64,000 bases of DNA. Source: Bacteroidaceae bacterium. Lineage in GTDB: Bacteria; Bacteroidota; Bacteroidia; Bacteroidales; Bacteroidaceae. The stretch's first letter is position 1; each line of letters opens with the position of its first letter. Both the position numbers and the translations under genes were made by a program. Under the pieces are notes generated by a model. The model had not been told where the DNA came from, did not search any database, and saw nothing but the letters and a program-made list of their open reading frames with translations. Shown in pieces: positions 1-64,000 of this stretch. The stretch covers positions 62,001 to 126,000 of the forward strand of contig JAFUHF010000021.1 in NCBI GenBank assembly GCA_017468985.1, given 5' to 3'.

Positions 1-560
1 TCGATAAGAAGGCCGCAAACGAAGGCTACGAGGAGTGCCTCACGGCTCACGTCGGCCGTCTGCACATAGTAGGTGCCCAAAACGGGCACTATGCCGAAAA
101 ACACGAGCACCAGCAGGTCGCCAAAACCGCAATAAGAGAGCAACGTGGTGTAGAGAAAGGCAAATATCACGCACGCCAGGCCTATGCCTACCAGCACCAG
201 GGCGTTTCCGTAGCTCAGAAGCAGCAAGCCGCACAGGCAGGCCGCCACGAGCACCACGACGATGCCTCGCCGCATAGCCTCAACGCTGATCCACCCCTGC
301 GCACAGGCTCGCTCCGGCCCCAGGCGGTCGGGGCGGTCACTGCCTTTGAGAAAATCAAACAGATCGTTAATCAGATTGGCCGCAATTTGCATCAGGCAGG
401 CAAACAGCAGGCACACTGCGGCTGGAACTGGGCGAAACTGTCCGTCGGAAACGGCCAATGCCGTGGCACAGATCACTGGTATGGCGGCTCCAGTGAGCGT
501 TTTGGGGCGAGCGGCCAACAGCCAGGCTTGCCAGGAGTTTTTCCGAATTTCTTTCTTCAT
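1..560 (-). CDS. menA: MenA, 1,4-dihydroxy-2-naphthoate polyprenyltransferase (partial, C-terminus outside window)
   Basis: This membrane prenyltransferase attaches a polyprenyl chain to 1,4-dihydroxy-2-naphthoate in menaquinone synthesis. Reading from ATG at 560 the frame stays open to the window edge (about 186 codons). Residues 62-85 contain the UbiA-family motif NDLFD (N65, D66, D69) followed by KGSDRPDRLGPERA, which closely matches the MenA pattern for binding prenyl-diphosphate and magnesium. Hydrophobic segments lie around residues 45-64, 98-115 and 120-150. The start MKKEIRKNSWQAW is typical for the family, and a TAnnTTTG motif lies 70 nt upstream. The C-terminal part, including the second Asp-rich motif, is beyond the window. 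Confidence 0.93.
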   Translation of the reverse strand, partial: MKKEIRKNSWQAWLLAARPKTLTGAAIPVICATALAVSDGQFRPVPAAVCLLFACLMQIAANLINDLFDFLKGSDRPDRLGPERACAQGWISVEAMRRGIVVVLVAACLCGLLLLSYGNALVLVGIGLACVIFAFLYTTLLSYCGFGDLLVLVFFGIVPVLGTYYVQTADVSREALLVAFVCGLLI

Positions 561-629
561 TCTCTCTATCCTTATATAATAATATAGGTCGTGGTTCAGC
601 CTCGGCACCGTAGTGCAAGCTTTCAAAGG

Positions 630-637
630 CAAAATTA
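630..637 (-). promoter_or_regulatory. Bacteroidetes -7 promoter element for menA
   Basis: On the minus strand this reads TAATTTTG, matching the Bacteroidetes TAnnTTTG -7 element. It lies about 70 nt upstream of the menA start. Confidence 0.45.
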
Positions 638-736
638 GAAAATCTTACGCAAACCCCCAAACCCCTTCTACACGGATGATGCCCCTAAGGCAAAAATTCC
701 ATAGCCTCGGCTCATCGGAGTATCGCTTAAAAGTGC

Positions 737-744
737 TATCTTTG
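737..744 (+). promoter_or_regulatory. Bacteroidetes -7 promoter element for rmlB
   Basis: TATCTTTG followed by GC, an exact TAnnTTTG -7 element, 26 nt before the rmlB ATG at 770. It implies a 5' leader of about 20 nt. Confidence 0.65.
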
Positions 745-769
745 CATTCAGAAATACAGCAAGCAACAA

Positions 770-1909
770 ATGAAGACCTACTTAGTGACTGGAGCGGCCG
801 GATTTATAGGCTCCAACTATATCAAATACCTTCTGAAAAACTTCGATGATGTCCAAATCGTCATTCTTGATGCCTTGACCTACGCCGGTTACCTCGGCAC
901 GATAGCCCGTGACTTGGACAATGACCGTTGTACGTTCTTCAAGGGTGACATTGGCGACCGCACACTCGTTGACAAGCTCTTCGCGGACTATAAGTTCGAC
1001 ATTATAGTGAATTTTGCTGCCGAAAGCCATGTAGACCGGAGCATCAACAATCCTCAACTCTTCTTACAGACCAACATTTTGGGTACGCAAACGCTGCTTG
1101 AAGCCGCACGCACGGCTTGGGTGACGGGACGCGATGCCAATGGCTATCCCACATGGCGCAAAGGCGTGCGTTTCCATCAAGTTTCCACTGACGAAGTGTA
1201 TGGAAGCCTGGGAACGACCGGATTCTTTACAGAAGACACGCCCCTGGCTCCCCACAGCCCTTACAGCGCCTCGAAAGCCAGTGCCGACATGGTTGTGATG
1301 GCTTATCGCGACACCTTCCGCATGCCCGTGAGCATCACGCGCTGTTCAAACAACTACGGACCCTACCAGTTCCCTGAAAAACTCATTCCGCTGGTCATCA
1401 ACAACATTCTTCACGGAAAATCGCTGCCCGTTTATGGCAAGGGAGAGAACGTGAGAGACTGGCTCTACGTGGAAGACCATTGCAAGGCCATCGAAACCGT
1501 GATTCGAAAGGGCGAGGATGGTTCCGTCTACAACGTAGGCGGCCACAACGAAATGAAGAACATCGACATTGTGCGCCTTATCATTCAAACAATGCGAGAA
1601 CTGCTGGAGACTCAACCTGAATACAGAATGTTGCTGCAACTTTCGCCCACGTCAGGCAAGCAGGCCAACGATTTGAGCTGGATGGACGAAAGCCTGATCA
1701 GTTACGTTAAAGACCGCCTTGGCCACGACCAACGCTATGGCATTGACCCCAAGAAAATTCACGAAACCCTCGGATGGCTGCCCGAAACGCCATTTTCCGA
1801 AGGAATTAGGAAGACCATCATTTGGTATCTGGACCATCATCAGTGGATGGAAGCCGTAACAAACAGCGACTATCAGCACTATTACGATCAACATTACTCC
1901 AACCGATAG
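770..1909 (+). CDS. rmlB: dTDP-glucose 4,6-dehydratase RmlB
   Basis: The enzyme converts dTDP-glucose to dTDP-4-keto-6-deoxyglucose, the second step towards dTDP-L-rhamnose and related deoxysugars. At 379 aa it is a full-length extended SDR. The NAD-binding glycine motif GAAGFIG is at residues 8-14, the STDEVYG segment at 139-145 (T, D and E are the catalytic dehydratase residues in this family), and YSASK at 165-169 supplies Tyr and Lys. The ATG start is fixed by the GAAGFIG spacing and the promoter at 737. Stop is TAG. rmlA is 48 kb away at 49462, and no rmlC or rmlD is in this window. The nearby export genes (3839-7450) suggest the sugar goes to surface polysaccharide, which is inference. 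Confidence 0.96.
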   Translation: MKTYLVTGAAGFIGSNYIKYLLKNFDDVQIVILDALTYAGYLGTIARDLDNDRCTFFKGDIGDRTLVDKLFADYKFDIIVNFAAESHVDRSINNPQLFLQTNILGTQTLLEAARTAWVTGRDANGYPTWRKGVRFHQVSTDEVYGSLGTTGFFTEDTPLAPHSPYSASKASADMVVMAYRDTFRMPVSITRCSNNYGPYQFPEKLIPLVINNILHGKSLPVYGKGENVRDWLYVEDHCKAIETVIRKGEDGSVYNVGGHNEMKNIDIVRLIIQTMRELLETQPEYRMLLQLSPTSGKQANDLSWMDESLISYVKDRLGHDQRYGIDPKKIHETLGWLPETPFSEGIRKTIIWYLDHHQWMEAVTNSDYQHYYDQHYSNR

Positions 1910-1938
1910 TCCTGTCCTAAAACAGACTGAGATTCCTT

Positions 1939-2273
1939 CCCAAGGGTCCACCATATCCCCAAATCAAGCCTTCATTTGCCCTAATAACCATCCATTAGGG
2001 CCAAATAAAGCTTCCATTCCCCCTAATCACCATCCGTTAGGGCCAAATAAAGCTTCCATTCCCCCTAATCACCATCCGTTAGGACCAAATAAAGCATCCA
2101 TTCCCTCTAATCACCATCCGTTAGGCCAAATAAAGCATCCATTCCCTCTAATCACCATCCGTTAGGGCCAAATAAAGCATTCATTCCCTCTAATCACCAT
2201 CCGTTAGGCCAAATAAAAGCCTTTATTCCCTCTAATCGCCATCCGTTAGGCCTAAATAAAGCCCCCGTTCTCT
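1939..2273. repeat. Tandem repeat tract A, about 8 units of 41-42 bp
   Basis: Units start at 1939 (degenerate), 1981, 2023, 2065, 2107, 2148, 2190 and 2232 (partial). Spacing is 42 bp except one of 41. The conserved phases of each unit are CTAATCACCATCCGTTAG, then GCCAAATAAAGC, then CCATTCCC. The CTAA...TTAG ends of the first phase are complementary. The tract fills the gap between the convergent genes rmlB and rsmF and holds no convincing reading frame. Three other tracts with the same period but different sequence occur at 15220, 40661 and 62616. Confidence 0.95.
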
Positions 2274-2287
2274 CCACCGAGAACCTA

Positions 2288-3685
2288 TTAAGCCCATTCA
2301 GCATCGCGATTCACGATAGAAAACACTTCGGGAGCCGCATTTTGACTGCGAATCTTCCATGGCTGGGGATACAGATTGTTAGCACGATCACCAAGCTGAT
2401 TCACAAAACCTAAGGATACCCCTCCATACATTACGACAACCATACCGCGCGGCACATCGTTCCCTAAACTCAACGATTGCCTTCGCAGATAGGCGATAGC
2501 GTCCTCATAGGTGAGATTCACCGTAGGAAAATGGTCGCGACGAAAAGCCAGACTCTGACTCAGACCATGCTCAGGCTGATAGGCCCCCCCCTTGCGCTGA
2601 GCCAATGCAACGCCAGCCGAAAGGACTGCGAGAAGCGGCAAAAACAACGAAACCACCTCCGCCAAGGCAGGAGGAAGGGCATACAGCGTTTCGCCTATTG
2701 ATATTTGGCCCCAACCGTCAGCATTTTGGAGCCATGGACGCAACTGACGGTCGAGCGGCAGCACACGCTGGCCTCCGCCGCGCTGCTTTGGGGCACGAAC
2801 AGACCGTTCTTTACGTAACAAAGCGACAAACAGACCCTCTCCACGCAATTTGTGAGGCATGAAACGGCACACGGGAAGATTTTCGCCCTGAAGCAGGCTA
2901 CCCACAATGCCCCAAGCCGGATCTGTGGGAATTTCCATGCAAGAGGCACCCAGTTCGCTACAAATGCGCTGCACTTGGAGCTCATTCTCCCTTAGGTTGT
3001 ATGTACAAGTGCTGTAAATCAAGTAACCACCCTCTGCCAAGGCTGGCCAAGCGTCAGAAACAATCTGGAACTGACGCGCTGCGCAATGCTCAACGTTCTG
3101 GACAGACCACTCGGAAAGCGCAGGATTGTCCTTGCGGAACATTCCCTCACCGGAGCAGGGCGCGTCGATGAGCATCAGATTGAAAAAGCCCTCCAACGAA
3201 GCAAAAGCCGCCGGCGATGCATTGGTTACGACCACAGAGGGATGTCCCCACTTCGTCATGTTCTCCATCAGCACCTGGGCACGCTGGCGTACGGGCTCAT
3301 TGACCACTAAGACGCTCTCGTCCGGCAGCAGAGAGCGGAGCAATGTAGACTTTCCACCCGGAGCTGCACAGAGGTCAAGCACTCGCATCGCCACTGGTTC
3401 ACACTGCCTCACGGCTTGCTCTATAAACATGGAAGAAGGCTCTTGCACATAGTAGGCTCCGGCATGAAGAAGAGGATCGAAGGTAAATGGTAACCTTTCG
3501 GACAAATAATAGCCCAAAGACGACCACGGGACAGGCTGCAAGTCCCCCACAGCACAGAATCCCTTCCGTCCATTAGGGCGAAAGGCCACAGCAGCATCGC
3601 TTTCAAGCGAAGCCGAAAGGCGAAGGAAGTCCTCCGTACCAATGAGCTCCTTCATCTGTTGGGTAAACGCTTCGGGTAACTGCAT
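2288..3685 (-). CDS. rsmF: NOL1/NOP2/sun-family rRNA (cytosine-C5) methyltransferase, RsmF-like
   Basis: SAM-dependent RNA m5C methyltransferase; RsmF of E. coli modifies 16S rRNA C1407. The SAM-binding motif DLCAAPGGKS is at residues 104-113. The two conserved cysteines are in DAPCSGEGMFRK (C177) and in YSTCTYN (C227). The first 90 residues are the family N-terminal region, and the C-terminal third (about 290-465) resembles the RNA-binding/PUA-like extension of RsmF rather than the shorter RsmB. The gene is 153 nt downstream of the Wzz-like gene on the same strand, so it may have its own promoter. Stop is TAA. Confidence 0.92.
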   Translation of the reverse strand: MQLPEAFTQQMKELIGTEDFLRLSASLESDAAVAFRPNGRKGFCAVGDLQPVPWSSLGYYLSERLPFTFDPLLHAGAYYVQEPSSMFIEQAVRQCEPVAMRVLDLCAAPGGKSTLLRSLLPDESVLVVNEPVRQRAQVLMENMTKWGHPSVVVTNASPAAFASLEGFFNLMLIDAPCSGEGMFRKDNPALSEWSVQNVEHCAARQFQIVSDAWPALAEGGYLIYSTCTYNLRENELQVQRICSELGASCMEIPTDPAWGIVGSLLQGENLPVCRFMPHKLRGEGLFVALLRKERSVRAPKQRGGGQRVLPLDRQLRPWLQNADGWGQISIGETLYALPPALAEVVSLFLPLLAVLSAGVALAQRKGGAYQPEHGLSQSLAFRRDHFPTVNLTYEDAIAYLRRQSLSLGNDVPRGMVVVMYGGVSLGFVNQLGDRANNLYPQPWKIRSQNAAPEVFSIVNRDAEWA

Positions 3686-3838
3686 GGGAAGCCGGGCAGG
3701 TATGGATAATTCGTTATTGCAACTGCGAAGTTACGAAAAAAGGGAGGAGAATGCTCTCCACACCTACAAAAAACTTCGGGCAAACGCCTCATGGCGCCTG
3801 CCCGAATTGCATTATGCTCATTCAAACGTTAATCTGAC

Positions 3839-4966
3839 TTAATCCATACCCAAAAGGGGCTTCAGGTCATCTTCCTTGTAGAGCACCCAAGCCGTAGTGG
3901 CCATGAAGGCAAGAAACAAGAATACCAGACACATCATAGCACGCTTAGGACCTGCTTTAAGCACCGGAACAGTGGCACTTTGGAGCGTGGTAAAAGCAGG
4001 TGTGTCTTCCTGCACCTTTGCTTCGGCAGCCATGAGCTGCGCAGCCACCTGAGTATACGCATTATACTGCAACTGCGTTTCGTTTTCAAGATCAACCTCT
4101 TTTTGGCGCACTGTCTGGAGAATGATATCGTGATTGGCATCCACAAACTCGGCCAACTCATTGCGTGCAGTCTCATAACGGGCTTTGGTCTCCTCGTAGA
4201 TCTTCTTGTTATACTCTAAATCCACGCGAGCCTTCGACGTGCGATAGTCGGTGATGAATTCCTGAAGTCGATTCTTCACTGAGTCAGCCATGGTGGCCGC
4301 AATGAGAGGATTTTGGTCCTTCACGTTGATGGTAATGACCATAGTTTTGTTATCTACATCGCAAACAACCTTCTCATCAATGGTTTTAGCAATCAGATCC
4401 TGCTGCATTGTAAGGCGAAAAGGATTCAGATGTTCAGGCTCTTTTTCCTCGCCCTTGATAAGCTTAACGATGGCTTTTTTCAGCCCACCAATAATCATCT
4501 TCCACCAAGGAGCCTTCTGTTCGTCCTTCAGGTATTCGTAATAGGACATCGTGCGGTCGTGTTCGCCCTTTTCCTTATCACCTTCGATAGTTACAGGAAC
4601 GTGGAAAAGGCTGGTCTTGAAGTCTACGGAGTTTACAAGGTCAGGATAGAGCGTGGGGAAGAGCGCTTCTGTGCCCACACCTCCGGCTTGCGGTAAATTC
4701 ACGCCGAAACTCGATGCCAAGCTGGCTAATCCCGTAGTACTCTTACCGCTGGTCATTTCAGGACTGAGTTTCACCGTACAGCTATAGTAGTTGGGAATAC
4801 TCAAGGCGAGAATGGCCGATACCACGAACACGATAGGCAGTACTTTATAATAAAGCTTTCTATGTTTGAGCAAGTCACGGAAAATCTTCATAAAATCGAT
4901 CGACCGCTCTTCTTGCAAGGCTTCGCTGTTGTTAACAATATCTTCTGACATCATTGTTTTACTCAA
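3839..4966 (-). CDS. Wzz/GNVR-type polysaccharide chain-length determinant protein
   Basis: Inner-membrane polysaccharide co-polymerase that would control chain length or couple export of a surface polysaccharide. The 375 aa show the family layout. A cytoplasmic N-terminus is followed by a transmembrane helix at about 38-57, then a proline/serine-rich periplasmic start. A long central helical region follows (about 215-300, heptad-like, rich in E, K and A), and a second membrane helix lies at about 343-363 near the C-terminus. There is no tyrosine-kinase domain. It starts 18 nt downstream of the SLBB export gene, so the two form an operon. The exact polysaccharide is unknown. Confidence 0.88.
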   Translation of the reverse strand: MSKTMMSEDIVNNSEALQEERSIDFMKIFRDLLKHRKLYYKVLPIVFVVSAILALSIPNYYSCTVKLSPEMTSGKSTTGLASLASSFGVNLPQAGGVGTEALFPTLYPDLVNSVDFKTSLFHVPVTIEGDKEKGEHDRTMSYYEYLKDEQKAPWWKMIIGGLKKAIVKLIKGEEKEPEHLNPFRLTMQQDLIAKTIDEKVVCDVDNKTMVITINVKDQNPLIAATMADSVKNRLQEFITDYRTSKARVDLEYNKKIYEETKARYETARNELAEFVDANHDIILQTVRQKEVDLENETQLQYNAYTQVAAQLMAAEAKVQEDTPAFTTLQSATVPVLKAGPKRAMMCLVFLFLAFMATTAWVLYKEDDLKPLLGMD

Positions 4967-4984
4967 AAATGGGTGAGAATTTAT

Positions 4985-7450
4985 TTACTTAGTCATGTAG
5001 GAAATGGCCGTTACCATGGCAGCAAGGCTGGTGAGTCCACTCATAGCGCCAACCACTTCAGCAACTCTCAACGGATTCTTTTTCTTCTTGCTGGGCACTA
5101 CGATTTCGCAGCCTGGCTCAGGACGCGCACCCTTACGGGTAAGTGCAACGGTTCCATTCTGGTATACGATGAAGGTTTTTTTCTTCCTGGCATGGTTACC
5201 AAAACCTCCGGCCATCTCTACATACTGCTTGTACTTCTTTCCCTTCTCATAGAAGACGGTATTGGGGAACATTACATCGCCCGACACCTTGACGATGCCA
5301 TTATATTCAGGTATAAAGATACGGTCACCTTCGCGTAGGATCACATCAGCATCGGAACCAGGCTTCAGGAGTGCTGCTTCGAGATCAATGGCCACAGGAT
5401 AATTGTTTCCCAGATCCAATTTCTCATAACTAACGCTATCGCCACGCTCCGTGAGCAGCTGACGAATGGCTTTCATCGTTGCTGACATTCTGACCCTCTC
5501 CTCATCTGTCATTCGACGTAAAAGAGTGGCCCCCTTGAGGTATGCAAACTCTGTAACGCCTCCAGCGCCACTAATGGCATCAGACAGACGCTGTTTTTTG
5601 TCCTTGAGCGTAAATGCACCTTCGTAGTTGACTTCTCCTGTGAGAGAAATATTCCGTGCAGTATGGAATGCGGGACTTTTACGAACATGTACAACATCGT
5701 AGGGCTTCAGTAGGAACTTTCTATCCTTATCTATCACCAAACCATCCTTGATATCGAAAGTAAAGTCTTCAGAGATGCGATCTGTCTTCTGCGTAGCATG
5801 CGCATCAACAATTCTGCGCGATACGTCAACTCGTGCGAGTGAAGCTTGGTCTGTTAGGCCTCCGGCCTGAACGATAAGGTCCTCAATGGTGGTATTATCG
5901 GCATACTCATAGGTACCTGGGCTCATTACCTCTCCAGTTATGGTCAACGTACGCTCCATTCGAAGGTCTTCCTGCGTTGGAATGAATAAAACATCTTCGT
6001 TTTGCAGCGGAACGTCAGGAGAAGTGCCATTAAGGATACCTTTAACGTCAATGGGAAGGATTTCCAAGCTACGGTCAGCTTTCAGACGATGAAGAACGGC
6101 GTGATCGGTGAAAGCGTCTTCCGTTACGCCTTCAGCCGACTCTATGAGGGTCTTCACACTACTCACGTTACCTCCCAAATGGAACTGACCTGGGCGGAAT
6201 ACGGCTCCCTTGATTTCCACCATATTTTCGTAACGGTTAATCATTCCGTCCACGGTTACGGCATCACCATCTTCCACCTGGAACGAACCCATTTCGAATT
6301 CTCCCACATTATATACGGCATAACGCTCACCGCTCTGGCGCACCAAACGCACCGTTTTGGTGTTGGCATCGCTCGTGTAGCCTCCAGCATACTTAATAAG
6401 TGTGGCAACAGTTTCGGTCTTTCGCATTTCGTAGAACATAGGACGCTTCACGTTACCGGTAATACCTACCAACGTTTCATAAGGATCTACCTGAATGAGG
6501 TCATTGTCCTGAAGATTAATATTTCCAGCTAAACGTCCGTTAAGAATGTATTCGTAGATGTCAACCACGGTAACGAGGCGGCCGTTACGGTAAACCTTAA
6601 CATTACGGAGCGTACCGAGCGTACTGATGCCTCCGGCACGATACAAAGCATGGAACACAGTGGCAAATGCGCTCAAATGATACGTTCCAGGCGAACGCAC
6701 CTCTCCCATAATATTGACCATAATGGTTCGGGTGTTACCTACAGTAACCTTAAGCTCGCTCGTCTGATAACGCGAGCCTAACGTAGAGCGCAGTTTGCGC
6801 TGAGCACCTTCAACGGTAAGTCCGCTGAGATAGATAGGGCCATATCCGCTTACAGTGATAGTTCCTTCTGGGGAGATAGTGTGAATAATGGTCTGTTGCG
6901 ACGCCCCATAAATGTCTACGACCACCTGATCGCCAGGACCAAGCACATAGGTAGATGGGATGGGCATATTTTCGTTTGGTTCGAAAGAAAGACCATGCTG
7001 GGTGAATATATCACGACCGAAAACACGCTTACCTTGTGCGTCAGGAGCAATTCCCTGCGTGGCTTGCACATCATGCTCAGCTTCAGTCACATCTTCGCTG
7101 GCATTAGCGTAAACCTCTCCCGTGGTGCCTCTTTTGGCCGTATTGAGCTCCTGCGACGTTGTTCCGTCTGAGTTTGCATTCATTCTTTCGGCAGCCATCT
7201 TCACGGCACCGTCAGCAGCAGTACTGGCACCTCTCTCGGAAATCTGTTTGTCATATTGATTGCGCAAACGGCGAATCTGGTCTATCTTTACGCCTCGTGC
7301 AATCAGTTTATTGATGATCTGCCCCTGTGATGTGCCTGCTTTTGCCTCGCTGGCAATGAATTGCATCACTTGCGTGTCACTCATGCTCTGCGCCAGCATC
7401 GTAGTGACGCATAAGAGCGAAAAAATCAGAGTTAAAACACCCTTCCTCAT
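4985..7450 (-). CDS. SLBB-domain outer-membrane polysaccharide export protein (Wza-like)
   Basis: An 821-aa protein with a Sec signal peptide at residues 1-20 (ending TMLAQ). A Poly_export domain follows at about 165-225, with the typical VLGPGDQVVVDIYG start. Several SLBB repeats come next, recognisable by phrases such as GEVRSPGTYHL, GNVKRPMFYEM, GEVMSPGTYEY and GDVMFPNTVFY. A hydrophobic, alanine/glycine-rich C-terminal helix (about 795-818) may span the outer membrane as in Wza. It is larger than E. coli Wza (about 380 aa) because of extra SLBB repeats, a common form in Bacteroidetes. It precedes the Wzz-like gene by 18 nt and has a TAnnTTTG promoter about 70 nt upstream. Confidence 0.92.
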   Translation of the reverse strand: MRKGVLTLIFSLLCVTTMLAQSMSDTQVMQFIASEAKAGTSQGQIINKLIARGVKIDQIRRLRNQYDKQISERGASTAADGAVKMAAERMNANSDGTTSQELNTAKRGTTGEVYANASEDVTEAEHDVQATQGIAPDAQGKRVFGRDIFTQHGLSFEPNENMPIPSTYVLGPGDQVVVDIYGASQQTIIHTISPEGTITVSGYGPIYLSGLTVEGAQRKLRSTLGSRYQTSELKVTVGNTRTIMVNIMGEVRSPGTYHLSAFATVFHALYRAGGISTLGTLRNVKVYRNGRLVTVVDIYEYILNGRLAGNINLQDNDLIQVDPYETLVGITGNVKRPMFYEMRKTETVATLIKYAGGYTSDANTKTVRLVRQSGERYAVYNVGEFEMGSFQVEDGDAVTVDGMINRYENMVEIKGAVFRPGQFHLGGNVSSVKTLIESAEGVTEDAFTDHAVLHRLKADRSLEILPIDVKGILNGTSPDVPLQNEDVLFIPTQEDLRMERTLTITGEVMSPGTYEYADNTTIEDLIVQAGGLTDQASLARVDVSRRIVDAHATQKTDRISEDFTFDIKDGLVIDKDRKFLLKPYDVVHVRKSPAFHTARNISLTGEVNYEGAFTLKDKKQRLSDAISGAGGVTEFAYLKGATLLRRMTDEERVRMSATMKAIRQLLTERGDSVSYEKLDLGNNYPVAIDLEAALLKPGSDADVILREGDRIFIPEYNGIVKVSGDVMFPNTVFYEKGKKYKQYVEMAGGFGNHARKKKTFIVYQNGTVALTRKGARPEPGCEIVVPSKKKKNPLRVAEVVGAMSGLTSLAAMVTAISYMTK

Positions 7451-7516
7451 GTTACTATATGTCTTATTTATATGTAATTATTAATCCAAAAGTGATGATG
7501 AGATAATTTTGATGTG

Positions 7517-7524
7517 CAAAGATA
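7517..7524 (-). promoter_or_regulatory. Bacteroidetes -7 promoter element for the export operon
   Basis: Minus strand TATCTTTG followed by GC, 66 nt upstream of the SLBB gene start at 7450. Confidence 0.6.
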
Positions 7525-7706
7525 GGCAAAAATATCCAAACGTCCTTACAGTTAGCTCTTTTTCTTTTACAGATGGCGTGATTAAGTACCCAAAATACGT
7601 CCTTACGTATAAACATCAGAACAAGCACGACCATAACAGCCTAATAAAAACAAAGAGTAACGATGTTTTATGTTTTAAGGGCATAGTGCAACCCAAACTT
7701 TTTCGC

Positions 7707-7714
7707 TACCTTTG
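7707..7714 (+). promoter_or_regulatory. Bacteroidetes -7 promoter element
   Basis: TACCTTTG followed by CG, 20 nt before ATG 7735. The predicted transcript start leaves a very short leader, which argues against the upstream TTG at 7717 as the start codon. Confidence 0.6.
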
Positions 7715-7734
7715 CGTTGCCAAAACAAAAAACA

Positions 7735-8349
7735 ATGAACAAGGCACTACAAGTTCTATTACTGCTAATCGTAAGCCTCTTCCCAAAGGCTGTGGCGCAG
7801 TTAAACTCCTCGCAAAGTTCTACCGGAACGTCTATCACCGTAGTTTCAGACACCACTGATGCCGAAGACGATGCCTTAAGCATTGACACCACCTTTTATG
7901 TGCCTCAAGGAACGAGCAATTTAAAAATCGTAACTCCGGGAAAACCCACCCTACCCGACTGGTTCCCCCTAAACGTGGAAAGCTGGTTCGGGCTGTTGGG
8001 TTGGGGAAGCCTGGCCATCTTCATCGTGTTTATGCTCATTGGTTTGGCCGTCATATTCTCTCCTATAGGCCTCATCATATTAGTCATATACCTTATTAAT
8101 AAGCAAGACCGGAAGAAACATACGACAAACATAGCCAAAACCGACACCATACCGACCTACGCACTTCCACCCACCACAGAACAAAGAAAAGACAAGGCCA
8201 TCCTGCACATGGCATTGGGAGTAGGCGTCTGCATTTTATTTTACATCATTCACCTAAAGGTAGGTATCGGAGCAGGAATCGTTATCTTGCTTTACGGCGT
8301 AGGCGAGATGATCAATGCCCTGCGCCACCGTAACGACAACCGACAATAA
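7735..8349 (+). CDS. Membrane protein of unknown function, DUF6249-like
   Basis: A 204-aa protein with a signal-like N-terminal hydrophobic segment ([22 protein letters not shown]), a polar linker of about 60 residues rich in S, T and D, then a strongly hydrophobic stretch (about 88-125). A cytoplasmic-looking charged linker (KQDRKKH) follows, and two short helices near the C-terminus end in RHRNDNRQ. The layout resembles Bacteroidetes DUF6249 membrane proteins, but I am not certain of the family. It lies 14 nt upstream of thyA and is probably co-transcribed with thyA-folA. Start chosen at ATG 7735 because of the promoter at 7707. Confidence 0.7.
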
Positions 8350-8363
8350 CACATCTGCAAATC

Positions 8364-9158
8364 ATGAAACAATACTTAGATTTATGTCAGCGCATTCTGA
8401 GTGAGGGCGTAGAAAAGCACGACCGTACTGGCACCGGCACTATCAGTGTGTTCGGCCACCAGATGCGATTCAGCTTGGATGACGGTTTTCCACTACTCAC
8501 CACCAAGAAACTCCACCTAAAATCCATTATATACGAACTATTGTGGTTTTTGCAGGGAAACACGAATGTCAAGTGGTTGCAAGAGCGTGGAGTGCGCATC
8601 TGGAACGAATGGGCAGACAAAGACGGAAACCTCGGACATATCTATGGATACCAATGGCGCTCGTGGCCTGACTATAAAGGCGGAACCATCGACCAAATAC
8701 AGCAAGCCATTGACCAAATCAAGCACAATCCTGATTCTCGACGCATCATTGTGAATGCTTGGAACGTGGGTGATTTGGAAAACATGAACCTGCCGCCATG
8801 CCACATGTTTTTTCAGTTCTACGTAGCCCAAGGCCGCCTCAGCCTGCAAATGTACCAGCGCAGCGCCGACACCTTTCTCGGTGTGCCGTTCAACATCGCA
8901 TCATATGCGCTACTGCTCCAGATGATGGCACAAGTTACAGGACTAAAGGCTGGCGAATTCGTGCATACCATGGGTGACACTCATATATACCTGAACCATA
9001 TTGACCAGGTCAAGCTGCAACTTACTCGCGAACCACGCCCATTGCCAACGATGAAGATCAATCCAAACGTGAAAAGCATTTTCGACTTCCAATACGAGGA
9101 CTTTGAGTTGGAAAATTACGATCCGTGGCCTCACATTCCGGGAAAAGTATCTGTTTAA
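8364..9158 (+). CDS. thyA: Thymidylate synthase ThyA
   Basis: Converts dUMP to dTMP with methylene-tetrahydrofolate, producing dihydrofolate. Its 264 aa equal the E. coli length. The catalytic cysteine is C146 in [10 protein letters not shown]. The substrate-binding segments [12 protein letters not shown] (20-31), [10 protein letters not shown] (126-135) and the folate-site [17 protein letters not shown] are all present. The dihydrofolate product is recycled by folA, which starts 17 nt downstream, so the pair is functionally coupled. Confidence 0.98.
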
Positions 9159-9175
9159 TCTACCCTTCAACACTC

Positions 9176-9673
9176 ATGAAGAACCTCCACATCATTGTCT
9201 GCATCGCACAGAACAGAGCCATTGGCTTGGATAACCATCTGCTCTACCGACTGAAAGATGACCTACGGCAATTCAAGGCACTCACCACGGGCCACACCGT
9301 AATCATGGGACGCCGCACCTTTGAATCTCTACCCAAAGGGGCACTGCCCAACCGACGCAACTTGGTATTGACCCGTCAGACAAGCCTCAATTGGCCCAAT
9401 ACCGAAACATTTCCATCGCTCAAAGAAGCCCTGAGTCACTGTTCAAACGAAGAACAAGTCTTCATTATCGGTGGGAGTTCCGTATATGCTGAAGCCTTAC
9501 CGCAAGCCGATACACTTCACCTTACTTTGGTAGACAATACACCCAAAGAGGCCGACACCTTCTTTCCCGAAATCAACAAAAATGAATGGGAAGAAACTGA
9601 AAGAACAGATTTTCCAGCCAATGAAAACAACGAGCATTCGTTTAGCCTTGTTACACTAAAACGAAAACCATAA
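9176..9673 (+). CDS. folA: Dihydrofolate reductase
   Basis: Reduces dihydrofolate to tetrahydrofolate with NADPH. The 165-aa chain begins MKNLHIIVCIAQNRAIGLDN, the standard DHFR start including the AxNxxIG loop. The substrate-site acid is in LLYRLKDDLRQFKALT, and GHTVIMGRRTFESLP and VFIIGGSSVYAEAL form the cofactor-binding motifs. ATG 9176 is preferred over upstream in-frame codons because it gives the canonical N-terminus and sits 17 nt after the thyA stop. No independent promoter is evident. Confidence 0.97.
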   Translation: MKNLHIIVCIAQNRAIGLDNHLLYRLKDDLRQFKALTTGHTVIMGRRTFESLPKGALPNRRNLVLTRQTSLNWPNTETFPSLKEALSHCSNEEQVFIIGGSSVYAEALPQADTLHLTLVDNTPKEADTFFPEINKNEWEETERTDFPANENNEHSFSLVTLKRKP

Positions 9674-9814
9674 GCCAATGCATCTTCTTCATTTTGGAAA
9701 ACTTTTTCAAAATACAAAACACACAAGATATTGATTACCAATAATAAGATAAAAAGTTTTGGATAACTTTCAAAAATCTGATCAAAAACACTTGCACGTT
9801 TCAAACAACTTTAC

Positions 9815-9822
9815 TACCTTTG
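9815..9822 (+). promoter_or_regulatory. Bacteroidetes -7 promoter element for the riboswitch-nrdDG transcript
   Basis: TACCTTTG followed by CATG, immediately 5' of the predicted riboswitch P1 helix at 9829. The transcript would therefore begin right at the aptamer. Confidence 0.65.
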
Positions 9823-9828
9823 CATGCC

Positions 9829-10003
9829 GTACAGAGGTTCCCATTCTAATCAATGGAGATGAACAGGGAATCTGGTGAAAATCCAGAACTATCCCCGTAG
9901 CTGTAAGTTCCACACAAAAGGACATTGAAGGAATGCCACTGACAATATCATACGGTTGGGAAGGCACAATGTCTGGAACAAGTCAGAAGACCTGCCTCTG
10001 TTA
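9829..10003 (+). ncRNA. Cobalamin (B12) riboswitch upstream of nrdD
   Basis: The aptamer elements are all visible. A P1 helix forms between CAGAGG (9832-9837) and CCTCTG (9995-10000). The core phrase GGTGAAAATCC is followed by CCCCGTAGCTGTAA. GGAATGCCACTG and TTGGGAAGGCAC give the conserved GCCACTG and GGGAAGG segments. The B12 box AGTCAGAAGACCTGCC lies at 9981-9996. About 140 nt separate the aptamer from the nrdD ATG, enough for an expression platform, but I cannot fold it with confidence. Cobalamin binding would be expected to repress nrdD-nrdG. Confidence 0.95.
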
Positions 10004-10141
10004 CCATCCGTTTTTACGATGCTTCGGGAGAAAAGCAGTAAAACAATGCATAGACGGAGAGTTTCCTCGTTCGTTTACCATTGATACCTGCCTACCCCTA
10101 CATTTTAAGACTACTGACAATAAATTTAAAAAGTAAACATA

Positions 10142-12268
10142 ATGAGTGCAAGTATCTTTATCATTAAGAGAGACGGAAAACGGGAAGTCTTCTCTATCGA
10201 GAAAATCAAGAATGCCATCCGCAAGGCCTTCCTTTCTGTGGGGAGCTATGCTGCAGAGGAAGATCTGACGAACATTCTGTCGCGCGTTACGATTCACAAC
10301 GGAATGACGGTGGAAGATGTGCAGAATCAGGTGGAAGTCTCGCTGATGGCAGAACACTATTTCAAGGTGGCAAAGTCGTACATGCTCTACCGACAGAAAC
10401 ACACTGAGGACCGCGAGACACGCGACCACCTGCAGTTCCTCATCGACTACTGTGCAGCAGCCAATCCGGCAACGGGAAGCAAATTCGACGCTAATGCCAA
10501 CGTAGAAAAGAAGAACATAGCCACCTTGATAGGCGAATTGCCCAAGAAAGGTTTCATCAGGCTGAATCGTCGCCTGCTGACCGACCGCATCAAGGAGATG
10601 TTCGGAAAAGAAACGGCAGATAAATACTTGCACCTGCTGAACAACCACTTTATTTACAAAAATGACGAAACGAGCCTGGCCAACTATTGCGCCAGTATCA
10701 CGATGTATCCCTGGCTGCTTGAGGGTACGCTCGCTATCGGCGGCAATTCCACAGCTCCCACAAATCTGAAGTCATTCTGTGGCGGCTTCGTAAACATGGT
10801 GTTCATCGTTTCGAGCATGCTCAGCGGTGCATGCGCCACGCCCGAATTCCTGATGTACCTGAACTACTTCATCGGCAAGGAATACGGCTCCGACTACTAT
10901 AAAAGAGCCGATGAAATCGTGGACCTCTCGCTGAAGAAGCGCAGCATCGACAAAGTAATCACCGATTGCTTCGAGCAGATAGTGTACTCCATCAACCAAC
11001 CTACGGGTGCCAGAAACTTCCAAGCCGTTTTTTGGAACATATCCTACTATGACCGCTACTACTTTGAGAGTCTTTTCGGAGAATTCATCTTCCCGGATGG
11101 CACCCGTCCCGAATGGGAGTCACTATCCTGGCTTCAGAAGAGATTCATGAAGTGGTTTAACAAAGAACGGACCAAAACAGTTCTTACGTTCCCCGTTGAA
11201 ACGATGGCATTGCTCACCGAGAATGGCGACACGAAAGACAAAGAATACGGAGACTGGACTGCCGAAATGTATGCAGAGGGACATTCGTTCTTCACCTACA
11301 TGAGCGACAATGCCGATTCGCTAAGCAGCTGCTGCCGTCTGCGCAACGAGATTCAGGATAACGGGTTCAGCTACACACTTGGAGCCGGCGGCGTTTCTAC
11401 AGGTTCAAAAAGCGTGCTGACAGTAAATCTGAACAGATGCATACAGGAAGCAAAGCGTCAGAACATACCTTACATAGACTATCTGGCCGAAATCGTCGAC
11501 TTGGTTCACAAAGTACAGTTGGCCTACAACGAGAATCTGAAGAATCTGGCCGACAAGGGTATGCTCCCACTCTTCGATTCGGGATTTATCAACATAAAGC
11601 GTCAGTATCTGACGATTGGCGTCAATGGTTTGGTGGAGGCTGCTGAGTTCATGGGCATTCCCATCAACGACAATCCCCAATACGTGGAATTCGTGCAGAA
11701 CGTGCTCGGAGTTGTAGAGAAATACAACAAGCAATACCGCACGAAGGACGTGCTCTTCAACTGCGAAATGATTCCGGCCGAGAACGTTGGCGTGAAGCAC
11801 GCTAAATGGGATCGCGAAGACGGCTATCAGGTGCCGCGTGACTGCTACAACAGCTACTTCTATATTGTTGAAGACCAAAGCTTGAACCTCATCGACAAGT
11901 TCAGGCTCCACGGACGCAAATATATTGAGCATCTGACAGGCGGTTCAGCTCTCCATGCCAACTTAGAGGAGCATCTGACGAAGCCCCAGTATCGCCAACT
12001 GCTGAAAATTGCCGCAATTGAAGGTTGCAACTATTTCACGTTCAACATTCCGAATACCATCTGCAACGAATGCGGACACATCGACAAACGCTACCTGAAG
12101 ACATGCCCCCACTGCCATTCTGAGAACGTAGACTACCTGACACGCATCATTGGATACATGAAGCGCATCAGCAACTTCTCCGCACCACGTCAGGCAGAGG
12201 CAGCACGCAGATATTATATCAAAGCAGACTCGAAAACAGAAGCACAGTTGCAGCCAACCCTACTCTAA
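10142..12268 (+). CDS. nrdD: Anaerobic (class III) ribonucleoside-triphosphate reductase NrdD
   Basis: Oxygen-sensitive glycyl-radical enzyme that makes dNTPs from NTPs. The 708 aa begin with an ATP-cone allosteric domain (about 3-92, starting SIFIIKRDGKREVFSIEKI). The catalytic barrel follows, and near the C-terminus lie a zinc site with two CxxC pairs (CNECG and CPHCH) and the glycyl-radical loop RIIGYMKRISNFS with the radical glycine. The gene is preceded by a cobalamin riboswitch and followed by its activase nrdG after 3 nt. NrdD itself needs no B12, so the riboswitch implies a B12-dependent class II enzyme elsewhere in the genome (inference). Confidence 0.97.
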   Translation: MSASIFIIKRDGKREVFSIEKIKNAIRKAFLSVGSYAAEEDLTNILSRVTIHNGMTVEDVQNQVEVSLMAEHYFKVAKSYMLYRQKHTEDRETRDHLQFLIDYCAAANPATGSKFDANANVEKKNIATLIGELPKKGFIRLNRRLLTDRIKEMFGKETADKYLHLLNNHFIYKNDETSLANYCASITMYPWLLEGTLAIGGNSTAPTNLKSFCGGFVNMVFIVSSMLSGACATPEFLMYLNYFIGKEYGSDYYKRADEIVDLSLKKRSIDKVITDCFEQIVYSINQPTGARNFQAVFWNISYYDRYYFESLFGEFIFPDGTRPEWESLSWLQKRFMKWFNKERTKTVLTFPVETMALLTENGDTKDKEYGDWTAEMYAEGHSFFTYMSDNADSLSSCCRLRNEIQDNGFSYTLGAGGVSTGSKSVLTVNLNRCIQEAKRQNIPYIDYLAEIVDLVHKVQLAYNENLKNLADKGMLPLFDSGFINIKRQYLTIGVNGLVEAAEFMGIPINDNPQYVEFVQNVLGVVEKYNKQYRTKDVLFNCEMIPAENVGVKHAKWDREDGYQVPRDCYNSYFYIVEDQSLNLIDKFRLHGRKYIEHLTGGSALHANLEEHLTKPQYRQLLKIAAIEGCNYFTFNIPNTICNECGHIDKRYLKTCPHCHSENVDYLTRIIGYMKRISNFSAPRQAEAARRYYIKADSKTEAQLQPTLL

Positions 12269-12271
12269 GCT

Positions 12272-12739
12272 ATGCTCAAGTTCCATAATTACGACATAGT
12301 GTTTCAGGAAATTCCTGACGAGACGACATTGGCGCTGAATATTTCCGGATGCCCGAATCATTGCCCCAGTTGCCACAGTCCGCACCTACAAGCAGACGAG
12401 GGTACGCCTCTTACGACGGAAAATCTGGATTTACTCTTGCGTCAATACGAAGGACTCATCACATGTCTGTGTTTCATGGGCGGCGATGCCGAACCAGAAA
12501 TGGTAAATCGCTTTGCAGCATACATCAGGAGCGCATATCCCACGCTGAAAACGGGTTGGTACTCGGGAGCGGAGAAAATATCGGAGGCAATCGACATGAG
12601 CAACTTCGACTACATCAAGATAGGGCCATACATCGAATCGTGCGGTTCGCTGAAAAGCAAAACGACGAACCAAAGGCTCTACCACATCCTGCCATCCGGA
12701 AAACTCGACGACATCACCTCGCGCTTCTGGAGAACATGA
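12272..12739 (+). CDS. nrdG: Anaerobic ribonucleotide reductase activating protein NrdG
   Basis: Radical-SAM enzyme that installs the glycyl radical on NrdD. The 155 aa are the usual length for NrdG. The CxxxCxxC cluster that binds the 4Fe-4S centre is C27, C31 and C34 in ISGCPNHCPSCHSP, and CFMGGD contains the GGD/GGE-type SAM-contact motif. The start is 3 nt after the nrdD stop, so the pair is one operon under the cobalamin riboswitch. Confidence 0.96.
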   Translation: MLKFHNYDIVFQEIPDETTLALNISGCPNHCPSCHSPHLQADEGTPLTTENLDLLLRQYEGLITCLCFMGGDAEPEMVNRFAAYIRSAYPTLKTGWYSGAEKISEAIDMSNFDYIKIGPYIESCGSLKSKTTNQRLYHILPSGKLDDITSRFWRT

Positions 12740-13260
12740 GCCATTGAAGCATACGTCTGTCACCAAGGCAGAACGTAATCCTTTTCTTTTTCCATTCACA
12801 GGGCGGCCACGTACGAAGGATATATGGTCGCTCTTGATTTTTCAGTCGCTGGGAAGCCCCACGCCCAGCGACTGAGATTACAGAATCGATGCATCCAGTT
12901 GAGAGAAAAGCCACAAACTACGCAAATATAAACGGACGATACCCGACATTTCTGAAATAATTGCTACTTTTGCATTTGTGTTTGTCCATGGGTTCGCAAA
13001 CAGATATCCTGAAGACAGCACACCATTTTTATTGCTCAAAGGATCCACTCGAATTAGCACCTCTGATGGACTTTAGAGAGCAAGCCTCAACCCACACAAG
13101 GGAGCATGTGCCGTATCTGGCGCAGACTTCTCCATTGTGGATTGGGGCCGTGCTAAGCCTGAGTGGATTGTGGATGACAGTCTGCGCTTTTCCTATATAG
13201 ATAGCGCTGGCTGAAATGAATACTGCAACATTCGTATACACCTATTCATAATTCAGACAG
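12740..13260. other. Intergenic stretch with a perfect hairpin and a distant promoter
   Basis: A perfect 12-bp stem pairs TCAGTCGCTGGG (12842-12853) with CCCAGCGACTGA (12864-12875) over a 10-nt loop. No T-run follows it on either strand, so it is not a classical terminator. A TACTTTTG -7-like element lies at 12965-12972. It would give the gene at 13261 a leader of about 280 nt, or transcribe a 70-codon frame from ATG 12988 whose product (MGSQTDILKTAHHF...) I do not recognise and do not call as a gene. Confidence 0.5.
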
Positions 13261-15078
13261 ATGAAACAATTCATTATTGCATTACTCGCCGGAATCACAC
13301 TATGCAGCGGCGCAGAAGCACAACGTAGAAGCATTGATCAAAAAATGAAACGCCTGCAGGACGAAATCGCTCTGAAGGAGAACATCGCAAAGATGCAGAA
13401 GGAGGCATTCGATGTAGTAACGCTGGACAAGATGGCAGACCTATCCACCTTGACAGGGAAGACACTTTGCCTACGTCCTGACTACAAGAATGTTCGTTCC
13501 GTTAAACCGCTTGTCTACAGACTCGAAGGTCACAATGTCATTGCCAAAGATGCTCTGACCGTCACGAAGGCCAAGAAAAGCGAAATAACGGTCGAGATGG
13601 AAGGAGAGAAAATGAAAATACTGAAAACTGACTTCCCTTACTTCCTGCTGACTGACCAGTGCGAAGAAATCGTGGCCCGAACGACTGCAGAAGCCGAAAA
13701 TCAACAGAAACAGCAGTTCGAAAAAGAGCGGCAGGAAGAGGAAGCGAAACAACAGGCCGAATGGCAAGAAAACCTAAAGAAATATAGGGAACAAATCGCC
13801 AACCTGGCCTCGTCGCAGGAAGGGCCCATCGCAGTGGAGACCTCTGCACGCGATTACGATGGAACCATTCCGTATTGGCGGTATTTCAAGCAGAAATATA
13901 ACGGGAAGACGGACACCTTCCTTGATGAAAAGTTCATGATACAGCCATTGCAGTTCAACATTCCTAATGCCATGTTCAAGGACAAGAACAATCACTTTCA
14001 TAATCAGTCCACTGAAGACTTCGAGGCAATGATTGAAAGCGTAAAAGGCATGCTGGCCGACACTTTCGGTATTCTCAAGCTTTCGGACTATCATTACCAG
14101 ATGATTAATCTGAGAACGGGACAACTTGTTCCTTACTATAATCAGGGAGGAAGTTCCACGGAATGGACCACGTGTTGGGAATCCACAGAATATCTCGACA
14201 AACTGCATGCTGCAGGAAAAACCACTTACGACGGCTCTTATATACTGCAAGATTACATCTTCGGCAACGCAACGCCCTTCCGCGAGCAGGCAATCGAGGC
14301 GCTGAAAGGCGAGAAGGTATTCTTCCTCGACAGTCTTAAGTATGACGTAATCACCGACATCGAACAAGTCATCAACGACAATCAGGAAGCACTCGTAATC
14401 CTGCATCTGGAAAAGCGTGGGACTTATCCCTTCTGCAATACTTTTTCCACTTATGGTAAAGCTCAATGTATCAGCGTAAAATGGTACGAGCAATTGCAGA
14501 AGATGAAGGGGCAGAAGGTGTTCTTTTCCAACTTCTTTGACCAAGAAGTAGGTTCATCCAATGAATTCTACAAGGAAAACATGAAAAACTGCGAGCCCTA
14601 TACGCTCGAAAAGCTTGAGGTAAAAGACCACAAACTCATTGCCATGCTCGGTGGCAGCGGAGAAAAGGCAGGAAAAGAACTTGAAGCTACAGACGTTTGC
14701 CGATTACTGGCAGCACCAATTGACTACGAGAAAGATTTGGAGCCACAAGGGAGAGCGCGTAAATGGGACAATCTGCTTCCATACGATTATGCCATGGCAA
14801 ACATTCCGGCAAAGCCCGAAAGCGTAAAAAAGGAAGAAGCCGAATGGAAAGCAAGCACAAGGGCTGCGTCGGAGAAGTTTGCCAAACTCCGCGAACACAA
14901 ATATGTGGGTGCTAAGCGTTCCGAATTCCTGAAAGACTGGCCTTATGCGAAACTCATCAGCACCTCCTCTGCTGGTCTGGTCACCATCCGCGTCTATAGC
15001 CTCCCAGACGTTCTGCTAAAGACCGAATACCTCTTCTACTTCGAGAACGAAACCTGCGTTTCACAGCAAAACAGATAA
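13261..15078 (+). CDS. Secreted protein of unknown function, 605 aa, with coiled-coil segment
   Basis: I do not recognise this family. The N-terminus MKQFIIALLAGITLCSGAEAQ is a clear Sec signal peptide with a cleavage site near residue 20. Residues about 20-45 and 140-180 are rich in E, K and Q with heptad character and should form coiled coils. The rest (about 195-580) is globular with many aromatic residues, several SEWTTCWES/YDGSY-like phrases and scattered cysteines. There is no lipobox, transmembrane helix or type IX C-terminal tail. It stands alone, with a long leader upstream and a hairpin at 15131 downstream. A periplasmic location is inferred from the signal peptide. Confidence 0.85.
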   Translation: MKQFIIALLAGITLCSGAEAQRRSIDQKMKRLQDEIALKENIAKMQKEAFDVVTLDKMADLSTLTGKTLCLRPDYKNVRSVKPLVYRLEGHNVIAKDALTVTKAKKSEITVEMEGEKMKILKTDFPYFLLTDQCEEIVARTTAEAENQQKQQFEKERQEEEAKQQAEWQENLKKYREQIANLASSQEGPIAVETSARDYDGTIPYWRYFKQKYNGKTDTFLDEKFMIQPLQFNIPNAMFKDKNNHFHNQSTEDFEAMIESVKGMLADTFGILKLSDYHYQMINLRTGQLVPYYNQGGSSTEWTTCWESTEYLDKLHAAGKTTYDGSYILQDYIFGNATPFREQAIEALKGEKVFFLDSLKYDVITDIEQVINDNQEALVILHLEKRGTYPFCNTFSTYGKAQCISVKWYEQLQKMKGQKVFFSNFFDQEVGSSNEFYKENMKNCEPYTLEKLEVKDHKLIAMLGGSGEKAGKELEATDVCRLLAAPIDYEKDLEPQGRARKWDNLLPYDYAMANIPAKPESVKKEEAEWKASTRAASEKFAKLREHKYVGAKRSEFLKDWPYAKLISTSSAGLVTIRVYSLPDVLLKTEYLFYFENETCVSQQNR

Positions 15079-15130
15079 ACAGTCATCCAAAGCTATGACA
15101 TTCTGAATCATTGCCGTAGGAACAAGATTA

Positions 15131-15181
15131 GTTAGTCAGCCAAGCTGCCGTGACATAAGTACGGCTATATGGCTGGCTAAC
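15131..15181 (+). terminator. Composite hairpin downstream of the 605-aa gene
   Basis: GTTAGTCAGCCA (15131-15142) pairs with TGGCTGGCTAAC (15170-15181), 12 bp with one G-U. An inner stem GCCGT (15147-15151)/ACGGC (15161-15165) also forms. Only a short A/T stretch follows, so termination is plausible but not certain. Confidence 0.5.
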
Positions 15182-15219
15182 AAATAATATAGAGGAGATA
15201 GCATGCAAAAATCTCTTTA

Positions 15220-15477
15220 CTCAGGAAGGCCCGGGAAGTCAACCGACGCAGCATTCCCTACACTCGGGGACGCCCGGGAGGTCGACCGACGCAGCGTTCC
15301 CAATACTCGGGGACGCTCGGGAGTTCGAATGACTCAGCATTCCCTACACTCGGGGACACCGGGAAATACGTATATTTCAGAACTTCCTATACTTGGGAAC
15401 GAAGATAGAAACGTGGGGATAGATATTTTCGATACTCAGAAAACAAGAATCGCTCTATATATAATAGTCTGAGGCAT
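15220..15477. repeat. Tandem repeat tract B, six 43-bp units
   Basis: Units start at 15220, 15263, 15306, 15349, 15392 and 15435, exactly 43 bp apart. The first four share CTCGGGGACGC, then GACGCAGCATTCCC, then TACA at the end. The fifth and sixth are strongly diverged but keep phase (CTTGGGAACG, CTCAGAAAAC). The last unit overlaps the 3' end of the LuxR-type gene. The tract lies between two convergent genes. It is GC-rich, unlike tract D, and has no open frame that follows the period. Confidence 0.93.
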
Positions 15478-16096
15478 CTATCAGTCCTGCACGAAGGGCA
15501 TACTTTGTAGCTTCGTAGGCAGTATTGACGTCGAGTTTGCGGAAAATATTCTTGCGGTGGGTGTTCACGGTGTGGAAACTGGAGAAACGTTCGGCCGCAA
15601 TCTCCTTCGTGGTCTTTCCGAGAGCTATTTCGCGGAGTATCTCCACTTCGGTCTTTGTGAGCGAATGATGTGCAGGAGATCCAGCCGCCGTATTAGAGAG
15701 CAATTGCTCTGTAGTGAGTCGACACAGATAGCGTTCATGGCGCATGGCAAGGCGTATGGCCTCTTCTATCTCGCCGATTTCGCTATTCTTGCTCACAATA
15801 CTGAAGGAACCGCCTTCGGCCACAATCCGACGGACAAAGTCGGAACTCAGCTCATCACTGAAAATAATCCAATGCACCAAGGGGAAACGCTGATGCACCA
15901 GCGAAAGAGCATTGACATCATCGAAATCAAAGAGAGAATAATCGAGTATCACCGTCACCTTATCCAATCGAGGCAACAATTGCAGAAGCTCTGCCTTGTT
16001 CGACACATACTTTACCTGTGCATCGAGCATACGCAGGCAGAGGGCTTCAAGCCCTATTCTGGTGATGTCTTGGTTGTCGGCTAATAAGTAATACAT
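15455..16096 (-). CDS. LuxR/NarL-family response regulator
   Basis: A 213-aa transcription regulator. Residues 1-120 look like a receiver domain: acidic residues at D7 and D10, a candidate phospho-acceptor D52 in VILDYS, and a GGSFSIVSK segment near the conserved Lys position. Residues about 145-210 are a GerE/LuxR helix-turn-helix (SLTKTEVEILREIALGKTTK and SSFHTVNTHRKNIFRKL). The receiver is somewhat atypical, since DNQD replaces the usual DDH. No sensor kinase is adjacent, so the signal and targets are unknown. The 3' end runs into repeat tract B. Stop is TAG. Confidence 0.88.
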   Translation of the reverse strand: MYYLLADNQDITRIGLEALCLRMLDAQVKYVSNKAELLQLLPRLDKVTVILDYSLFDFDDVNALSLVHQRFPLVHWIIFSDELSSDFVRRIVAEGGSFSIVSKNSEIGEIEEAIRLAMRHERYLCRLTTEQLLSNTAAGSPAHHSLTKTEVEILREIALGKTTKEIAAERFSSFHTVNTHRKNIFRKLDVNTAYEATKYALRAGLIDASDYYI

Positions 16097-16104
16097 TGAC
16101 GATG

Positions 16105-16112
16105 CAAAATTA
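16105..16112 (-). promoter_or_regulatory. Bacteroidetes -7 promoter element for the LuxR-type regulator
   Basis: Minus strand TAATTTTG followed by CATC, 8 nt upstream of the ATG at 16096. This predicts a nearly leaderless mRNA. Confidence 0.55.
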
Positions 16113-16143
16113 CAACTTTCCGTTTAGAATTCACAGAAAAAGC

Positions 16144-16208
16144 GTCCACAGATTTCTTTTGCTTCACAGAACCATAAAAGAATCCGTGCTTTTTCGAAAT
16201 CTGTGGAC
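16144..16208 (-). terminator. Long-loop inverted repeat, possible terminator of metY-cysK
   Basis: GTCCACAGATTTC (16144-16156) and GAAATCTGTGGAC (16196-16208) are a perfect 13-bp inverted repeat with a 39-nt loop. Read on the minus strand the stem is followed by GCTTTTT, which suits termination of the cysK transcript ending at 16233. A second complementary pair, AAAAAGC (16137-16143) with GCTTTTT (16188-16194), interleaves with the first and would allow a pseudoknot. Confidence 0.5.
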
Positions 16209-16232
16209 ACGATGATCTGCCGTTAATGGCCA

Positions 16233-17180
16233 CTAAAGGGGGTATTCGTCGAAGGCGTAGAGCACCGTGGTCAAGTAACGCTCTCCCGTATCCGGAAGCA
16301 GTGCTACGATCTTCTTCCCCTTATTTTCTGGACGCTGTGCCAAGAGCTGTGCACCATAGAGTGCAGCACCTGAGGAGATGCCCACCAAGAGCCCTTCCGT
16401 ACGGGCCAGTTCACGGCTGGCACGAATAGCATCGTCATTCTCGATGTCTAACACTTCGTCAACGACATCTTTATTATACGTGTTTGGCACGAAGCCTGCA
16501 CCGATGCCCTGAATCTTGTGGGGACCGCTTTTTCCTTGAGTCAGAACTGGAGAGGAAGCGGGCTCAACGGCCACAATACGCACATTGGGATTTTTCTCCT
16601 TCAGCTTCTTGCCTACACCGCTGACCGTTCCTCCAGTTCCTACACCAGCAACAAAAATATCTACCTGACCGTCCGTGTCGCGCCATATCTCTTCTCCCGT
16701 ATTCTCGTAATGGGTTTGAGGATTGGCTGGATTTTCGAATTGCTGCAGAATAATGGAGTCTGGAATCTCTTCGTGCAATTGATTGGCCTTCTCAATGGCA
16801 CCCTTCATTCCTGCGGCACCGGGAGTAAGCTCCACCTTTGCACCATAGGCCTTCACCAGATTTCTGCGTTCCACGCTCATGCTGTCGGGCATGGTCAGTA
16901 TCAGGTGGTAACCCTTCACAGCACTTACGAATGCCAGTCCCACACCGGTATTTCCGCTCGTGGGTTCAATGATTGTGGCACCGGGCTTCAGTTTTCCTGC
17001 CTTTTCAGCACTCTCAACCATGGCAAACGCGATACGATCCTTCACGCTGCCAGCCGGATTGAAATACTCCAACTTTGCAATGATCTGTGCATCCAAACCC
17101 TTCTCCTTACCAAAGGAATTGAGTTCCACCAATGGCGTATTGCCAATCAGTTCGGTCAGTTGTTTTGCAATCTTTGTCAT
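16233..17180 (-). CDS. cysK: Cysteine synthase A (O-acetylserine sulfhydrylase)
   Basis: PLP enzyme making L-cysteine from O-acetylserine and sulfide. The 315 aa match the CysK length. The PLP lysine is K47 in [11 protein letters not shown], the TSGNTG loop at 74-79 holds the acetylserine carboxylate, and [10 protein letters not shown] binds the cofactor phosphate. It is 36 nt downstream of metY on the same strand, so both sulfhydrylases form one operon for sulfide incorporation. Stop is TAG, showing that TAG is a normal stop codon in this genome. Confidence 0.96.
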
Positions 17181-17216
17181 TTTGTTCGTTATTGAGGGGG
17201 TTAATTATTTCTGTTC

Positions 17217-18506
17217 TCAAATAGCATCAAAGGCTTGTTTCAGGTCGTCAATGATGTCATCTACGTGTTCCGTACCTATGCTAAGGCGAATGGTAGAAGG
17301 ATAAATGTGTTGCTCTTCGAGCTCTTGCGGCGAGAGCTGGGAGTGCGTGGTGGTGGCTGGATGGATTACGAGGCTCTTCACGTCAGCCACGTTAGCCAGG
17401 AGTGAGAAGATCTCCAACTTGTCGATGAAGGCCCAAGCCTCTTTCTCTCCGCCCTTGATTTCAAAGGTAAAGATCGAACCGCCACCGTTGGGGAAGTTTT
17501 TGTTGTAGAGTTCGTGGTCAGGATGATCGGCCAGGGCCGGATGATTCACTTTGGCCACCTTAGGATGATGGGCCAGGAAGTCTACCACCTTCAGAGTGTT
17601 GTAAACGTGACGCTCCACGCGCAGGCTCAAAGTCTCGAGGCCTTGCAGCAGTATCCATGCGTTGAAAGGCGATATGGCAGCACCGGTATCTCTCAGTATG
17701 ACGGCACGGATTCTGGTTACGAATGCGGCAGGACCTGCCACGTCAGCAAACACTGCACCGTGGTAACTGGGATCGGGCTTAGCCAATGAAGGATATTTAT
17801 CGGCATTGGCCTTCCAGTCAAACTTGCCTCCGTCAACGATGACGCCGCCCAAGCTGCTGCCGTGACCGCCGATGAATTTCGTGGCCGAATGCACCACGAT
17901 GTCGGCTCCATGCTCAATGGGGCGAATCAGGTAGGGTGTTCCAAACGTATTGTCGACAATCACGATGGTATTGTGTCGGTGAGCAATCTCTGATATTTTG
18001 TCAATGTCGGTCACGCTGGAGTTAGGGTTACCAAAGGTCTCTATGACCACCGCCTTGGTGTTTTCACGGAAGGCAGCATCTACCTCGGCAAAGTTAGCCG
18101 GGTCTACGATACTCACCTCTACCCCCTGAGTAGTCAGTGTATGCTCAAGCAGGTTGTACGTTCCACCATAAAGATTATTGGCAGCTATCACGTGGTCGCC
18201 GTTACGTGCCACGTTCTGCAAGGCATAGGTAATGGCAGCCGCGCCCGAAGCTACGGCCAGTCCAGCAACGCCACCTTCGAGGGCAGCCACACGGTCTTCG
18301 AACACTCCTTGCGTGGAGTTGGTCAGTCGGCCATAGATGTTGCCCGGATCACGCAGGCCGAAACGGTCGGCAGCATGCTGGGAGTTGTGAAACACATACG
18401 ACGTGGTCTGATAAATAGGCACCGCGCGAGCATCCGTTGTAGGGTCAGCCTGTTCTTGACCAACATGGAGTTGCAAAGTCTCAAAATGTAATTTCTTCGT
18501 TGCCAT
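17217..18506 (-). CDS. metY: O-acetylhomoserine sulfhydrylase (MetY-type)
   Basis: Cys/Met-metabolism PLP enzyme that makes homocysteine from O-acetylhomoserine and sulfide. The 429 aa fit MetY; MetB and MetC are about 380 aa. It begins with the MetY-typical [10 protein letters not shown], carries YGRLTNST at 58-65, and has its PLP lysine at K210 in [11 protein letters not shown]. The insertion around 228-250 ([14 protein letters not shown]) is characteristic of MetY. It leads the metY-cysK operon, with a -7 element 48 nt upstream. The leader is too short for a SAM riboswitch. Confidence 0.94.
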
Positions 18507-18553
18507 AAGTATATTGTTTTATTGGTTTATATTTCTGAATGGTTTTGATGATG

Positions 18554-18561
18554 CAAAGTTA
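18554..18561 (-). promoter_or_regulatory. Bacteroidetes -7 promoter element for metY-cysK
   Basis: Minus strand TAACTTTG followed by CATC, 48 nt upstream of the metY ATG. Confidence 0.6.
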
Positions 18562-18813
18562 CGCCCCTTTTCGCCCTCCGGCAATACCATAAGAACGTCA
18601 AATCAAATACCATTGTCGTGGTAATTGAGCCCCAACGGGGCTTACTTGAACCTAAATAAGCCATTAACCGCAACATTCTACGCGAAAAAATCCAAGCCCA
18701 GGAGCCCGTTCACGTTTGGGATTCGTTAGTTTCTCAGGCCTTCATTTTCTTCGCCAGCCTGCTTCACTGATAAAATTCCTCCTTATTTCAATATTCAATT
18801 AGCAATTAATTCG
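18562..18813. other. Intergenic stretch without recognisable gene
   Basis: Only two small inverted repeats are visible: TACCA/TGGTA around 18610 and AGCCCC-AAC-GGGGCT around 18629-18644. No coding frame or known RNA is recognised between the metY promoter and the tRNA-Ser promoter. Confidence 0.5.
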
Positions 18814-18821
18814 TATCTTTG
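18814..18821 (+). promoter_or_regulatory. Bacteroidetes -7 promoter element for tRNA-Ser
   Basis: TATCTTTG followed by CATC, 30 nt before the 5' end of the tRNA. Confidence 0.6.
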
Positions 18822-18850
18822 CATCGCTTTTTCGGAAGCCCCCTTGCAAA

Positions 18851-18938
18851 GGAAAGATGCTCGAGTGGTTGAAGAGGCACGCCTGGAAAGCGTGTATACC
18901 CCTAAAGGGTATCCGGGGTTCGAATCCCCGTCTTTCCG
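18851..18938 (+). tRNA. tRNA-Ser (anticodon GGA)
   Basis: An 88-nt class II tRNA. The acceptor stem pairs GGAAAGA with TCTTTCC, followed by discriminator G. The anticodon stem-loop CACGCCTGGAAAGCGTG carries GGA, which reads UCC and UCU. A long variable arm TACCCCTAAAGGGTA and the T arm CGGGGTTCGAATCCCCG are present. The 3' CCA is not encoded, since GCAACA follows. Confidence 0.97.
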
Positions 18939-19085
18939 CAACAAATGAAAATGAAAGCGCAGTCCTAATATGGTTAGGCCGCGCTTTCGTTGTGTATGTA
19001 TGCTTTCCCTCTTGGTGATACGAGTGCTGTTCGAACAGCATCAACTTCATCTTGCCATTTTATTCTCCATTTTGATTTGAAGTTG

Positions 19086-19256
19086 TCATTCGCCACGCCT
19101 GAAAGCCGTTTTCTTACCTTTTATTATATAATAGGTATCCAGGTTGGGTGATGTAGCACGGCGGCCTTGCAGGTCGTAGACAGGTTGTCCGGCCTCCGCT
19201 TCCGACATGATGACCGGAGCTATACCTAAGATGTCGTCCACCACTCGGAAGTTCTG
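19086..19256 (-). pseudogene. Remnant of a type IX secretion (Por) C-terminal tail
   Basis: One minus-strand frame reads about 56 codons to a TGA at 19086-19088. It contains FRVVDDILGI, an acidic linker, and then PVYDLQGRRA...TYYIIKGKKTAFRR. The YDLxGRR...Y(Y/I)I(I/V)xGKK pattern is the C-terminal signature of Bacteroidetes surface proteins secreted or processed by the type IX system. Immediately upstream in the same frame is a TGA (19257-19259), and no parent gene precedes it, so only the tail is left. It lies between tRNA-Ser and the carboxyltransferase gene, a likely site of past insertion or deletion. Confidence 0.7.
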
Positions 19257-19296
19257 TCAATATTCCTTATACCAAATAAATCGGCCTTCGGCTCCT

Positions 19297-21066
19297 CTAT
19301 CTTCGGATATAGGCCAGCACGTCGCCGCGCTCCACTGTGGCTCCCTGACGGACGTTCAGCTCTACTACCCTGCCGCCCATGCCTGCAAGCACGCTGACGA
19401 GTCTGCCACTGCGCGTTTCTATGGCACAGAGCTCCTCGCCATCCTTGAAAAGCTGGCCCACATAGGGTTCCAGCCCCTTCTGCGCGGCTTCTCCGCCGCC
19501 CACTTCCCATAATATTCTTCCGCCTTCGGGGGCTACGATGGCGTCGGCCCCTGCGCGCCGGCGTGCCACGAGTTCTTCCTCGCTCATCACGGCTGCGCCC
19601 TTGGCCTGACGGGCCTTTTCCAGGTCTTCCTCAAACCTGCGCTTAGCTACTCCGCTGCGATAGTCGCGATACTGACTCTCGTGCATGGCCAGTTCGAAGA
19701 GTTCTTCCTGGTCGGGGCCCTCGTCCCAGCCCTCCTGTTTCATCATTTCCTGATAGGTGGGCAATGCGTCGGGGTAATAGCTCTGCGGATCGGCGTCGGT
19801 AAACGTTTTGCCTTTCTGCTGGGCCATTTCCTTCAGCTCGTCGCTCACGTCGCCCGGGAGCCGGCCGCTTTTTCCCAGGATCATGCCACACATGTTTTCG
19901 TCCATCAAGGTAAATCTGGGCTGCCCCTTCTCCAGCGTAAGGAGATTCATCAAGGCAATGTTCTTCACATACTGGCTGAAAGGCGTCACGAGGGGTGGAT
20001 AACCCACTCTGGGCCATACGTAGGCCACTTCGTCAAACAGCCTCACCAGCAGTTCATCTTCCGTATAGGGTACCAGTCCTTTGTCCTGACGCGTGTGGTT
20101 GATGGCCACCATCACACCTTTCAGGTCGGCCATCATGGAGCCCATCATGCCGCCCGGAAGGCCGCACCCCAGGAGCAGCGAGCTCATCAGCTTGTTGGTA
20201 GGGTTCATGAAGTAGCCCAGGAAGTCGTCAATGAATTCCTGCGTGAGTTTCCTCACCTCCATATAGGCATCCATGTTGATGTCAGCCACCTCGAACCCGT
20301 AGTGTTTCAGCATGCTCTGTACCGAAATCACGTCGGGGTGCACCTTTCCCCAGCTCAGGGGTTCCACAGCGGTGTCGACAATGTCGGCTCCGTTTCGGCA
20401 CACTTCGAGTATGGAGGCCATCGAGAGGCCCGGACCTGAGTGGCCGTGGTACTGAATGATCACTTCGGGGTGCTTCTTCTTGATCATGGCGGTGAGTTTG
20501 CCGAGCATGGCTGGCTGGCCCACTCCGGCCATGTCCTTGAGGCATATTTCGGGGGCGCCAGCCTCTATCAGTTGGTCAGCGATCTCGCTATAGTATTTTG
20601 CCGTGTGAATGGGGGAGGTGGTAATGCACAGCGTGGCCTGAGGCGTCATGCCCCCTTCCTTGGCATAATGAATGCTCGGAATAATGTTCCTTACATCGTT
20701 GAGGCCACAGAAAATTCTGGTGATGTCGGTGCCCTGCGCATGCTTCACCTTGTACATCAGCCGACGCACATCGGCCGGCACGGGATACATCCGGAGTGCA
20801 TTCAGGCCGCGGTCAAGCATGTGCGTCTTGATGCCCACCTTCTGAAACGGGGCAGTGAAGGCTCTCACGGCCTGATTGGGATTTTCGCCGTAGAGCAGGT
20901 TCACTTGCTCAAACGCACCTCCGTTGGTCTCCACGCGGTCAAAGCAGCCCATCTCTATGATGGCCGGAGCCACGCGCACCAATTGGTCTTTCCTGGGTTG
21001 GAATTTGCCCGACGACTGAAACATGTCCCTATACACCAGGCTGAAGCCTATTCTTTTCTTCTTCAT
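19297..21066 (-). CDS. OadA/PycB-like carboxyltransferase with degenerate biotinyl domain
   Basis: A 589-aa protein of the oxaloacetate decarboxylase alpha / pyruvate carboxylase B family. The N-terminal TIM-barrel carboxyltransferase starts FSLVYRDMFQSSG (family RDxxQS). It has the lysine expected to be carbamylated in EICLKDMAG and the metal histidines in IQYHGHSGPG. Residues about 505-589 form a biotinyl/lipoyl-type domain, but the usual (A/V)MKM hairpin with the biotin lysine is replaced by ETRSGR in LCAIETRSGRLVSV. Biotinylation at the normal place is therefore not expected. No beta or gamma decarboxylase subunit is adjacent. Start chosen at 21066 because the promoter at 21093-21100 lies just upstream and the longer reading would begin before it. 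Stop is TAG. Confidence 0.85.
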   Translation of the reverse strand: MKKKRIGFSLVYRDMFQSSGKFQPRKDQLVRVAPAIIEMGCFDRVETNGGAFEQVNLLYGENPNQAVRAFTAPFQKVGIKTHMLDRGLNALRMYPVPADVRRLMYKVKHAQGTDITRIFCGLNDVRNIIPSIHYAKEGGMTPQATLCITTSPIHTAKYYSEIADQLIEAGAPEICLKDMAGVGQPAMLGKLTAMIKKKHPEVIIQYHGHSGPGLSMASILEVCRNGADIVDTAVEPLSWGKVHPDVISVQSMLKHYGFEVADINMDAYMEVRKLTQEFIDDFLGYFMNPTNKLMSSLLLGCGLPGGMMGSMMADLKGVMVAINHTRQDKGLVPYTEDELLVRLFDEVAYVWPRVGYPPLVTPFSQYVKNIALMNLLTLEKGQPRFTLMDENMCGMILGKSGRLPGDVSDELKEMAQQKGKTFTDADPQSYYPDALPTYQEMMKQEGWDEGPDQEELFELAMHESQYRDYRSGVAKRRFEEDLEKARQAKGAAVMSEEELVARRRAGADAIVAPEGGRILWEVGGGEAAQKGLEPYVGQLFKDGEELCAIETRSGRLVSVLAGMGGRVVELNVRQGATVERGDVLAYIRR

Positions 21067-21092
21067 ATCTGTTACCTTAATGTTCTTGCTTA

Positions 21093-21100
21093 CAAAATTA
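21093..21100 (-). promoter_or_regulatory. Bacteroidetes -7 promoter element for the carboxyltransferase
   Basis: Minus strand TAATTTTG, 26 nt upstream of ATG 21066. It decides the start in favour of MKKKRIGF over the ATG at 21105. Confidence 0.55.
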
Positions 21101-21206
21101 CACATTTTGGCGATATTTGTGTAGTGAAAAGCACATAAAACACGCCTCGTCGCGCCAATTCATGAAAAAACACTTTGACGATGCTAACTTTAGGCACCAA
21201 TCTTTT

Positions 21207-21214
21207 TAACTTTG
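21207..21214 (+). promoter_or_regulatory. Bacteroidetes -7 promoter element for the DUF554 gene
   Basis: TAACTTTG followed by CAGCC, 26 nt before ATG 21241. It rules out the in-frame starts further upstream. Confidence 0.6.
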
Positions 21215-21240
21215 CAGCCAAAACGGTGCATTTCGTCCCC

Positions 21241-21924
21241 ATGTTAGGAACCATAGTCAATACGGCCACAATCATTGCCGGCAGCCTCATAGGGGCCGCC
21301 ATCAAGCGCGGCCTCCAGGAGCGCTATGTGCAGGCCCTCTACAATGGGCTCGGGCTGTGTACCGTCATTCTGGGTTGCTCCACGGCCCTGCGCCACATGC
21401 CCGACAGCCATTACCCTGTGCTTTTCATCCTTTCCCTCGCCGTGGGCGGCGTGGTGGGCACTGCCCTCGGGCTCGACGAACGCTTCAGCCGCCTTGCCTC
21501 CCACGTGGGCGGCAGCCAGCTGGCCAAGGGACTCACCACGGGCATCCTGCTCTACTGCATCGGCACGCTCTCCATGGTCGGTCCCATGAACAGCGCGCTC
21601 CACGGCGACAATACCTACCTCTTCACCAATGCCACGCTCGACTTCGTGAGTTCCGCCATTCTGGCATCCACTTATGGCGTGGGCATGATGCTCGCGGCTC
21701 CCGTGCTTTTCCTCTGGCAGGGCAGCATCTATCTGCTTACGCTCTACGCCCGCGACTTCATGTCGGCCGAACTCATCACGGAGGTTTCCATTGTGGGCGG
21801 TGTGCTCATCCTCTCTACCGGCCTCAATCTGCTTAACATCAAGAATTGCAAGACGCTCAACCTCCTGCCGTCGCTCTTCGTGCCTATGGTCTACTTCCTT
21901 TTGCGCACGTTGCTCCATCTGTAA
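21241..21924 (+). CDS. DUF554 family membrane protein (YqgA-like)
   Basis: A 227-aa integral membrane protein beginning MLGTIVNTATIIAGSLIGA, the characteristic DUF554 start. Conserved glycines follow in a series of hydrophobic helices. Recognisable motifs are LGLCTVILGCSTAL, KGLTTGILLYCIGTLSMVGPMNSAL and DFVSSAILASTYGVGMM. A transporter-like role is often assumed for the family, but no substrate is established. It is followed by ribE after 38 nt and is probably co-transcribed with it. Confidence 0.9.
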   Translation: MLGTIVNTATIIAGSLIGAAIKRGLQERYVQALYNGLGLCTVILGCSTALRHMPDSHYPVLFILSLAVGGVVGTALGLDERFSRLASHVGGSQLAKGLTTGILLYCIGTLSMVGPMNSALHGDNTYLFTNATLDFVSSAILASTYGVGMMLAAPVLFLWQGSIYLLTLYARDFMSAELITEVSIVGGVLILSTGLNLLNIKNCKTLNLLPSLFVPMVYFLLRTLLHL

Positions 21925-21962
21925 CCCTATTCATCAGCATCCATATTAATCATCATTACCCC

Positions 21963-22571
21963 ATGTTTTCAGGAATCATTGAAGCAGTGGCCACGGTCAT
22001 TGCCATCGAAAGAGATCAGGAGAATGTCAACTTCACGCTCCGTTGCCCCTTCGGCCACGAATTGCAGCCGGCCCAGAGTCTGGCCCACAATGGCGTATGC
22101 CTTACGGTAGTCTCCGTGGAGGGCGACACCTATACCACCACCGCCATGCGCGAAACCCTTGAGCGCAGCAATCTGGGCGACCTCCAGGTGGGCGACGAGG
22201 TCAACGTAGAACGCTCCATGCCCATCGGCGGCCGGCTCGACGGCCACATTGTTCAGGGTCACGTTGACGAGACGGCCCTCTGTACCGCCATTGAAGATGC
22301 CGAAGGCAGCTATGTCTACACCTTCGACTATCCGGAAAATGCCGAAATGGCACGCCACGGCTACTTCACCGTCGACAAGGGATCCGTTACGGTCAACGGC
22401 GTGAGCCTCACCGTATGTCAGCCCACCGACCACACCTTCCAGGTGAACATCATTCCCTTCACCTTTGAGCACACCAACTTCCACGCCATCCGCGTAGGTA
22501 CGCGTGTGAACCTTGAGTTCGACATCTTGGGCAAGATCCTGAGCCGTCTCCATCATTTCGAGTCACGCTAA
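21963..22571 (+). CDS. ribE: Riboflavin synthase alpha chain
   Basis: Dismutates two 6,7-dimethyl-8-ribityllumazines to riboflavin. The 202 aa contain the two internally repeated lumazine-binding domains. Domain 1 starts MFSGIIEAVATV, with NGVCLTVV around 41-48. Domain 2 starts DGHIVQGHVDETA at about 94, with VNGVSLTVC around 140-148. The duplicated (N/V)NGVxLTV motifs bind the ligand. ATG 21963 gives the invariant MFSGI(I/V)E start. No FMN riboswitch is seen upstream; expression appears to come from the DUF554 promoter. Confidence 0.96.
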   Translation: MFSGIIEAVATVIAIERDQENVNFTLRCPFGHELQPAQSLAHNGVCLTVVSVEGDTYTTTAMRETLERSNLGDLQVGDEVNVERSMPIGGRLDGHIVQGHVDETALCTAIEDAEGSYVYTFDYPENAEMARHGYFTVDKGSVTVNGVSLTVCQPTDHTFQVNIIPFTFEHTNFHAIRVGTRVNLEFDILGKILSRLHHFESR

Positions 22572-22594
22572 CCCTCTATTCTCCCCTTTTCCCT

Positions 22595-24052
22595 ATGAAG
22601 CACCTCCTGCTTTCCCTGCTCAGCGCCATGCTGCTAAGCGGTTCCCTTCACGCTGCGGACACAGACTATGTGGTCATTGCCCGTGACAGCCTGCTCATGA
22701 ACCCCCAATGGAAGGCCGTGGCCCAAACCTTGGTCAAACGCCATAAGGCCACGCTGCTCACCTCCCGTCAGAAACCTGCCGACGTGCTGCCCCAGCTGCA
22801 GCAGCTCCAGCCGCGCTATGTGGCCGTAGTGGAACAGCCCGAGCGGCTCGATCCCTCCTTCGTCATGGAACTCCACCGCGTGTCGCGCCAGGTGGACGAC
22901 GACATCTATGCCGATTTTCTCTGGGGTATCATCACCGGTCGCGATGCCGCTGCCGCCATGCGCATGGTGAAGCATGCCCAAAAGCCTTTCGTCATGCGCA
23001 ACTGCGTCACCACCATTCAGGAACTCAACAGCGGAAAATGGTTCAACCGCATGGGCTATCTTGACGACCATGTGTCAGGACAGTGGGGCGAGAAGGAAGG
23101 TCCCCATCAGCCCGTCACTACGGGCCGCAATTTCCCTGAGGGAGAGCGCGATTCACAGGCTGAGATGAAGCGTTTCGGCGAGCTCTATGCCAAATACGAC
23201 CCCGACCTCGTAATCACCGCCGCCCACGCCACCGAGCGCAATCTGGAGATGCCCTTCTCCCTCGGCAATGTGAAGCCCTTCGCAGGCCGCCTCTATCTGG
23301 ACCTTGAGTCAGGCCCCCGGTTCCTGCCCGAAACAGGCCGACGCAAGGTGTATTTACCCATTGGCAATTGCTTGATAGGCAACGTCAACCGCACTCGGGA
23401 GAGCATGGCCATTGCCTGGATGAACGCCCAGGATGCCGCCACCTTCGTAGGCTATGTGGTAGTGACTTGGCACGGGCGCAACGGATGGGGCGGACTCAAG
23501 TACTTGCTCACCAACCCGGGGCGATATACCGTGGCGCAGGCCTTCTACCTCAACCAGCAAGACATGCTCACGCAGCTCCACCGCTGGCATCCGCAACTCG
23601 TCACGGAGCTCTATCCTTATGAAAAGGGTCACATGGCCGGTCGCGACGTGCTCCGCTCAATCCTTGGAGAGCAGTTCACCATGGACCAGCTGGGTTTCTT
23701 CTACGACCGCGACGTGCTGGCCTACTATGGCGATCCCAAATGGGATGCACGCCTGCAGCAGGTGAAGGGCGAAACGGATTTCAAGGTGAGCATCCGCCAG
23801 AAGGACGGGCGCGCCACTGTCACCGTGCGTACGCTGCCCGGGTTCAGCCTCAAACGCATGCAGGGTGACGGCTGGAAGCCTGAGTCGGTGCTCGACCTCC
23901 CCTTCTCCTACTTCTTCCCCCATCGCCTCAAGCATCCCCGACTGGCTCCCGGGCAGAAGTGGGATGCCACCGTGGACGAAAACTTCCTGCTCATCCACAA
24001 TGCCGACTTTCAGCCTGGCCAAACCTACCAGAGAGAGCTGATCACCGACTGA
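22595..24052 (+). CDS. Secreted gingipain-like (clan CD, C25-type) putative cysteine peptidase
   Basis: A 485-aa protein with a signal peptide (residues 1-20, SGSLHA). A Rossmann-like alternation follows (TDYVVIARDSLL, ATLLTS, YVAVVE). Residues 205-218 read LVITAAHATERNLE, with H211 at the end of a strand. Residues 254-293 read LPIGNCLIG then AIAWMNAQDAATFVGYVVVTW, with C259. This order, His then Cys followed by a helix and an (A/V)FVG strand, resembles the catalytic dyad layout of gingipain-type C25 peptidases. I infer a clan CD fold. It lacks the C25 pro-domain and the type IX tail, so activity is not assured. It lies 23 nt after ribE. Confidence 0.65.
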   Translation: MKHLLLSLLSAMLLSGSLHAADTDYVVIARDSLLMNPQWKAVAQTLVKRHKATLLTSRQKPADVLPQLQQLQPRYVAVVEQPERLDPSFVMELHRVSRQVDDDIYADFLWGIITGRDAAAAMRMVKHAQKPFVMRNCVTTIQELNSGKWFNRMGYLDDHVSGQWGEKEGPHQPVTTGRNFPEGERDSQAEMKRFGELYAKYDPDLVITAAHATERNLEMPFSLGNVKPFAGRLYLDLESGPRFLPETGRRKVYLPIGNCLIGNVNRTRESMAIAWMNAQDAATFVGYVVVTWHGRNGWGGLKYLLTNPGRYTVAQAFYLNQQDMLTQLHRWHPQLVTELYPYEKGHMAGRDVLRSILGEQFTMDQLGFFYDRDVLAYYGDPKWDARLQQVKGETDFKVSIRQKDGRATVTVRTLPGFSLKRMQGDGWKPESVLDLPFSYFFPHRLKHPRLAPGQKWDATVDENFLLIHNADFQPGQTYQRELITD

Positions 24053-24205
24053 CGCTCCGCTTTTCTCACCGGCATCAGCCCGTCGGTGCCCCACCCTCAT
24101 GGTCATTCTCTCCTGAGGGAACCGTACCGTTCACCTATCGCCTGGCCCCACTCCCCACCGCTGCGGCGCTGTTCGCGTAAGGTTTGGAGCCACTGCCTCG
24201 GGGTA

Positions 24206-24387
24206 TTGTTGCATTTCCAGTTGAGTAATGCAACATTTTCCGTATTTTTGTTGCAATTCATGTACGAAATTGCAACAACCACCCATCCTTTTGTTGCAAA
24301 ATAATTTGGAGATGCAACAAATCTCGTGGAATTGTTGCAATTCCACTATAGTTTTGCAACATTTACCCAGGTATTTGTTGCAAAACT
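24206..24387. repeat. Cluster of five distinct hairpins with GTTGCA/TGCAAC cores
   Basis: Stem arms are: (1) TGTTGCATT 24207-24215 with AATGCAACA 24227-24235. (2) TTGTTGCAATT 24248-24258 with AATTGCAACAA 24268-24278. (3) TTTGTTGCA 24290-24298 with TGCAACAAA 24313-24321. (4) GTGGAATTG 24326-24334 with CAATTCCAC 24338-24346. (5) AGTTTTGCAACA 24350-24361 with TGTTGCAAAACT 24376-24387. All arms are perfectly complementary, loops differ in length and sequence, and stems differ outside the core. The cluster lies upstream of the promoter at 24455, in the gap between the gingipain-like gene and the AraC-like gene. Confidence 0.95.
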
Positions 24388-24454
24388 CAAATAATTTGCT
24401 TCATCCCTTCAGCGTTTTTCCTCCCATTCGGCCATGGCATTATCAGGAAAATCG

Positions 24455-24462
24455 TAATTTTG
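24455..24462 (+). promoter_or_regulatory. Bacteroidetes -7 promoter element for the AraC-like gene
   Basis: TAATTTTG followed by CAGC, 69 nt before ATG 24532 and 68 nt after the hairpin cluster. Confidence 0.55.
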
Positions 24463-24531
24463 CAGCTGTAGGCCTCAGGCCCCAGGCCGCCGCCTCATTA
24501 TCCTCAAGCCAAAACATTAAGAATCAGCCCC

Positions 24532-25080
24532 ATGGACCACCAAAATCCTGCCATCGACCAGCAGCCTGAAATCAATATCACGGTGCCTGCCTCCCGACAG
24601 CTGCATCGCCGCGAGCTCCGCAAGCCGGCTCAGTTTAGCTTCGACGAGCTCTACATTTCTCCCTTCAGGCAGAAACGCCAGTACGACAACGAAGGGCAGT
24701 GGAAGTACGTGGACTTTCCCCGGGACCTCCAGCCCACGGGCATTCACGTGATGGATGACCTGCTGCAATACCTCATGCAGGGTAACAGCTCCTTGGAGCG
24801 TTTTGCTACCGAACAGGGGCTCACCGTGGCGGAAGTCAGTGCGCTGGTCTTCGTCCTCACCGGCATCAGGTGCAGACGCTTTCAGCAGCTCTATCAGGTC
24901 AGGCTCATCGACGACCTGCTGCGCTTCACCGACTTGGAATATGAAGAAGTGGCCCAGCGCGCCGGCATAGGCACGCGCTTCAACCTGTTTCGGACCATAC
25001 AGCGCGAGCACCAAATGTCAGCATCCAGACGTCGCGCCTATCTTCGTCAGAACAACGACGAAGGACGCTTTCTGCTCTAA
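24532..25080 (+). CDS. Small protein with divergent AraC-type helix-turn-helix
   Basis: A 182-aa protein. The N-terminal 70 residues are charged and proline-rich without a recognised domain. The C-terminal region, about 108-172, follows the AraC pattern. FQQLYQVRLIDDLLRFTD resembles the YR..RA..LL..T segment, EEVAQRAGIGTRFNLFRTIQ the (I)A...G(F)....F.R.F segment, and QMSASRRRAYL the SP..YR segment. It lacks the usual large sensing domain. It could regulate neighbouring genes and could be tested for binding to the repeated TTGCAAC sites just upstream; that link is speculation. The coding sequence is complete with a TAA stop. Confidence 0.7.
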   Translation: MDHQNPAIDQQPEINITVPASRQLHRRELRKPAQFSFDELYISPFRQKRQYDNEGQWKYVDFPRDLQPTGIHVMDDLLQYLMQGNSSLERFATEQGLTVAEVSALVFVLTGIRCRRFQQLYQVRLIDDLLRFTDLEYEEVAQRAGIGTRFNLFRTIQREHQMSASRRRAYLRQNNDEGRFLL

Positions 25081-25088
25081 GTTCTTGC

Positions 25089-27812
25089 TCAGTCCTTCCT
25101 GCCGCACAGCAGCTGGAAGGCACAGTAGTCGCACTTTTGCGAGGGAGCCGCAAAGCTCAGGGGCTGACTGCGCATCTGCTCCACGAACAGCCGCAGTTCC
25201 TCCGTAAACCTTTCCATCAGTTCCCCACGGGTCAGCCCGGAAAGATCTTCCATCACCTTCTTCTGCGGTGCCGTAAACTTTACGTAGGGCGAAAAGTCGC
25301 CGCTGCGCAGCTATTGAGTAAAGTAGAGTGCCGCCACGGGAATGGTGTCCGTATCCTTCAAGGTGAGCGTCGAGGCCTGCTTCCCGGAGCCTTGGAGCAG
25401 CGTAATGAGGCTGTACATCATGGTCTGGAAAACGTAGTTCTTATTGCCCTTGAACAAGGACTCCATGCTTGAAGCCTGCATCTTGTCGGCTGTCCATCCG
25501 CCCGTTTTGTAGTCCACTATGCGCACGTCCTCACGGCCCTGCCCTGCCACTCGGTCCGTGCGGTCTATCTGTCCATAGACCAGCGTGTCGGCATCGAGAA
25601 GAGCCTCGGCGCGATTTTCCGTAGAGAGAATGCCCATGCGCTCGCCGTCGCTCAGGTGGCGCGCATCATAGAGGAGTAGGTTTTGCAGGTATTTATGGAG
25701 CACGAAGCTCTCTATGCGGTGGTCCTGCGGCCGGTAGCGCAGGCCCAGAACGGGCTCACCGTCAGATTTTTCGTCCTCCTGGCTCACGGTCCGGAAGGCT
25801 GCACTCAGATACTTCTGCAAGCGGATGAAGTTGGCAGCCAACGTGCGGAGTTCTTCGGCCCGGAGCCATGAGCCGTCGGGCTGCTGCTGTGGATAGAAGT
25901 CGCGGTAGATGTTTTCAGCGGCATAGTGAAGGATGCTGCCAAACGTGTTGGCAGGCAGAATGTCTTCCGCACGCACGATTTCCTTCAGGCCGGCCATCTT
26001 CTCGAAATAGAACTTCATGGGACACTGCATGTAGCTCTCCATGGCAGTGGGCGAAAGGCGGAGTTTTCCGCCCATGAGCTGTCGAGAACGCTCCTCACCC
26101 AGACCCACGGGCTCCGAGGCATCCACCCTCTGGCGCTGCACAATGGACTCGTGAACGATGGGAATCTCAGTCTGGCTGAGCAACTGGCGGAGGAAACGCG
26201 ATGGCTCTCCCTGATGGAGCCCGTCGGTGGCGGTGTTGTAGACGAGGGTCACGTCGTCGGCCCTCTGAAGCAGACGGAAAAAGTTGTAGGCATAGGCCTC
26301 GCTCTGCTCGTCGTGGGTCATGATGTGGTAGTGCTTGCGCAGGTCATAAGGCACGAAGGAGCGGTCCGCCGAGTTGCGCGGCAGGATGCCCTCCCCTACG
26401 CTCAACACCAGGAGGTGACGGAAATCGATGTTTCGCGTTTCAAGCACGCCCATCACCTGCAGGCCCGTGGCCGGCTCCCCGTGGAAGGGCACCGAGAGGC
26501 CACTCAATATCTGCCGCAGCAGGGCTTGCACGGCGCGGAGGCTCATGGTACCGATGCCCTCGTCGGTCAAGGCGCGCAGGCGCTCTATGGCAGCGAAGCA
26601 CTGGAAGTAGCTCTCGGCCGTAAGCTGCCCCACCCATGAGCGACTCTCCAGGCGCTGGCCCACTTGCAGGGCCTGGGCCTTCACGGCATCGCTGAGGGAC
26701 TGCAGGTAAACGGGCACCGAGGGGCTGCTCTCCGGCGCATACTGGCTCACGAAGGCATAGGCCGGGGTATGATTCATGGGGAAGCCCTTCGTGATGTTGA
26801 CCTCCCTGACATTCTGAGGAATGGCATAAACCATGGGCTGCAACAGCCGTTCGTCAGCCAGCACCACAGCCGTGAGCTGCTCCTTTTGCTCCATGTGGGA
26901 GCGCAGCCACTTAGCGGCATACTGCACCTGCGCATTGTCGGACGCGGCCGAAACGAAGCGAATAGGCCCGTGGTGACGCAGGCGGTCGAACATTTCCTCG
27001 GGAAGCGACTGGGGGAAGGCCTCCAAATTCTTGAGCATGCCGCGATCAAAGCTGAGCGGAGCGTCAGGAACCGTGTAGAGGCGGTCGTAGTCCCAGTAGA
27101 ACAGGGCATTGCCCCGGGCTTTCAGCTCGTGGAACAACTGCCACTCCACGGGCAGCAGGATGTTGAACCCCACAAACACTATGGTTTCGTAGTCCTCAGA
27201 CAGGTGAGCCTCGCCACCACTAAGGCGGCTTATGGCATCGCGCTGGCGAGCACCCTCGTAGGCCTCGCCGTCGGCCAGAAGACTCTCGTTGAGCTGCACA
27301 TAAATGTCGTAGAGATGGGTCCAGATGCGCTCAAAATCGTCGTGCTGACGGCCTTTGTGCCTTTTCAGCCCGAAGAAGTGGTTCAGATACTCCTGCTGCT
27401 CGTCAGGCAGCTGTTCGAGTTGGCGCACGGCGCTCCACAGACCGAAGAACTTCTCTACATCGTCCACGCAGCGGTCTATGTTGCTGAAATCGTGAAGCAG
27501 TTGCTGGCCCCAGCCATAGAAGTAATCGAGCGTGAGCGAGGCGTGGCCCAGCACGTCGCCATAGATGCGGAACAGCCGGCACACGGCCTTCACCTCGTCC
27601 ACAGGGCGGAGCGCAGTGAGCGCGTCGAAAACCTCACCAATCGTGAGATAGCGCGGTGCCCACACGGGTTCACTGCCACCCTCCTGAACCAGACAGTCGT
27701 TGAAGAAGATGCCAGCGCGCTTGTTCGGAAAAACGATGGCCACACGGCTCAAGTCATTGCCAAAGCGGCGGCGCAGGTCGTCGGAAACCAATTGAAGAAA
27801 AGAATGATTCAT
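25089..27812 (-). pseudogene. addB: AddB-like helicase-nuclease subunit, interrupted by an in-frame TAG
   Basis: The frame opens at ATG 27812 (MNHSFLQLVSDDLRRRFG) and reads 833 codons to TAG at 25311-25313. It then continues without a shift for 73 more codons to TGA at 25089. The C-terminal PD-(D/E)XK nuclease is recognisable (YGQIDRTDRV and VRIVDYKTGG). The family's Fe-S cluster uses one cysteine before the nuclease (YMQCPMKFYFEKM) and three at the C-terminus. Those three (KCDYCAFQLLC) lie after the TAG. Truncation would therefore remove three of the four cluster ligands. ATG overlaps the addA stop (ATGA), so the two genes are translationally coupled. Either a nonsense mutation, readthrough or an assembly error is possible. 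Confidence 0.85.
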
Positions 27813-30800
27813 AACGCTTTCAGCCTAAAGTTTGGGGGGGTTACTTCCTCCACGCGAGCCTCGCGCACATACCACAGATAGCCTTTCACCCGTGCATGCC
27901 CCATGCGGCGCAGCAGTGCCATATATTCGGTCACCTGCTCATGATACTGGGCTCGGGGACGGCCAAACTTGAAGTCCACCACAAGGGTTTCGCCATCCTT
28001 CATCATGACACGGTCGGGGCGCCGCTCGCACAAGGCCCCGTCGCGCCGCTCCAGAATGGTGGCCTCGCGATAGACCGTCCAGCTGCCGTCGAACCAGCCG
28101 GCCACCTGAGGCGAACCAAAGGCGGCAGCAAAGAGGCGGCGGAGTTCGCGCTCCTGCGACGGCGTCATCATGCCCTGCTGCGAAAGGGAGCGCAAGGCAC
28201 CGTCCACGTCGGCCTCGGTATGGATGACTGAAAGCACCTGGTGGCCCAGGTTGCCCAAGAGGATGTAGTCCTGACGGCTGCGCTCTATGTCTGGATCCTT
28301 GTCGGGAGGGAGCAGGAAGCGCATGGATTCGTTTGACTGACGGAAGTTCATGCGCTCGCCGCAATGGGTGAAGGGCACCTCTACGGAGCCCACCTCCGGA
28401 TGGAAGCGGTCGGTGCATTGCGCCCCCTGACGGGAAGCGCTCACGCTCTTCTGGCCGGTGAGCACGGCCTGTTCCTGCCAGAGTTCCTGATCCTCGGAAG
28501 GGTCAAACTGCGTGAAGCCGCACATCTGGGCCACCAGCTCGCCCACAGTAGAGAGGCCGTCGGAGGACTTGGCGCTGACGGCCGAGTAGACCAACAGATT
28601 GTTTTGAGGCCGCGTGAAAGCCACATAGAGCAGGTTCAGATTGTCAATGAGCTGCCTGTCGAGCTCCTGGCGATAGTCTTCGCGATAGATGCTCTCCTCC
28701 ATTTTGTAGCCGGTGGTGACGGGCAGGATGGGCAGGCCGTCGTAGGGCGGAACGGTGGGACTGCACCAGATTTCCTCACCATCACGCTTGAGCCCCCAGT
28801 GACACATGGGGAGAAACACGGTATGTGCCTCCAGGCCTTTGGCCTTATGGATGGTCATCATGCTCACCCCGTCGGTTCGGGCCGGTGTAGGAATGTAGAA
28901 CTGGCGTATGCGGTCCTCCCAATGCTCCAGAAACAGGGAGGGAGAAGAAGGATAATCGTCGAGAAAGGACAATACCTGATCGAAGAAACAGCTGAGGTAG
29001 GCATCATCGCCCAGCAGCGCGTGGCCTTCAGCGTTGACCACCAGCACCCGGGCCAGTTCGTAGAGAAGGTCGTAGAGGGGCAGATGGTCCGTGGACTGCC
29101 CACAGAGGGCAAGAAGCCCGGGAGGCATCAGCTGTTCGGCCTGCCGGCAAAAGTCGTCCCAGTCCAGATCCTTGCGGCCCAGAATGTCTTGCTGATAGTG
29201 CCTGACGAGATAGGTTTGGGCAATGCGGTCGGAGGAATTGACAATGAAGCGCAGCGCACAGATCAACATATTTACGCTCACCGACGCGTCGAGCCGGTAG
29301 GCGTCGGCACTCGTGATGGTGAGGCCTGAGAACCCCTCGTCCTGCTTATGACGCGCCAGATAGTCCACAATGAGGGCAGCTTCCTTGCTGCCACGCACGA
29401 GAATCATCATTTCGCCATAGGGGAGCCCGTCAACGTGCAGGGAAATCAGGTCTTGGAAGAGCTGTTCCAGAATCAGATCATTGGCCTCGCGCTCCGTCTT
29501 GGAAAGATAAGGAAACAATTTCACGTCCACATGGCCTCCCTCATGTCCGGAAGCGTAGAACTGGGAGAGGTTTTCGGCAAGGAAAGCCTCGTCATAGATG
29601 GCCGAAACGGTGCCCTGACCGTAGGCCTTGCTGCTCAGGAAGCCATCCACATAGCGCGAAGCACGCTGAAAGAAGTCCAGGTTGAAAGCCACGATTTCGC
29701 GGCCGCTGCGCCAGTTGCGAGTGAGTGAGAGCACCTGAACCTGAGACTCATCGGAGGGCGCAGCGCCCTGCGCCGGAGCGGATTCGCGCCCCAAGCCTTG
29801 CAGGATCTCCCAATTTCCGCCGCGCCAGCGATAGATGCTTTGCTTCACGTCGCCCACCTAGAGTGTGGTGCCCCCGGCGGCCATCACTTCGTCAAGAAGC
29901 GGCACAAAGTTGTCCCACTGCATGCCCGAAGTGTCCTGAAACTCGTCGATCATGACATGGCGGTAACGGATGCCGGCCTTCTCAAGCACAAACATGGTGT
30001 CGGCCCCCTGCTCCAAGAGCTCACGCAGGCGGATGGGGGTCTCAGAAAGGAGCATGCGGTTGTTTTCCTCGTTGATACGGACCATTTCCTGACGGATGGT
30101 CTCCAAGAGCCCCAGCTCGTCAAGGTGCGAGAGCGTCAGCTCGGTATTGATCACGTAGAATTTGCACGCCTCCATAGACTCCTGGAGCTGATTGACGATG
30201 CGCAGATACTCTTCGGGAGTGCCCGGGCCTGAATAGGAGGAGAACCACTTCTCGTCGCCCAGTCCCTTGGCCGCCTGAGCAGAGAGAGGAACGAAGAAAT
30301 CGGACCTCTTGGCCTTGCCCTTGAGGCTTTCGGCGTAGCGCCGCACGAAGGTGTCAACATTCTTGCCGTATTTGATGCCATCGGCCTTGAGGTAAGTGGC
30401 ATTGAAGCGGTTGATGAGGCCTTGGGCCTCGTCCACTTCCTTGCGGAGCTCCATATTTTCTACTGCGCGACGGTAGTCTTTCAGCGAAACGCCCTCCATT
30501 CCCTTTCGTCCACGGAGGTAGGCCTCGTTGGACAGCTGGCGCGAGAGTCGCATCATCTTGCGCCGCACGTCCCATCCGGATTCATTTTCCATCTGACGCT
30601 CGACCATCTCCAGAATGGCACTGCGCGCATCGGACGAAAGCTGTTTATAGCCGCTCATCACGCGGTCAATGGCCGCGCGACGCACGTCTTCGTCGTTGAG
30701 CTCTATCTTGAAGTTCGTACCCAGACCGGCCATGCGCGCCGTTTCGCCCATGAGGAGCTGGAGAAAGGAGTCAATGGTGGTGATGGAGAAGTGATTATAG

Positions 30801-31162
30801 TCGTCGAGTATGCGCGAGAGCTGAAAACGGGCCATTTCAGGATAGCTGCGAGGCGGACGGCCCGTAACGCCGGCCTCGACATGCTGACGCACAAAGGGCT
30901 CGGCCGCCCGAATGAGGGACTGAGCGTCGGATTCATCGGAATGGAACGCCATCCTGAAAAGATAGCTCAGAATGCGATCCTTCATTTCTGCCGTAGCCTT
31001 GTTGGTGAAGGTAACGGCCAAGATGCTGCGATGGCTCACTCCGGAAAGAAGGAGGGCCACATAGCGAATGGCCAGCGTGAAGGTCTTTCCACTGCCGGCC
31101 GAGGCTTTGTAAACGGTAAGTCGAGGTGATGTTTTCACGGGGGAACTGATGCGCAATGTCAT
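27809..31162 (-). pseudogene. addA: AddA-like UvrD-family helicase-nuclease, interrupted by an in-frame TAG
   Basis: ATG 31162 (MTLRISSPVKTS) opens a UvrD/AddA frame. Walker A is YKASAGSGKTFTLA, and motif II DEFQDTSGMQWDNF is followed by GGTTL. Codon 435 (29858-29860) is TAG, and the frame then continues directly with VGDVKQSIYRWRGG, the next conserved helicase motif. It runs to TGA at 27809-27811. The C-terminal nuclease motif (RPDRVMMKD...LVVDFKFGR) is intact. As written the product splits between motifs II and III, which would abolish helicase activity. TTG (Leu) to TAG would explain it by one base change. The start is set by the promoter at 31167-31174. The pair normally repairs double-strand breaks. 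Confidence 0.87.
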
Positions 31163-31166
31163 GATG

Positions 31167-31174
31167 CAAATATA
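31167..31174 (-). promoter_or_regulatory. Bacteroidetes -7 promoter element for addA
   Basis: Minus strand TATATTTG followed by CATC, 4 nt before ATG 31162, predicting a leaderless mRNA. It excludes the in-frame ATG at 31189. Confidence 0.6.
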
Positions 31175-31264
31175 CGACTTTCTGCGCACCCATGCGAGGA
31201 CAGAAGCCCTAAATTATCTCACCAACGGCCCGTAGACGAGCATCTTTGCCGCCCGAATAAAGAC

Positions 31265-32545
31265 TTAGGAATTCCTGACCTGGCCCTCGCCCTCGATGAG
31301 CCACTTGTAGGAGGTAAGCGCTGAGAGCCCCATCGGACCACGGGCGTGCAACTTCTGAGTGGAAATGCCCACTTCGGCCCCGAGGCCAAACTCTCCGCCA
31401 TCACTAAAGCTCGTAGGCGCATTGACGTAGACGCAGGCACTATTGACCAACTGCTGAAACAAATAGGCGTGACGCTTTACGGAGGTAACGATGGCATCGC
31501 TGTGGTGGGAACCATAGCGGTTGATGCTCCCAATGGCCTGCACCACACCCGACACGGTCAGGACGTTCATCTCCAGGCTCATGAACTCATGGGTGCGAAG
31601 CCGCAGGGCATCGTCCTTGAGCAACGGCGAGGGATAATGGCCACTGAGCGCAGAAAGCGCAGCCTCGTCGGCATGGAGCACCACGCCGGCCTGGGCCAGC
31701 GGAGCACAAATCGCAGGCAGTTGGGAAAGCATCTGCTCATGCACCAGCAGCGTATCCAAAGAATTACACACGGCAGGACGGCGCGTTTTGGCATTATACA
31801 CAATGCGCTGGGCCATGGCTATATCGGCAGGATGGTCTACATAGGCGTGAACCACTCCGGCACCGGTCTCTATGCAGGGAACGTGGCTGTTTTGACGGAT
31901 GTAACGGATGAGCAGCTTGCCCCCTCGGGGAATGACCACATCCACATAGTCGGTGGCCGTGATCAACTCGTCGGTAGCCACTTGCTGCGTGGGCAACAGA
32001 CTGAACGAGGCGGTGGAAATGTCCACGTCATTAAGGGCGGCATGGATGAGCGAGAGTATATAGCGATTGGTATGCACGGCATGGCTGCTGCCCTTGAAAA
32101 GCCCCACATTGCCGCTCTTGATGAGCAGGGAAAAGAGGTCGAACATCACATTGGGCCGAGCCTCGAAGATGACTCCCACCACGCCAAGGGGTACGCTCAC
32201 GCGGCGCAGCCGCAAACCATTGGGGAGGGTGCGCTTCTCCAGGGTGGCTCCAATGGGCGAAGCCTGGGAGGCCACCATGCGCATGCTCGCCGTGATGCCC
32301 TGAATACGGGCTTCGGTCAGAAGCAGACGGTCGTACTTTGCATCAGCAGGATCCATGGCCTTCAGGTCCATGGCATTGCTTCGCAGCAGGCGGTCGGCAT
32401 GCGCTTCGGTCAAGGCCGCGAGCCTGAGAATGGCGGCGGAACGCTGACGGTCGCTGAGGATGCCCAACTGAGGGGCCGCTTCCCTCGCTGCCTCATATAT
32501 GGAGAGCCGCGAAGCGTGTATCTGATTGTCTTCCCTTCTTTTCAT
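31265..32545 (-). CDS. proA: Gamma-glutamyl phosphate reductase ProA
   Basis: Reduces glutamyl-5-phosphate to glutamate-5-semialdehyde, the second step of proline synthesis. The 426 aa fit the family. Motifs include VPLGVVGVIFEARPNV (NAD(P)-binding aldehyde dehydrogenase segment), IETGAGVVHAYVD, the catalytic cysteine in KTRRPAVCNSLDTLLVH and GPMGLSALTSYKWL near the C-terminus. It is the last gene of the arginine/proline operon, 9 nt after proB. Confidence 0.96.
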   Translation of the reverse strand: MKRREDNQIHASRLSIYEAAREAAPQLGILSDRQRSAAILRLAALTEAHADRLLRSNAMDLKAMDPADAKYDRLLLTEARIQGITASMRMVASQASPIGATLEKRTLPNGLRLRRVSVPLGVVGVIFEARPNVMFDLFSLLIKSGNVGLFKGSSHAVHTNRYILSLIHAALNDVDISTASFSLLPTQQVATDELITATDYVDVVIPRGGKLLIRYIRQNSHVPCIETGAGVVHAYVDHPADIAMAQRIVYNAKTRRPAVCNSLDTLLVHEQMLSQLPAICAPLAQAGVVLHADEAALSALSGHYPSPLLKDDALRLRTHEFMSLEMNVLTVSGVVQAIGSINRYGSHHSDAIVTSVKRHAYLFQQLVNSACVYVNAPTSFSDGGEFGLGAEVGISTQKLHARGPMGLSALTSYKWLIEGEGQVRNS

Positions 32546-32554
32546 ACATCAGGA

Positions 32555-33316
32555 TTATGGTGTCACTTCGGTATACACCACGCGGTCGGGATGGTGCATC
32601 AGGTCACTGAGGATATGAGGTTGCCGACCGGCGGCAATGCATACGCGAATGCCGTAAGCCGCCACTTGCAAGGCCGTATGGAGCTTGGAATCCATGCCAC
32701 CCCTGCCGTGAGAACTGTGCGTCTGCTGCACTACGGAGCTTACCTCGTCGCTGGAATGCAGATGGCGCAGGATATGGGAGCCCGGCGCCTCGGGCGGACC
32801 ATCGTAGATGCCGGCCACATTGGTCAGCAGGATGAGCACATCGGCATTCATCATGCGCGCAATGAGACCCGACAGTTCGTCATTGTCAGTGAACATGAGT
32901 TCTGTGACACAAACGGTATCGTTTTCGTTTACAATGGGAATCACTCCATTTCGGAGCATCACGTCCATGCAGCTGCGCTGGTTGTCGTATTCTCGGGGAG
33001 TGAGGAAATGGTCCTTGGTGGTGAGCACTTGCCCCACCCGATAGCCGCGTTCGCGGAATAAGTCGTAATAAAGGCCGATGAGCTTCACTTGTCCCACAGC
33101 TGAAAAGAGTTGGCGCTGCTCCACGCTGTCGAGCGGAGCATCTAACGGCAGTTCGCTACGCCCACTGGCCACGGCACCGCTCGAAACCACAATGACTTCG
33201 GCCCCGGCCTGACGCAGTTCGACTACCTGGTCTACCAACGATGACACCTGGGTAATGTCCAAGGTGCCATCTTCACGGGTAAGCACGTTACTGCCTATCT
33301 TGATGACGATTCTCAT
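32555..33316 (-). CDS. proB: Glutamate 5-kinase ProB (short form without PUA domain)
   Basis: Phosphorylates glutamate at the start of proline synthesis. The amino-acid kinase fold begins MRIVIKIGSNVLTREDG and contains VVSSGAVASGR, VNENDTVCVTEL and SHGRGGMDSKLHTA, the standard G5K motifs. At 253 aa it ends after the kinase domain and lacks the C-terminal RNA-binding PUA domain of E. coli ProB (367 aa), as in other single-domain kinases. It lies 34 nt after proC and 9 nt before proA. Confidence 0.95.
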   Translation of the reverse strand: MRIVIKIGSNVLTREDGTLDITQVSSLVDQVVELRQAGAEVIVVSSGAVASGRSELPLDAPLDSVEQRQLFSAVGQVKLIGLYYDLFRERGYRVGQVLTTKDHFLTPREYDNQRSCMDVMLRNGVIPIVNENDTVCVTELMFTDNDELSGLIARMMNADVLILLTNVAGIYDGPPEAPGSHILRHLHSSDEVSSVVQQTHSSHGRGGMDSKLHTALQVAAYGIRVCIAAGRQPHILSDLMHHPDRVVYTEVTP

Positions 33317-33350
33317 TTTGAAATGCTTTCTTCTTGTTGGTCTCTTTGCA

Positions 33351-34148
33351 TTAATTCTTCGCTCCGTAGGGCGCTACCAGTCCGCGGATGACGGAATTGG
33401 TGAATCCGGCGTGTTCCATCTCATTCAGTCCGCGAATCGTCAGGCCGCCAGCCGTGGTGACCTTGTCGATCATGGCCTCAGGATGCCCTCCCGACTGCTG
33501 TAAGAGCCTCACGGCTCCGAGCACCGTCTGCTGCACAATGCGCTGCGCCTCCTCGGGACGGAAGCCCAACTGCACGCCGCCTTCCGTGGCGGCCCTGACG
33601 TAGCGCATGGCATAGGCTAATCCGCACGAAGCCAATGCCGTTCCGGCCGAAAGCAAGCTTTCACTGACCATCATCACCTGACCGGCCGTTTCAAAGAGCG
33701 ACTTCACGGCCCCAACCTGCTCGTCCGAAGCACGGAAAGCAGAGAGAAACGTCATTCCCTCACCTTCGGCCATCGCAATATTCGGAATGCAGAGGAAACA
33801 GGCAGGCAGTTCCTGCCAGGCTACGCTGAGCCATTCGTCTAAATCATGGGAGCTGATGCCGGCCGCACCGATGAGTAGCATCTGGCGGTCGTAGTCAAGT
33901 CTTGATTTCAGCTCTTCCACCACTTGGCGCACAATCCACGGCTTCACAAAGAGCATCACAAGGTCTGCCCCACGAGCGGCCTCACAATTATCCGTAGTGA
34001 TTCTTACTCCGGCATCGGCGAAAGGCTGGAGTTTGCCGGTGGAAGGATTGGAAATGCACAGGTCATGGGCCTCCACCTTGCCGGAGCGGAGCAATCCCCA
34101 CCCCACGGCGGACCCCATATTGCCTGCGCCTATGATGGCGATCTTCAT
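33351..34148 (-). CDS. proC: Pyrroline-5-carboxylate reductase ProC
   Basis: Last step of proline synthesis. The 265 aa start MKIAIIGAGNMGSAVGW with the NADPH glycine motif. The second half carries the conserved SAGTALASCGLAYAMR and TTAGGLTIRGLNEME segments of the dimer and substrate site. Its ATG overlaps the argD stop by 4 nt (ATGA), indicating translational coupling inside the operon. Confidence 0.96.
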   Translation of the reverse strand: MKIAIIGAGNMGSAVGWGLLRSGKVEAHDLCISNPSTGKLQPFADAGVRITTDNCEAARGADLVMLFVKPWIVRQVVEELKSRLDYDRQMLLIGAAGISSHDLDEWLSVAWQELPACFLCIPNIAMAEGEGMTFLSAFRASDEQVGAVKSLFETAGQVMMVSESLLSAGTALASCGLAYAMRYVRAATEGGVQLGFRPEEAQRIVQQTVLGAVRLLQQSGGHPEAMIDKVTTAGGLTIRGLNEMEHAGFTNSVIRGLVAPYGAKN

Positions 34149-35281
34149 ACTAATACTTTTTCTAACTTTTTCAGGAATTCATCGGCTTGCTCGGTGCTGA
34201 AACACAGAGGCGGCAGCAAGCGCAACGTGTTCGCGCCGGAACTTCCAGTGAAACAATGCTCCTGATAGACCAGCGCTTCGCGAATGGGCTTGACGGGCAC
34301 GCTGAACTCTATGCCGATCATCAATCCGCGGCCGCGAACCTCGGTAATCACTTCGTGCCTGGCTGCAAGTTTGCGAAGTTCCTGAATGAGATAATTGCCC
34401 ACAGCGTGAGCATTCTCTACCAGATGTTCTTCTTCCATCACGTCGAGCACGGCCAAAGCTGCGGTACAGGCCAGGTGATTGCCGCCAAAGGTGGTTCCCA
34501 GCTGCCCGTAGACCGGCTCAAACCTGGGCGAGATGAGCACCGCACCCATGGGGAACCCGTTGGCTATGCCTTTGGCCACGGAAATAAGATCTGGACGGAT
34601 GCCAAGATACTGATGGGCAAAAAACTTTCCGCTGCGACCATAGCCACACTGTATTTCGTCACAAATCAACACGGCACCGTGCCTGCGGCAGGCTTCCTCA
34701 AGACCCTGCGCAAACTCTGGCGTGGCAAGCCTTACGCCACCAACACCCTGAATGCACTCAATGATGCAAGCACAGACGTCACCCTTTGCCAGCTCTTGTT
34801 CCCAGGCCTGAACGTCATTCAGAGGGAGATAAGTAGCGTGTCCGCCGGCGTTGACGGGAGCGATGATGCGCGGATTGTCGGTCACTTCCACCGCCAACGA
34901 GGTGCGACCGTGAAAAGCCTTCTGGGCGGTAAGCACGCGCTTGCGGCCCGTGAGAAAAGATGCCAGTTTCAGACAGTTTTCGTTGGCCTCCGCTCCACTG
35001 TTGATAAGGAATAACTGGTAATCGTCATAGCCACTGGCCTTGCCCAAACGTTCGGCCAACTGGCGCTGAAGCGGATTGACCACGGAATTGGAGTAGAAGC
35101 CCAGTTCGCCAAGCTGAAGGGTCATCATCTCTACGTAGTGGGGATGGCTGTGACCAATACTGATTACGGCATGGCCTCCGTAGAGGTCGAGGTATTGCGC
35201 TCCGTTGCTGTCCCACACGTAGCAGCCCTGTCCCTTGGTAATGGTGACATCGAGCAATGGATATACATCAAATAATTTCAT
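34145..35281 (-). CDS. argD: Acetylornithine (or succinylornithine) aminotransferase ArgD
   Basis: PLP class III aminotransferase forming N-acyl-ornithine. The 378 aa include LINSGAEANENCLKLA, the HGRTS segment, DEIQCGYGRSGKFFAHQ, the PLP lysine in SVAKGIANGFPMG and the GTTFGGNHLACTAA loop. In Bacteroidetes the acyl group may be succinyl rather than acetyl, because the pathway uses a succinylornithine transcarbamylase. That gene is not in this window, so the acyl group is inference. It follows argC by 22 nt and overlaps proC. Confidence 0.94.
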   Translation of the reverse strand: MKLFDVYPLLDVTITKGQGCYVWDSNGAQYLDLYGGHAVISIGHSHPHYVEMMTLQLGELGFYSNSVVNPLQRQLAERLGKASGYDDYQLFLINSGAEANENCLKLASFLTGRKRVLTAQKAFHGRTSLAVEVTDNPRIIAPVNAGGHATYLPLNDVQAWEQELAKGDVCACIIECIQGVGGVRLATPEFAQGLEEACRRHGAVLICDEIQCGYGRSGKFFAHQYLGIRPDLISVAKGIANGFPMGAVLISPRFEPVYGQLGTTFGGNHLACTAALAVLDVMEEEHLVENAHAVGNYLIQELRKLAARHEVITEVRGRGLMIGIEFSVPVKPIREALVYQEHCFTGSSGANTLRLLPPLCFSTEQADEFLKKLEKVLV

Positions 35282-35303
35282 CTCATAACTGTTTTTCTGT
35301 TGA

Positions 35304-36272
35304 TTAAAAACCGATGCCCTTGAGCCTTAGGCCCATATCCTCTGGCAGGGAGAACATGAGGTTCATGTTTTGTACGGCCTGCCCAGAGGCTCCTTTAAGG
35401 AGATTGTCGATACAGCTGGTGATCAAGAGTTTGTCATCAATGCGCTCAGCGTGAACCATGCATTTGTTGGTATTGACCACTTGCTTCATGTCGGGATGGG
35501 CGCTTACATAGTGGGTAAAGGTCGCATCGGCATAGTATTGGCCATAAATCTCATCTACTTCAGCCTGACTGAGGTCTGCGCGGACCACCGCCGTGGCAAA
35601 AATACCGCGCGGAAAGTCGCCGCGATAGGGAAGGAAGTCCAACGCTCCGTCAAAGCTGGGCTGGAGTTGGTGGAGCGATTGGAGGATTTCGGCCACGTGC
35701 TGGTGGCGAAAGGCTTTATAGATGCTCATATTGCCCGTGCGCCAGCTGAAATGGGTGGTGGCCGATGGTTTCACGCCTGCCCCCGTGCTGCCCGTGATGG
35801 CATTGACGCTCACTGAGCCCTGGAGCTTTCCGGCCTGTGCCAATGGCAGCAGAGCCAGTTGTATGCAGGTAGCGAAACAGCCGGGATTGGCCACGTGGAG
35901 GGCTTTGCGAATCTTGTCACGCTGCAACTCCGGCAGGCCGTAAACAAAGTCATTGTCTTCAGCAGCTATGCGATAGTCCTGGGCAAGGTCAACGATACGC
36001 ACACCGGCCGGCACGGGGTGGTCTTTCAGGAAAGCGGCACTCTTGCCGTGGCCGAAACAGAAGAACACCACGTCTACCTCGTCAAGCAGAAGCTCTGAGG
36101 TGAAGCGCAGCGAGGTGTCGCCATAGAGCCCACCGTGAACCTCTGCTACCAGATTGCCTGCATTGCTCTCGCTGTTCACGAAAGCAATGTGGGCTTCGGG
36201 GTGGTTTACAAGGATGCGGAGCAGCTCACCGCCGGTATAGCCCGCTCCGCCCATTATTCCGATTCTTATCAT
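35304..36272 (-). CDS. argC: N-acetyl (N-acyl)-gamma-glutamyl-phosphate reductase ArgC
   Basis: Reduces acylglutamyl phosphate to the semialdehyde in arginine synthesis. The 322-aa product starts MIRIGIMGGAGYTGGELL with the NADP motif. The catalytic cysteine is C132 in ANPGCFATC, and ITGSTGAGVKPS and the conserved His in ATTHFSWR follow. ATG 36272 is chosen because it gives the canonical N-terminus; it lies 8 nt after the small PspC gene. Confidence 0.95.
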   Translation of the reverse strand: MIRIGIMGGAGYTGGELLRILVNHPEAHIAFVNSESNAGNLVAEVHGGLYGDTSLRFTSELLLDEVDVVFFCFGHGKSAAFLKDHPVPAGVRIVDLAQDYRIAAEDNDFVYGLPELQRDKIRKALHVANPGCFATCIQLALLPLAQAGKLQGSVSVNAITGSTGAGVKPSATTHFSWRTGNMSIYKAFRHQHVAEILQSLHQLQPSFDGALDFLPYRGDFPRGIFATAVVRADLSQAEVDEIYGQYYADATFTHYVSAHPDMKQVVNTNKCMVHAERIDDKLLITSCIDNLLKGASGQAVQNMNLMFSLPEDMGLRLKGIGF

Positions 36273-36280
36273 GACATTTT

Positions 36281-36472
36281 CTACCTTTTGGGCATGAGCA
36301 CCCAGAGTATTAAGTAGGCAACGACGCCGGGAAAGGCTACCGTAAGAAAGGTGAGCAGCAACCAAAGGATGCGCACCAGATCTTTATCAAAACCGAGGTA
36401 CTCTGCCAGTCCGCCACACACTCCGGCAATCCACTTATCCGGACTTTTCGTCAAACGCTTTTCCTGGTTCAT
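36281..36472 (-). CDS. Small PspC-domain membrane protein
   Basis: A 63-aa protein that is essentially one PspC domain. KRLTKSPDKWIAGVCGGLAEYLG is followed by a helix and the hydrophobic segment LLLTFLTVAFPGVVAYLILWVLMP (residues about 38-61). PspC proteins in other bacteria sense or modulate envelope stress. It sits between argG (4 nt upstream) and argC (8 nt downstream), an odd position for an envelope protein. Start at ATG 36472, since the longer reading would run back into argG in another frame. Confidence 0.88.
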   Translation of the reverse strand: MNQEKRLTKSPDKWIAGVCGGLAEYLGFDKDLVRILWLLLTFLTVAFPGVVAYLILWVLMPKR

Positions 36473-36476
36473 GGGA

Positions 36477-37679
36477 TTATCTTTCTTCGTCGGGGTGAAT
36501 GCCATAGTACACGCGCAGCGGCGTACTGAGAACTTTGATGAAGCCCTTGGCTTCGTCCGAAGTCCAGCCGTGCTGCATCTCGCCGTATTCGCCAAGCTTT
36601 GACTTCAGCAGGTCGTCAGCGCTGTCTACTCCCACCGTTTCGAACCCTAAGGGGCGGAGCTTCAGAATGGCTGTGCCATTGACGTTACGCTGGCTACTTT
36701 GGAGCATGGCCTCTATGTCGGGCATTACGGGTTCCAGATATTGGCTCTCGTGCAGGAACATGCCGTACCACTGTGCCACCTGGTCCTTCCAGTACTGCTG
36801 CCACTTGGAGAGTGTGCTCTTTTCCAGCAGACGATGGGCCTCTATGATGAGCTTGGGAGCCGCAGCCTCGAAGCCTACGCGCCCCTTGATGCCGATAATG
36901 GTATCGCCCACGTTGCAGTCGCGGCCTATGCCGTAGGCCGCCCCAAGATCTTCAATGCGCTGTATGGCCTTTACCTTGTCGGAAAACTCCTCACCGTTGA
37001 CCGCCACGATTTCGCCCTTGCTGAAAGTAATGCGAAGGAGGCTCTCGTCCTGACGGGTGACGTGCTTGAGATAGGCCTCCTCAGGCAGTCCCTGAGTGGA
37101 GTCGAGCAGCTCACCGCCGCAGATGCTCGTACCCCAGATGCCTACGTTGTAGGAATACTTGAGTTTGGCAAAGTCGGCATTGAAACCGTTGGCATTCAGA
37201 TAGTCCACTTCCTCCTTGCGACTCAACGAGCAGTCGCGCGTAAGGGTGATGATCTCTACGCCCGGAGCCATAACGAGAAACGTCATGTCGAAACGTATCT
37301 GGTCATTGCCGGCGCCCGTGCTGCCATGGGCAATGGCCTCAGCGCCTATCTCACGGGCATAGCGCGCGATGGCAATGGCCTGGAAGATGCGCTCTGAGGA
37401 AACGGATATGGGGTAACAGTTGTTGCGCAACACGTTGCCAAAGATCATATACTTCAGACTCTTCTCGTAATACTCCTGGGTAACGTCGAGGGTGACGTAC
37501 TTTGTGGCTCCGAGCTTGTAGGCATTCTCCTCGTTCTTCTTGAGCTGCTCGGGAGAGAATCCGCCTGTGTTGGCACACGCGGCATATACTTCGTAGCCTT
37601 TCTCTTTTGCCAGATACATTACGGTATAGCTGGTATCGAGTCCACCGCTATAGGCTACTACGACTTTCTTTTTTGACAT
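36477..37679 (-). CDS. argG: Argininosuccinate synthase ArgG
   Basis: Joins citrulline and aspartate with ATP. The 400-aa chain begins MSKKKVVVAYSGGLDTSY with the PP-loop and contains EAIAHGSTGAGNDQIRFD, the synthase signature. ATG 37679 gives the canonical start. It stands between the GNAT gene and the small PspC gene in the operon. No argH is in the window, so argininosuccinate lyase must be encoded elsewhere. Confidence 0.96.
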   Translation of the reverse strand: MSKKKVVVAYSGGLDTSYTVMYLAKEKGYEVYAACANTGGFSPEQLKKNEENAYKLGATKYVTLDVTQEYYEKSLKYMIFGNVLRNNCYPISVSSERIFQAIAIARYAREIGAEAIAHGSTGAGNDQIRFDMTFLVMAPGVEIITLTRDCSLSRKEEVDYLNANGFNADFAKLKYSYNVGIWGTSICGGELLDSTQGLPEEAYLKHVTRQDESLLRITFSKGEIVAVNGEEFSDKVKAIQRIEDLGAAYGIGRDCNVGDTIIGIKGRVGFEAAAPKLIIEAHRLLEKSTLSKWQQYWKDQVAQWYGMFLHESQYLEPVMPDIEAMLQSSQRNVNGTAILKLRPLGFETVGVDSADDLLKSKLGEYGEMQHGWTSDEAKGFIKVLSTPLRVYYGIHPDEER

Positions 37680-37750
37680 ATTCTTACTGTTTGATGTTGG
37701 CTTTATTAAAAATTCTTTCTGTGCTTTCTGCAAGAAGCCCTCTTACGGAG

Positions 37751-38398
37751 CTATCTGAGGTTGAGCGCCGCTGCCCTACGGGCCATTTCCACCACATCGG
37801 GCGGAAGCTCTATTGGCAGAGGCTCACCCTTATGGAGGGAGGGGTCATAGAGCATGCCGGTACACACACAATACTTGCGCCCTGTACGTGCCAGCACGTC
37901 GCAATTGATGCAACAGGGATTCTCGGGCGTTCCGCACCCCTTCCAGTAGTCGTCGTCCTGAGTGAGTTCGGCAAAGGGCACGGGCACATAGCCCAGTTTG
38001 GTATTGATTTTCATCACGGCACCACTGCTGGTGAGTCCAAACAACTTGGCCTGGGGCCAGCGCAAGCGGCTCAATGTGAAGGCCACCTCCTTAATGCGTG
38101 TGGCCAAGTGGTGGCCACGGAATTTCTCCACCACGATGAGACCGGAGTTGGCTACGTAGTGTTTGTCCTCCCAGCTCTCAATGTAGCAGAAACCGGCAAA
38201 CTCCTCGCCACTCAGGGCCAAGATGGCCTTGCGCTCACGCATTTTGCGCGCCAGATATTCGTGGGTACGCTTGGCTATGCCTGAACCGCGCACCTTGGCT
38301 GCGGCCGTGATGGTTTCCAATATGGTATCCACGTAGCGTTCGTCGGAGGCATCGGCCACAAACACGCGGATACCGTCGTTATACTTGTCTGTTTCCAT
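37751..38398 (-). CDS. GNAT acyltransferase, probable N-acylglutamate synthase of arginine synthesis
   Basis: A 215-aa GNAT protein. The fold is visible in YVDTILETITAAAKV (start), ILALSGEEFAGFCYIESW (central strands) and GLIVVEKFRGHHLATRIKEVAF, which holds the acyl-CoA pyrophosphate loop. A cysteine-rich segment (CGTPENPCCINCDVLARTGRKYC) may bind metal. Its position between argR and argG matches the Bacteroides arginine operon, where this protein is believed to supply the N-acylglutamate-forming step missing as classical ArgA or ArgJ. The acyl donor (acetyl- or succinyl-CoA) cannot be told from sequence. Confidence 0.82.
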   Translation of the reverse strand: METDKYNDGIRVFVADASDERYVDTILETITAAAKVRGSGIAKRTHEYLARKMRERKAILALSGEEFAGFCYIESWEDKHYVANSGLIVVEKFRGHHLATRIKEVAFTLSRLRWPQAKLFGLTSSGAVMKINTKLGYVPVPFAELTQDDDYWKGCGTPENPCCINCDVLARTGRKYCVCTGMLYDPSLHKGEPLPIELPPDVVEMARRAAALNLR

Positions 38399-38446
38399 TC
38401 TTTGATGTAATGATGGCGGTTTGTTTTCGCTAATCTGCTCGCCGCC

Positions 38447-38929
38447 TTACTTGTTGTAGCCTGGAATGATGTTCTGCAAGTGCTGGTGAATGGCTTCGCG
38501 AGCGGCTCCCTCACGCAGAATGAGGAGCACCGTGTCGTCACCGGCCAGAGACCCAAGCACTTCGGGTATGTTGTGCTCGTCAAGCTCGGCTGCCAGGCTG
38601 TTGGCATAACCGTGAAGGGTGCGCAGCACTACGATGTTGCCCGAAAAGGCGGCTGACAGAAAGCCAAAACTCTGTGTGATGCGTTCTTTTTTCTTCTTAC
38701 TGGTGCTTACGTGGTTAAACCCTCCGTCGGAAGGCAATACGTAGGAGTAGTTGCCCGACTTATCATAGACTTTGGCCACTTGCAATTCCCTCAAGTCGCG
38801 CGAAAGCGTGGGCTGAGCCACCTTAAAACCTTCCTTGTCCAATTCCTGGAGCAGCTTCTCCTGAGAATTGAATGACTTATTCTGAATCATGAGGCGTAGT
38901 ACGTCTAAGCGTGTCTTCTTAACTGACAT
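38447..38929 (-). CDS. argR: Arginine repressor ArgR
   Basis: Arginine-dependent DNA-binding hexamer. The 160 aa have an N-terminal winged helix (KKTRLDVLRLMIQNKSFNSQ and QPTLSRDLRELQVAKV, the classical SRDLREL recognition helix). A C-terminal oligomerisation domain contains TLHGYANSLAAELDE and SLAGDDTVLLILREG, the GTDD-like arginine-binding site. Start at ATG 38929. It heads the operon argR-GNAT-argG-pspC-argC-argD-proC-proB-proA and presumably autoregulates it. Confidence 0.94.
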   Translation of the reverse strand: MSVKKTRLDVLRLMIQNKSFNSQEKLLQELDKEGFKVAQPTLSRDLRELQVAKVYDKSGNYSYVLPSDGGFNHVSTSKKKKERITQSFGFLSAAFSGNIVVLRTLHGYANSLAAELDEHNIPEVLGSLAGDDTVLLILREGAAREAIHQHLQNIIPGYNK

Positions 38930-39046
38930 AATCTGATGTGTATTTGTTTGTTTTACTGTTTCATTACTTCCTTCACAATGAATTTCCATCCGTTCACGAG
39001 GCCTGCAGAGAGACCAGACGAAAATTTTTATTCACCGTTCAGGCTA

Positions 39047-39054
39047 CAAAATTA
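39047..39054 (-). promoter_or_regulatory. Bacteroidetes -7 promoter element(s) for the arg/pro operon
   Basis: Minus strand TAATTTTG at 39047-39054, with a second copy TAAATTTG at 39055-39062 directly upstream. The leader to ATG 38929 would be about 110 nt. AT-rich sequence just upstream could hold ArgR operators, but no clear ARG box is seen. Confidence 0.5.
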
Positions 39055-39117
39055 CAAATTTATTCCAAATTAGGCGATTCAATACGAATATTTCTACTAT
39101 AAATATTATTTTCGTGC

Positions 39118-40215
39118 TTATCCAGCATGATCGGGCCTGCGCGCCACGCCCATTTCGCCACTGCCTATGCAAAGACGGCGCCCGTCGGCCCATGGCAGAT
39201 AGATCACGGCAAACTGCCCGGGAGCTACACCCTTCATGGGGCTGCTTGGCACGAGCTCATAGCCTTCGCCCCCTGTGTCGGGCAGGAGAAGCCCTTCTTC
39301 GAATTCAGGAGAGTGGCGGATCTTGAAGCTCACCTTCAGGCCCTCAGCCGGAACCTCCAGGGGTGGCAGCAGCCAGTGAAAGTCGTGCAGCTGCATTCGT
39401 TCGCAGAGCAGGCCTTCAGCATTGCGGGAGATGTAGATGCGGTTGCGGCGCGTGTCCTTGCGGACCACGAACCAGGGTCCTCCGCTCAGGCCTATGCCTT
39501 TGCGCTGGCCGATGGTGAAAAACCAATAGCCGGGATGGCGTCCCAGCTTGGTGCGTGTTTCCCATTCCACGATGTCGCCCTCTCGCTCGCCAAGGTAGCG
39601 GCGCAGCAGAGCGTTGTAGTCGGTCTTGCCCAGAAAGCAGATGCCCTGGCTGTCACGGCGGTGGGCCGGAGCCAGGCTGTGCAGCTCGGCTATGCGACGC
39701 ACTTCGTCCTTCATCATGCTGCCTACGGGAAACTCCAGGCCTTGCAGCTGCTCGCGCGATATTTGACAGAGAAAGTCGGTCTGGTCCTTCACGGGATCGG
39801 CTGCCGTGAGGAGCAGCTTATGACCTTCGGGAGAGAGGGCGGTAGTGGCATAGTGGCCCGTTACGGTGAGATCCATGTGGCGGCCCACATGGTCATAGAA
39901 ACATCCGAACTTAATCAGGCTGTTGCACATCACGTCAGGGTTAGGCGTGAGGCCACGCTTCACGCGGTCCACCAGATAGGCCACGACGCGGTCCCAATAG
40001 TCGCGGTGCAGGTCTACGGTTTCAAGGCGTAGCCCATACTGCCGCGCCAGCATGCCGGCCATTTCGAGGTCTTCCTCCATAGTGCAGGAAAACTCACTGT
40101 CTTCCTGCGCACCTATTATAATATAATATAAGGTAGGCCTCAGGCCCCGTTCCACCATGAGGTGGGTGGCCACTGCACTGTCTACTCCGCCCGATGCCAA
40201 CAAAGCTACATCCAT
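39118..40215 (-). CDS. mnmA: tRNA-specific 2-thiouridylase MnmA
   Basis: Thiolates U34 of tRNA-Glu, -Lys and -Gln. The 365-aa chain opens MDVALLASGGVDSAVAT with the PP-loop SGGVDS at residues 8-13. The catalytic cysteines are in NPDVMCNSLIKF and DSQGICFLGK, and FFTIGQRKGIGLSGGPWFVV starts the C-terminal domain. ATG 40215 is preferred because it gives the canonical N-terminus. A promoter at 40269-40276 precedes it. It is monocistronic, transcribed away from repeat tract C. Confidence 0.95.
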   Translation of the reverse strand: MDVALLASGGVDSAVATHLMVERGLRPTLYYIIIGAQEDSEFSCTMEEDLEMAGMLARQYGLRLETVDLHRDYWDRVVAYLVDRVKRGLTPNPDVMCNSLIKFGCFYDHVGRHMDLTVTGHYATTALSPEGHKLLLTAADPVKDQTDFLCQISREQLQGLEFPVGSMMKDEVRRIAELHSLAPAHRRDSQGICFLGKTDYNALLRRYLGEREGDIVEWETRTKLGRHPGYWFFTIGQRKGIGLSGGPWFVVRKDTRRNRIYISRNAEGLLCERMQLHDFHWLLPPLEVPAEGLKVSFKIRHSPEFEEGLLLPDTGGEGYELVPSSPMKGVAPGQFAVIYLPWADGRRLCIGSGEMGVARRPDHAG

Positions 40216-40268
40216 CTTTTCTCTCTCTTCTGAACGCTGCTTGGGCCCACTCTGGGCCTTTACGGATG

Positions 40269-40276
40269 CAAAGATA
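40269..40276 (-). promoter_or_regulatory. Bacteroidetes -7 promoter element for mnmA
   Basis: Minus strand TATCTTTG followed by CATC, 54 nt upstream of ATG 40215. Confidence 0.6.
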
Positions 40277-40660
40277 CTATTTTTCCGTGGCCCGTGCAAC
40301 CTCAAAGCACCTGTACAGTTCCAAATAAATCAGAAAACTGCACTTCGGAACACTTTTTTACTACAATTTCAAAAATAAAAGCAAAAACACTTGGTCATCT
40401 CAAAATAAATACTTTATTTTGCAGTGCAAAAACACCGAGAAGGTGCTCTACCTTAAGAAATACACGGGCAGTGAGGCCCATATGCAAACACAGCAAGAGG
40501 AACGAACACTGAAAGGAAGTAAATCGTAAATCCCCCTGAGCTGATAAAACCAAAAGGTTGGCAAACCTCTATTCTAAAATGCACGTGTTCTTTGACATCG
40601 CTGACATACTCCCTGCATACCATCCGTGGAGTATTGCCTCTGCCGCATGAGCGGAGAAGA
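40277..40660. other. Intergenic region preceding repeat tract C
   Basis: A weak promoter-like TTATTTTGC lies near 40415. A plus-strand frame without ATG start (TTG 40419 to TAA 40529) encodes a 36-residue peptide containing TEKVLYLKKYTGSEAH. It looks mildly protein-like but matches nothing I know. Sequence from about 40618 shows faint similarity to the 43-bp units of tract C, suggesting an older, eroded part of that tract. Confidence 0.4.
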
Positions 40661-40884
40661 GAACAATCCGTGTGAGTAAGGCCGTGCCATACTGGAACAG
40701 CAAGACTACCCCAGGAGTGTCAACCCGTTCCATACTGAAACGGCGAGACTACCCCAGGGAAGTCATCCGTTCCACACACGCACGGAGAGATTACCCCAAG
40801 GAAGCCGCCCCGTTCCACACAGGAATGGCGAGACTACCCCAGGGAAGTCATCCGTTCCACACGCGCACGGAAAGATTACCCCAA
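40661..40884. repeat. Tandem repeat tract C, period 42/43 bp, upstream of a paralogous gene family member
   Basis: Units start at 40661 (degenerate), 40704, 40747, 40789, 40832 and 40874 (partial). From 40704 the spacing alternates 43, 42, 43, 42. Shared phases are GA(C/T)TACCCCA(G/A)GG, then CCGTTCCACAC, then CACGGAGA or AATGGCGA. Units 40747 and 40832 are almost identical, so there is also an 85-bp higher-order repeat. The alternating length breaks any reading frame, so the tract is not coding. It ends 129 nt before the gene at 41013. Confidence 0.94.
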
Positions 40885-41012
40885 GATCATTCTTTTACAA
40901 ACGACAGATGAATATCCCAAGCGCAAGGGAATCTTAGATCAGGGCACCCATCATTATCGTCTGGCCAGACATGGTTGCCCAACATTATTAACTTCAATTT
41001 TTTAACAATCAA

Positions 41013-41858
41013 ATGATTCAGAAAGTTAAATCAATCAATGTGAAGAAATTCACTACAGCTCAGAGTCAGCAGTTTCTGATGAACTCGTATGGCCACATGA
41101 CGGCCAGCGAAAAGCTGAGCGAAAAGTTTGCAGCCGACATTTCGGCTTTCCAAATTGCTAATGAAGAATTTGACGACCAGTTGAAAAAACTGAGAGTCAA
41201 TCTTAAAACCAAGGATGTAGTAGCAGCTAAGAAAAGAGTGGGCAAGGCATACAGCGTTGTCCACAACATGATTCGCTGCCTCAACATCATCAGTCCCACG
41301 GATGCACTGGCAAAAAGTGCCTACAAGATGAAGCTCCTGATAGACAACTACCAGATTAAGCCCAAGATGGACATGTCATCGCTGAGCGACCTGATTTACA
41401 ACCTCACCACTGACCTCTCATCGGACGAATACTCCGCTGACGTGAAGGCTCTCGGATTGGACACATGGGTAAAATCCCTGATTCATGAAAACGACGAGTA
41501 CTTGAAGGTGATGAAAAACAGGACCCAGGAAATGCTCCCCAAGGGCACCAGACACCTCTGGGCATCCAGAAAGAAAGCCGAGGAGGCCTACAGACAGGTC
41601 ATTCAGCACCTGAACGCCGTACTCCTCGTGCAAGACACCACGGACTACGACAGCTTCGTCAGCACCCAGAATCTGGAGATACAGTTTCAGAAGCAAAGCG
41701 TCATCGGCCAGAACAAGAGAGTGAAAACCCTGGAAGAAAAGCAGGACAAAGAACCGTCCAAGCCCACTTCCGACGCCACCCTCCCCTCTGCCCCATCAGA
41801 CGAAGCCGACGGAACCGAATCCTCGCAGGAAGAAACGTCAGAACAGCTCGCACAGTGA
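41013..41858 (+). CDS. Helical protein of unknown function, possibly DUF6261 family (paralogue of 62874)
   Basis: A 281-aa protein without signal peptide, predicted almost entirely alpha-helical, with a low-complexity acidic/Ser-rich tail from about 240 to the end. It is clearly homologous to the 244-aa protein at 62874. Paired segments are RVGKAYSVVHNMIRCLNIISPTD / MGNTYRALYMIVKGMSICPTD, LGLDTWVKSLIHEN / LHLRPWVDQILQAG, KKAEEAYRQVIQHLNA / LKAEQAYRELIETANA and NKRVKTLEEK / NKRVRTLQKK. I think the family is DUF6261 of Bacteroidetes, but cannot confirm. Both copies have a 42-43 bp tandem-repeat tract directly upstream. A hairpin terminator follows at 41891. Confidence 0.8.
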   Translation: MIQKVKSINVKKFTTAQSQQFLMNSYGHMTASEKLSEKFAADISAFQIANEEFDDQLKKLRVNLKTKDVVAAKKRVGKAYSVVHNMIRCLNIISPTDALAKSAYKMKLLIDNYQIKPKMDMSSLSDLIYNLTTDLSSDEYSADVKALGLDTWVKSLIHENDEYLKVMKNRTQEMLPKGTRHLWASRKKAEEAYRQVIQHLNAVLLVQDTTDYDSFVSTQNLEIQFQKQSVIGQNKRVKTLEEKQDKEPSKPTSDATLPSAPSDEADGTESSQEETSEQLAQ

Positions 41859-41890
41859 GCTCCAGACATCAGCCTAAGGGCTACTCAGCA

Positions 41891-41918
41891 GAAATCCCCT
41901 CCGAAAAGAGGGGATTTC
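41891..41918 (+). terminator. Rho-independent-like terminator
   Basis: A perfect 11-bp stem GAAATCCCCTC (41891-41901) / GAGGGGATTTC (41908-41918) with loop CGAAAA, followed by TTGTAT. It ends the transcript of the gene at 41013. Confidence 0.8.
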
Positions 41919-41987
41919 TTGTATGAGGAAGGAAGCATCCACTGCTGAAAAACACAAACAAATACAAAAAAAGAGGGGAAACGGCCC

Positions 41988-43490
41988 CTACCCTTCCTTA
42001 GGAGGCAGGAAGCAAGCCACTTCGCTCAGGAGCGGACAGGCCAGACTGCTGCCCACCGTGACGCGCACCTGGCTCACCGGTTCATCCGCCATGCGGAGCA
42101 GGCGCTGAGGACCAATGGTAGAACCCGAATCTAACAGCACCCAGCGCCCTGCCGAGGTGAGGCCTTCCACAGTGAAGGTGTCAATGCGCTGCCCAAGAGC
42201 GATGGGCTCCCTGAGCCGTAGGCAATGGAGCTGCTGAGGAGAGCGGAGGATCAGCGTGAGGGTGGCCTGCGATACGGAATCGTCGGTGGCCCAGTAGGTG
42301 AGCTTCTTGCCGTCCACCACATTTCGAGCGGTAAAGCGGCTGGCTCTGCCACCGCGTTCATTCGAGGCGAAGACCTCCTTGACGAGGCTACGCGGAAGCG
42401 GCCTGCTGAACTCCTTGCGAAGGGCACGGCCAAAGTCGTGCAACCGCTGGGAATCTATGGGGTGAATCAGGCCGGAACGCGTAGGAGGCACGTTGAGAAT
42501 CAGGTTGGCCCCACGGCCCACAGAATTATAGTAGATGGTCATCAGTTCGTCCACGGTCTTGACCCGGGTGTCTTCCTTCTGATGATAGAACCATCCGGGA
42601 CGAATGCTCACATCCACCTCGGCAGGCACCCAGTAGGCCCCATCCTTTTCGCCATGCTGAAGGCCTTCAGTCTTCGCCTTGCCTGGAGCATAGTTGCCTC
42701 GATGGAGGGTAGCCCAGTTAGGCTCACCCACGAAGCCCTTCTCCGTGCCGCACCAGCGCGCATCGGGACCGGCATCGCTGAAGATGCAGGCGGAGGGTTG
42801 CAACTGGCGTATCATGGAGTCGGTCGTAGCCCAGTCGTAGTACGTGCGGCTATCGATGGTGCGCTTTTCACGCAGTCCGCCATAGTAGCCGTCGCCGCCA
42901 TTGGCTCCATCCTGCCATACCTCGAAGATGGGGCCATACTGCGTAAGCAATTCGCGCAGCTGATCACGATAGTAGGCCACGTAAGCCGGAGTGCCATAGC
43001 GCATATCGTGACGATCCCATGGAGAGAGATAAACACCAAACTTGAGACCAGCCTTGCGCGCCTCGCGCGCAGCCATGCCCACCACATCGCCCTGCCCGTT
43101 CATCCATGAACTGGAGCGCACACTGTAGTCGGTGAAGCGGCTCGGCCAAAGGCAGAAGCCATCGTGATGCTTAGCCGTGAATATCACGCCCTTCATGCCG
43201 GCAGCCTTCAGGATGTTCATCCATTGCCGACAGTCCAGACGGTCGGGGGCGAACTCATCGGGCGAGGCATCGCCGTAGCCCCACTCCAGATCGCGGTAAG
43301 TGGTGGTAGTAAAGTGGATGAAAGCGTAAAAGCCCAGGTCGTGCCAAGCCAACTGACGGGCCGACGGCACAGCATCGCAGGGTTTGGGCGCTTCTACAGA
43401 CTTGCCCGACTTGGCCTCGACGGAAGGCCCATACAGCCATCCTGCCAAAAGGCAGGACAACAACAGGAGATGACGGATGGACAACTTCAT
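41988..43490 (-). CDS. GH29 alpha-L-fucosidase, secreted
   Basis: A 500-aa glycoside hydrolase with a signal peptide (residues 1-26). The GH29 barrel shows WHDLGFYAFIHF, GVIFTAKHHDGFCLWPS (HHDGF at 108-112) and the catalytic nucleophile D194 in FEVWQDGANG. The last 120 residues resemble an F5/8-type (CBM32-like) carbohydrate-binding module, starting at ARNVVDGKKLTYW. It would release alpha-fucose from host or plant glycans in the periplasm. It is divergent from the GH109-type cluster at 43600; 109 nt separate the starts, with a -7 element on each side. Confidence 0.94.
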   Translation of the reverse strand: MKLSIRHLLLLSCLLAGWLYGPSVEAKSGKSVEAPKPCDAVPSARQLAWHDLGFYAFIHFTTTTYRDLEWGYGDASPDEFAPDRLDCRQWMNILKAAGMKGVIFTAKHHDGFCLWPSRFTDYSVRSSSWMNGQGDVVGMAAREARKAGLKFGVYLSPWDRHDMRYGTPAYVAYYRDQLRELLTQYGPIFEVWQDGANGGDGYYGGLREKRTIDSRTYYDWATTDSMIRQLQPSACIFSDAGPDARWCGTEKGFVGEPNWATLHRGNYAPGKAKTEGLQHGEKDGAYWVPAEVDVSIRPGWFYHQKEDTRVKTVDELMTIYYNSVGRGANLILNVPPTRSGLIHPIDSQRLHDFGRALRKEFSRPLPRSLVKEVFASNERGGRASRFTARNVVDGKKLTYWATDDSVSQATLTLILRSPQQLHCLRLREPIALGQRIDTFTVEGLTSAGRWVLLDSGSTIGPQRLLRMADEPVSQVRVTVGSSLACPLLSEVACFLPPKEG

Positions 43491-43509
43491 AACAGTAAGA
43501 TTCTTGGCG

Positions 43510-43517
43510 CAAAATTA
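43510..43517 (-). promoter_or_regulatory. Bacteroidetes -7 promoter element for the fucosidase
   Basis: Minus strand TAATTTTG followed by CGCC, 19 nt upstream of ATG 43490. Confidence 0.6.
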
Positions 43518-43572
43518 ACGTTTTTGATTCAAAAAGTTCATAATTTGTGCAGTGGTAATTGCAAATAATGTG

Positions 43573-43580
43573 TATTTTTG
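43573..43580 (+). promoter_or_regulatory. Bacteroidetes -7 promoter element for the GH109/oxidoreductase cluster
   Basis: TATTTTTG followed by TGGC, 19 nt before ATG 43600. It excludes the in-frame start codon at 43552. Confidence 0.6.
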
Positions 43581-43599
43581 TGGCATATTATTTAGAATA

Positions 43600-45210
43600 A
43601 TGAGACAGACCACCTCCATCATGGAAAGACTCCATCAGGAAAAATCCGGAATCACCCTTGCCGGACTTACACACAAAGCATTACTGCTACTGACACTTAC
43701 GCTCCTCGCACTTCCCACCGACACACAAGCTGAAACCACATGGCACTGGGAGAAAGGCACCATCGTTGTTGACACTCCGCCGCGCCCTGCCGGACAGCAA
43801 CCGGCACTGAATCTGGCCACTCCGGCCCTGCCCATCGTGAGAGTGGCCTTCGTAGGACTCGGAAACCGTGGCCCTTACGCCGTAGAGCGCTGGACACACA
43901 TCAACGGCGTGAGAATCGTGGCTCTTTGCGATCACGAAAAGGAACGCGCCGAGAAGTGTCAGAAGTTTCTGACACAGGCAGGTCTACCCGAAGCAGACAT
44001 CTACTACGGTGCAGAGGGCTATAAGCAGCTCTGCGAGAGAGAAGACGTGAACCTCATCTACGTGGCCACGGACTGGGAGCACCACGTTCCGGTGGCCAAA
44101 TATGCACTGGAGCACGGCAAGCATGCCGCCGTGGAAGTGCCTGCAGCGCTCACCCTCCAGGACTGCTGGGAACTCATTGACCTGGCAGAGCAGAAACGCC
44201 TGCACTGCATGATTCTGGAAAACTGCTGCTACGACTTCTTCGAGATGAATACGCTCAACATGGCCCAACACGGTTTGTTCGGCGACATCTTGCACGTAGA
44301 GGGCGCCTACCTGCATAGCCTGTGGCACTGGACCAACTACTGGCACAACTGGCGGCTGAAATACAACAAGGAACACCGCGGTGACATCTACCCCACCCAT
44401 GGACTGGGCCCCGTGGCACAGCTGCTGAACATTCACCGCGGCGACCGCTTCAAGAACATCGTGGCCATGGACACCAAACCAGCCACCGGGCCCATTGCCG
44501 TAAAGGAATATCCCCAAGACCTTGATCAGCTGGACGCTCCCTATCGCAACGGCGACCACACCACCACGCTCATCAGCACCGTGGGAGGCAAGGTGATAGA
44601 AATACAGCACGACGTGATGAATCCACAGCCCTACAACCGCCGCTATCAGCTTACTGGCACCAAAGGCTACGCGAACAAGTATCCCACCGAGGGATATGCC
44701 CTGAGCGCAGCGCAGATGAAAGCCGCAGGCGTGGAAACCCAGGGAAGCAGCAAGCTGACAGGCCACGAATTCATGGGAAAAGAGGAATTCGATGCGCTCG
44801 TAGCCAAATATCAGTCGCCCATCGTGACAAAATACCAGAAGATAGCCCGTGAGGTGGGCGGACACGGCGGAATGGACTTCATCATGGAGAGCCGACTGGT
44901 GTATTGCCTGCAAAACGGCCTGCCACTCGACATTGACGTATACGACATGGCCGAATGGTGCTGCCTGGCAGAACTGGGAGCCCTGTCGATGGATAATGAC
45001 AATGCAGCGGTGCGCGTGCCCGACTTTACGCGTGGGCACTGGAACGACCAGCAAGGCTTCCGCCACGCTTTTGCACCGGCCGAGCAGGAAGTCGTAAGCG
45101 ACTCCATTGCGCGTCATTACACCCACACACTGAAAGCCCAAGGCCCCAAAGCTGCGGAAAAAGCACTGAGCAAACTCTTGAAACAACTAAATAAAGGAAT
45201 ATTAAAATGA
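43600..45210 (+). CDS. GH109-like (Gfo/Idh/MocA fold) NAD-dependent glycosidase, copy 1
   Basis: A 536-aa secreted protein with an uncleaved-looking N-terminal region and a hydrophobic signal segment at about 27-44 (ending DTQA). The NAD motif GLGNRG is at 86-91. GH109 signatures follow: ENCCYDFFEMNTLNMAQHGLFG, IYPTHGLGPVAQLLNIHRGDRF, VGGHGGMDFIM, PLDIDVYDMAEWC and PDFTRGHW. GH109 enzymes hydrolyse alpha-N-acetylgalactosamine through an NAD-based oxidation-elimination mechanism. The exact substrate here is not certain. It overlaps the next gene by 4 nt and has a close paralogue at 47782. Confidence 0.9.
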   Translation: MRQTTSIMERLHQEKSGITLAGLTHKALLLLTLTLLALPTDTQAETTWHWEKGTIVVDTPPRPAGQQPALNLATPALPIVRVAFVGLGNRGPYAVERWTHINGVRIVALCDHEKERAEKCQKFLTQAGLPEADIYYGAEGYKQLCEREDVNLIYVATDWEHHVPVAKYALEHGKHAAVEVPAALTLQDCWELIDLAEQKRLHCMILENCCYDFFEMNTLNMAQHGLFGDILHVEGAYLHSLWHWTNYWHNWRLKYNKEHRGDIYPTHGLGPVAQLLNIHRGDRFKNIVAMDTKPATGPIAVKEYPQDLDQLDAPYRNGDHTTTLISTVGGKVIEIQHDVMNPQPYNRRYQLTGTKGYANKYPTEGYALSAAQMKAAGVETQGSSKLTGHEFMGKEEFDALVAKYQSPIVTKYQKIAREVGGHGGMDFIMESRLVYCLQNGLPLDIDVYDMAEWCCLAELGALSMDNDNAAVRVPDFTRGHWNDQQGFRHAFAPAEQEVVSDSIARHYTHTLKAQGPKAAEKALSKLLKQLNKGILK

Positions 45211-46445
45211 GTAACCAACAAGGAAGCCCCAAAACCCAAGCGGCAATGGGTGCAAACGACGTCATTAACGTAGCCCTTATCGGTTGCCGGAGCATGGGAT
45301 GGGCAGACTTGTCCTCCATGATGAAGAATCCGGGCGTAGCCTGCGTAGCCCTGTGCGACGTAGATCAGGAAGTACTGGATCGCCGTACTGCCGATGCCGA
45401 GAAAAACTGGGGACGCAGACCAATACAGTACAGAGACTACCGTCAGGTGCTGGAAAACAAGGACATCGATGCCGTAATAGTGGGAACCCCCGACCATTGG
45501 CACTGCCTCATCATGACCGATGCCTGTGCAGCAGGGAAAGACGTGTATGTAGAGAAGCCCGTGGCTAACTCCATAGGAGAATGTGACGCCATGATTGCCG
45601 CGCAGCAGAGGTATCAGCGCGTAGTACAAGTGGGACAGCAGAAACACAGTGCAGAACACTGGAAAAAGCTCGACGAGTTCATCAAGAGCGGACAGCTGGG
45701 CCACATTGGCCGCGTCAGTATATGGGCGAATTTTACTTATGTAGTGATGACCAGCGTCACACCCGATGAAGAACCGCCAGCCACCCTGGACTACGACATG
45801 TGGTTAGGCCCGGCACCGCAGCGCCCCTACAGTCAGTCGCGCAACCACAGTTGGCGTCTGTTCTGGGACTATGGAGGTGGCCTGATGACCGACATGGGCC
45901 CCCACCTGCTCGACCAGGCACTCTGGCACATGGACATCAAGAAAGTACCCAATCGCGTAATCGCCGTGGGAGGCAACTTCGTAGATGCCCAAAACAAAGC
46001 TGAAACACTGGATACGCTTGACGTAGTATTCGAACTTGATGGGCTCAACATAGAGTGGAGCAACACCGCCACGGGCCAAGGCCCCTACGGAAGCGTGAAC
46101 GGCTTGGAATTTAAGGGCGAAAACGGCACCATCATTACCAACTACAACTATTGGGAAGTGATACCCAACGGGAATAAGATGGAACCCACCAAGATGATGG
46201 CCTGGGGCGACGAGCACGTGGCCCATACCGGCAACTTCTTGGACTGTATCAGGACGAGAAACATGCAAACCGCCTGCACCATACAGCACGGCGCACTGTG
46301 TGCCAAGTATGCCCACATGGGCAACATTGCCGCACGCACCGGATTAGTGCTAAGCTACGACGATGCAAAGCATACCTTCCACAACAAGCAAGCCGACCAA
46401 TTCATCACCCACGCCTATCGCAAGCCGTGGAAAATGTTTAAATAA
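45207..46445 (+). CDS. Gfo/Idh/MocA family oxidoreductase without signal peptide
   Basis: A 412-aa NAD(P)-dependent sugar oxidoreductase. The Rossmann start is NVALIGCRSMGWADL, with the GTPDHWHC and VYVEKPVANSIGECDAM segments. EKP is the conserved Lys motif of the family, and FWDYGGGLMTDMGPHLLDQALWHM contains the substrate-site Asp and His. Unlike its paralogue at 46457 it has no Tat or Sec signal; the first 15 residues are polar (MSNQQGSPKTQAAMG). ATG overlaps the upstream TGA by 4 nt, so translation is coupled. The physiological sugar is unknown. Confidence 0.9.
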   Translation: MSNQQGSPKTQAAMGANDVINVALIGCRSMGWADLSSMMKNPGVACVALCDVDQEVLDRRTADAEKNWGRRPIQYRDYRQVLENKDIDAVIVGTPDHWHCLIMTDACAAGKDVYVEKPVANSIGECDAMIAAQQRYQRVVQVGQQKHSAEHWKKLDEFIKSGQLGHIGRVSIWANFTYVVMTSVTPDEEPPATLDYDMWLGPAPQRPYSQSRNHSWRLFWDYGGGLMTDMGPHLLDQALWHMDIKKVPNRVIAVGGNFVDAQNKAETLDTLDVVFELDGLNIEWSNTATGQGPYGSVNGLEFKGENGTIITNYNYWEVIPNGNKMEPTKMMAWGDEHVAHTGNFLDCIRTRNMQTACTIQHGALCAKYAHMGNIAARTGLVLSYDDAKHTFHNKQADQFITHAYRKPWKMFK

Positions 46446-46456
46446 AAGACTAAGTC

Positions 46457-47764
46457 ATGATAACGAGAAGAAAATTCATTAAACAATCTGCATCAGCCTT
46501 AGCCACGGGCCTCATTGTACCCCAAGCCCTAAGGGCAGGAAACTTTCTGGCCCCATCTATGGCCCCAAGCGACCAGATTAACGTGGCCCTCATAGGCTGC
46601 AAAAGCATGGGATGGGCCGACCTGAGCGACATCATGAACCACAAGGGCCTGAACTGCGTGGCTTTATGTGACGTAGACCAAAACATTCTCCAGAATCGTG
46701 CTGCCGATGCCGAAAAGGCATGGGGACGAAAACCTGAGCTCTATACGGACTACCGCAAAGTACTGGAGAGGAAGGACATTGATGCCGTGATAATCGGTAC
46801 ACCCGACCATTGGCACTGCCTGATGATGACAGATGCCTGCGCAGCCGGAAAGGATGTCTATGTAGAGAAGCCCATTGCCAACACTATTGCAGAATGTGAC
46901 GCCATGACAGCCGCAGTTCAAAGATATAGCAGAGTGATACAGGTGGGACAGCAGCAACGAAGTTCAGAACTCTGGAGGAGCATGAAACAGTATGTAGACA
47001 GTGGCCAGTTGGGCAAGATAGCACGCGTCAACATCTGGGCGAATTTCGCTTATGCCGCCATACTGCCTCGCGTAGCCGACAAGCCGGTGCCTCAAGGCGT
47101 GGATTACGACATGTGGTTAGGCCCTGCACCGCAACGCCCCTTCAATGAAAAGCGCTTTCATGGTTTGTGGCGGATGTTCTGGGACTATGGCGGAGGCTTG
47201 ATGACAGACTGGGGGGTACACCTCTTAGATATGGGCCTCTGGGGAATGAACGTCAAGGGAATGCCTCGGCGCGTAGTGGCCTTGGGCGGTAACTTAGCTT
47301 ATCCAAACAACTTCAGCGAAACCTTCGACACCCTGAAAGTACTCTACGAGTTCCCGGACTTCATCATGCAATGGAGTAACTCGGCCTTGCAAAGCGGTCC
47401 TTACGACCGAAACTATGGCGTAGAGTTCAAAGGCCAAAACGGCACACTCGTTGCCAATAGGGAAAGCTGGGAAGTAATACCCAACGGAAACAAACTGGAG
47501 GCCGTAAAGAAAACTCCTACAAATAATGAGCATTACGACCATACGACCAATTTCATTGAAAGCATACGCAACCGTAACCTGGCCACGGCATGTCCTATTA
47601 CGAACGGAAGTATCTGTGCCAAATATGCACACATGGGCAACATTGCCGCCAGACCGAAAGAGAGCCTGACGTATGACGAAGCTCACCAGACCTTCCACAA
47701 TAAACAAGCTGATAAGCTGATCACTCCGACCTATCGCAAACCTTGGAAAATGTATAAAGACTAA
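46457..47764 (+). CDS. Gfo/Idh/MocA family oxidoreductase, Tat-exported
   Basis: A 435-aa paralogue of the preceding protein. The N-terminus MITRRKFIKQSASALATGL is a twin-arginine (RRKFIK) signal, consistent with export of a folded, cofactor-loaded enzyme. NVALIGCKSMGWADL, GTPDHWHCLMMTDA, YVEKPIANTIAECDAM and FWDYGGGLMTDWGVHLLDMGLW align closely with copy 45207. It starts 11 nt after that gene and is part of the four-gene operon. Confidence 0.91.
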   Translation: MITRRKFIKQSASALATGLIVPQALRAGNFLAPSMAPSDQINVALIGCKSMGWADLSDIMNHKGLNCVALCDVDQNILQNRAADAEKAWGRKPELYTDYRKVLERKDIDAVIIGTPDHWHCLMMTDACAAGKDVYVEKPIANTIAECDAMTAAVQRYSRVIQVGQQQRSSELWRSMKQYVDSGQLGKIARVNIWANFAYAAILPRVADKPVPQGVDYDMWLGPAPQRPFNEKRFHGLWRMFWDYGGGLMTDWGVHLLDMGLWGMNVKGMPRRVVALGGNLAYPNNFSETFDTLKVLYEFPDFIMQWSNSALQSGPYDRNYGVEFKGQNGTLVANRESWEVIPNGNKLEAVKKTPTNNEHYDHTTNFIESIRNRNLATACPITNGSICAKYAHMGNIAARPKESLTYDEAHQTFHNKQADKLITPTYRKPWKMYKD

Positions 47765-47781
47765 AAACATATCTTATCATT

Positions 47782-49329
47782 ATGACAAAAAGAATATCAT
47801 GGGCAAGCCTGACCGTGGCATTTGCCCTTATACTGACCCTGCCCACAATGGCAGAAACAAAGTGGCATTGGGATAAAGGAACCATTGTAGTAGAAACCCC
47901 TGCACGTCCTGCCGGACAGCAAAGCGCACTGGGCCTCACCGCTCCGGCCATGCCCGTAGTAAGAGTAGCATTCGTAGGCTTAGGCATGCGTGGTCCAGGT
48001 GCAGTAAGCCGCTGGACGCACATTAACGGTGTGCGGATCGTCGCACTGTGCGACTACGAAAAAGAACGCGCAGACAGGTGTCAGAAGTACCTGACACAGG
48101 CTGGGCTTCCCGAAGCCGACGTCTATAGCGGAGAGAAGGGATATGAAGACATCTGTAAAAGAGAGGATGTAGACCTCGTATACATTGCCACCGACTGGGT
48201 GCACCACGTACCCGTGGCCAAATACGCCATGCAACATGGTAAGCACGTTGCCATAGAAGTGCCCTCGGCCATGGACCTGCAAGATTGCTGGGACCTGATT
48301 AACCTCTCGGAACAAACACGTCTGCATTGCATGCTGTTGGAAAACTGCTGCTACGACTTCTTCGAGATGAACACGCTCAACATGGCCCAACAGGGTGTCT
48401 TCGGCGAAGTTCTCCGCGTGCAGGGAGCCTACATTCACAACCTTACCGAATTCTGGAGCTCTTACTGGAAAAACTGGCGTTTAGACTATAATCAGAAGCA
48501 CCGCGGAGACGTTTACGCCACCCATGGACTGGGTCCTATTGCCCAAGTGCTAAACATCCACCGCGGCGACCGCATGAAAACCCTCGTGGCCATGGATACT
48601 AAGCCAGCCACAGGTCCGAAACTTGTGAAAGAACTCACTGGGAAGGATTGCAGCGAGGAGGAATTCCGCAATGGCGACCATACCACCACCCTGATCCGTA
48701 CGGAAGAAGGCAAGGTGATAGAGATACAGCACGACGTGATGAATCCTCAGCCCTATAACCGCCTCTACCAGCTGACAGGCACCAAGGGATTTGCCAATAA
48801 GTATCCCATAGAAGGTTATGCCCTTGATGCTGGACAGATGAAACAGTCAGGCGTAACTCCACAAGTTGACAATCTTTCAAGCCACTCCTTTATGTCAGAA
48901 AAGGACCGTAAAGCCTTAGTAGAAAAATATCAGTCCCCCATCCTGAAGAAATATGGCGCAGAAGCAAAGGTAGTAGGAGGACATGGCGGCATGGACTTCG
49001 TAATGGACAGCAGACTGGTGTACTGCTTGCAAAACGGTCTGCCACTTGACATTGACGTATATGACTTGGCTGAATGGTGTTGTCTGGCTGAATTGGGCGA
49101 ACTGTCCATGGACAACAACTGCGCCTCAGTGGCCGTACCCGACTTTACCCGTGGCCTTTGGAAAGAGCAAAAAGGCTATAAGCACGCCTTCGCCAGCACC
49201 GAACAGGAGGCTGAATCGGCAGCCATAGCTAAGGCTTACACCATTACGCTGAAAGAAAAAGGCGTAAAGGCAGCAGAAAAGGAACTGCAGAAGCAGTTAA
49301 AACTGCAAGCCAAGAAGCATAAAAAATAA
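47782..49329 (+). CDS. GH109-like (Gfo/Idh/MocA fold) NAD-dependent glycosidase, copy 2
   Basis: A 515-aa protein with a Sec signal peptide (residues 1-24, LPTMA). It is a full-length paralogue of the protein at 43600: VAFVGLGMRGPGAVSRW, LENCCYDFFEMNTLNMAQQG, YATHGLGPIAQVLNIHRGDR, VGGHGGMDFVM, PLDIDVYDLAEWC and PDFTRGLW. The YP of the GH109 YPTHGLGP motif is YA here. It starts 17 nt after the Tat-exported oxidoreductase and ends the operon at the hairpin at 49344. Confidence 0.91.
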   Translation: MTKRISWASLTVAFALILTLPTMAETKWHWDKGTIVVETPARPAGQQSALGLTAPAMPVVRVAFVGLGMRGPGAVSRWTHINGVRIVALCDYEKERADRCQKYLTQAGLPEADVYSGEKGYEDICKREDVDLVYIATDWVHHVPVAKYAMQHGKHVAIEVPSAMDLQDCWDLINLSEQTRLHCMLLENCCYDFFEMNTLNMAQQGVFGEVLRVQGAYIHNLTEFWSSYWKNWRLDYNQKHRGDVYATHGLGPIAQVLNIHRGDRMKTLVAMDTKPATGPKLVKELTGKDCSEEEFRNGDHTTTLIRTEEGKVIEIQHDVMNPQPYNRLYQLTGTKGFANKYPIEGYALDAGQMKQSGVTPQVDNLSSHSFMSEKDRKALVEKYQSPILKKYGAEAKVVGGHGGMDFVMDSRLVYCLQNGLPLDIDVYDLAEWCCLAELGELSMDNNCASVAVPDFTRGLWKEQKGYKHAFASTEQEAESAAIAKAYTITLKEKGVKAAEKELQKQLKLQAKKHKK

Positions 49330-49343
49330 AATCAACATAAGAT

Positions 49344-49375
49344 TAGGCCGCCGGCGTCATAACACCGGCGGCCTA
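49344..49375 (+). terminator. GC-rich hairpin terminator of the GH109/oxidoreductase operon
   Basis: TAGGCCGCCGG (49344-49354) pairs perfectly with CCGGCGGCCTA (49365-49375) over a 10-nt loop, followed by GTCATTTATTTA. Confidence 0.8.
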
Positions 49376-49461
49376 GTCATTTATTTACAAAGGGAGACGT
49401 AAATACAGAAAGACAAACTACATTAGAAGCCCCTTCTTAAAGAATCCCCATCTGTCAACAC

Positions 49462-50346
49462 TCAAGAAGAATAATCATCGGCCAGCTTCAGCAGGTATTG
49501 GCCATACTCGTTTTTGTTCATGGGATGGGCAAATTTTCGCAATTCATCAGGACTAATCCAACCATTCTCCAAGGCTATACTCTCCAAGCAAGCCACCTTA
49601 AGGCCCGTTCGCTTCTCGATCACCTCTATAAACGTAGAAGCCTCGCTTAGGCTTTCATGTGTTCCGGTATCTAACCAAGCAAATCCGCGACCAAGCGTTT
49701 CCACCTTGAGTCTGCCCTGCGAGAGGTAGGCCTGATTTACACTCGTTATCTCTAACTCTCCGCGAGCACTGGGCTTAATCTGCTCAGCAATGTCCACCAC
49801 ATCGTGGGGGTAGAAGTAGAGCCCCACTACGGCATAATTACTCTTGGGAAATGCAGGCTTTTCCTCTATGGAAATGGCATTCTTATCCGCATCAAACTCC
49901 ACCACGCCATAGCGCTGCGGATCATTCACTCTGTAACCAAACACCGTACCCTTTCGCTCACCTTCTACCGTGGCCACGGCTTCCTTCAGAATAGTAGGCA
50001 AACCACTACCATAAAAAATATTGTCACCCAGCACCAAGCATACATCATCATTGCCAATGAAGTCCTTACCAATAATAAAAGCCTGAGCCAATCCATCGGG
50101 TGAAGGCTGCTCAGCATAAGTAATGCGAAGCCCTAAACTGCTGCCATCACCCAGTAAACGGCGAAAACTCGGTAGATCTACTGGTGTAGAAATCAACAAC
50201 ACATCACGAATACCAGCCAACATCAGCACAGAAAGCGGATAGTACACCATCGGCTTGTCGTAAATAGGGATCATTTGTTTGCTGATACCCTTCGTGATAG
50301 GATAAAGCCGTGTGCCACTCCCTCCTGCAAGAACAATACCTTTCAT
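49462..50346 (-). CDS. rmlA: Glucose-1-phosphate thymidylyltransferase RmlA
   Basis: Makes dTDP-glucose, the substrate of RmlB (770-1909). The 294 aa match Rml[19 protein letters not shown] holds the nucleotide-binding GGx[17 protein letters not shown] the catalytic Asp/metal site and [13 protein letters not shown] the sugar-binding segment. It is monocistronic with its own promoter and is far from rmlB, so the dTDP-sugar genes are dispersed. Confidence 0.96.
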
Positions 50347-50374
50347 TTCTCTAAGAAAATATTTGTTACGCCCA

Positions 50375-50382
50375 CAAAGTTA
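50375..50382 (-). promoter_or_regulatory. Bacteroidetes -7 promoter element for rmlA
   Basis: Minus strand TAACTTTG followed by TGGG, 28 nt upstream of ATG 50346. Confidence 0.6.
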
Positions 50383-50426
50383 AGAAAAAATCACATAGTA
50401 TATCCGCTTTGATGAAATATTTTCCG

Positions 50427-50434
50427 TATCTTTG
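50427..50434 (+). promoter_or_regulatory. Bacteroidetes -7 promoter element for the mutarotase
   Basis: TATCTTTG followed by TGGT, 45 nt before ATG 50480. It excludes the in-frame codon at 50432. Confidence 0.6.
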
Positions 50435-50479
50435 TGGTGCACACAGTTTTTAAGCATGTCATACATACATCATATCATC

Positions 50480-51646
50480 ATGAAAAAGTTACTTTTAATG
50501 GCCGGCATTGCTACAGTAATGCTTGCCTCTTGTAGCGGCGGTTCCTCAGAGGGCACCACCATTTCGGGTCTGAATCCGAAGGACTTCCAGATCAGCCAGG
50601 ACGGCGTTCAAACACAGCTCTACGTGCTGAAGAACAGTGCTGGAATGGAAGTTACAGTTACCAACCTTGGTGCACGCATTGCCTCCATCGTAGTGCCCGA
50701 TAAAGACGGACGTCCCACCGACGTAGTACTGGGCTTCGACAGTATCGGAAAGTATCAGCGCATTCCTTCCGACTTTGGAGCAGCCATAGGCCGTTATGCT
50801 AACCGCATCAACAAAGGCCAAATCACCGTAAACGGTCAGGTTATTCAGCTCCCCACCAACAACTATGGCCACTGCCTGCATGGTGGACCAGAAGGCTGGC
50901 AGTACAAGATCTTTACGGCCGAACAGCCGGATGCCCAAACCTTAGAGCTTAGCCTTACCTCTCCCGACGGCGAAATGAACTTCCCTGGGAACGTAGAGGC
51001 CAAGGTTTCCTATAAGCTTACGGACGACAATAAGATAGACATTCAGTATGAAGCCACGTCCGACGCTGAAACGGTGATCAACATGACCAATCATTCCTAC
51101 TTCAACCTCAACGGCGATCCTACGCAGCCCATTACCAACCACATTCTCTACATCAATGCCGATAAGTTCACCCCCGTCGACAGTACATTTATGACCACGG
51201 GCGTCATTGCTTCCGTCTTCGAGACTCCATTCGACTTCACACAACCCACAGAAGTAGGTACACGCATTGATGCCGACAATGAGCAAATCAAAAATGGCCA
51301 TGGCTACGATCACAACTGGGTGCTCAATACCGCTGGCGACGACACCCAATTATCAGCACGCGTAAACAGCCCCGTTACAGGCATCTCATTGGAGGTTTAC
51401 ACCGACCAGCCGGGCATTCAGGTTTACTGTGGTAATTTCCTCGATGGCACCGTTGTCGGTAAGAAGGGCATCGCCTATCCTCGCCGCGCAGCCATATGCT
51501 TAGAAACTCAAATCTACCCCGATAGTCCTAATAAGTTCCTGCAAGGCGTAGAAGGATGGCCTAATGCATATCTTGGCCCAGGTGAAGTTTATCGCCACCA
51601 TACAGTCTTCAAGTTTTCCACAGAAAAAGATTCTGCAGAAGAATAG
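50480..51646 (+). CDS. galM: Lipoprotein aldose 1-epimerase (galactose mutarotase)
   Basis: Interconverts alpha and beta anomers of galactose or glucose. The 388 aa start with a lipoprotein signal (MKKLLLMAGIATVMLASC, lipobox LASC at about 15-18), so it is likely anchored facing the periplasm. Mutarotase motifs are GARIASIVVPDKDG, AAIGRYANRI, the catalytic His in NMTNHSYFNLNG, GYDHNWVL and the Glu in CLETQIYPDSPN. ATG 50480 is set by the promoter at 50427 and the signal peptide. A bidirectional hairpin at 51675 follows. Confidence 0.95.
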   Translation: MKKLLLMAGIATVMLASCSGGSSEGTTISGLNPKDFQISQDGVQTQLYVLKNSAGMEVTVTNLGARIASIVVPDKDGRPTDVVLGFDSIGKYQRIPSDFGAAIGRYANRINKGQITVNGQVIQLPTNNYGHCLHGGPEGWQYKIFTAEQPDAQTLELSLTSPDGEMNFPGNVEAKVSYKLTDDNKIDIQYEATSDAETVINMTNHSYFNLNGDPTQPITNHILYINADKFTPVDSTFMTTGVIASVFETPFDFTQPTEVGTRIDADNEQIKNGHGYDHNWVLNTAGDDTQLSARVNSPVTGISLEVYTDQPGIQVYCGNFLDGTVVGKKGIAYPRRAAICLETQIYPDSPNKFLQGVEGWPNAYLGPGEVYRHHTVFKFSTEKDSAEE

Positions 51647-51674
51647 GTTTATAGGTAAACCCACAGAAAAAATT

Positions 51675-51699
51675 CACAAGCTCCATTCGCGAGCTTGTG
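51675..51699. terminator. Bidirectional terminator between convergent genes
   Basis: CACAAGCTC (51675-51683) pairs with GAGCTTGTG (51691-51699). T-rich sequence flanks it on both strands (GATTTTCT on plus, AATTTTTTC on minus), suiting both the mutarotase and the helicase operon. Confidence 0.8.
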
Positions 51700-51705
51700 G
51701 ATTTT

Positions 51706-54700
51706 CTATGTATTTAGAATATCCCACGCCGAACGGGGGTATTCATTGATATCGTCTACATAATAAACACTGTCTATAAGCCGTGCATACAGATCGTTCC
51801 GGCGCAAGAGAGAGGCATTCCCTATAATCACGGTTTGCTCGCGTGAACGAGTCAATGCCACGTTCAACTTACGGTCTACCACGTACGGCTCACGGCTATC
51901 ACTTTGTTCCAAATAGGATGAGGAACAAAGAAAACTGAGCTGAAAAGGATGGCGAACTGTAGAAAGAAAGAATATAATATCGCGCTCACTTCCCTGGAAC
52001 CGCTCCACAGTATCTATCGTTACGTCTTCAAGTTCATGGAGGCCATATTCCAGAAGGAAAGACCGCATCATGGCCATCTGACCCCGGTAAGGCACGATGA
52101 TTCCTATATGCTCTGCTCTGAGCGTTCGTCCCTCTGCAGCATATAGTTTTCGGATCTCATCAATACAGCGTGCACAAGCTATAGCTTCGGATCTGTTAGT
52201 TTTTTCATGAGCCGAAGAATCCGTGGAGGGACAGTTGAGGAATACCATGCGCTGCGTGGCAAGGACAAGAGCCAAGTGAGAACTGTTTCTTTTTGAAAAA
52301 TGAGGGAAGCGCTCTGCCATGGTCTGCTGCTGATGGGGCAGAGGAATACATGTCAGACGCCAGCCATAGAAATACTCGTTGACAAAGGAGAACAGTTCAG
52401 GATGCATACGTCCTTGGGTCTCCAACAAGTAGTAAAGCTCGTGTCGGCCCGACTGCTGCTGACGCGTGAGCAAACGTTCGAAGAGGGAGCGCCGGCAGTC
52501 AGTGAGCCCCATGGCCCTGAGATCACGGTCTTCACAAGTTGAAGCCTCAGAAGATTGTTGAACTACGGCAGGCAACTGCTTATGATCACCCACAAAAACA
52601 AAGCGCGCAATGGAGGATTCTCCACTTTCAGCCATCTGAGCAAAAAGCAAGGGTAGCAACTGGGGCTCCAGCAACTGCGAGGCTTCATCAATGACAGCCA
52701 GAGCGAAACACTTATGACGGAGTAGTGTCATCTGTGATATGATGGTGGTCGTTGTAGACACGAAAATGCGCATACCAGCCACCATTTCTCTCACCTCCTC
52801 CGCATTTTGCAGATGACGGCAGCGTTTCTCCAAGAGATGGCCTTGATATGCAGGTTCTGTTGACAGTTCGGCACCTAATCGGATGTAGTCTACTGCGCAA
52901 CCCTCTATTTGCAAACCATCCAGCATGCCACAAAGTTCATCAGCCGCCCTATTGGTATAAGCCAATAGCAGCACAGAACCTTCAGTCGCTCGCAGTTCCT
53001 CTTCCACCATAGAGCGAATGGCCCTGCTCGTCTTGCCCGAGCCTGGTGGGCCTATCACAAAGAATGCATCCCAAGCCCTTCTTTCCATTTCCACCAATTG
53101 CAGCAAACTGCCATAATCGCCCTTTACTTCGATAGCGTCAGTTTTTACGCGAAGCGGCACCCGATCCAATAGCCAGCTGCGCCTGTACTCATTGCCCACC
53201 AAAAACTGGTATAGTCCGGCAAACATGCGACCATAGGCAGCCTCCTGCATATCATGCTCCACAGCAAAAAGGGCATCAGCCCCATCAAATACGTGCCTGT
53301 TGCGCTGCGGATGTGTGAGCTCCACTTCTACCTCAACTGTTCTTACCTCACTCAACCGCCCCCTCATCAGGAACTGGAGGCGCACATCGGGCTCTGATGT
53401 TTTGTAGCAATAGAGCAATACAGCATCGCCGCGGCGAAAACTAGAAAGAAACATGTCGCCATTGTTTTCCATCTGGAGGCACACACTTGTTACACCATCG
53501 TCCTTTTCTTTCAGTCTGGTTACTCGCAGTTTCCAATACAGATCGCCCACCTCCCTGCGCACCACCGGAGGCAAAAGCCATAAATCAGAAAAGGCTTTAC
53601 CGGCATTTCCAGGGATTCCCATCTTACCTTGCAGCAATTCACGCACTAAAAAAGTATAGAACCGAAAAAAATACTTCAATGCCATGGTGTCCTTTTCATT
53701 TCCTCCTGTTTGGAATGGTTTGAGCAACCTTTCCAATGCCGGTCGCTGCCATTGAGTCCATAGCTTGCTAACTTTTTCTGTTAACAAATCGTCAGCCTGC
53801 AAGTCCTGCAGTACTTTTTCAGCCGCTCCTTCAGCGCAAGCCACTTCCTGCACCACTATTCTGTTGCGCAAGACCAGTGCTTCTCGCAATAGTTGCTGAT
53901 AAGGCTGTTCCCTATATAGCCCGTCTGCATAACGCGAATAGAGCAGGTTGGCTTCTGTACGCATCAAGGGTTGATCCACATTATAAGCCAATATCGCCTG
54001 ATAAAGCATCATCTGTACATAGTGTGGCTCGCGGTGCGTATGGCGAAACTCATCCATTTTTCCACTTTTTTGCTCAATCACACGTGTGTAATCAGCTTGG
54101 AGGTAGTCCATACGTCCTTGCAGTCCCAGCGCTTCGCAAAGAAAAGACGGTTCGATGAGGCCTTGCTCTTCATTGAAGCCATGCCCCCTACGTACTTCCT
54201 GCTCCACCATACATCTGATATGGTTAAACTGCCGTTTAGCCTCTTCGTGAAAGGAGAATTTTTCATTCATCCTGACATAAGAGAATGCTAATGGTTGCAT
54301 ATGAAAGACCTTTCGTACAGAAGCAGCATAGGTCACTGGAACATCACCAGGAACAGCATTGACCATGTCATCCAAGAACTGTCCTGCCACTTGTCCTAAT
54401 AAAGTATACGAAGTATCCTCATGACTTTCCAATCTGGCCAGCACATAGTTTCTTTCATCATGTCCATACTCCTTAAAACAAGCAGCAAGAGCAGAAACGT
54501 CTACCAGATAGTCCGGCCAAACAATGATTGTCTTGGGAACATAGACCCCATCTTCCTCAACATGCGTATCTAAAAGGTTCAACTGCATGCCCTTACTAAG
54601 CAGTGCAGAAATGTAGCACAAATCCCCATCATAACCACCGTTATGGTAGTCAATTTTTATCTTTTCGCCATCTTCATTTATTGCCACAATAAGTTTATCA

Positions 54701-55146
54701 TCCCAACTACATACTTGCACACGCATTTTACGGAAGTACCTCATGTTGCCACTCTCTAAATACACATCTTTGACAGGCAGTGGCATTCGGAGCAAGGATG
54801 GCACATCTCTTCCCATCACCGCAGCCACAAAATGCGCCATCAACTTCACATCGTTCTGCAGTTGGGTCGGTGTAAGCATATCTCGTTCTAAATGATGACA
54901 GCGTCTCCTAAAGTTCTGCAATAGCCGTATCTCGTTATCCTTCAATCCATGCTGCTGCGCCACATAGCCCAATCTTGAAAACAAGTTGGAAAAAGATTTA
55001 TCATCCGAATAGTCCTCACATAATCGTTGCATCAGACCGTACAATCGGCCCCATGTATCTTCCTTCACAGGAGCTCCAAGGAGTTCTTCTAAGCTCTGAA
55101 AATAATCCTCAGCTGTAGGAATGTGTTGGTAGGACACTTCATTCAT
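51706..55146 (-). CDS. Dna2-like fusion of PD-(D/E)XK nuclease and superfamily 1 helicase
   Basis: A 1146-aa protein. The N-terminal half contains a PD-(D/E)XK nuclease site: D347 in GLQGRMDYL, then E358 and K360 in VIEQKSGK. The C-terminal half is an SF1 (Upf1/Dna2-type) helicase: Walker A GPPGSGKT at 699-706, DEAS at 820-823, FVFVGDHKQLPAVVQ, LETQGRMHPEL, TVERFQGSERDIIFF and NVALTRSREQTVIIG. The order nuclease-helicase is that of Dna2 or Cas4-helicase fusions. Its ATG overlaps the umuC stop by 4 nt, so it belongs to a umuD-umuC-helicase operon, suggesting a role in processing damaged DNA ends or lesion gaps (inference). Confidence 0.88.
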   Translation of the reverse strand: MNEVSYQHIPTAEDYFQSLEELLGAPVKEDTWGRLYGLMQRLCEDYSDDKSFSNLFSRLGYVAQQHGLKDNEIRLLQNFRRRCHHLERDMLTPTQLQNDVKLMAHFVAAVMGRDVPSLLRMPLPVKDVYLESGNMRYFRKMRVQVCSWDDKLIVAINEDGEKIKIDYHNGGYDGDLCYISALLSKGMQLNLLDTHVEEDGVYVPKTIIVWPDYLVDVSALAACFKEYGHDERNYVLARLESHEDTSYTLLGQVAGQFLDDMVNAVPGDVPVTYAASVRKVFHMQPLAFSYVRMNEKFSFHEEAKRQFNHIRCMVEQEVRRGHGFNEEQGLIEPSFLCEALGLQGRMDYLQADYTRVIEQKSGKMDEFRHTHREPHYVQMMLYQAILAYNVDQPLMRTEANLLYSRYADGLYREQPYQQLLREALVLRNRIVVQEVACAEGAAEKVLQDLQADDLLTEKVSKLWTQWQRPALERLLKPFQTGGNEKDTMALKYFFRFYTFLVRELLQGKMGIPGNAGKAFSDLWLLPPVVRREVGDLYWKLRVTRLKEKDDGVTSVCLQMENNGDMFLSSFRRGDAVLLYCYKTSEPDVRLQFLMRGRLSEVRTVEVEVELTHPQRNRHVFDGADALFAVEHDMQEAAYGRMFAGLYQFLVGNEYRRSWLLDRVPLRVKTDAIEVKGDYGSLLQLVEMERRAWDAFFVIGPPGSGKTSRAIRSMVEEELRATEGSVLLLAYTNRAADELCGMLDGLQIEGCAVDYIRLGAELSTEPAYQGHLLEKRCRHLQNAEEVREMVAGMRIFVSTTTTIISQMTLLRHKCFALAVIDEASQLLEPQLLPLLFAQMAESGESSIARFVFVGDHKQLPAVVQQSSEASTCEDRDLRAMGLTDCRRSLFERLLTRQQQSGRHELYYLLETQGRMHPELFSFVNEYFYGWRLTCIPLPHQQQTMAERFPHFSKRNSSHLALVLATQRMVFLNCPSTDSSAHEKTNRSEAIACARCIDEIRKLYAAEGRTLRAEHIGIIVPYRGQMAMMRSFLLEYGLHELEDVTIDTVERFQGSERDIIFFLSTVRHPFQLSFLCSSSYLEQSDSREPYVVDRKLNVALTRSREQTVIIGNASLLRRNDLYARLIDSVYYVDDINEYPRSAWDILNT

Positions 55147-56393
55147 TGAATTTTTACTTTTATTACGTCATCCAAATTGGTAGTATAACAAGGCGAAGCA
55201 TATTTTCGATTCATATTGCCACTGCAATCACCTTGCAGTGCCACTTTGATGGAATAGTAGCCATAATGGGCCTGAATAAAATCAATGGTCTGCAAAAAAT
55301 GCTCCTGTTTTTCGCGATCCACGGTATCATACATATTAGTAGCCACTACACCGTTCATAATATTGGCAACCGTCACTCCTGCCTGTTTGTAGCCATAGCC
55401 ATTACGGAAAATAGCGTTTAATCCCTGGCTTGCTGCATTTACCAACTCGCGCACATCTGAAGTGGGTACGTCTATCATCACCTTAGCGGCATTCTCATAT
55501 TGGGGTAAATCCTGACGGAATATGCTTGTACGGATAAAAACAATGACCTCCGAAGCATAACCTTTTTCTTTCCGTAATTTCTGGGCGCAATGTGCGGCAA
55601 AGTCGGCCACATATCTGTTCAGTTCATCGAAATCCGCCACTGCTTCTTTGAAACTACGCGACGTAGTAATGCTTTTCTTGGCTATTGCAGCTTCTATATC
55701 GTAGCATTCCATACCTCTCAACTCTTGCCAAGTCCTTACACCCTGTATACCAAACTCGTGCTCTACCTGCTGGCGGCTCCACAGCGTAAAGTCATAGGCA
55801 GTCATCACATTCTTATCATTCAAACGCTTCCTCATTCTCCTACCCACACCCCATACATCGTCAATCTTAGTCAGTTGCAGAGCCTTCATCCGCTTATTTT
55901 CAGTATCTATGATACAGCATCCGCGATATCCACGATATTTCTTTGCAAATTTACTGGCCAATTTGGCTAACGTCTTATTGAAAGAGATACCTACGCTCAC
56001 GGGAATGTCCGTCCAAAGCTCCACCCTCTCAGAAATTTCTAAGCCCAACTGATGAACATCCTTCACTCCTCGAAAATGGAGAAACGCTTCGTCAATGGAA
56101 TACACCTCCATACGCGGCACCATTTCCCTTACAATAGCCATCACCCTTCGAGACATGTCACCATAGAGTGTATAATTGGAAGAAAACACATGAAGGAGCC
56201 CCTCGTCCATCATATTTTTCACCTGATAGAAAGGAAGACCCATTTTTATCCCCATGTCCTTTGCTTCCGCAGACCGAGCAATTACACAGCCGTCATTATT
56301 TGAGAGCACCACCACGGGTTGTCCTCTCAATTCCGGATGAAAAACGCGCTCGCAACTGGCATAGAAGTTATTGCAGTCTACGACGCCTATCAT
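55143..56393 (-). CDS. umuC: Y-family DNA polymerase V catalytic subunit UmuC
   Basis: Translesion polymerase. The 416 aa start MIGVVDCNNFYASCERVFHP with the first catalytic Asp. YSIDEAFLHF at 98-107 holds the second acidic pair (D101, E102). The helix-hairpin-helix/thumb region is around DDVWGVGRRMRKRL. The C-terminal DUF4113-type ending (SGNMNRKYASPCYTTNLDDVIKVK) is typical of UmuC rather than DinB. It overlaps umuD upstream and the helicase downstream, each by ATGA. Confidence 0.95.
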   Translation of the reverse strand: MIGVVDCNNFYASCERVFHPELRGQPVVVLSNNDGCVIARSAEAKDMGIKMGLPFYQVKNMMDEGLLHVFSSNYTLYGDMSRRVMAIVREMVPRMEVYSIDEAFLHFRGVKDVHQLGLEISERVELWTDIPVSVGISFNKTLAKLASKFAKKYRGYRGCCIIDTENKRMKALQLTKIDDVWGVGRRMRKRLNDKNVMTAYDFTLWSRQQVEHEFGIQGVRTWQELRGMECYDIEAAIAKKSITTSRSFKEAVADFDELNRYVADFAAHCAQKLRKEKGYASEVIVFIRTSIFRQDLPQYENAAKVMIDVPTSDVRELVNAASQGLNAIFRNGYGYKQAGVTVANIMNGVVATNMYDTVDREKQEHFLQTIDFIQAHYGYYSIKVALQGDCSGNMNRKYASPCYTTNLDDVIKVKIQ

Positions 56394-56827
56394 ATTCTTT
56401 GGGTAGCCTTATGAATAATATAAGTTACGATGCCCCAAACCTGAAAGGATTCATCGGGCATCACTTTAATGGGGGAATATTGTGAATTGGCCGGAATCAG
56501 CAACATGTAATCCTTGTGCGGTTCCAGAATTTTTAGAGTAAATTCTCCATTTAGAAAGCATACTGCCATGTCACCCTTTTTAGGCCGTAGTGACTTGTCA
56601 ACCACCAGTATGTCGCCCTCAAAAACCATCGCATCCTCCAAGGAATCGCCTATTGCCCTAGCAAAAAAGGTACTTGCCTTATGGACGATGAGTTCTTTGT
56701 TCAGATCAATGGCCTCTGACATATAATCTTGCGCTGGTGAAGGAAAGCCAGCCCTCACACCACCGTCAGCATAGGGTAGTTCCAACGACGTACCAGTGTC
56801 AGCGGAATAGATCTCAAGATTACTCAT
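56390..56827 (-). CDS. umuD: UmuD, self-cleaving S24-family partner of UmuC
   Basis: The 145-aa protein would be activated by RecA-stimulated self-cleavage at A26-G27 in RAGFPSPAQDY. The catalytic Ser is S62 (IGDSLEDA) and the Lys K99 (EFTLKIL), close to E. coli S60 and K97. ATG 56827 gives the normal UmuD length; the longer reading adds an unrelated basic stretch. It lies 37 nt after the aldose-epimerase-like gene on the same strand, and no strong promoter is visible between them. No LexA-type box is recognised. Confidence 0.95.
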   Translation of the reverse strand: MSNLEIYSADTGTSLELPYADGGVRAGFPSPAQDYMSEAIDLNKELIVHKASTFFARAIGDSLEDAMVFEGDILVVDKSLRPKKGDMAVCFLNGEFTLKILEPHKDYMLLIPANSQYSPIKVMPDESFQVWGIVTYIIHKATQRI

Positions 56828-56864
56828 TCTAAATTCTTCCTGAAAAAAATATCCTGCCAGTTTA

Positions 56865-57779
56865 TTATTTTTCCTTCTTGATGGACATAGCACTCCGCGA
56901 TATTTCAGCATCCATATGGAGCGTATAGCCCATTTCTACATAGTGTCCAGGAGCTACCACATTGGTATAGGGTCTGGCATAGAAGTCTCCTTTGAAATTC
57001 TCTGCATCACAAAGGCCATACCAAGGTTCTAAGCACACAAATGGAGCGTCAACTCCGTAGGGCGACCATAATAACAATACCGGAGCATCAAAATCCATAG
57101 AGACATAGGGTCGCTGCTTTAAATCATACAGCGCAATATACTTCACTTGGGATCGGTCAATGATAATTGCATCGTTTTTGAAGCATTCATCAGTGATCTC
57201 CAATAGATTTTTGACCATGGGAATATCATACCGATCCTCGCTCAGACATCCTGAACTCCCTACTGCAGCACTTTCAATGGGTGACGGACGTCTAAAACCG
57301 GCATAAGCCTTTACCTTTGACCCTTGTTTATACTCTGGATAGTTAATTCCAGGGTGGCCACCTATGTGAAAGGGCAAAATCTTGACGCCTGTATTGAGTA
57401 CTCGCCATATAACCTTCAGTTGGTTGGCCCTCAGTTTGTACGTCACATCTATGCGGAAGGGAAATGGAAATATACGATGCATCTCCGGAGTACTTTCCAA
57501 TCGATACACCAGAAGTCGGTCATTCTGATCAATCTTCGAAAATGGTGCATCACTCACAAAACCATGCTTGGGCAACTCGTAGGTTTCGCCGTTGATTTTC
57601 GTTCTTCCGTCGCGCAACTTGCCTACCAATGGAAAAAGCAGTGGACTATGTCTGTTCCAGAACCGCCCATCACCGTTCCACACATAGTTAATGCCGGTAC
57701 GTATGCCCTTAATGCTCACCACCTCGGCACCTACGTTTTCCACTCCTATTTCCAACCATTTATTCTTGATGATATCCAT
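56865..57779 (-). CDS. Aldose 1-epimerase family protein (LacX-like), cytoplasmic
   Basis: A 304-aa mutarotase-like beta-sandwich protein without signal peptide. SPLLFPLVGKLRDG, LPKHGFVSDAPF, FHIGGHPGINYP (candidate catalytic His) and FVCLEPWYGLCDAENF (candidate Glu) fit the LacX/aldose-epimerase subfamily rather than GalM. The substrate is unknown. It is upstream of umuD in the same direction, and a -7 element lies 41 nt before its start. Confidence 0.88.
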   Translation of the reverse strand: MDIIKNKWLEIGVENVGAEVVSIKGIRTGINYVWNGDGRFWNRHSPLLFPLVGKLRDGRTKINGETYELPKHGFVSDAPFSKIDQNDRLLVYRLESTPEMHRIFPFPFRIDVTYKLRANQLKVIWRVLNTGVKILPFHIGGHPGINYPEYKQGSKVKAYAGFRRPSPIESAAVGSSGCLSEDRYDIPMVKNLLEITDECFKNDAIIIDRSQVKYIALYDLKQRPYVSMDFDAPVLLLWSPYGVDAPFVCLEPWYGLCDAENFKGDFYARPYTNVVAPGHYVEMGYTLHMDAEISRSAMSIKKEK

Positions 57780-57820
57780 GATTCTGCTATTTACTTGTTC
57801 TACTGCATCACATTAGGCTA

Positions 57821-57828
57821 CAAATTTA
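57821..57828 (-). promoter_or_regulatory. Bacteroidetes -7 promoter element for the epimerase (and possibly umuDC-helicase)
   Basis: Minus strand TAAATTTG followed by TAGCC, 41 nt upstream of ATG 57779. Confidence 0.5.
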
Positions 57829-57976
57829 GGAATTTTTCAGACAGCCACTACCTTCAAATAAGAAAGTATACGTTTTATTAACTTATTTAGACATTACTAA
57901 GCGGCCAAACAACACCTGTACCAGCATCGTAGCTTAAAAAACAGCCTTGCAACATACCCGATTGACAGAAAAAACG

Positions 57977-57984
57977 TATATTTG
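57977..57984 (+). promoter_or_regulatory. Bacteroidetes -7 promoter element for the aminopeptidase P gene
   Basis: TATATTTG followed by CGC, 16 nt before ATG 58001. It excludes the in-frame start at 57947. Confidence 0.6.
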
Positions 57985-58000
57985 CGCAAAAATTCACACT

Positions 58001-59401
58001 ATGTTTACAAAAGAAACTTATATACAACGCCGAAGCGCCCTTAAGGCACAGCTTGAGAGCGGTATTATTCTCATATTAGGCAATAACGAAAGTCCTGTTA
58101 ATGGTCCATATAACTGCTACCCCTTCCGACAGGATAGTTCTTTCCTCTATTTTTTCGGTGCACAACGCGATGGCTTGGCTGGCGTACTCGATATTGACAA
58201 TGACAAGGATTATCTCCTCGGTGATGACATCGACATTAACGACATTATATGGTATGGCAGTGTAGATAGCGTGGCCGATATGGGTAAAGCAGTAGGCATT
58301 AAGGATACTGGAAAGTTCTCCTACCTCCGAACACTCCTCGACAACGCTCGCCAAGCAGGTCGAACCATTCACTTCCTACCCCCTTATCGCCACGATCACC
58401 AGCTATTACTTCAGGACCTCATTGGGTTCTCGCCATCACAGCAGGCAGAACAGTCATCCGTAGACCTGATCAAGGCTATTGTGAAGCTCCGATCCGTAAA
58501 AAGCGACGAAGAGATTAAGGAAATTGAACGTGCATGCGCCGTCGGCTTCAAGATGCACACCACAGCGATGAAGCTATGCCAACCCGGAGTAACGGAACAC
58601 TTCATTAGCGGCATGATTAGCGGCATCGCAGAATCGTTCGGAGCAATGGTGAGCTTCCCGTCGATTGTTTCCATGCACGGCGAAGTGATGCACGGCTATC
58701 CGGGCGAAAACCACTTGGAAGCCGGACGTCTCTTGCTCTGCGACGCCGGTGCGGAGACTCTCTCTCACTATTGCTCAGACAACACGCGCACTACTCCCAT
58801 TAGTGGTAAGTTCACCAATAAACAAAAGGAAGTCTATTCTATCGTTGAGCAGTGTCACGATCTAGCTCTGGCCGCTGCTCGGCCCGGCGTTCTTTGGTAT
58901 GATGTTCACATGAACGTATGCCGGCACATCGTTGATGGCCTCAAGGACCTCGGACTGATGAAGGGCGACACCGAAGAGGCCGTACAGGCAGGCGCACACG
59001 CCTTGTTCTTACCTCACGGATTAGGCCACATGATGGGAATGGACGTACATGACATGGAAGCATTGGGCCAACGCTATGTAGGCTTCGACGACGAGATACA
59101 GCCATCCTCCCAGTTCGGTCTGGCCAGCCTGCGCATGGGTCGCCGCTTGCAAGAAGGCTTCGTAGTGACCGATGAACCTGGCATTTACTTCATTCCTGCA
59201 CTCATTGATCTCTGGAAACGCGAAGGCACCAATGCGCAGTTCCTCAATTTCGACGCCATTGAGAAGTATCGCGAATTTGGTGGCATTCGCATTGAAAACG
59301 ATCTGCTCATCACCGCCGAAGGTGCACGCATGCTGGGCCGTGACCACATACCTTACCACATTGATGAGGTGGAGGATTTCTTAGCCAAGAACCAGTATTA
59401 G
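58001..59401 (+). CDS. pepP: Xaa-Pro aminopeptidase (M24B)
   Basis: Removes an N-terminal residue preceding proline. The 466 aa have an N-terminal creatinase-like domain (MFTKETYIQRRSALKAQL ... FRQDSSFLYFFGAQRDG). The C-terminal pita-bread metalloprotease domain has metal ligands in LLLCDAGAETLSHYCSDNTRT (two Asp), HGLGHMMGMDVHD (His), TDEPGIYF (Glu) and GGIRIENDLLIT (Glu). ATG 58001 agrees with the promoter at 57977. It appears monocistronic. Confidence 0.95.
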   Translation: MFTKETYIQRRSALKAQLESGIILILGNNESPVNGPYNCYPFRQDSSFLYFFGAQRDGLAGVLDIDNDKDYLLGDDIDINDIIWYGSVDSVADMGKAVGIKDTGKFSYLRTLLDNARQAGRTIHFLPPYRHDHQLLLQDLIGFSPSQQAEQSSVDLIKAIVKLRSVKSDEEIKEIERACAVGFKMHTTAMKLCQPGVTEHFISGMISGIAESFGAMVSFPSIVSMHGEVMHGYPGENHLEAGRLLLCDAGAETLSHYCSDNTRTTPISGKFTNKQKEVYSIVEQCHDLALAAARPGVLWYDVHMNVCRHIVDGLKDLGLMKGDTEEAVQAGAHALFLPHGLGHMMGMDVHDMEALGQRYVGFDDEIQPSSQFGLASLRMGRRLQEGFVVTDEPGIYFIPALIDLWKREGTNAQFLNFDAIEKYREFGGIRIENDLLITAEGARMLGRDHIPYHIDEVEDFLAKNQY

Positions 59402-59494
59402 GTTTTCCTCTATTTTCATTTCCATGAGCACGTTCTGCCCATAGAGTTCAAGTCAGTAAAATATCTTAATTCATATATTCACAACTTATTCAAA

Positions 59495-60694
59495 ATGACC
59501 AAATCATCCATTCTAAAGTCATTTCTACTCTCTGGCCTGCTGGTATGCTCCGGCAGCATCATGGCCGAAGACAAAGACTCAACCGTATTCACTACCGTTG
59601 TAGAGAATCCCATTACTCCTGTCAAGAATCAGTATCGTTCAGGCACTTGCTGGGCCTTTTCGTCCTTAGGATTCTTCGAAGCAGAACTGCTTCGTATGAA
59701 AAAGGGCACCTATGACCTGTGCGAAGCCTACTTGGTTCACAAAACCTACGAGGATCGCGCCCGTGCAGCCGTGCGCATGCATGGTGATGTATCGTATTCC
59801 CAAGGCGGTAGTTTCTACGACGCCGTTTACTGCCTGCGCAACTATGGCATCTGCCCTGAAGACGCCATGCCTAAACCCGGAACGTTGGTAGGTGATACGC
59901 TTTTCAACTTCAACGAGCTCAATGCCGTGAGCGGAGCCTTTGTTGAAGCTCTTGCCAAAGGCAAGCTCAAGACGCTTTCCCCTGCATGGCCCAACGCGTT
60001 CAGCGGCCTGCTTGACGCCTACATTGGCAAAGTGCCCGAAACCTTCACATACGAAGGAAAGACCTATACGCCACAGAGTTTTGCCCAAAGCCTGGGACTG
60101 AACATGGACGACTACATAAGCCTCACCTCGTTTACCCATCACGACTACTACACCAGCTTTGCCATTGAGGTGCAAGACAATTGGCGCTGGGGCCTCAGCT
60201 ACAATCTGCCACTCGATGAGTTCATGGAAGTCATGGAGAGTGCCATCAAGAACGGCTATACCTTCGCATGGGGTGCTGACGTAAGCGAAGACGACTTTGG
60301 CCGCCGCGGCGCACACGAGGGCATTGCTTTAGTGCCCGAGGGAAAGACCAAAAGCGATGCTACCGGTTCCGATCAGGCTCGCTGGATCGGCACTTCAGGC
60401 GACAAAGAGCAGACCGAGAAGGATATTAAGGGCGAAAAGGTCATCACCCCAGAGCTTCGTCAAGAGGCTTACGACAACTGGAACACCACCGACGATCATG
60501 GCATGGTAATATATGGTCTGGCAAAGGATCAAAACGAAAAGGAATACTACATGATGAAAAATTCATGGGGCGACTACAACCGCTATCATGGTTGCGCTTA
60601 TATTTCGAAAGCCTACATGGCCTACAAAACCATGAACATCCTGATTCACAAAGACGCACTTCCCAAGAAAATTGCCAAGAAGCTGCATTTGTAA
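59495..60694 (+). CDS. Secreted C1B-type (bleomycin hydrolase/aminopeptidase C-like) cysteine peptidase
   Basis: A 399-aa papain-clan peptidase with a signal peptide (residues 1-24, GSIMA). The oxyanion Gln46 and catalytic C52 are in VKNQYRSGTCWAFSS, the catalytic His in TTDDHGMVIYG and the Asn in MMKNSWGDYN. The long insert between the Cys and His halves, with THHDYYTSFAIEVQDNWRWG, is typical of the C1B bleomycin hydrolase/PepC group. Export differs from classical cytoplasmic PepC but is common in Bacteroidetes. A strong terminator follows at 60714. Confidence 0.94.
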   Translation: MTKSSILKSFLLSGLLVCSGSIMAEDKDSTVFTTVVENPITPVKNQYRSGTCWAFSSLGFFEAELLRMKKGTYDLCEAYLVHKTYEDRARAAVRMHGDVSYSQGGSFYDAVYCLRNYGICPEDAMPKPGTLVGDTLFNFNELNAVSGAFVEALAKGKLKTLSPAWPNAFSGLLDAYIGKVPETFTYEGKTYTPQSFAQSLGLNMDDYISLTSFTHHDYYTSFAIEVQDNWRWGLSYNLPLDEFMEVMESAIKNGYTFAWGADVSEDDFGRRGAHEGIALVPEGKTKSDATGSDQARWIGTSGDKEQTEKDIKGEKVITPELRQEAYDNWNTTDDHGMVIYGLAKDQNEKEYYMMKNSWGDYNRYHGCAYISKAYMAYKTMNILIHKDALPKKIAKKLHL

Positions 60695-60713
60695 TCCTTC
60701 TTATTATATAAGG

Positions 60714-60746
60714 AAAGCACCAGAAGCTAAACGCTCCTGGTGCTTT
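60714..60746 (+). terminator. Rho-independent terminator
   Basis: AAAGCACCAG (60714-60723) pairs perfectly with CTGGTGCTTT (60737-60746), followed by TGTTTTTAG. Confidence 0.85.
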
Positions 60747-60836
60747 TGTTTTTAGTCCTCCAATAGAGTAGCCAATGGATGACCGAAATCTTCTGTTCGT
60801 ACAATAATGACCATCGGGCGCCTCACTGTCCTACTT

Positions 60837-62484
60837 CTAAAATTTGCGGTCTACACCACGTGACACTTCTACTCTCCGATGACGCGGATTACCCGGATAA
60901 ACCCTTACCAGAGCCACCCCATGGGGTGCAACCTCTGTATCGAACCGTTCTGTATCCTTTATTTCGGCCACATCCTTCTGACGCCATACGTCGCGCACCT
61001 TCTGAGTGCCACGAATGCCAAGGCTCTTGGGTATGAAGCCGATCGTAAGGGGCTGGTCAGAAATGTTGAACAGGCCGACAGCCATACTGCCATCCTCAAG
61101 CTGCTTGACGTAGGTTACGTATTCGGGTCTGTTATACATGCGGTAGCCCTGTATACCTAAGGGATCTTGATTTATATCGTTTACTTCACTGTTGCATAAC
61201 AGATTTATCGTAAATGGATCGAGTTGTGACATGTCACAACCAATGAGCATCGGTGATGCAAGCATGGCCCAGAGTGAAATATGGGTATATTGCTCGTCCG
61301 GAGTGAGGTGGGTATAATGCAAGTGAGGCCCCCATCCCACCATGCCTACTACAAGCATGTCGGGGTCGGCCCAATGACCCGGCCCATTGAAGGCAGCCCA
61401 CTTGTCCTGCCCCCTGGAAGCCTATGCTGAAGACGCTTTTCCAGTTGTCCCTGATGTCACCGGTGGTACGGAAACAGTTGAGTTTCTCTTTCCACACTGG
61501 TGCATCGCCATAAGGTGCCGAATTGGAAAGGCTGTAGACGATGTCACGGTTAGTGGAGCGCAGAGCGTCGTGCATTTCGCTTGCGTAATAGAAATCGTTG
61601 GGGTTCCAATCGTATTTCAGGTAGTCAATACCCCAATCAGCCCATTGTTTGGCGTCGTTCGATGCAAAGGAATACATCCCGTGATAGTAGTGTTCCTTAC
61701 GAACAGTCCTTCCTTCAGGATCCTCGGGAGTGGTATACTTGTAATTTTCGTTGTGTTTACCTTGTTTTATCCAGTCATAAGTGCCATCAGCATTGTCGCT
61801 CTGGCTACCAATGTGGCCAGCATAGGTGCCCACCCATGGACCGGAGTAAATACCGAGCTTAAGCCCCATGGCATGCACGTCGTCGGCGAGTTTTTTCATG
61901 TTAGGAAACTTGCGGTTGGTCTGAATGCCGTTGTATTTTCCACCGCGAATGCCCTGCCAACCATCGTCTATGTTAATATAGTTCCATCCGTAGTTAATCA
62001 GCCCCTTGTCCACCATAGCTCGGGCGGAACTCATCACCTTCTCTTGGCTCACACTGTTTCCCCAACAGTTCCAGCTGTTCCAACCCATAGGCGGAGTAAG
62101 CGCCAAACGGTCGCCCACCTCTATGCGCAAGTCGCGTTCGGCCTTTCCAAGACTGTTTTGAGCATAGAGCTTAGCATGGTAGGTTCCTGCCTTCTTTACT
62201 TTTCCGGAAATCTGGCCCGTTTCCTGGTTTACCGTGAGTCCTTTAGGAAGGCCCTCGGCCCAGAACTTCATAGGACGCTGTCCGGTGGCAGCAATCGTAT
62301 AGAGGAAGGGGGAACCCGGCCTCACGCCAAAGGCTTTCGCACTGTTGATGCGCGGAGTAGCCGGTGCAGGAGGAGTGAGAATGTAGGGAGTGTAGTCAGG
62401 AATGTCGCTTTGCGCACTGACTGATGTGCCTCCGAGGGCACACATCAGGGCCATAGCCCCGATCAACAAGGTTTTGTGATTCAT
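60837..62484 (-). pseudogene. GH27 alpha-galactosidase with a one-base frameshift
   Basis: The frame from ATG 62484 has a signal peptide (1-24), an Ig-like putative carbohydrate domain (about 30-123) and a GH27 barrel. LTPPMGWNSWNCWG, the catalytic Asp D292 in LKYDWN and the acid/base region FRTTGDIRDNW are present. At the G run read from plus-strand C's at 61410-61414 the frame shifts. With one G fewer it would continue QGQDKWAAFNGPGHWADPDM and join the downstream frame (PDMLVVGMVGWG...) to TGA near 60837. As written the product ends after about 416 residues and loses the barrel end and the C-terminal domain. A real mutation, phase variation or homopolymer error is possible. Confidence 0.88.
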
Positions 62485-62522
62485 CTTAAATTAATTATGG
62501 CTATTCTGTTAAAATTCCCACG

Positions 62523-62530
62523 CAAAATTA
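62523..62530 (-). promoter_or_regulatory. Bacteroidetes -7 promoter element for the GH27 gene
   Basis: Minus strand TAATTTTG followed by CGTG, 38 nt upstream of ATG 62484. Confidence 0.55.
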
Positions 62531-62615
62531 CAAAAACATTCCCTCCCACCCAAGAAGATGGCGTGATTTATGTTACAAAATCTCATATAACATGCCTGAT
62601 TCCCGTCTCTCAACG

Positions 62616-62825
62616 GCCATAAACAGCAATTCTACCGCCGTTTATACAGACTCTACCATGTAATTCATTATGACTGAAAATGTTTATATTAAATTACATA
62701 TGTAATTCTATATGATATAGAATGTTTATTTAAAATATTATATGCTATTTATCTATACATAAAATTTACATACATAATTACAGATGTAATTCTAATTTAC
62801 AAGAAATTTTCTTCATGAAATACAA
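62616..62825. repeat. Tandem repeat tract D, AT-rich, period 42 bp, upstream of the second paralogue
   Basis: Units start at 62658, 62700, 62742 and 62784, exactly 42 bp apart, with a weaker in-phase unit at 62616. Shared phases are ATGTAATTC at unit position 1 (62658, 62700, 62784) and GTTTAT at unit position 25 (62616, 62658) or 24 (62700). Units 62658 and 62700 are the most similar; 62742 is strongly diverged. The tract ends 48 nt before the start codon at 62874. Its AT-rich units bear no resemblance to the GC-rich units of tracts B and C, yet the period is the same. Confidence 0.8.
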
Positions 62826-62873
62826 TATTAAGAAACGAAATTCGTTATACAAACAGCAATACTACGCAACTAC

Positions 62874-63608
62874 ATGAACAAGAAATTCACAGTCATCAGC
62901 CTCGGACAGCTCCACAGTTCGCAGAGTCTGGAGTTTCTGAAGGATTCACTCAAGACACTCCGCCGAGACAGCACCGCATCTGCACTTATGACAGACGAGG
63001 TCATCAGGCTGAAAGCTGCTACAGCCGATTTTCAGAAAGAAATGCGCAAACACAAGAGTAGAATAGAAACTGAACAGGTCAAGGAACAGAGACTCCACAT
63101 GGGTAACACTTACCGTGCACTCTACATGATCGTAAAAGGAATGTCGATTTGCCCCACCGACGAGGCCACAAGAGAAAGCGTAGAGGCCGTAGCATGGATC
63201 ATGAAGGAACATCGGATCAACCCACGCATGGAACAGGTAGATCTGCTGGCCAGTACTCGCCAACTGACAGAGCTGCTAACCACCCCAAAGCTTTTGCCCC
63301 ATGTAGAAAGGCTGCATCTACGTCCCTGGGTGGACCAGATTCTACAGGCAGGCCAAGACTTTAGCGCTGCAGTGGACAAAAGAAGCCGGAAGCTATACGC
63401 CATAGGCCACGTGCACCTTGTGGAAAAACGACTGAAAGCTGAACAGGCCTACCGCGAACTCATAGAAACGGCAAACGCTCATCTACGCTTGACCGAAGAG
63501 ACCGGAATTGTCGCGTTCAGAAATAGCATGGAGAAACTCATACTGCATTACAAGGAAACCGCCATCAGCAATAACAAACGCGTCCGCACATTACAGAAAA
63601 AAGACTAA
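62874..63608 (+). CDS. Helical protein of unknown function, possibly DUF6261 family (paralogue of 41013)
   Basis: A 244-aa cytoplasmic-looking protein, mostly helical, basic, without signal peptide. It shares the family core with the 281-aa protein at 41013 but lacks that protein's acidic Ser-rich tail. Conserved pieces are FTVISLGQLHSSQSLEFL (N-terminus), YRALYMIVKGMSICPTDEAT, LRPWVDQILQAG, LKAEQAYRELIETANA and NNKRVRTLQKKD (C-terminus). Function is unknown. Tract D lies directly upstream. Confidence 0.78.
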   Translation: MNKKFTVISLGQLHSSQSLEFLKDSLKTLRRDSTASALMTDEVIRLKAATADFQKEMRKHKSRIETEQVKEQRLHMGNTYRALYMIVKGMSICPTDEATRESVEAVAWIMKEHRINPRMEQVDLLASTRQLTELLTTPKLLPHVERLHLRPWVDQILQAGQDFSAAVDKRSRKLYAIGHVHLVEKRLKAEQAYRELIETANAHLRLTEETGIVAFRNSMEKLILHYKETAISNNKRVRTLQKKD

Positions 63609-63784
63609 CGGTTACCTCGCCTCAGGCAATTTTGACGTTTGCTCACCAACTATTCGGCCAAAATAGGCCAAAGACAGTCCAAAGTCATTAATTAATCGGG
63701 CATATACGCGCGCATGTCAGGAATATTTAGTAATTTCGCACGTCAACTCTACTACATCATTACTCTATCTATTCTGATAAAGAC

Positions 63785-64000
63785 ATGACAACATCTATCT
63801 GGCAGAGAATACATCAGATCGTCATCTGTGCCTTTACCTTAGGACTCTCCGTGTCCGTCATGGCCGTACAGCCCCTCAAGCTCCAGAAGCATGGCGAAGG
63901 ACTGACCATCACGAGAAACAGCCAAAGCGTAGCCACACTCTCCGTGACCGGAACCAATGGGCTCTCGCAAAAGGTAAAAACAACGATGCTCGACTCCGCC
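63785..64000 (+). CDS. N-terminal part of a secreted protein (runs off window)
   Basis: From ATG 63785 the frame is open for 72 codons to the end. Residues 1-27 (MTTSIWQRIHQIVICAFTLG, then LSVSVMA) form a signal peptide. The visible mature start (VQPLKLQKHGEGLTITRNSQ) looks like beta-rich domain sequence of an exported protein. The family cannot be assigned from this part. Confidence 0.7.
   Translation, partial: MTTSIWQRIHQIVICAFTLGLSVSVMAVQPLKLQKHGEGLTITRNSQSVATLSVTGTNGLSQKVKTTMLDSA

Follow-up and report, generated by a model that had tools for sequence, protein, structure and literature searches.

Plasmid iterons are direct repeats situated beside the gene for the Rep initiator, a protein with a winged-helix fold. 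In type III toxin-antitoxin systems (ToxIN), a tandem repeat array lies 5' of one protein gene; its repeats function as RNA, and the gene encodes a ribonuclease toxin. According to the accessible part of their description, REP/REPIN sequences are intergenic repeat families that are dispersed in the genome as hairpin doublets and have a proximal partner gene, RAYT (PMC3116915). BrickBuilt of Porphyromonas gingivalis, a Bacteroidales species, is a minisatellite-MITE with many copies, in which spacer-free intergenic tandem repeats with a 23-nt unit of one sequence are accompanied by a leader, a tail and inverted-repeat ends; the accessible part of the source describes no linked gene family (PMC4596501).

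In many genera of the order, arrays with a fixed unit length but free sequence lie 5' of genes for the functionally uncharacterised Pfam family DUF6261 (PF19775). As with iterons, direct repeats spaced by a whole number of helical turns adjoin the gene of a putative binder (41–43 bp units in 60 arrays, with an upstream array at 42 of 55 loci of one set and 17 of 29 of another). Unlike iterons, they comprise many unlike arrays per genome, with two dyads per unit in many cases and with solitary copies; DUF6261 is not known as an initiator, and in place of a single origin the source genome has 15 DUF6261 genes over the cut-off on 13 contigs, with arrays among ordinary genes. Dispersal beyond the linked locus is shared with REPINs, as 26 solitary arrays of the source-genome sample belong to families with a DUF6261-adjacent member. 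However, the units are joined head-to-tail at a fixed length, and a RAYT-type tyrosine (Y1) transposase was not found, since Pfam gave DUF6261 alone and NCBIfam nothing over the cut-off. Instead of the BrickBuilt-type leader, tail and terminal inverted repeats, the 300-bp flanks of same-family arrays showed matches of 15–51 bp in five pairs and no common end. As regards ToxIN, the array units have similar folding scores on the two strands, and the encoded DUF, all-alpha in its model, matched no known toxin family over the cut-off in Pfam or NCBIfam, and PADLOC gave a weak match to SduA (E 0.017).

Table 1. Repeat arrays and adjoining genes in the window
Feature	Coordinates	Strand	Description
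Tract A	1953..2287	+	Solitary 42-bp array, 8 units; TRF, phase tracking and clustering
Tract B	15229..15400	+	Solitary array of four 43-bp units that decays towards ~15477; between convergent genes
Array E	24207..24382		Nine TGTTGCA/TGCAACA motifs, strictly strand-alternating, spaced 20–22 bp
Gene for 182-aa protein	24532..25080	+	3' of array E; weak HTH_18 match below cut-off
Tract C	40661..40885	+	43/42-bp array, 5 units in unit tracking; directly 5' of a DUF6261 gene
DUF6261 (PF19775) gene	41013..41858	+	281 aa; Pfam E 2.2e-28, 99.5 bits (cut-off 27)
Tract D	62640..62807	+	AT-rich 42-bp array, 4 units; directly 5' of a DUF6261 gene
Second DUF6261 (PF19775) gene	62874..63608	+	244 aa; Pfam E 1.3e-17, 64.6 bits (cut-off 27)

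The window, i.e. the whole 64,000-nucleotide stretch analysed, was described in the initial annotation as containing four unrelated tandem tracts with one 42–43 bp period (Table 1). TRF and lag autocorrelation concur that the four tracts are real. TRF placed tract A at 1959–2262 (period 42, 7.3 copies), tract B at 15229–15364 (period 43), tract C at 40682–40885 (alternating 43/42, i.e. 85) and tract D at 62658–62737 (period 42). When lags of 15–75 were scanned at 62% identity over 84 bp, tracts A, B and D passed, and the same scan gave clusters in none of 20 Markov-resampled windows; by lag autocorrelation, tract C passes solely as an 85-bp period. Rfam at gathering scores revealed in the window a cobalamin riboswitch and tRNA only, and no known RNA at the tracts. 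Unrelatedness held for tract D, which has no family relative within the source-genome sample, whereas tracts A, B and C have relatives elsewhere in the genome. Tract A, flanked by convergent genes for GDP-mannose dehydratase-like (770–1909, plus strand) and RsmF-like (2288–3685, minus strand) proteins, matches an array on C37 (71%, E 6e-20), and clustering assigned its units to the family of the DUF6261-linked array L122/L051. Tract B clusters with L017 (0.93) and joins the DUF6261-linked L131 via L046 (direct identity 0.60, equal to the threshold). By these matches, tracts A and B are solitary relatives of arrays adjoining other DUF6261 genes. Tract C, which recurs on C8 and C55, ends by unit tracking 118 bp before the ATG of its DUF6261 gene; reading of its sequence revealed that each unit contains two dyads separated by about 21.5 bp, for example 40810–40828 and 40832–40849.

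Array E was absent from the initial list of tracts. It has no adjoining DUF6261 gene and hence is a separate example of the same geometry. The match of the protein encoded 3' of it is to an AraC-type helix-turn-helix domain (E 0.044).

Periods were further surveyed in a sample of the source genome, which comprised the window and 40 other stretches of its assembly and covered 672,212 bp out of 2.17 Mb. Seven of the 40 stretches were chosen because tract searches had matched them, five are neighbours of the window on its contig, and the remainder were picked by contig number; one stretch (L013) reads as N. Among 34 merged arrays with a TRF score of at least 80, 31 have a period of 40–43 bp (40 in three, 42 in 22 and 43 in six); one has a period of 84, and the exceptions are 21 and 108. 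Thus, periods do not range broadly in this sample, and the common period is not a product of chance. The 40–43-bp arrays constitute 14 unit families. Clustering used 41 of 44 rows (one N-run row and two duplicates were omitted), eight of the 41 being from DUF6261 loci added on purpose, and for 38 of these 41 arrays the family includes a DUF6261-adjacent member. Most families contain solitary copies and usually one DUF6261-adjacent array. This recurrence of the same unit families at several loci argues against local duplication on whatever sequence is present, as proposed initially, being the whole story. The solitary copies occur mostly at 3' intergenic sites, and arrays sit between ordinary genes of a 179-kb contig. 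Sites of solitary copies are non-divergent in 16 of 17 cases, as compared with 109 of 153 background junctions; the orientation count omitted the 40-bp family and convergent sites. Protein-coding repeats were rejected as 41- and 43-bp periods break the frame and one of 33 arrays overlaps a called gene.

Both DUF6261 genes of the window exceed the curated Pfam cut-off. An upstream array was found at 44 of 57 loci of a first set, or 42 of 55 when two duplicates (L179 and L184) were removed. The best lag was chosen in this set among lags 15–74; eight loci of genome G018 with less than 300 bp upstream were skipped, L178, L185 and L187 were left out as the same loci as L163, L152 and L173, and L188 was unused because only N stands upstream of it. 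In a second set, the corresponding figure was 17 of 29 (the window of L229 was set by hand to 600 bp up to position 2900). The best lag was 41, 42 or 43 in all matches of both sets. Random windows contained an array in 2 of 699 cases; these windows were mostly coding, and hence matched upstream controls were added, which gave an array for 14 of 460 other genes of the source genome and, in six further genomes, for 1 of 267 ORFs. Downstream windows of DUF6261 had an array in 2 of 60 cases. A cultured and named example is Prevotella nigrescens FDAARGOS_1486, which has a 41-bp array at WP_004367630.1, the annotated start being within the array. Among 19 genomes of the genus, DUF6261 is present in G000 (15 genes), G018 (17) and G015 (1). 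All 26 arrays in a 433-kb sample of G018 have periods of 41–43, 84–86 or 126, and samples of the DUF6261-free G005, G007 and G011 contained no arrays at 40–43. In several genera, DUF6261 is represented by one gene or by a few, with their own arrays. The nearest genomes compared have at most 58% of residues of the tested protein in common. In the accessible parts of the open-licence literature, DUF6261 is named in work on Streptococcus with no link to an array, and no record of the pairing was found.

The predicted structure of the 281-aa DUF6261 protein is all-alpha (AlphaFold2, mean pLDDT 89.8) with a low-confidence acidic C-terminal tail, and by charge count the protein is not basic. VIA-align retrieved generic bundles, with no DNA-binding fold in the 50 best matches listed, a result that excludes none. 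A single-sequence protein search returned the query alone, and one DUF6261 query of phage and plasmid collections gave one record each. Sequence co-evolution of the protein and the repeat unit is weak, and two 87%-identical paralogs have unlike arrays. Positive selection between L168 and L176 was rejected (dN/dS 0.34 across the diverged N-terminal 172 residues). The promoter motif TAnnTTTG in array-to-ATG intervals was likewise rejected (6 against 3.3 expected).

In the 60 DUF6261-linked arrays, the mean unit length is 41.8 bp, i.e. 4 × 10.45. Conservation between units has a 10.5-bp power of 74.0 in 34 arrays as compared with 51.7 for an autocorrelated null (p 0.01), and of 44.4 against 22.9 in 15 new arrays (0 of 500 null draws); the peak is absent from the source genome, its pooled families included. 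The dyad score of 60 units is 427 against 373.8 ± 5.6. A second dyad at half the period was found in 18 of 49 units from elsewhere (expected 8.8 ± 2.7) and in 5 of 11 units of the source genome (2.0 ± 1.3). Conservation is mirror-correlated about the dyads (0.353 against 0.012 ± 0.059, n = 36, five from the source genome), and this symmetry survives correction for base-pair type and is also present at mismatched pairs. Three features mark the units outside the source genome and are weaker or absent within it: a half-unit second dyad, mirror-symmetric conservation around the dyads and a conservation rhythm of about 10.5 bp. A preference for RNA hairpins on the antisense strand was rejected as it vanishes against a proper strand null.

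Given that unit length is constant at about four helix turns and sequence is free, docking of a DUF6261 protein likely proceeds at this fixed step along a single DNA face. Of the explanations put forward initially, a protein step of four helical turns is the best supported, considering the unit length, the rhythm outside the source genome and the adjoining DUF6261 gene. It is thus reasonably probable that many DUF6261 genes own a private upstream 41–43-bp array and that each protein binds its own array as one-face dimers. DUF6261 would then be the array-binding protein, its dimers stacking along one helix face with four turns per unit, and binding would regulate its own gene in an iteron- or operator-like manner. 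Solitary arrays may be additional docking sites, or may be passengers whose spread is aided by the cognate protein. Unit length would be conserved since any change by at least 2 bp would rotate the next site away from the protein-facing side. Points against docking are the lack of a 10.5-bp signal in the source genome, the non-basic protein and the closely similar paralogs with unlike arrays.

An unlikely alternative is that transcription of the array yields a repeat RNA to which DUF6261 binds, like the antitoxin RNA of type III systems, the solitary arrays being extra antitoxin or decoys. Tandem repeats of ~40 nt 5' of a gene do resemble the ToxI/CptI layout, and for either strand the units are more stably folded than shuffled sequences (mean z about −1.5). 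However, folding favours neither strand (z −1.55 and −1.42, p 0.55), sense-strand mismatches inside the dyads show no enrichment of G-T (4 G-T, 10 A-C and 15 other), no toxin family was over the cut-off, and the length is fixed near four helical turns, with a 10.5-bp conservation rhythm outside the source genome.

It is similarly doubtful that DUF6261 and the arrays are a selfish, REPIN/RAYT-like pair, in which the protein promotes copying of arrays into other intergenic regions and does not act as a regulator. The family structure, with solitary copies and usually one DUF6261-adjacent array, and the excess of non-divergent sites would suit such a pair, whereas the all-alpha model, the absence of transposase or nuclease matches over the cut-off in Pfam and NCBIfam, the array flanks that share little, and the genera having one to a few DUF6261 genes with own arrays would not. 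That the arrays are a minisatellite by-product, arising by slippage wherever sequence allows, with tolerant DUF6261 loci and a period set by a polymerase or recombination step, is very improbable. Free unit sequences, paralogs with unlike arrays and the decay of tracts B and D at one end are compatible with slippage, but DUF6261-adjacent matches are at 41–43 only, another family has multiples of ~21, seven DUF6261-free genomes had no 40–43-bp arrays in samples, and mirror-symmetric conservation points to selection.

This other protein family, an unnamed one with a helical domain and an FN3-like domain, adjoins arrays whose periods are multiples of ~21 (one locus with a short upstream region was omitted from the count). 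Homology of DUF6261 to it was rejected (hhalign probability 5%). The family may act as proposed for DUF6261, with 21-bp units of two turns instead of four. It could tentatively be suggested that DUF6261 founds a class of repeat-anchored proteins, each gene building or maintaining a private, helix-locked array of free sequence, that the 21-bp family would also belong to this class, and that a genome may hold a dozen such protein-array pairs with orthogonal docking codes, each array being seeded to other places. The docking reading links puzzling minisatellites to an uncharacterised Pfam family in a single system that can be tested and for which partners, geometry and organisms are named. Should the binding be real, the length of the unit would directly show how a protein steps along the helix, and the unlike arrays of each genome would supply protein-DNA address codes that are independent of one another. 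In the source-genome sample, 12 of 33 arrays lie at or near contig ends, and hence the arrays are relevant to assembly as well.

The four tandem-repeat tracts with a shared 42–43 bp period that the initial annotation had described (A to D) were confirmed at their positions, and no such cluster arose in resampled copies of the window. The genome, G000, is a 2.17-Mb draft of 87 contigs (78.65% complete) in which the window spans C15:62001–126000, and 672,212 bp of it were searched using TRF (the window and 40 further stretches, seven of them picked for holding matches). At a score of at least 80, this sample contained 34 merged arrays, 31 with a period of 40–43 bp and one of 84 bp; the two exceptions had periods of 21 and 108 bp. 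The arrays are intergenic, one of 33 overlapping a called gene. Twelve of 33 lie at or near contig ends; hence, the assembly seems to break at arrays, and their true number is probably higher than counted.

Features of the window and of a second array-associated locus
Feature	Position	Strand	Remark
Tract A	1939–2273
Cobalamin riboswitch	9818–10013	+
Tract B	15220–15477
Array E	24207–24382		nine TGTTGCA/TGCAACA motifs, strand-alternating, spaced 20–22 bp
182-aa gene	~150 bp downstream of array E		weak AraC-type HTH match (HTH_18, E 0.044, below cut-off)
Tract C	40661–40884		upstream of a DUF6261 gene
Tract D	62616–62825		upstream of a DUF6261 gene
Helical and FN3-like protein	L201:575–1195		array at 1669–1926; homologs among L231–L269

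The genes directly downstream of tracts C and D encode proteins of Pfam family DUF6261 (PF19775). G000 has 15 DUF6261 genes above cut-off, and ten of these have a 40–43-bp array upstream (loci L118, L120, L121, L122, L123, L125, L126, L127, L130 and L131). At L128 and L129, a 40-bp array is found downstream of the gene. The flanks of L119, L124 and the partial L132 include none at threshold, L119 reaching 0.57 at lag 42. In the control, 14 of 460 other G000 genes have an upstream array.

The units of the linked arrays are unlike each other, save those of L128 and L129, which form one family. Combining the sampled arrays with those beside further DUF6261 genes gave 41 arrays, which at 60% identity form 14 unit families. 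Families with a DUF6261-adjacent member account for 38 of the 41 (12 adjacent and 26 solitary), leaving three with no such partner in the sample. Tract A clusters with the L122 array, showing 0.56–0.71 identity to that family, and tract B with the L131 array via L046 (0.72 and 0.70; 0.60 directly); 95% of 300 shuffled comparisons fell under 0.51. Families 9 and 15 (L127, L126 and others) have one half of the unit in common (CCAATTAGCACGTGTAAA-like) and the other half unlike, as if half-units had been exchanged.

Within the genus, DUF6261 was found in three of 19 genomes, namely G000, G018 (17 genes) and G015 (one gene), and across the order, sampled at one genome per genus, in 14 of 119. With a threshold of 58% identity over 84 bp, an upstream array was detected at 44 of 57 DUF6261 loci (42 of 55 once duplicates were removed), and the best lag was 41, 42 or 43 for every upstream match. 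Random windows gave an array in 2 of 699, and an array was seen downstream of DUF6261 in 2 of 60. In a second DUF6261 set, for which the threshold was fixed beforehand, 17 of 29 loci have an upstream array. A matched control on samples of six other genomes gave 1 of 267 ORFs, and a sample of G111 in which DUF6261 genes were counted gave 9 of 214. Array-bearing carriers include Bacteroides fragilis, Alistipes and Prevotellaceae MAGs, Breznakibacter xylanolyticus DSM 6779, and Prevotella nigrescens FDAARGOS_1486, in which the annotated gene start falls within the array. Immediately before the latter array is a near-perfect 120-bp tandem repeat of 3.3 copies (L229:2177–2572).

All 26 arrays in 433 kb of G018 have periods of 41–43, 84–86 or 126 bp (8 of 25 stretches were picked for DUF6261 genes). 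The 368-kb sample of G111 (8 of 20 stretches so picked) had periods of 41–42 bp in seven arrays, 84 in one, 20–22 in eight and other values in three. No array scoring at least 80 with a fundamental period of 40–43 bp was found in 61–84 kb of each of the DUF6261-free genomes G005, G007, G011, G019, G021, G025 and G026. G029, which has no DUF6261 match, has one 44-bp array in 4.4 kb.

The units of 60 DUF6261-linked arrays are 41 (n=20), 42 (n=32) or 43 bp (n=8) long, with a mean of 41.8, i.e. 10.45 bp per quarter. Dyads exceed those in shuffled units (427 vs 373.8 ± 5.6; maximum 390 among 200 shuffles). Among 49 units of other genomes, 18 have their second-best dyad at the half-unit (8.8 ± 2.7 after shuffling, maximum 18), as do 5 of the 11 G000 units (2.0 ± 1.3, maximum 6). 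The strongest Fourier component of between-unit conservation is at ~10.5 bp, inseparable from 11 bp with a 42-bp unit (34 arrays, p 0.01 vs an autocorrelated null). It was again strongest in 15 new arrays (0/500 in the null), the 42-bp whole-unit component being high too (p 0.008). Around the dyad centre, conservation shows mirror symmetry (correlation 0.353 vs 0.012 ± 0.059, n=36; G000 arrays alone, n=5, p 0.04), and this persists after base-pair-type correction and at non-pairing positions. In the averaged profile the centre is variable and positions 2–7 on either side are conserved, consistent with a pair of half-sites spaced by roughly one helical turn.

Two findings weigh against this reading: 32 arrays of G000 itself show no 10.5-bp rhythm, and among the families of A to D the linked unit of C alone has a strong second dyad. 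The helical case therefore rests on arrays from other genera, and for A, B and D on shared length and the DUF6261 link.

Units fold better than their shuffles, and equally so on both strands, and the G-U use on one strand expected of a one-strand RNA was not seen; together these make it likelier that the array acts as duplex DNA, with RNA a less probable alternative. In 32 of 43 families of DUF6261-linked units, the strand running in the gene's direction is rich in A+C (p 1e-5).

Non-DUF6261 arrays with both neighbours known lie at eight convergent, eight co-directional and one divergent junction (background 32, 77 and 44, respectively). At 13 of 14 non-convergent sites, leaving out the 40-bp family, the sense strand of the array is opposite to that of the adjacent gene. 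Same-family arrays have little flank in common.

As a further point against docking, the DUF6261 protein is all-alpha in the predicted structure with a core charge near neutral, and no informative solved structure was found among its relatives. Most likely, the arrays are iteron-like sites on which the DUF6261 protein would dock and regulate its own gene, and solitary copies would have spread. The system lacks a defining feature of every known array family with which it was compared, although its working principle would be a familiar one; the literature searched was that under open licences.

In G129, the DUF6261 paralogs at L168 and L176 have near-identical C-terminal halves but diverged first 172 residues, and their arrays differ, a pattern resembling gene conversion that affected one half. 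Arrays of 7, 21 and 22 bp in the DUF6261-lacking relatives G005 and G011 (L088, L093, L094 and L095) are explained neither by DUF6261 nor by the helical and FN3-like family. At 19 of 21 loci of the latter family, an upstream array reaches the threshold, its period being a multiple of ~21 bp. Seven more copies of the array E motif are dispersed through the remaining window.
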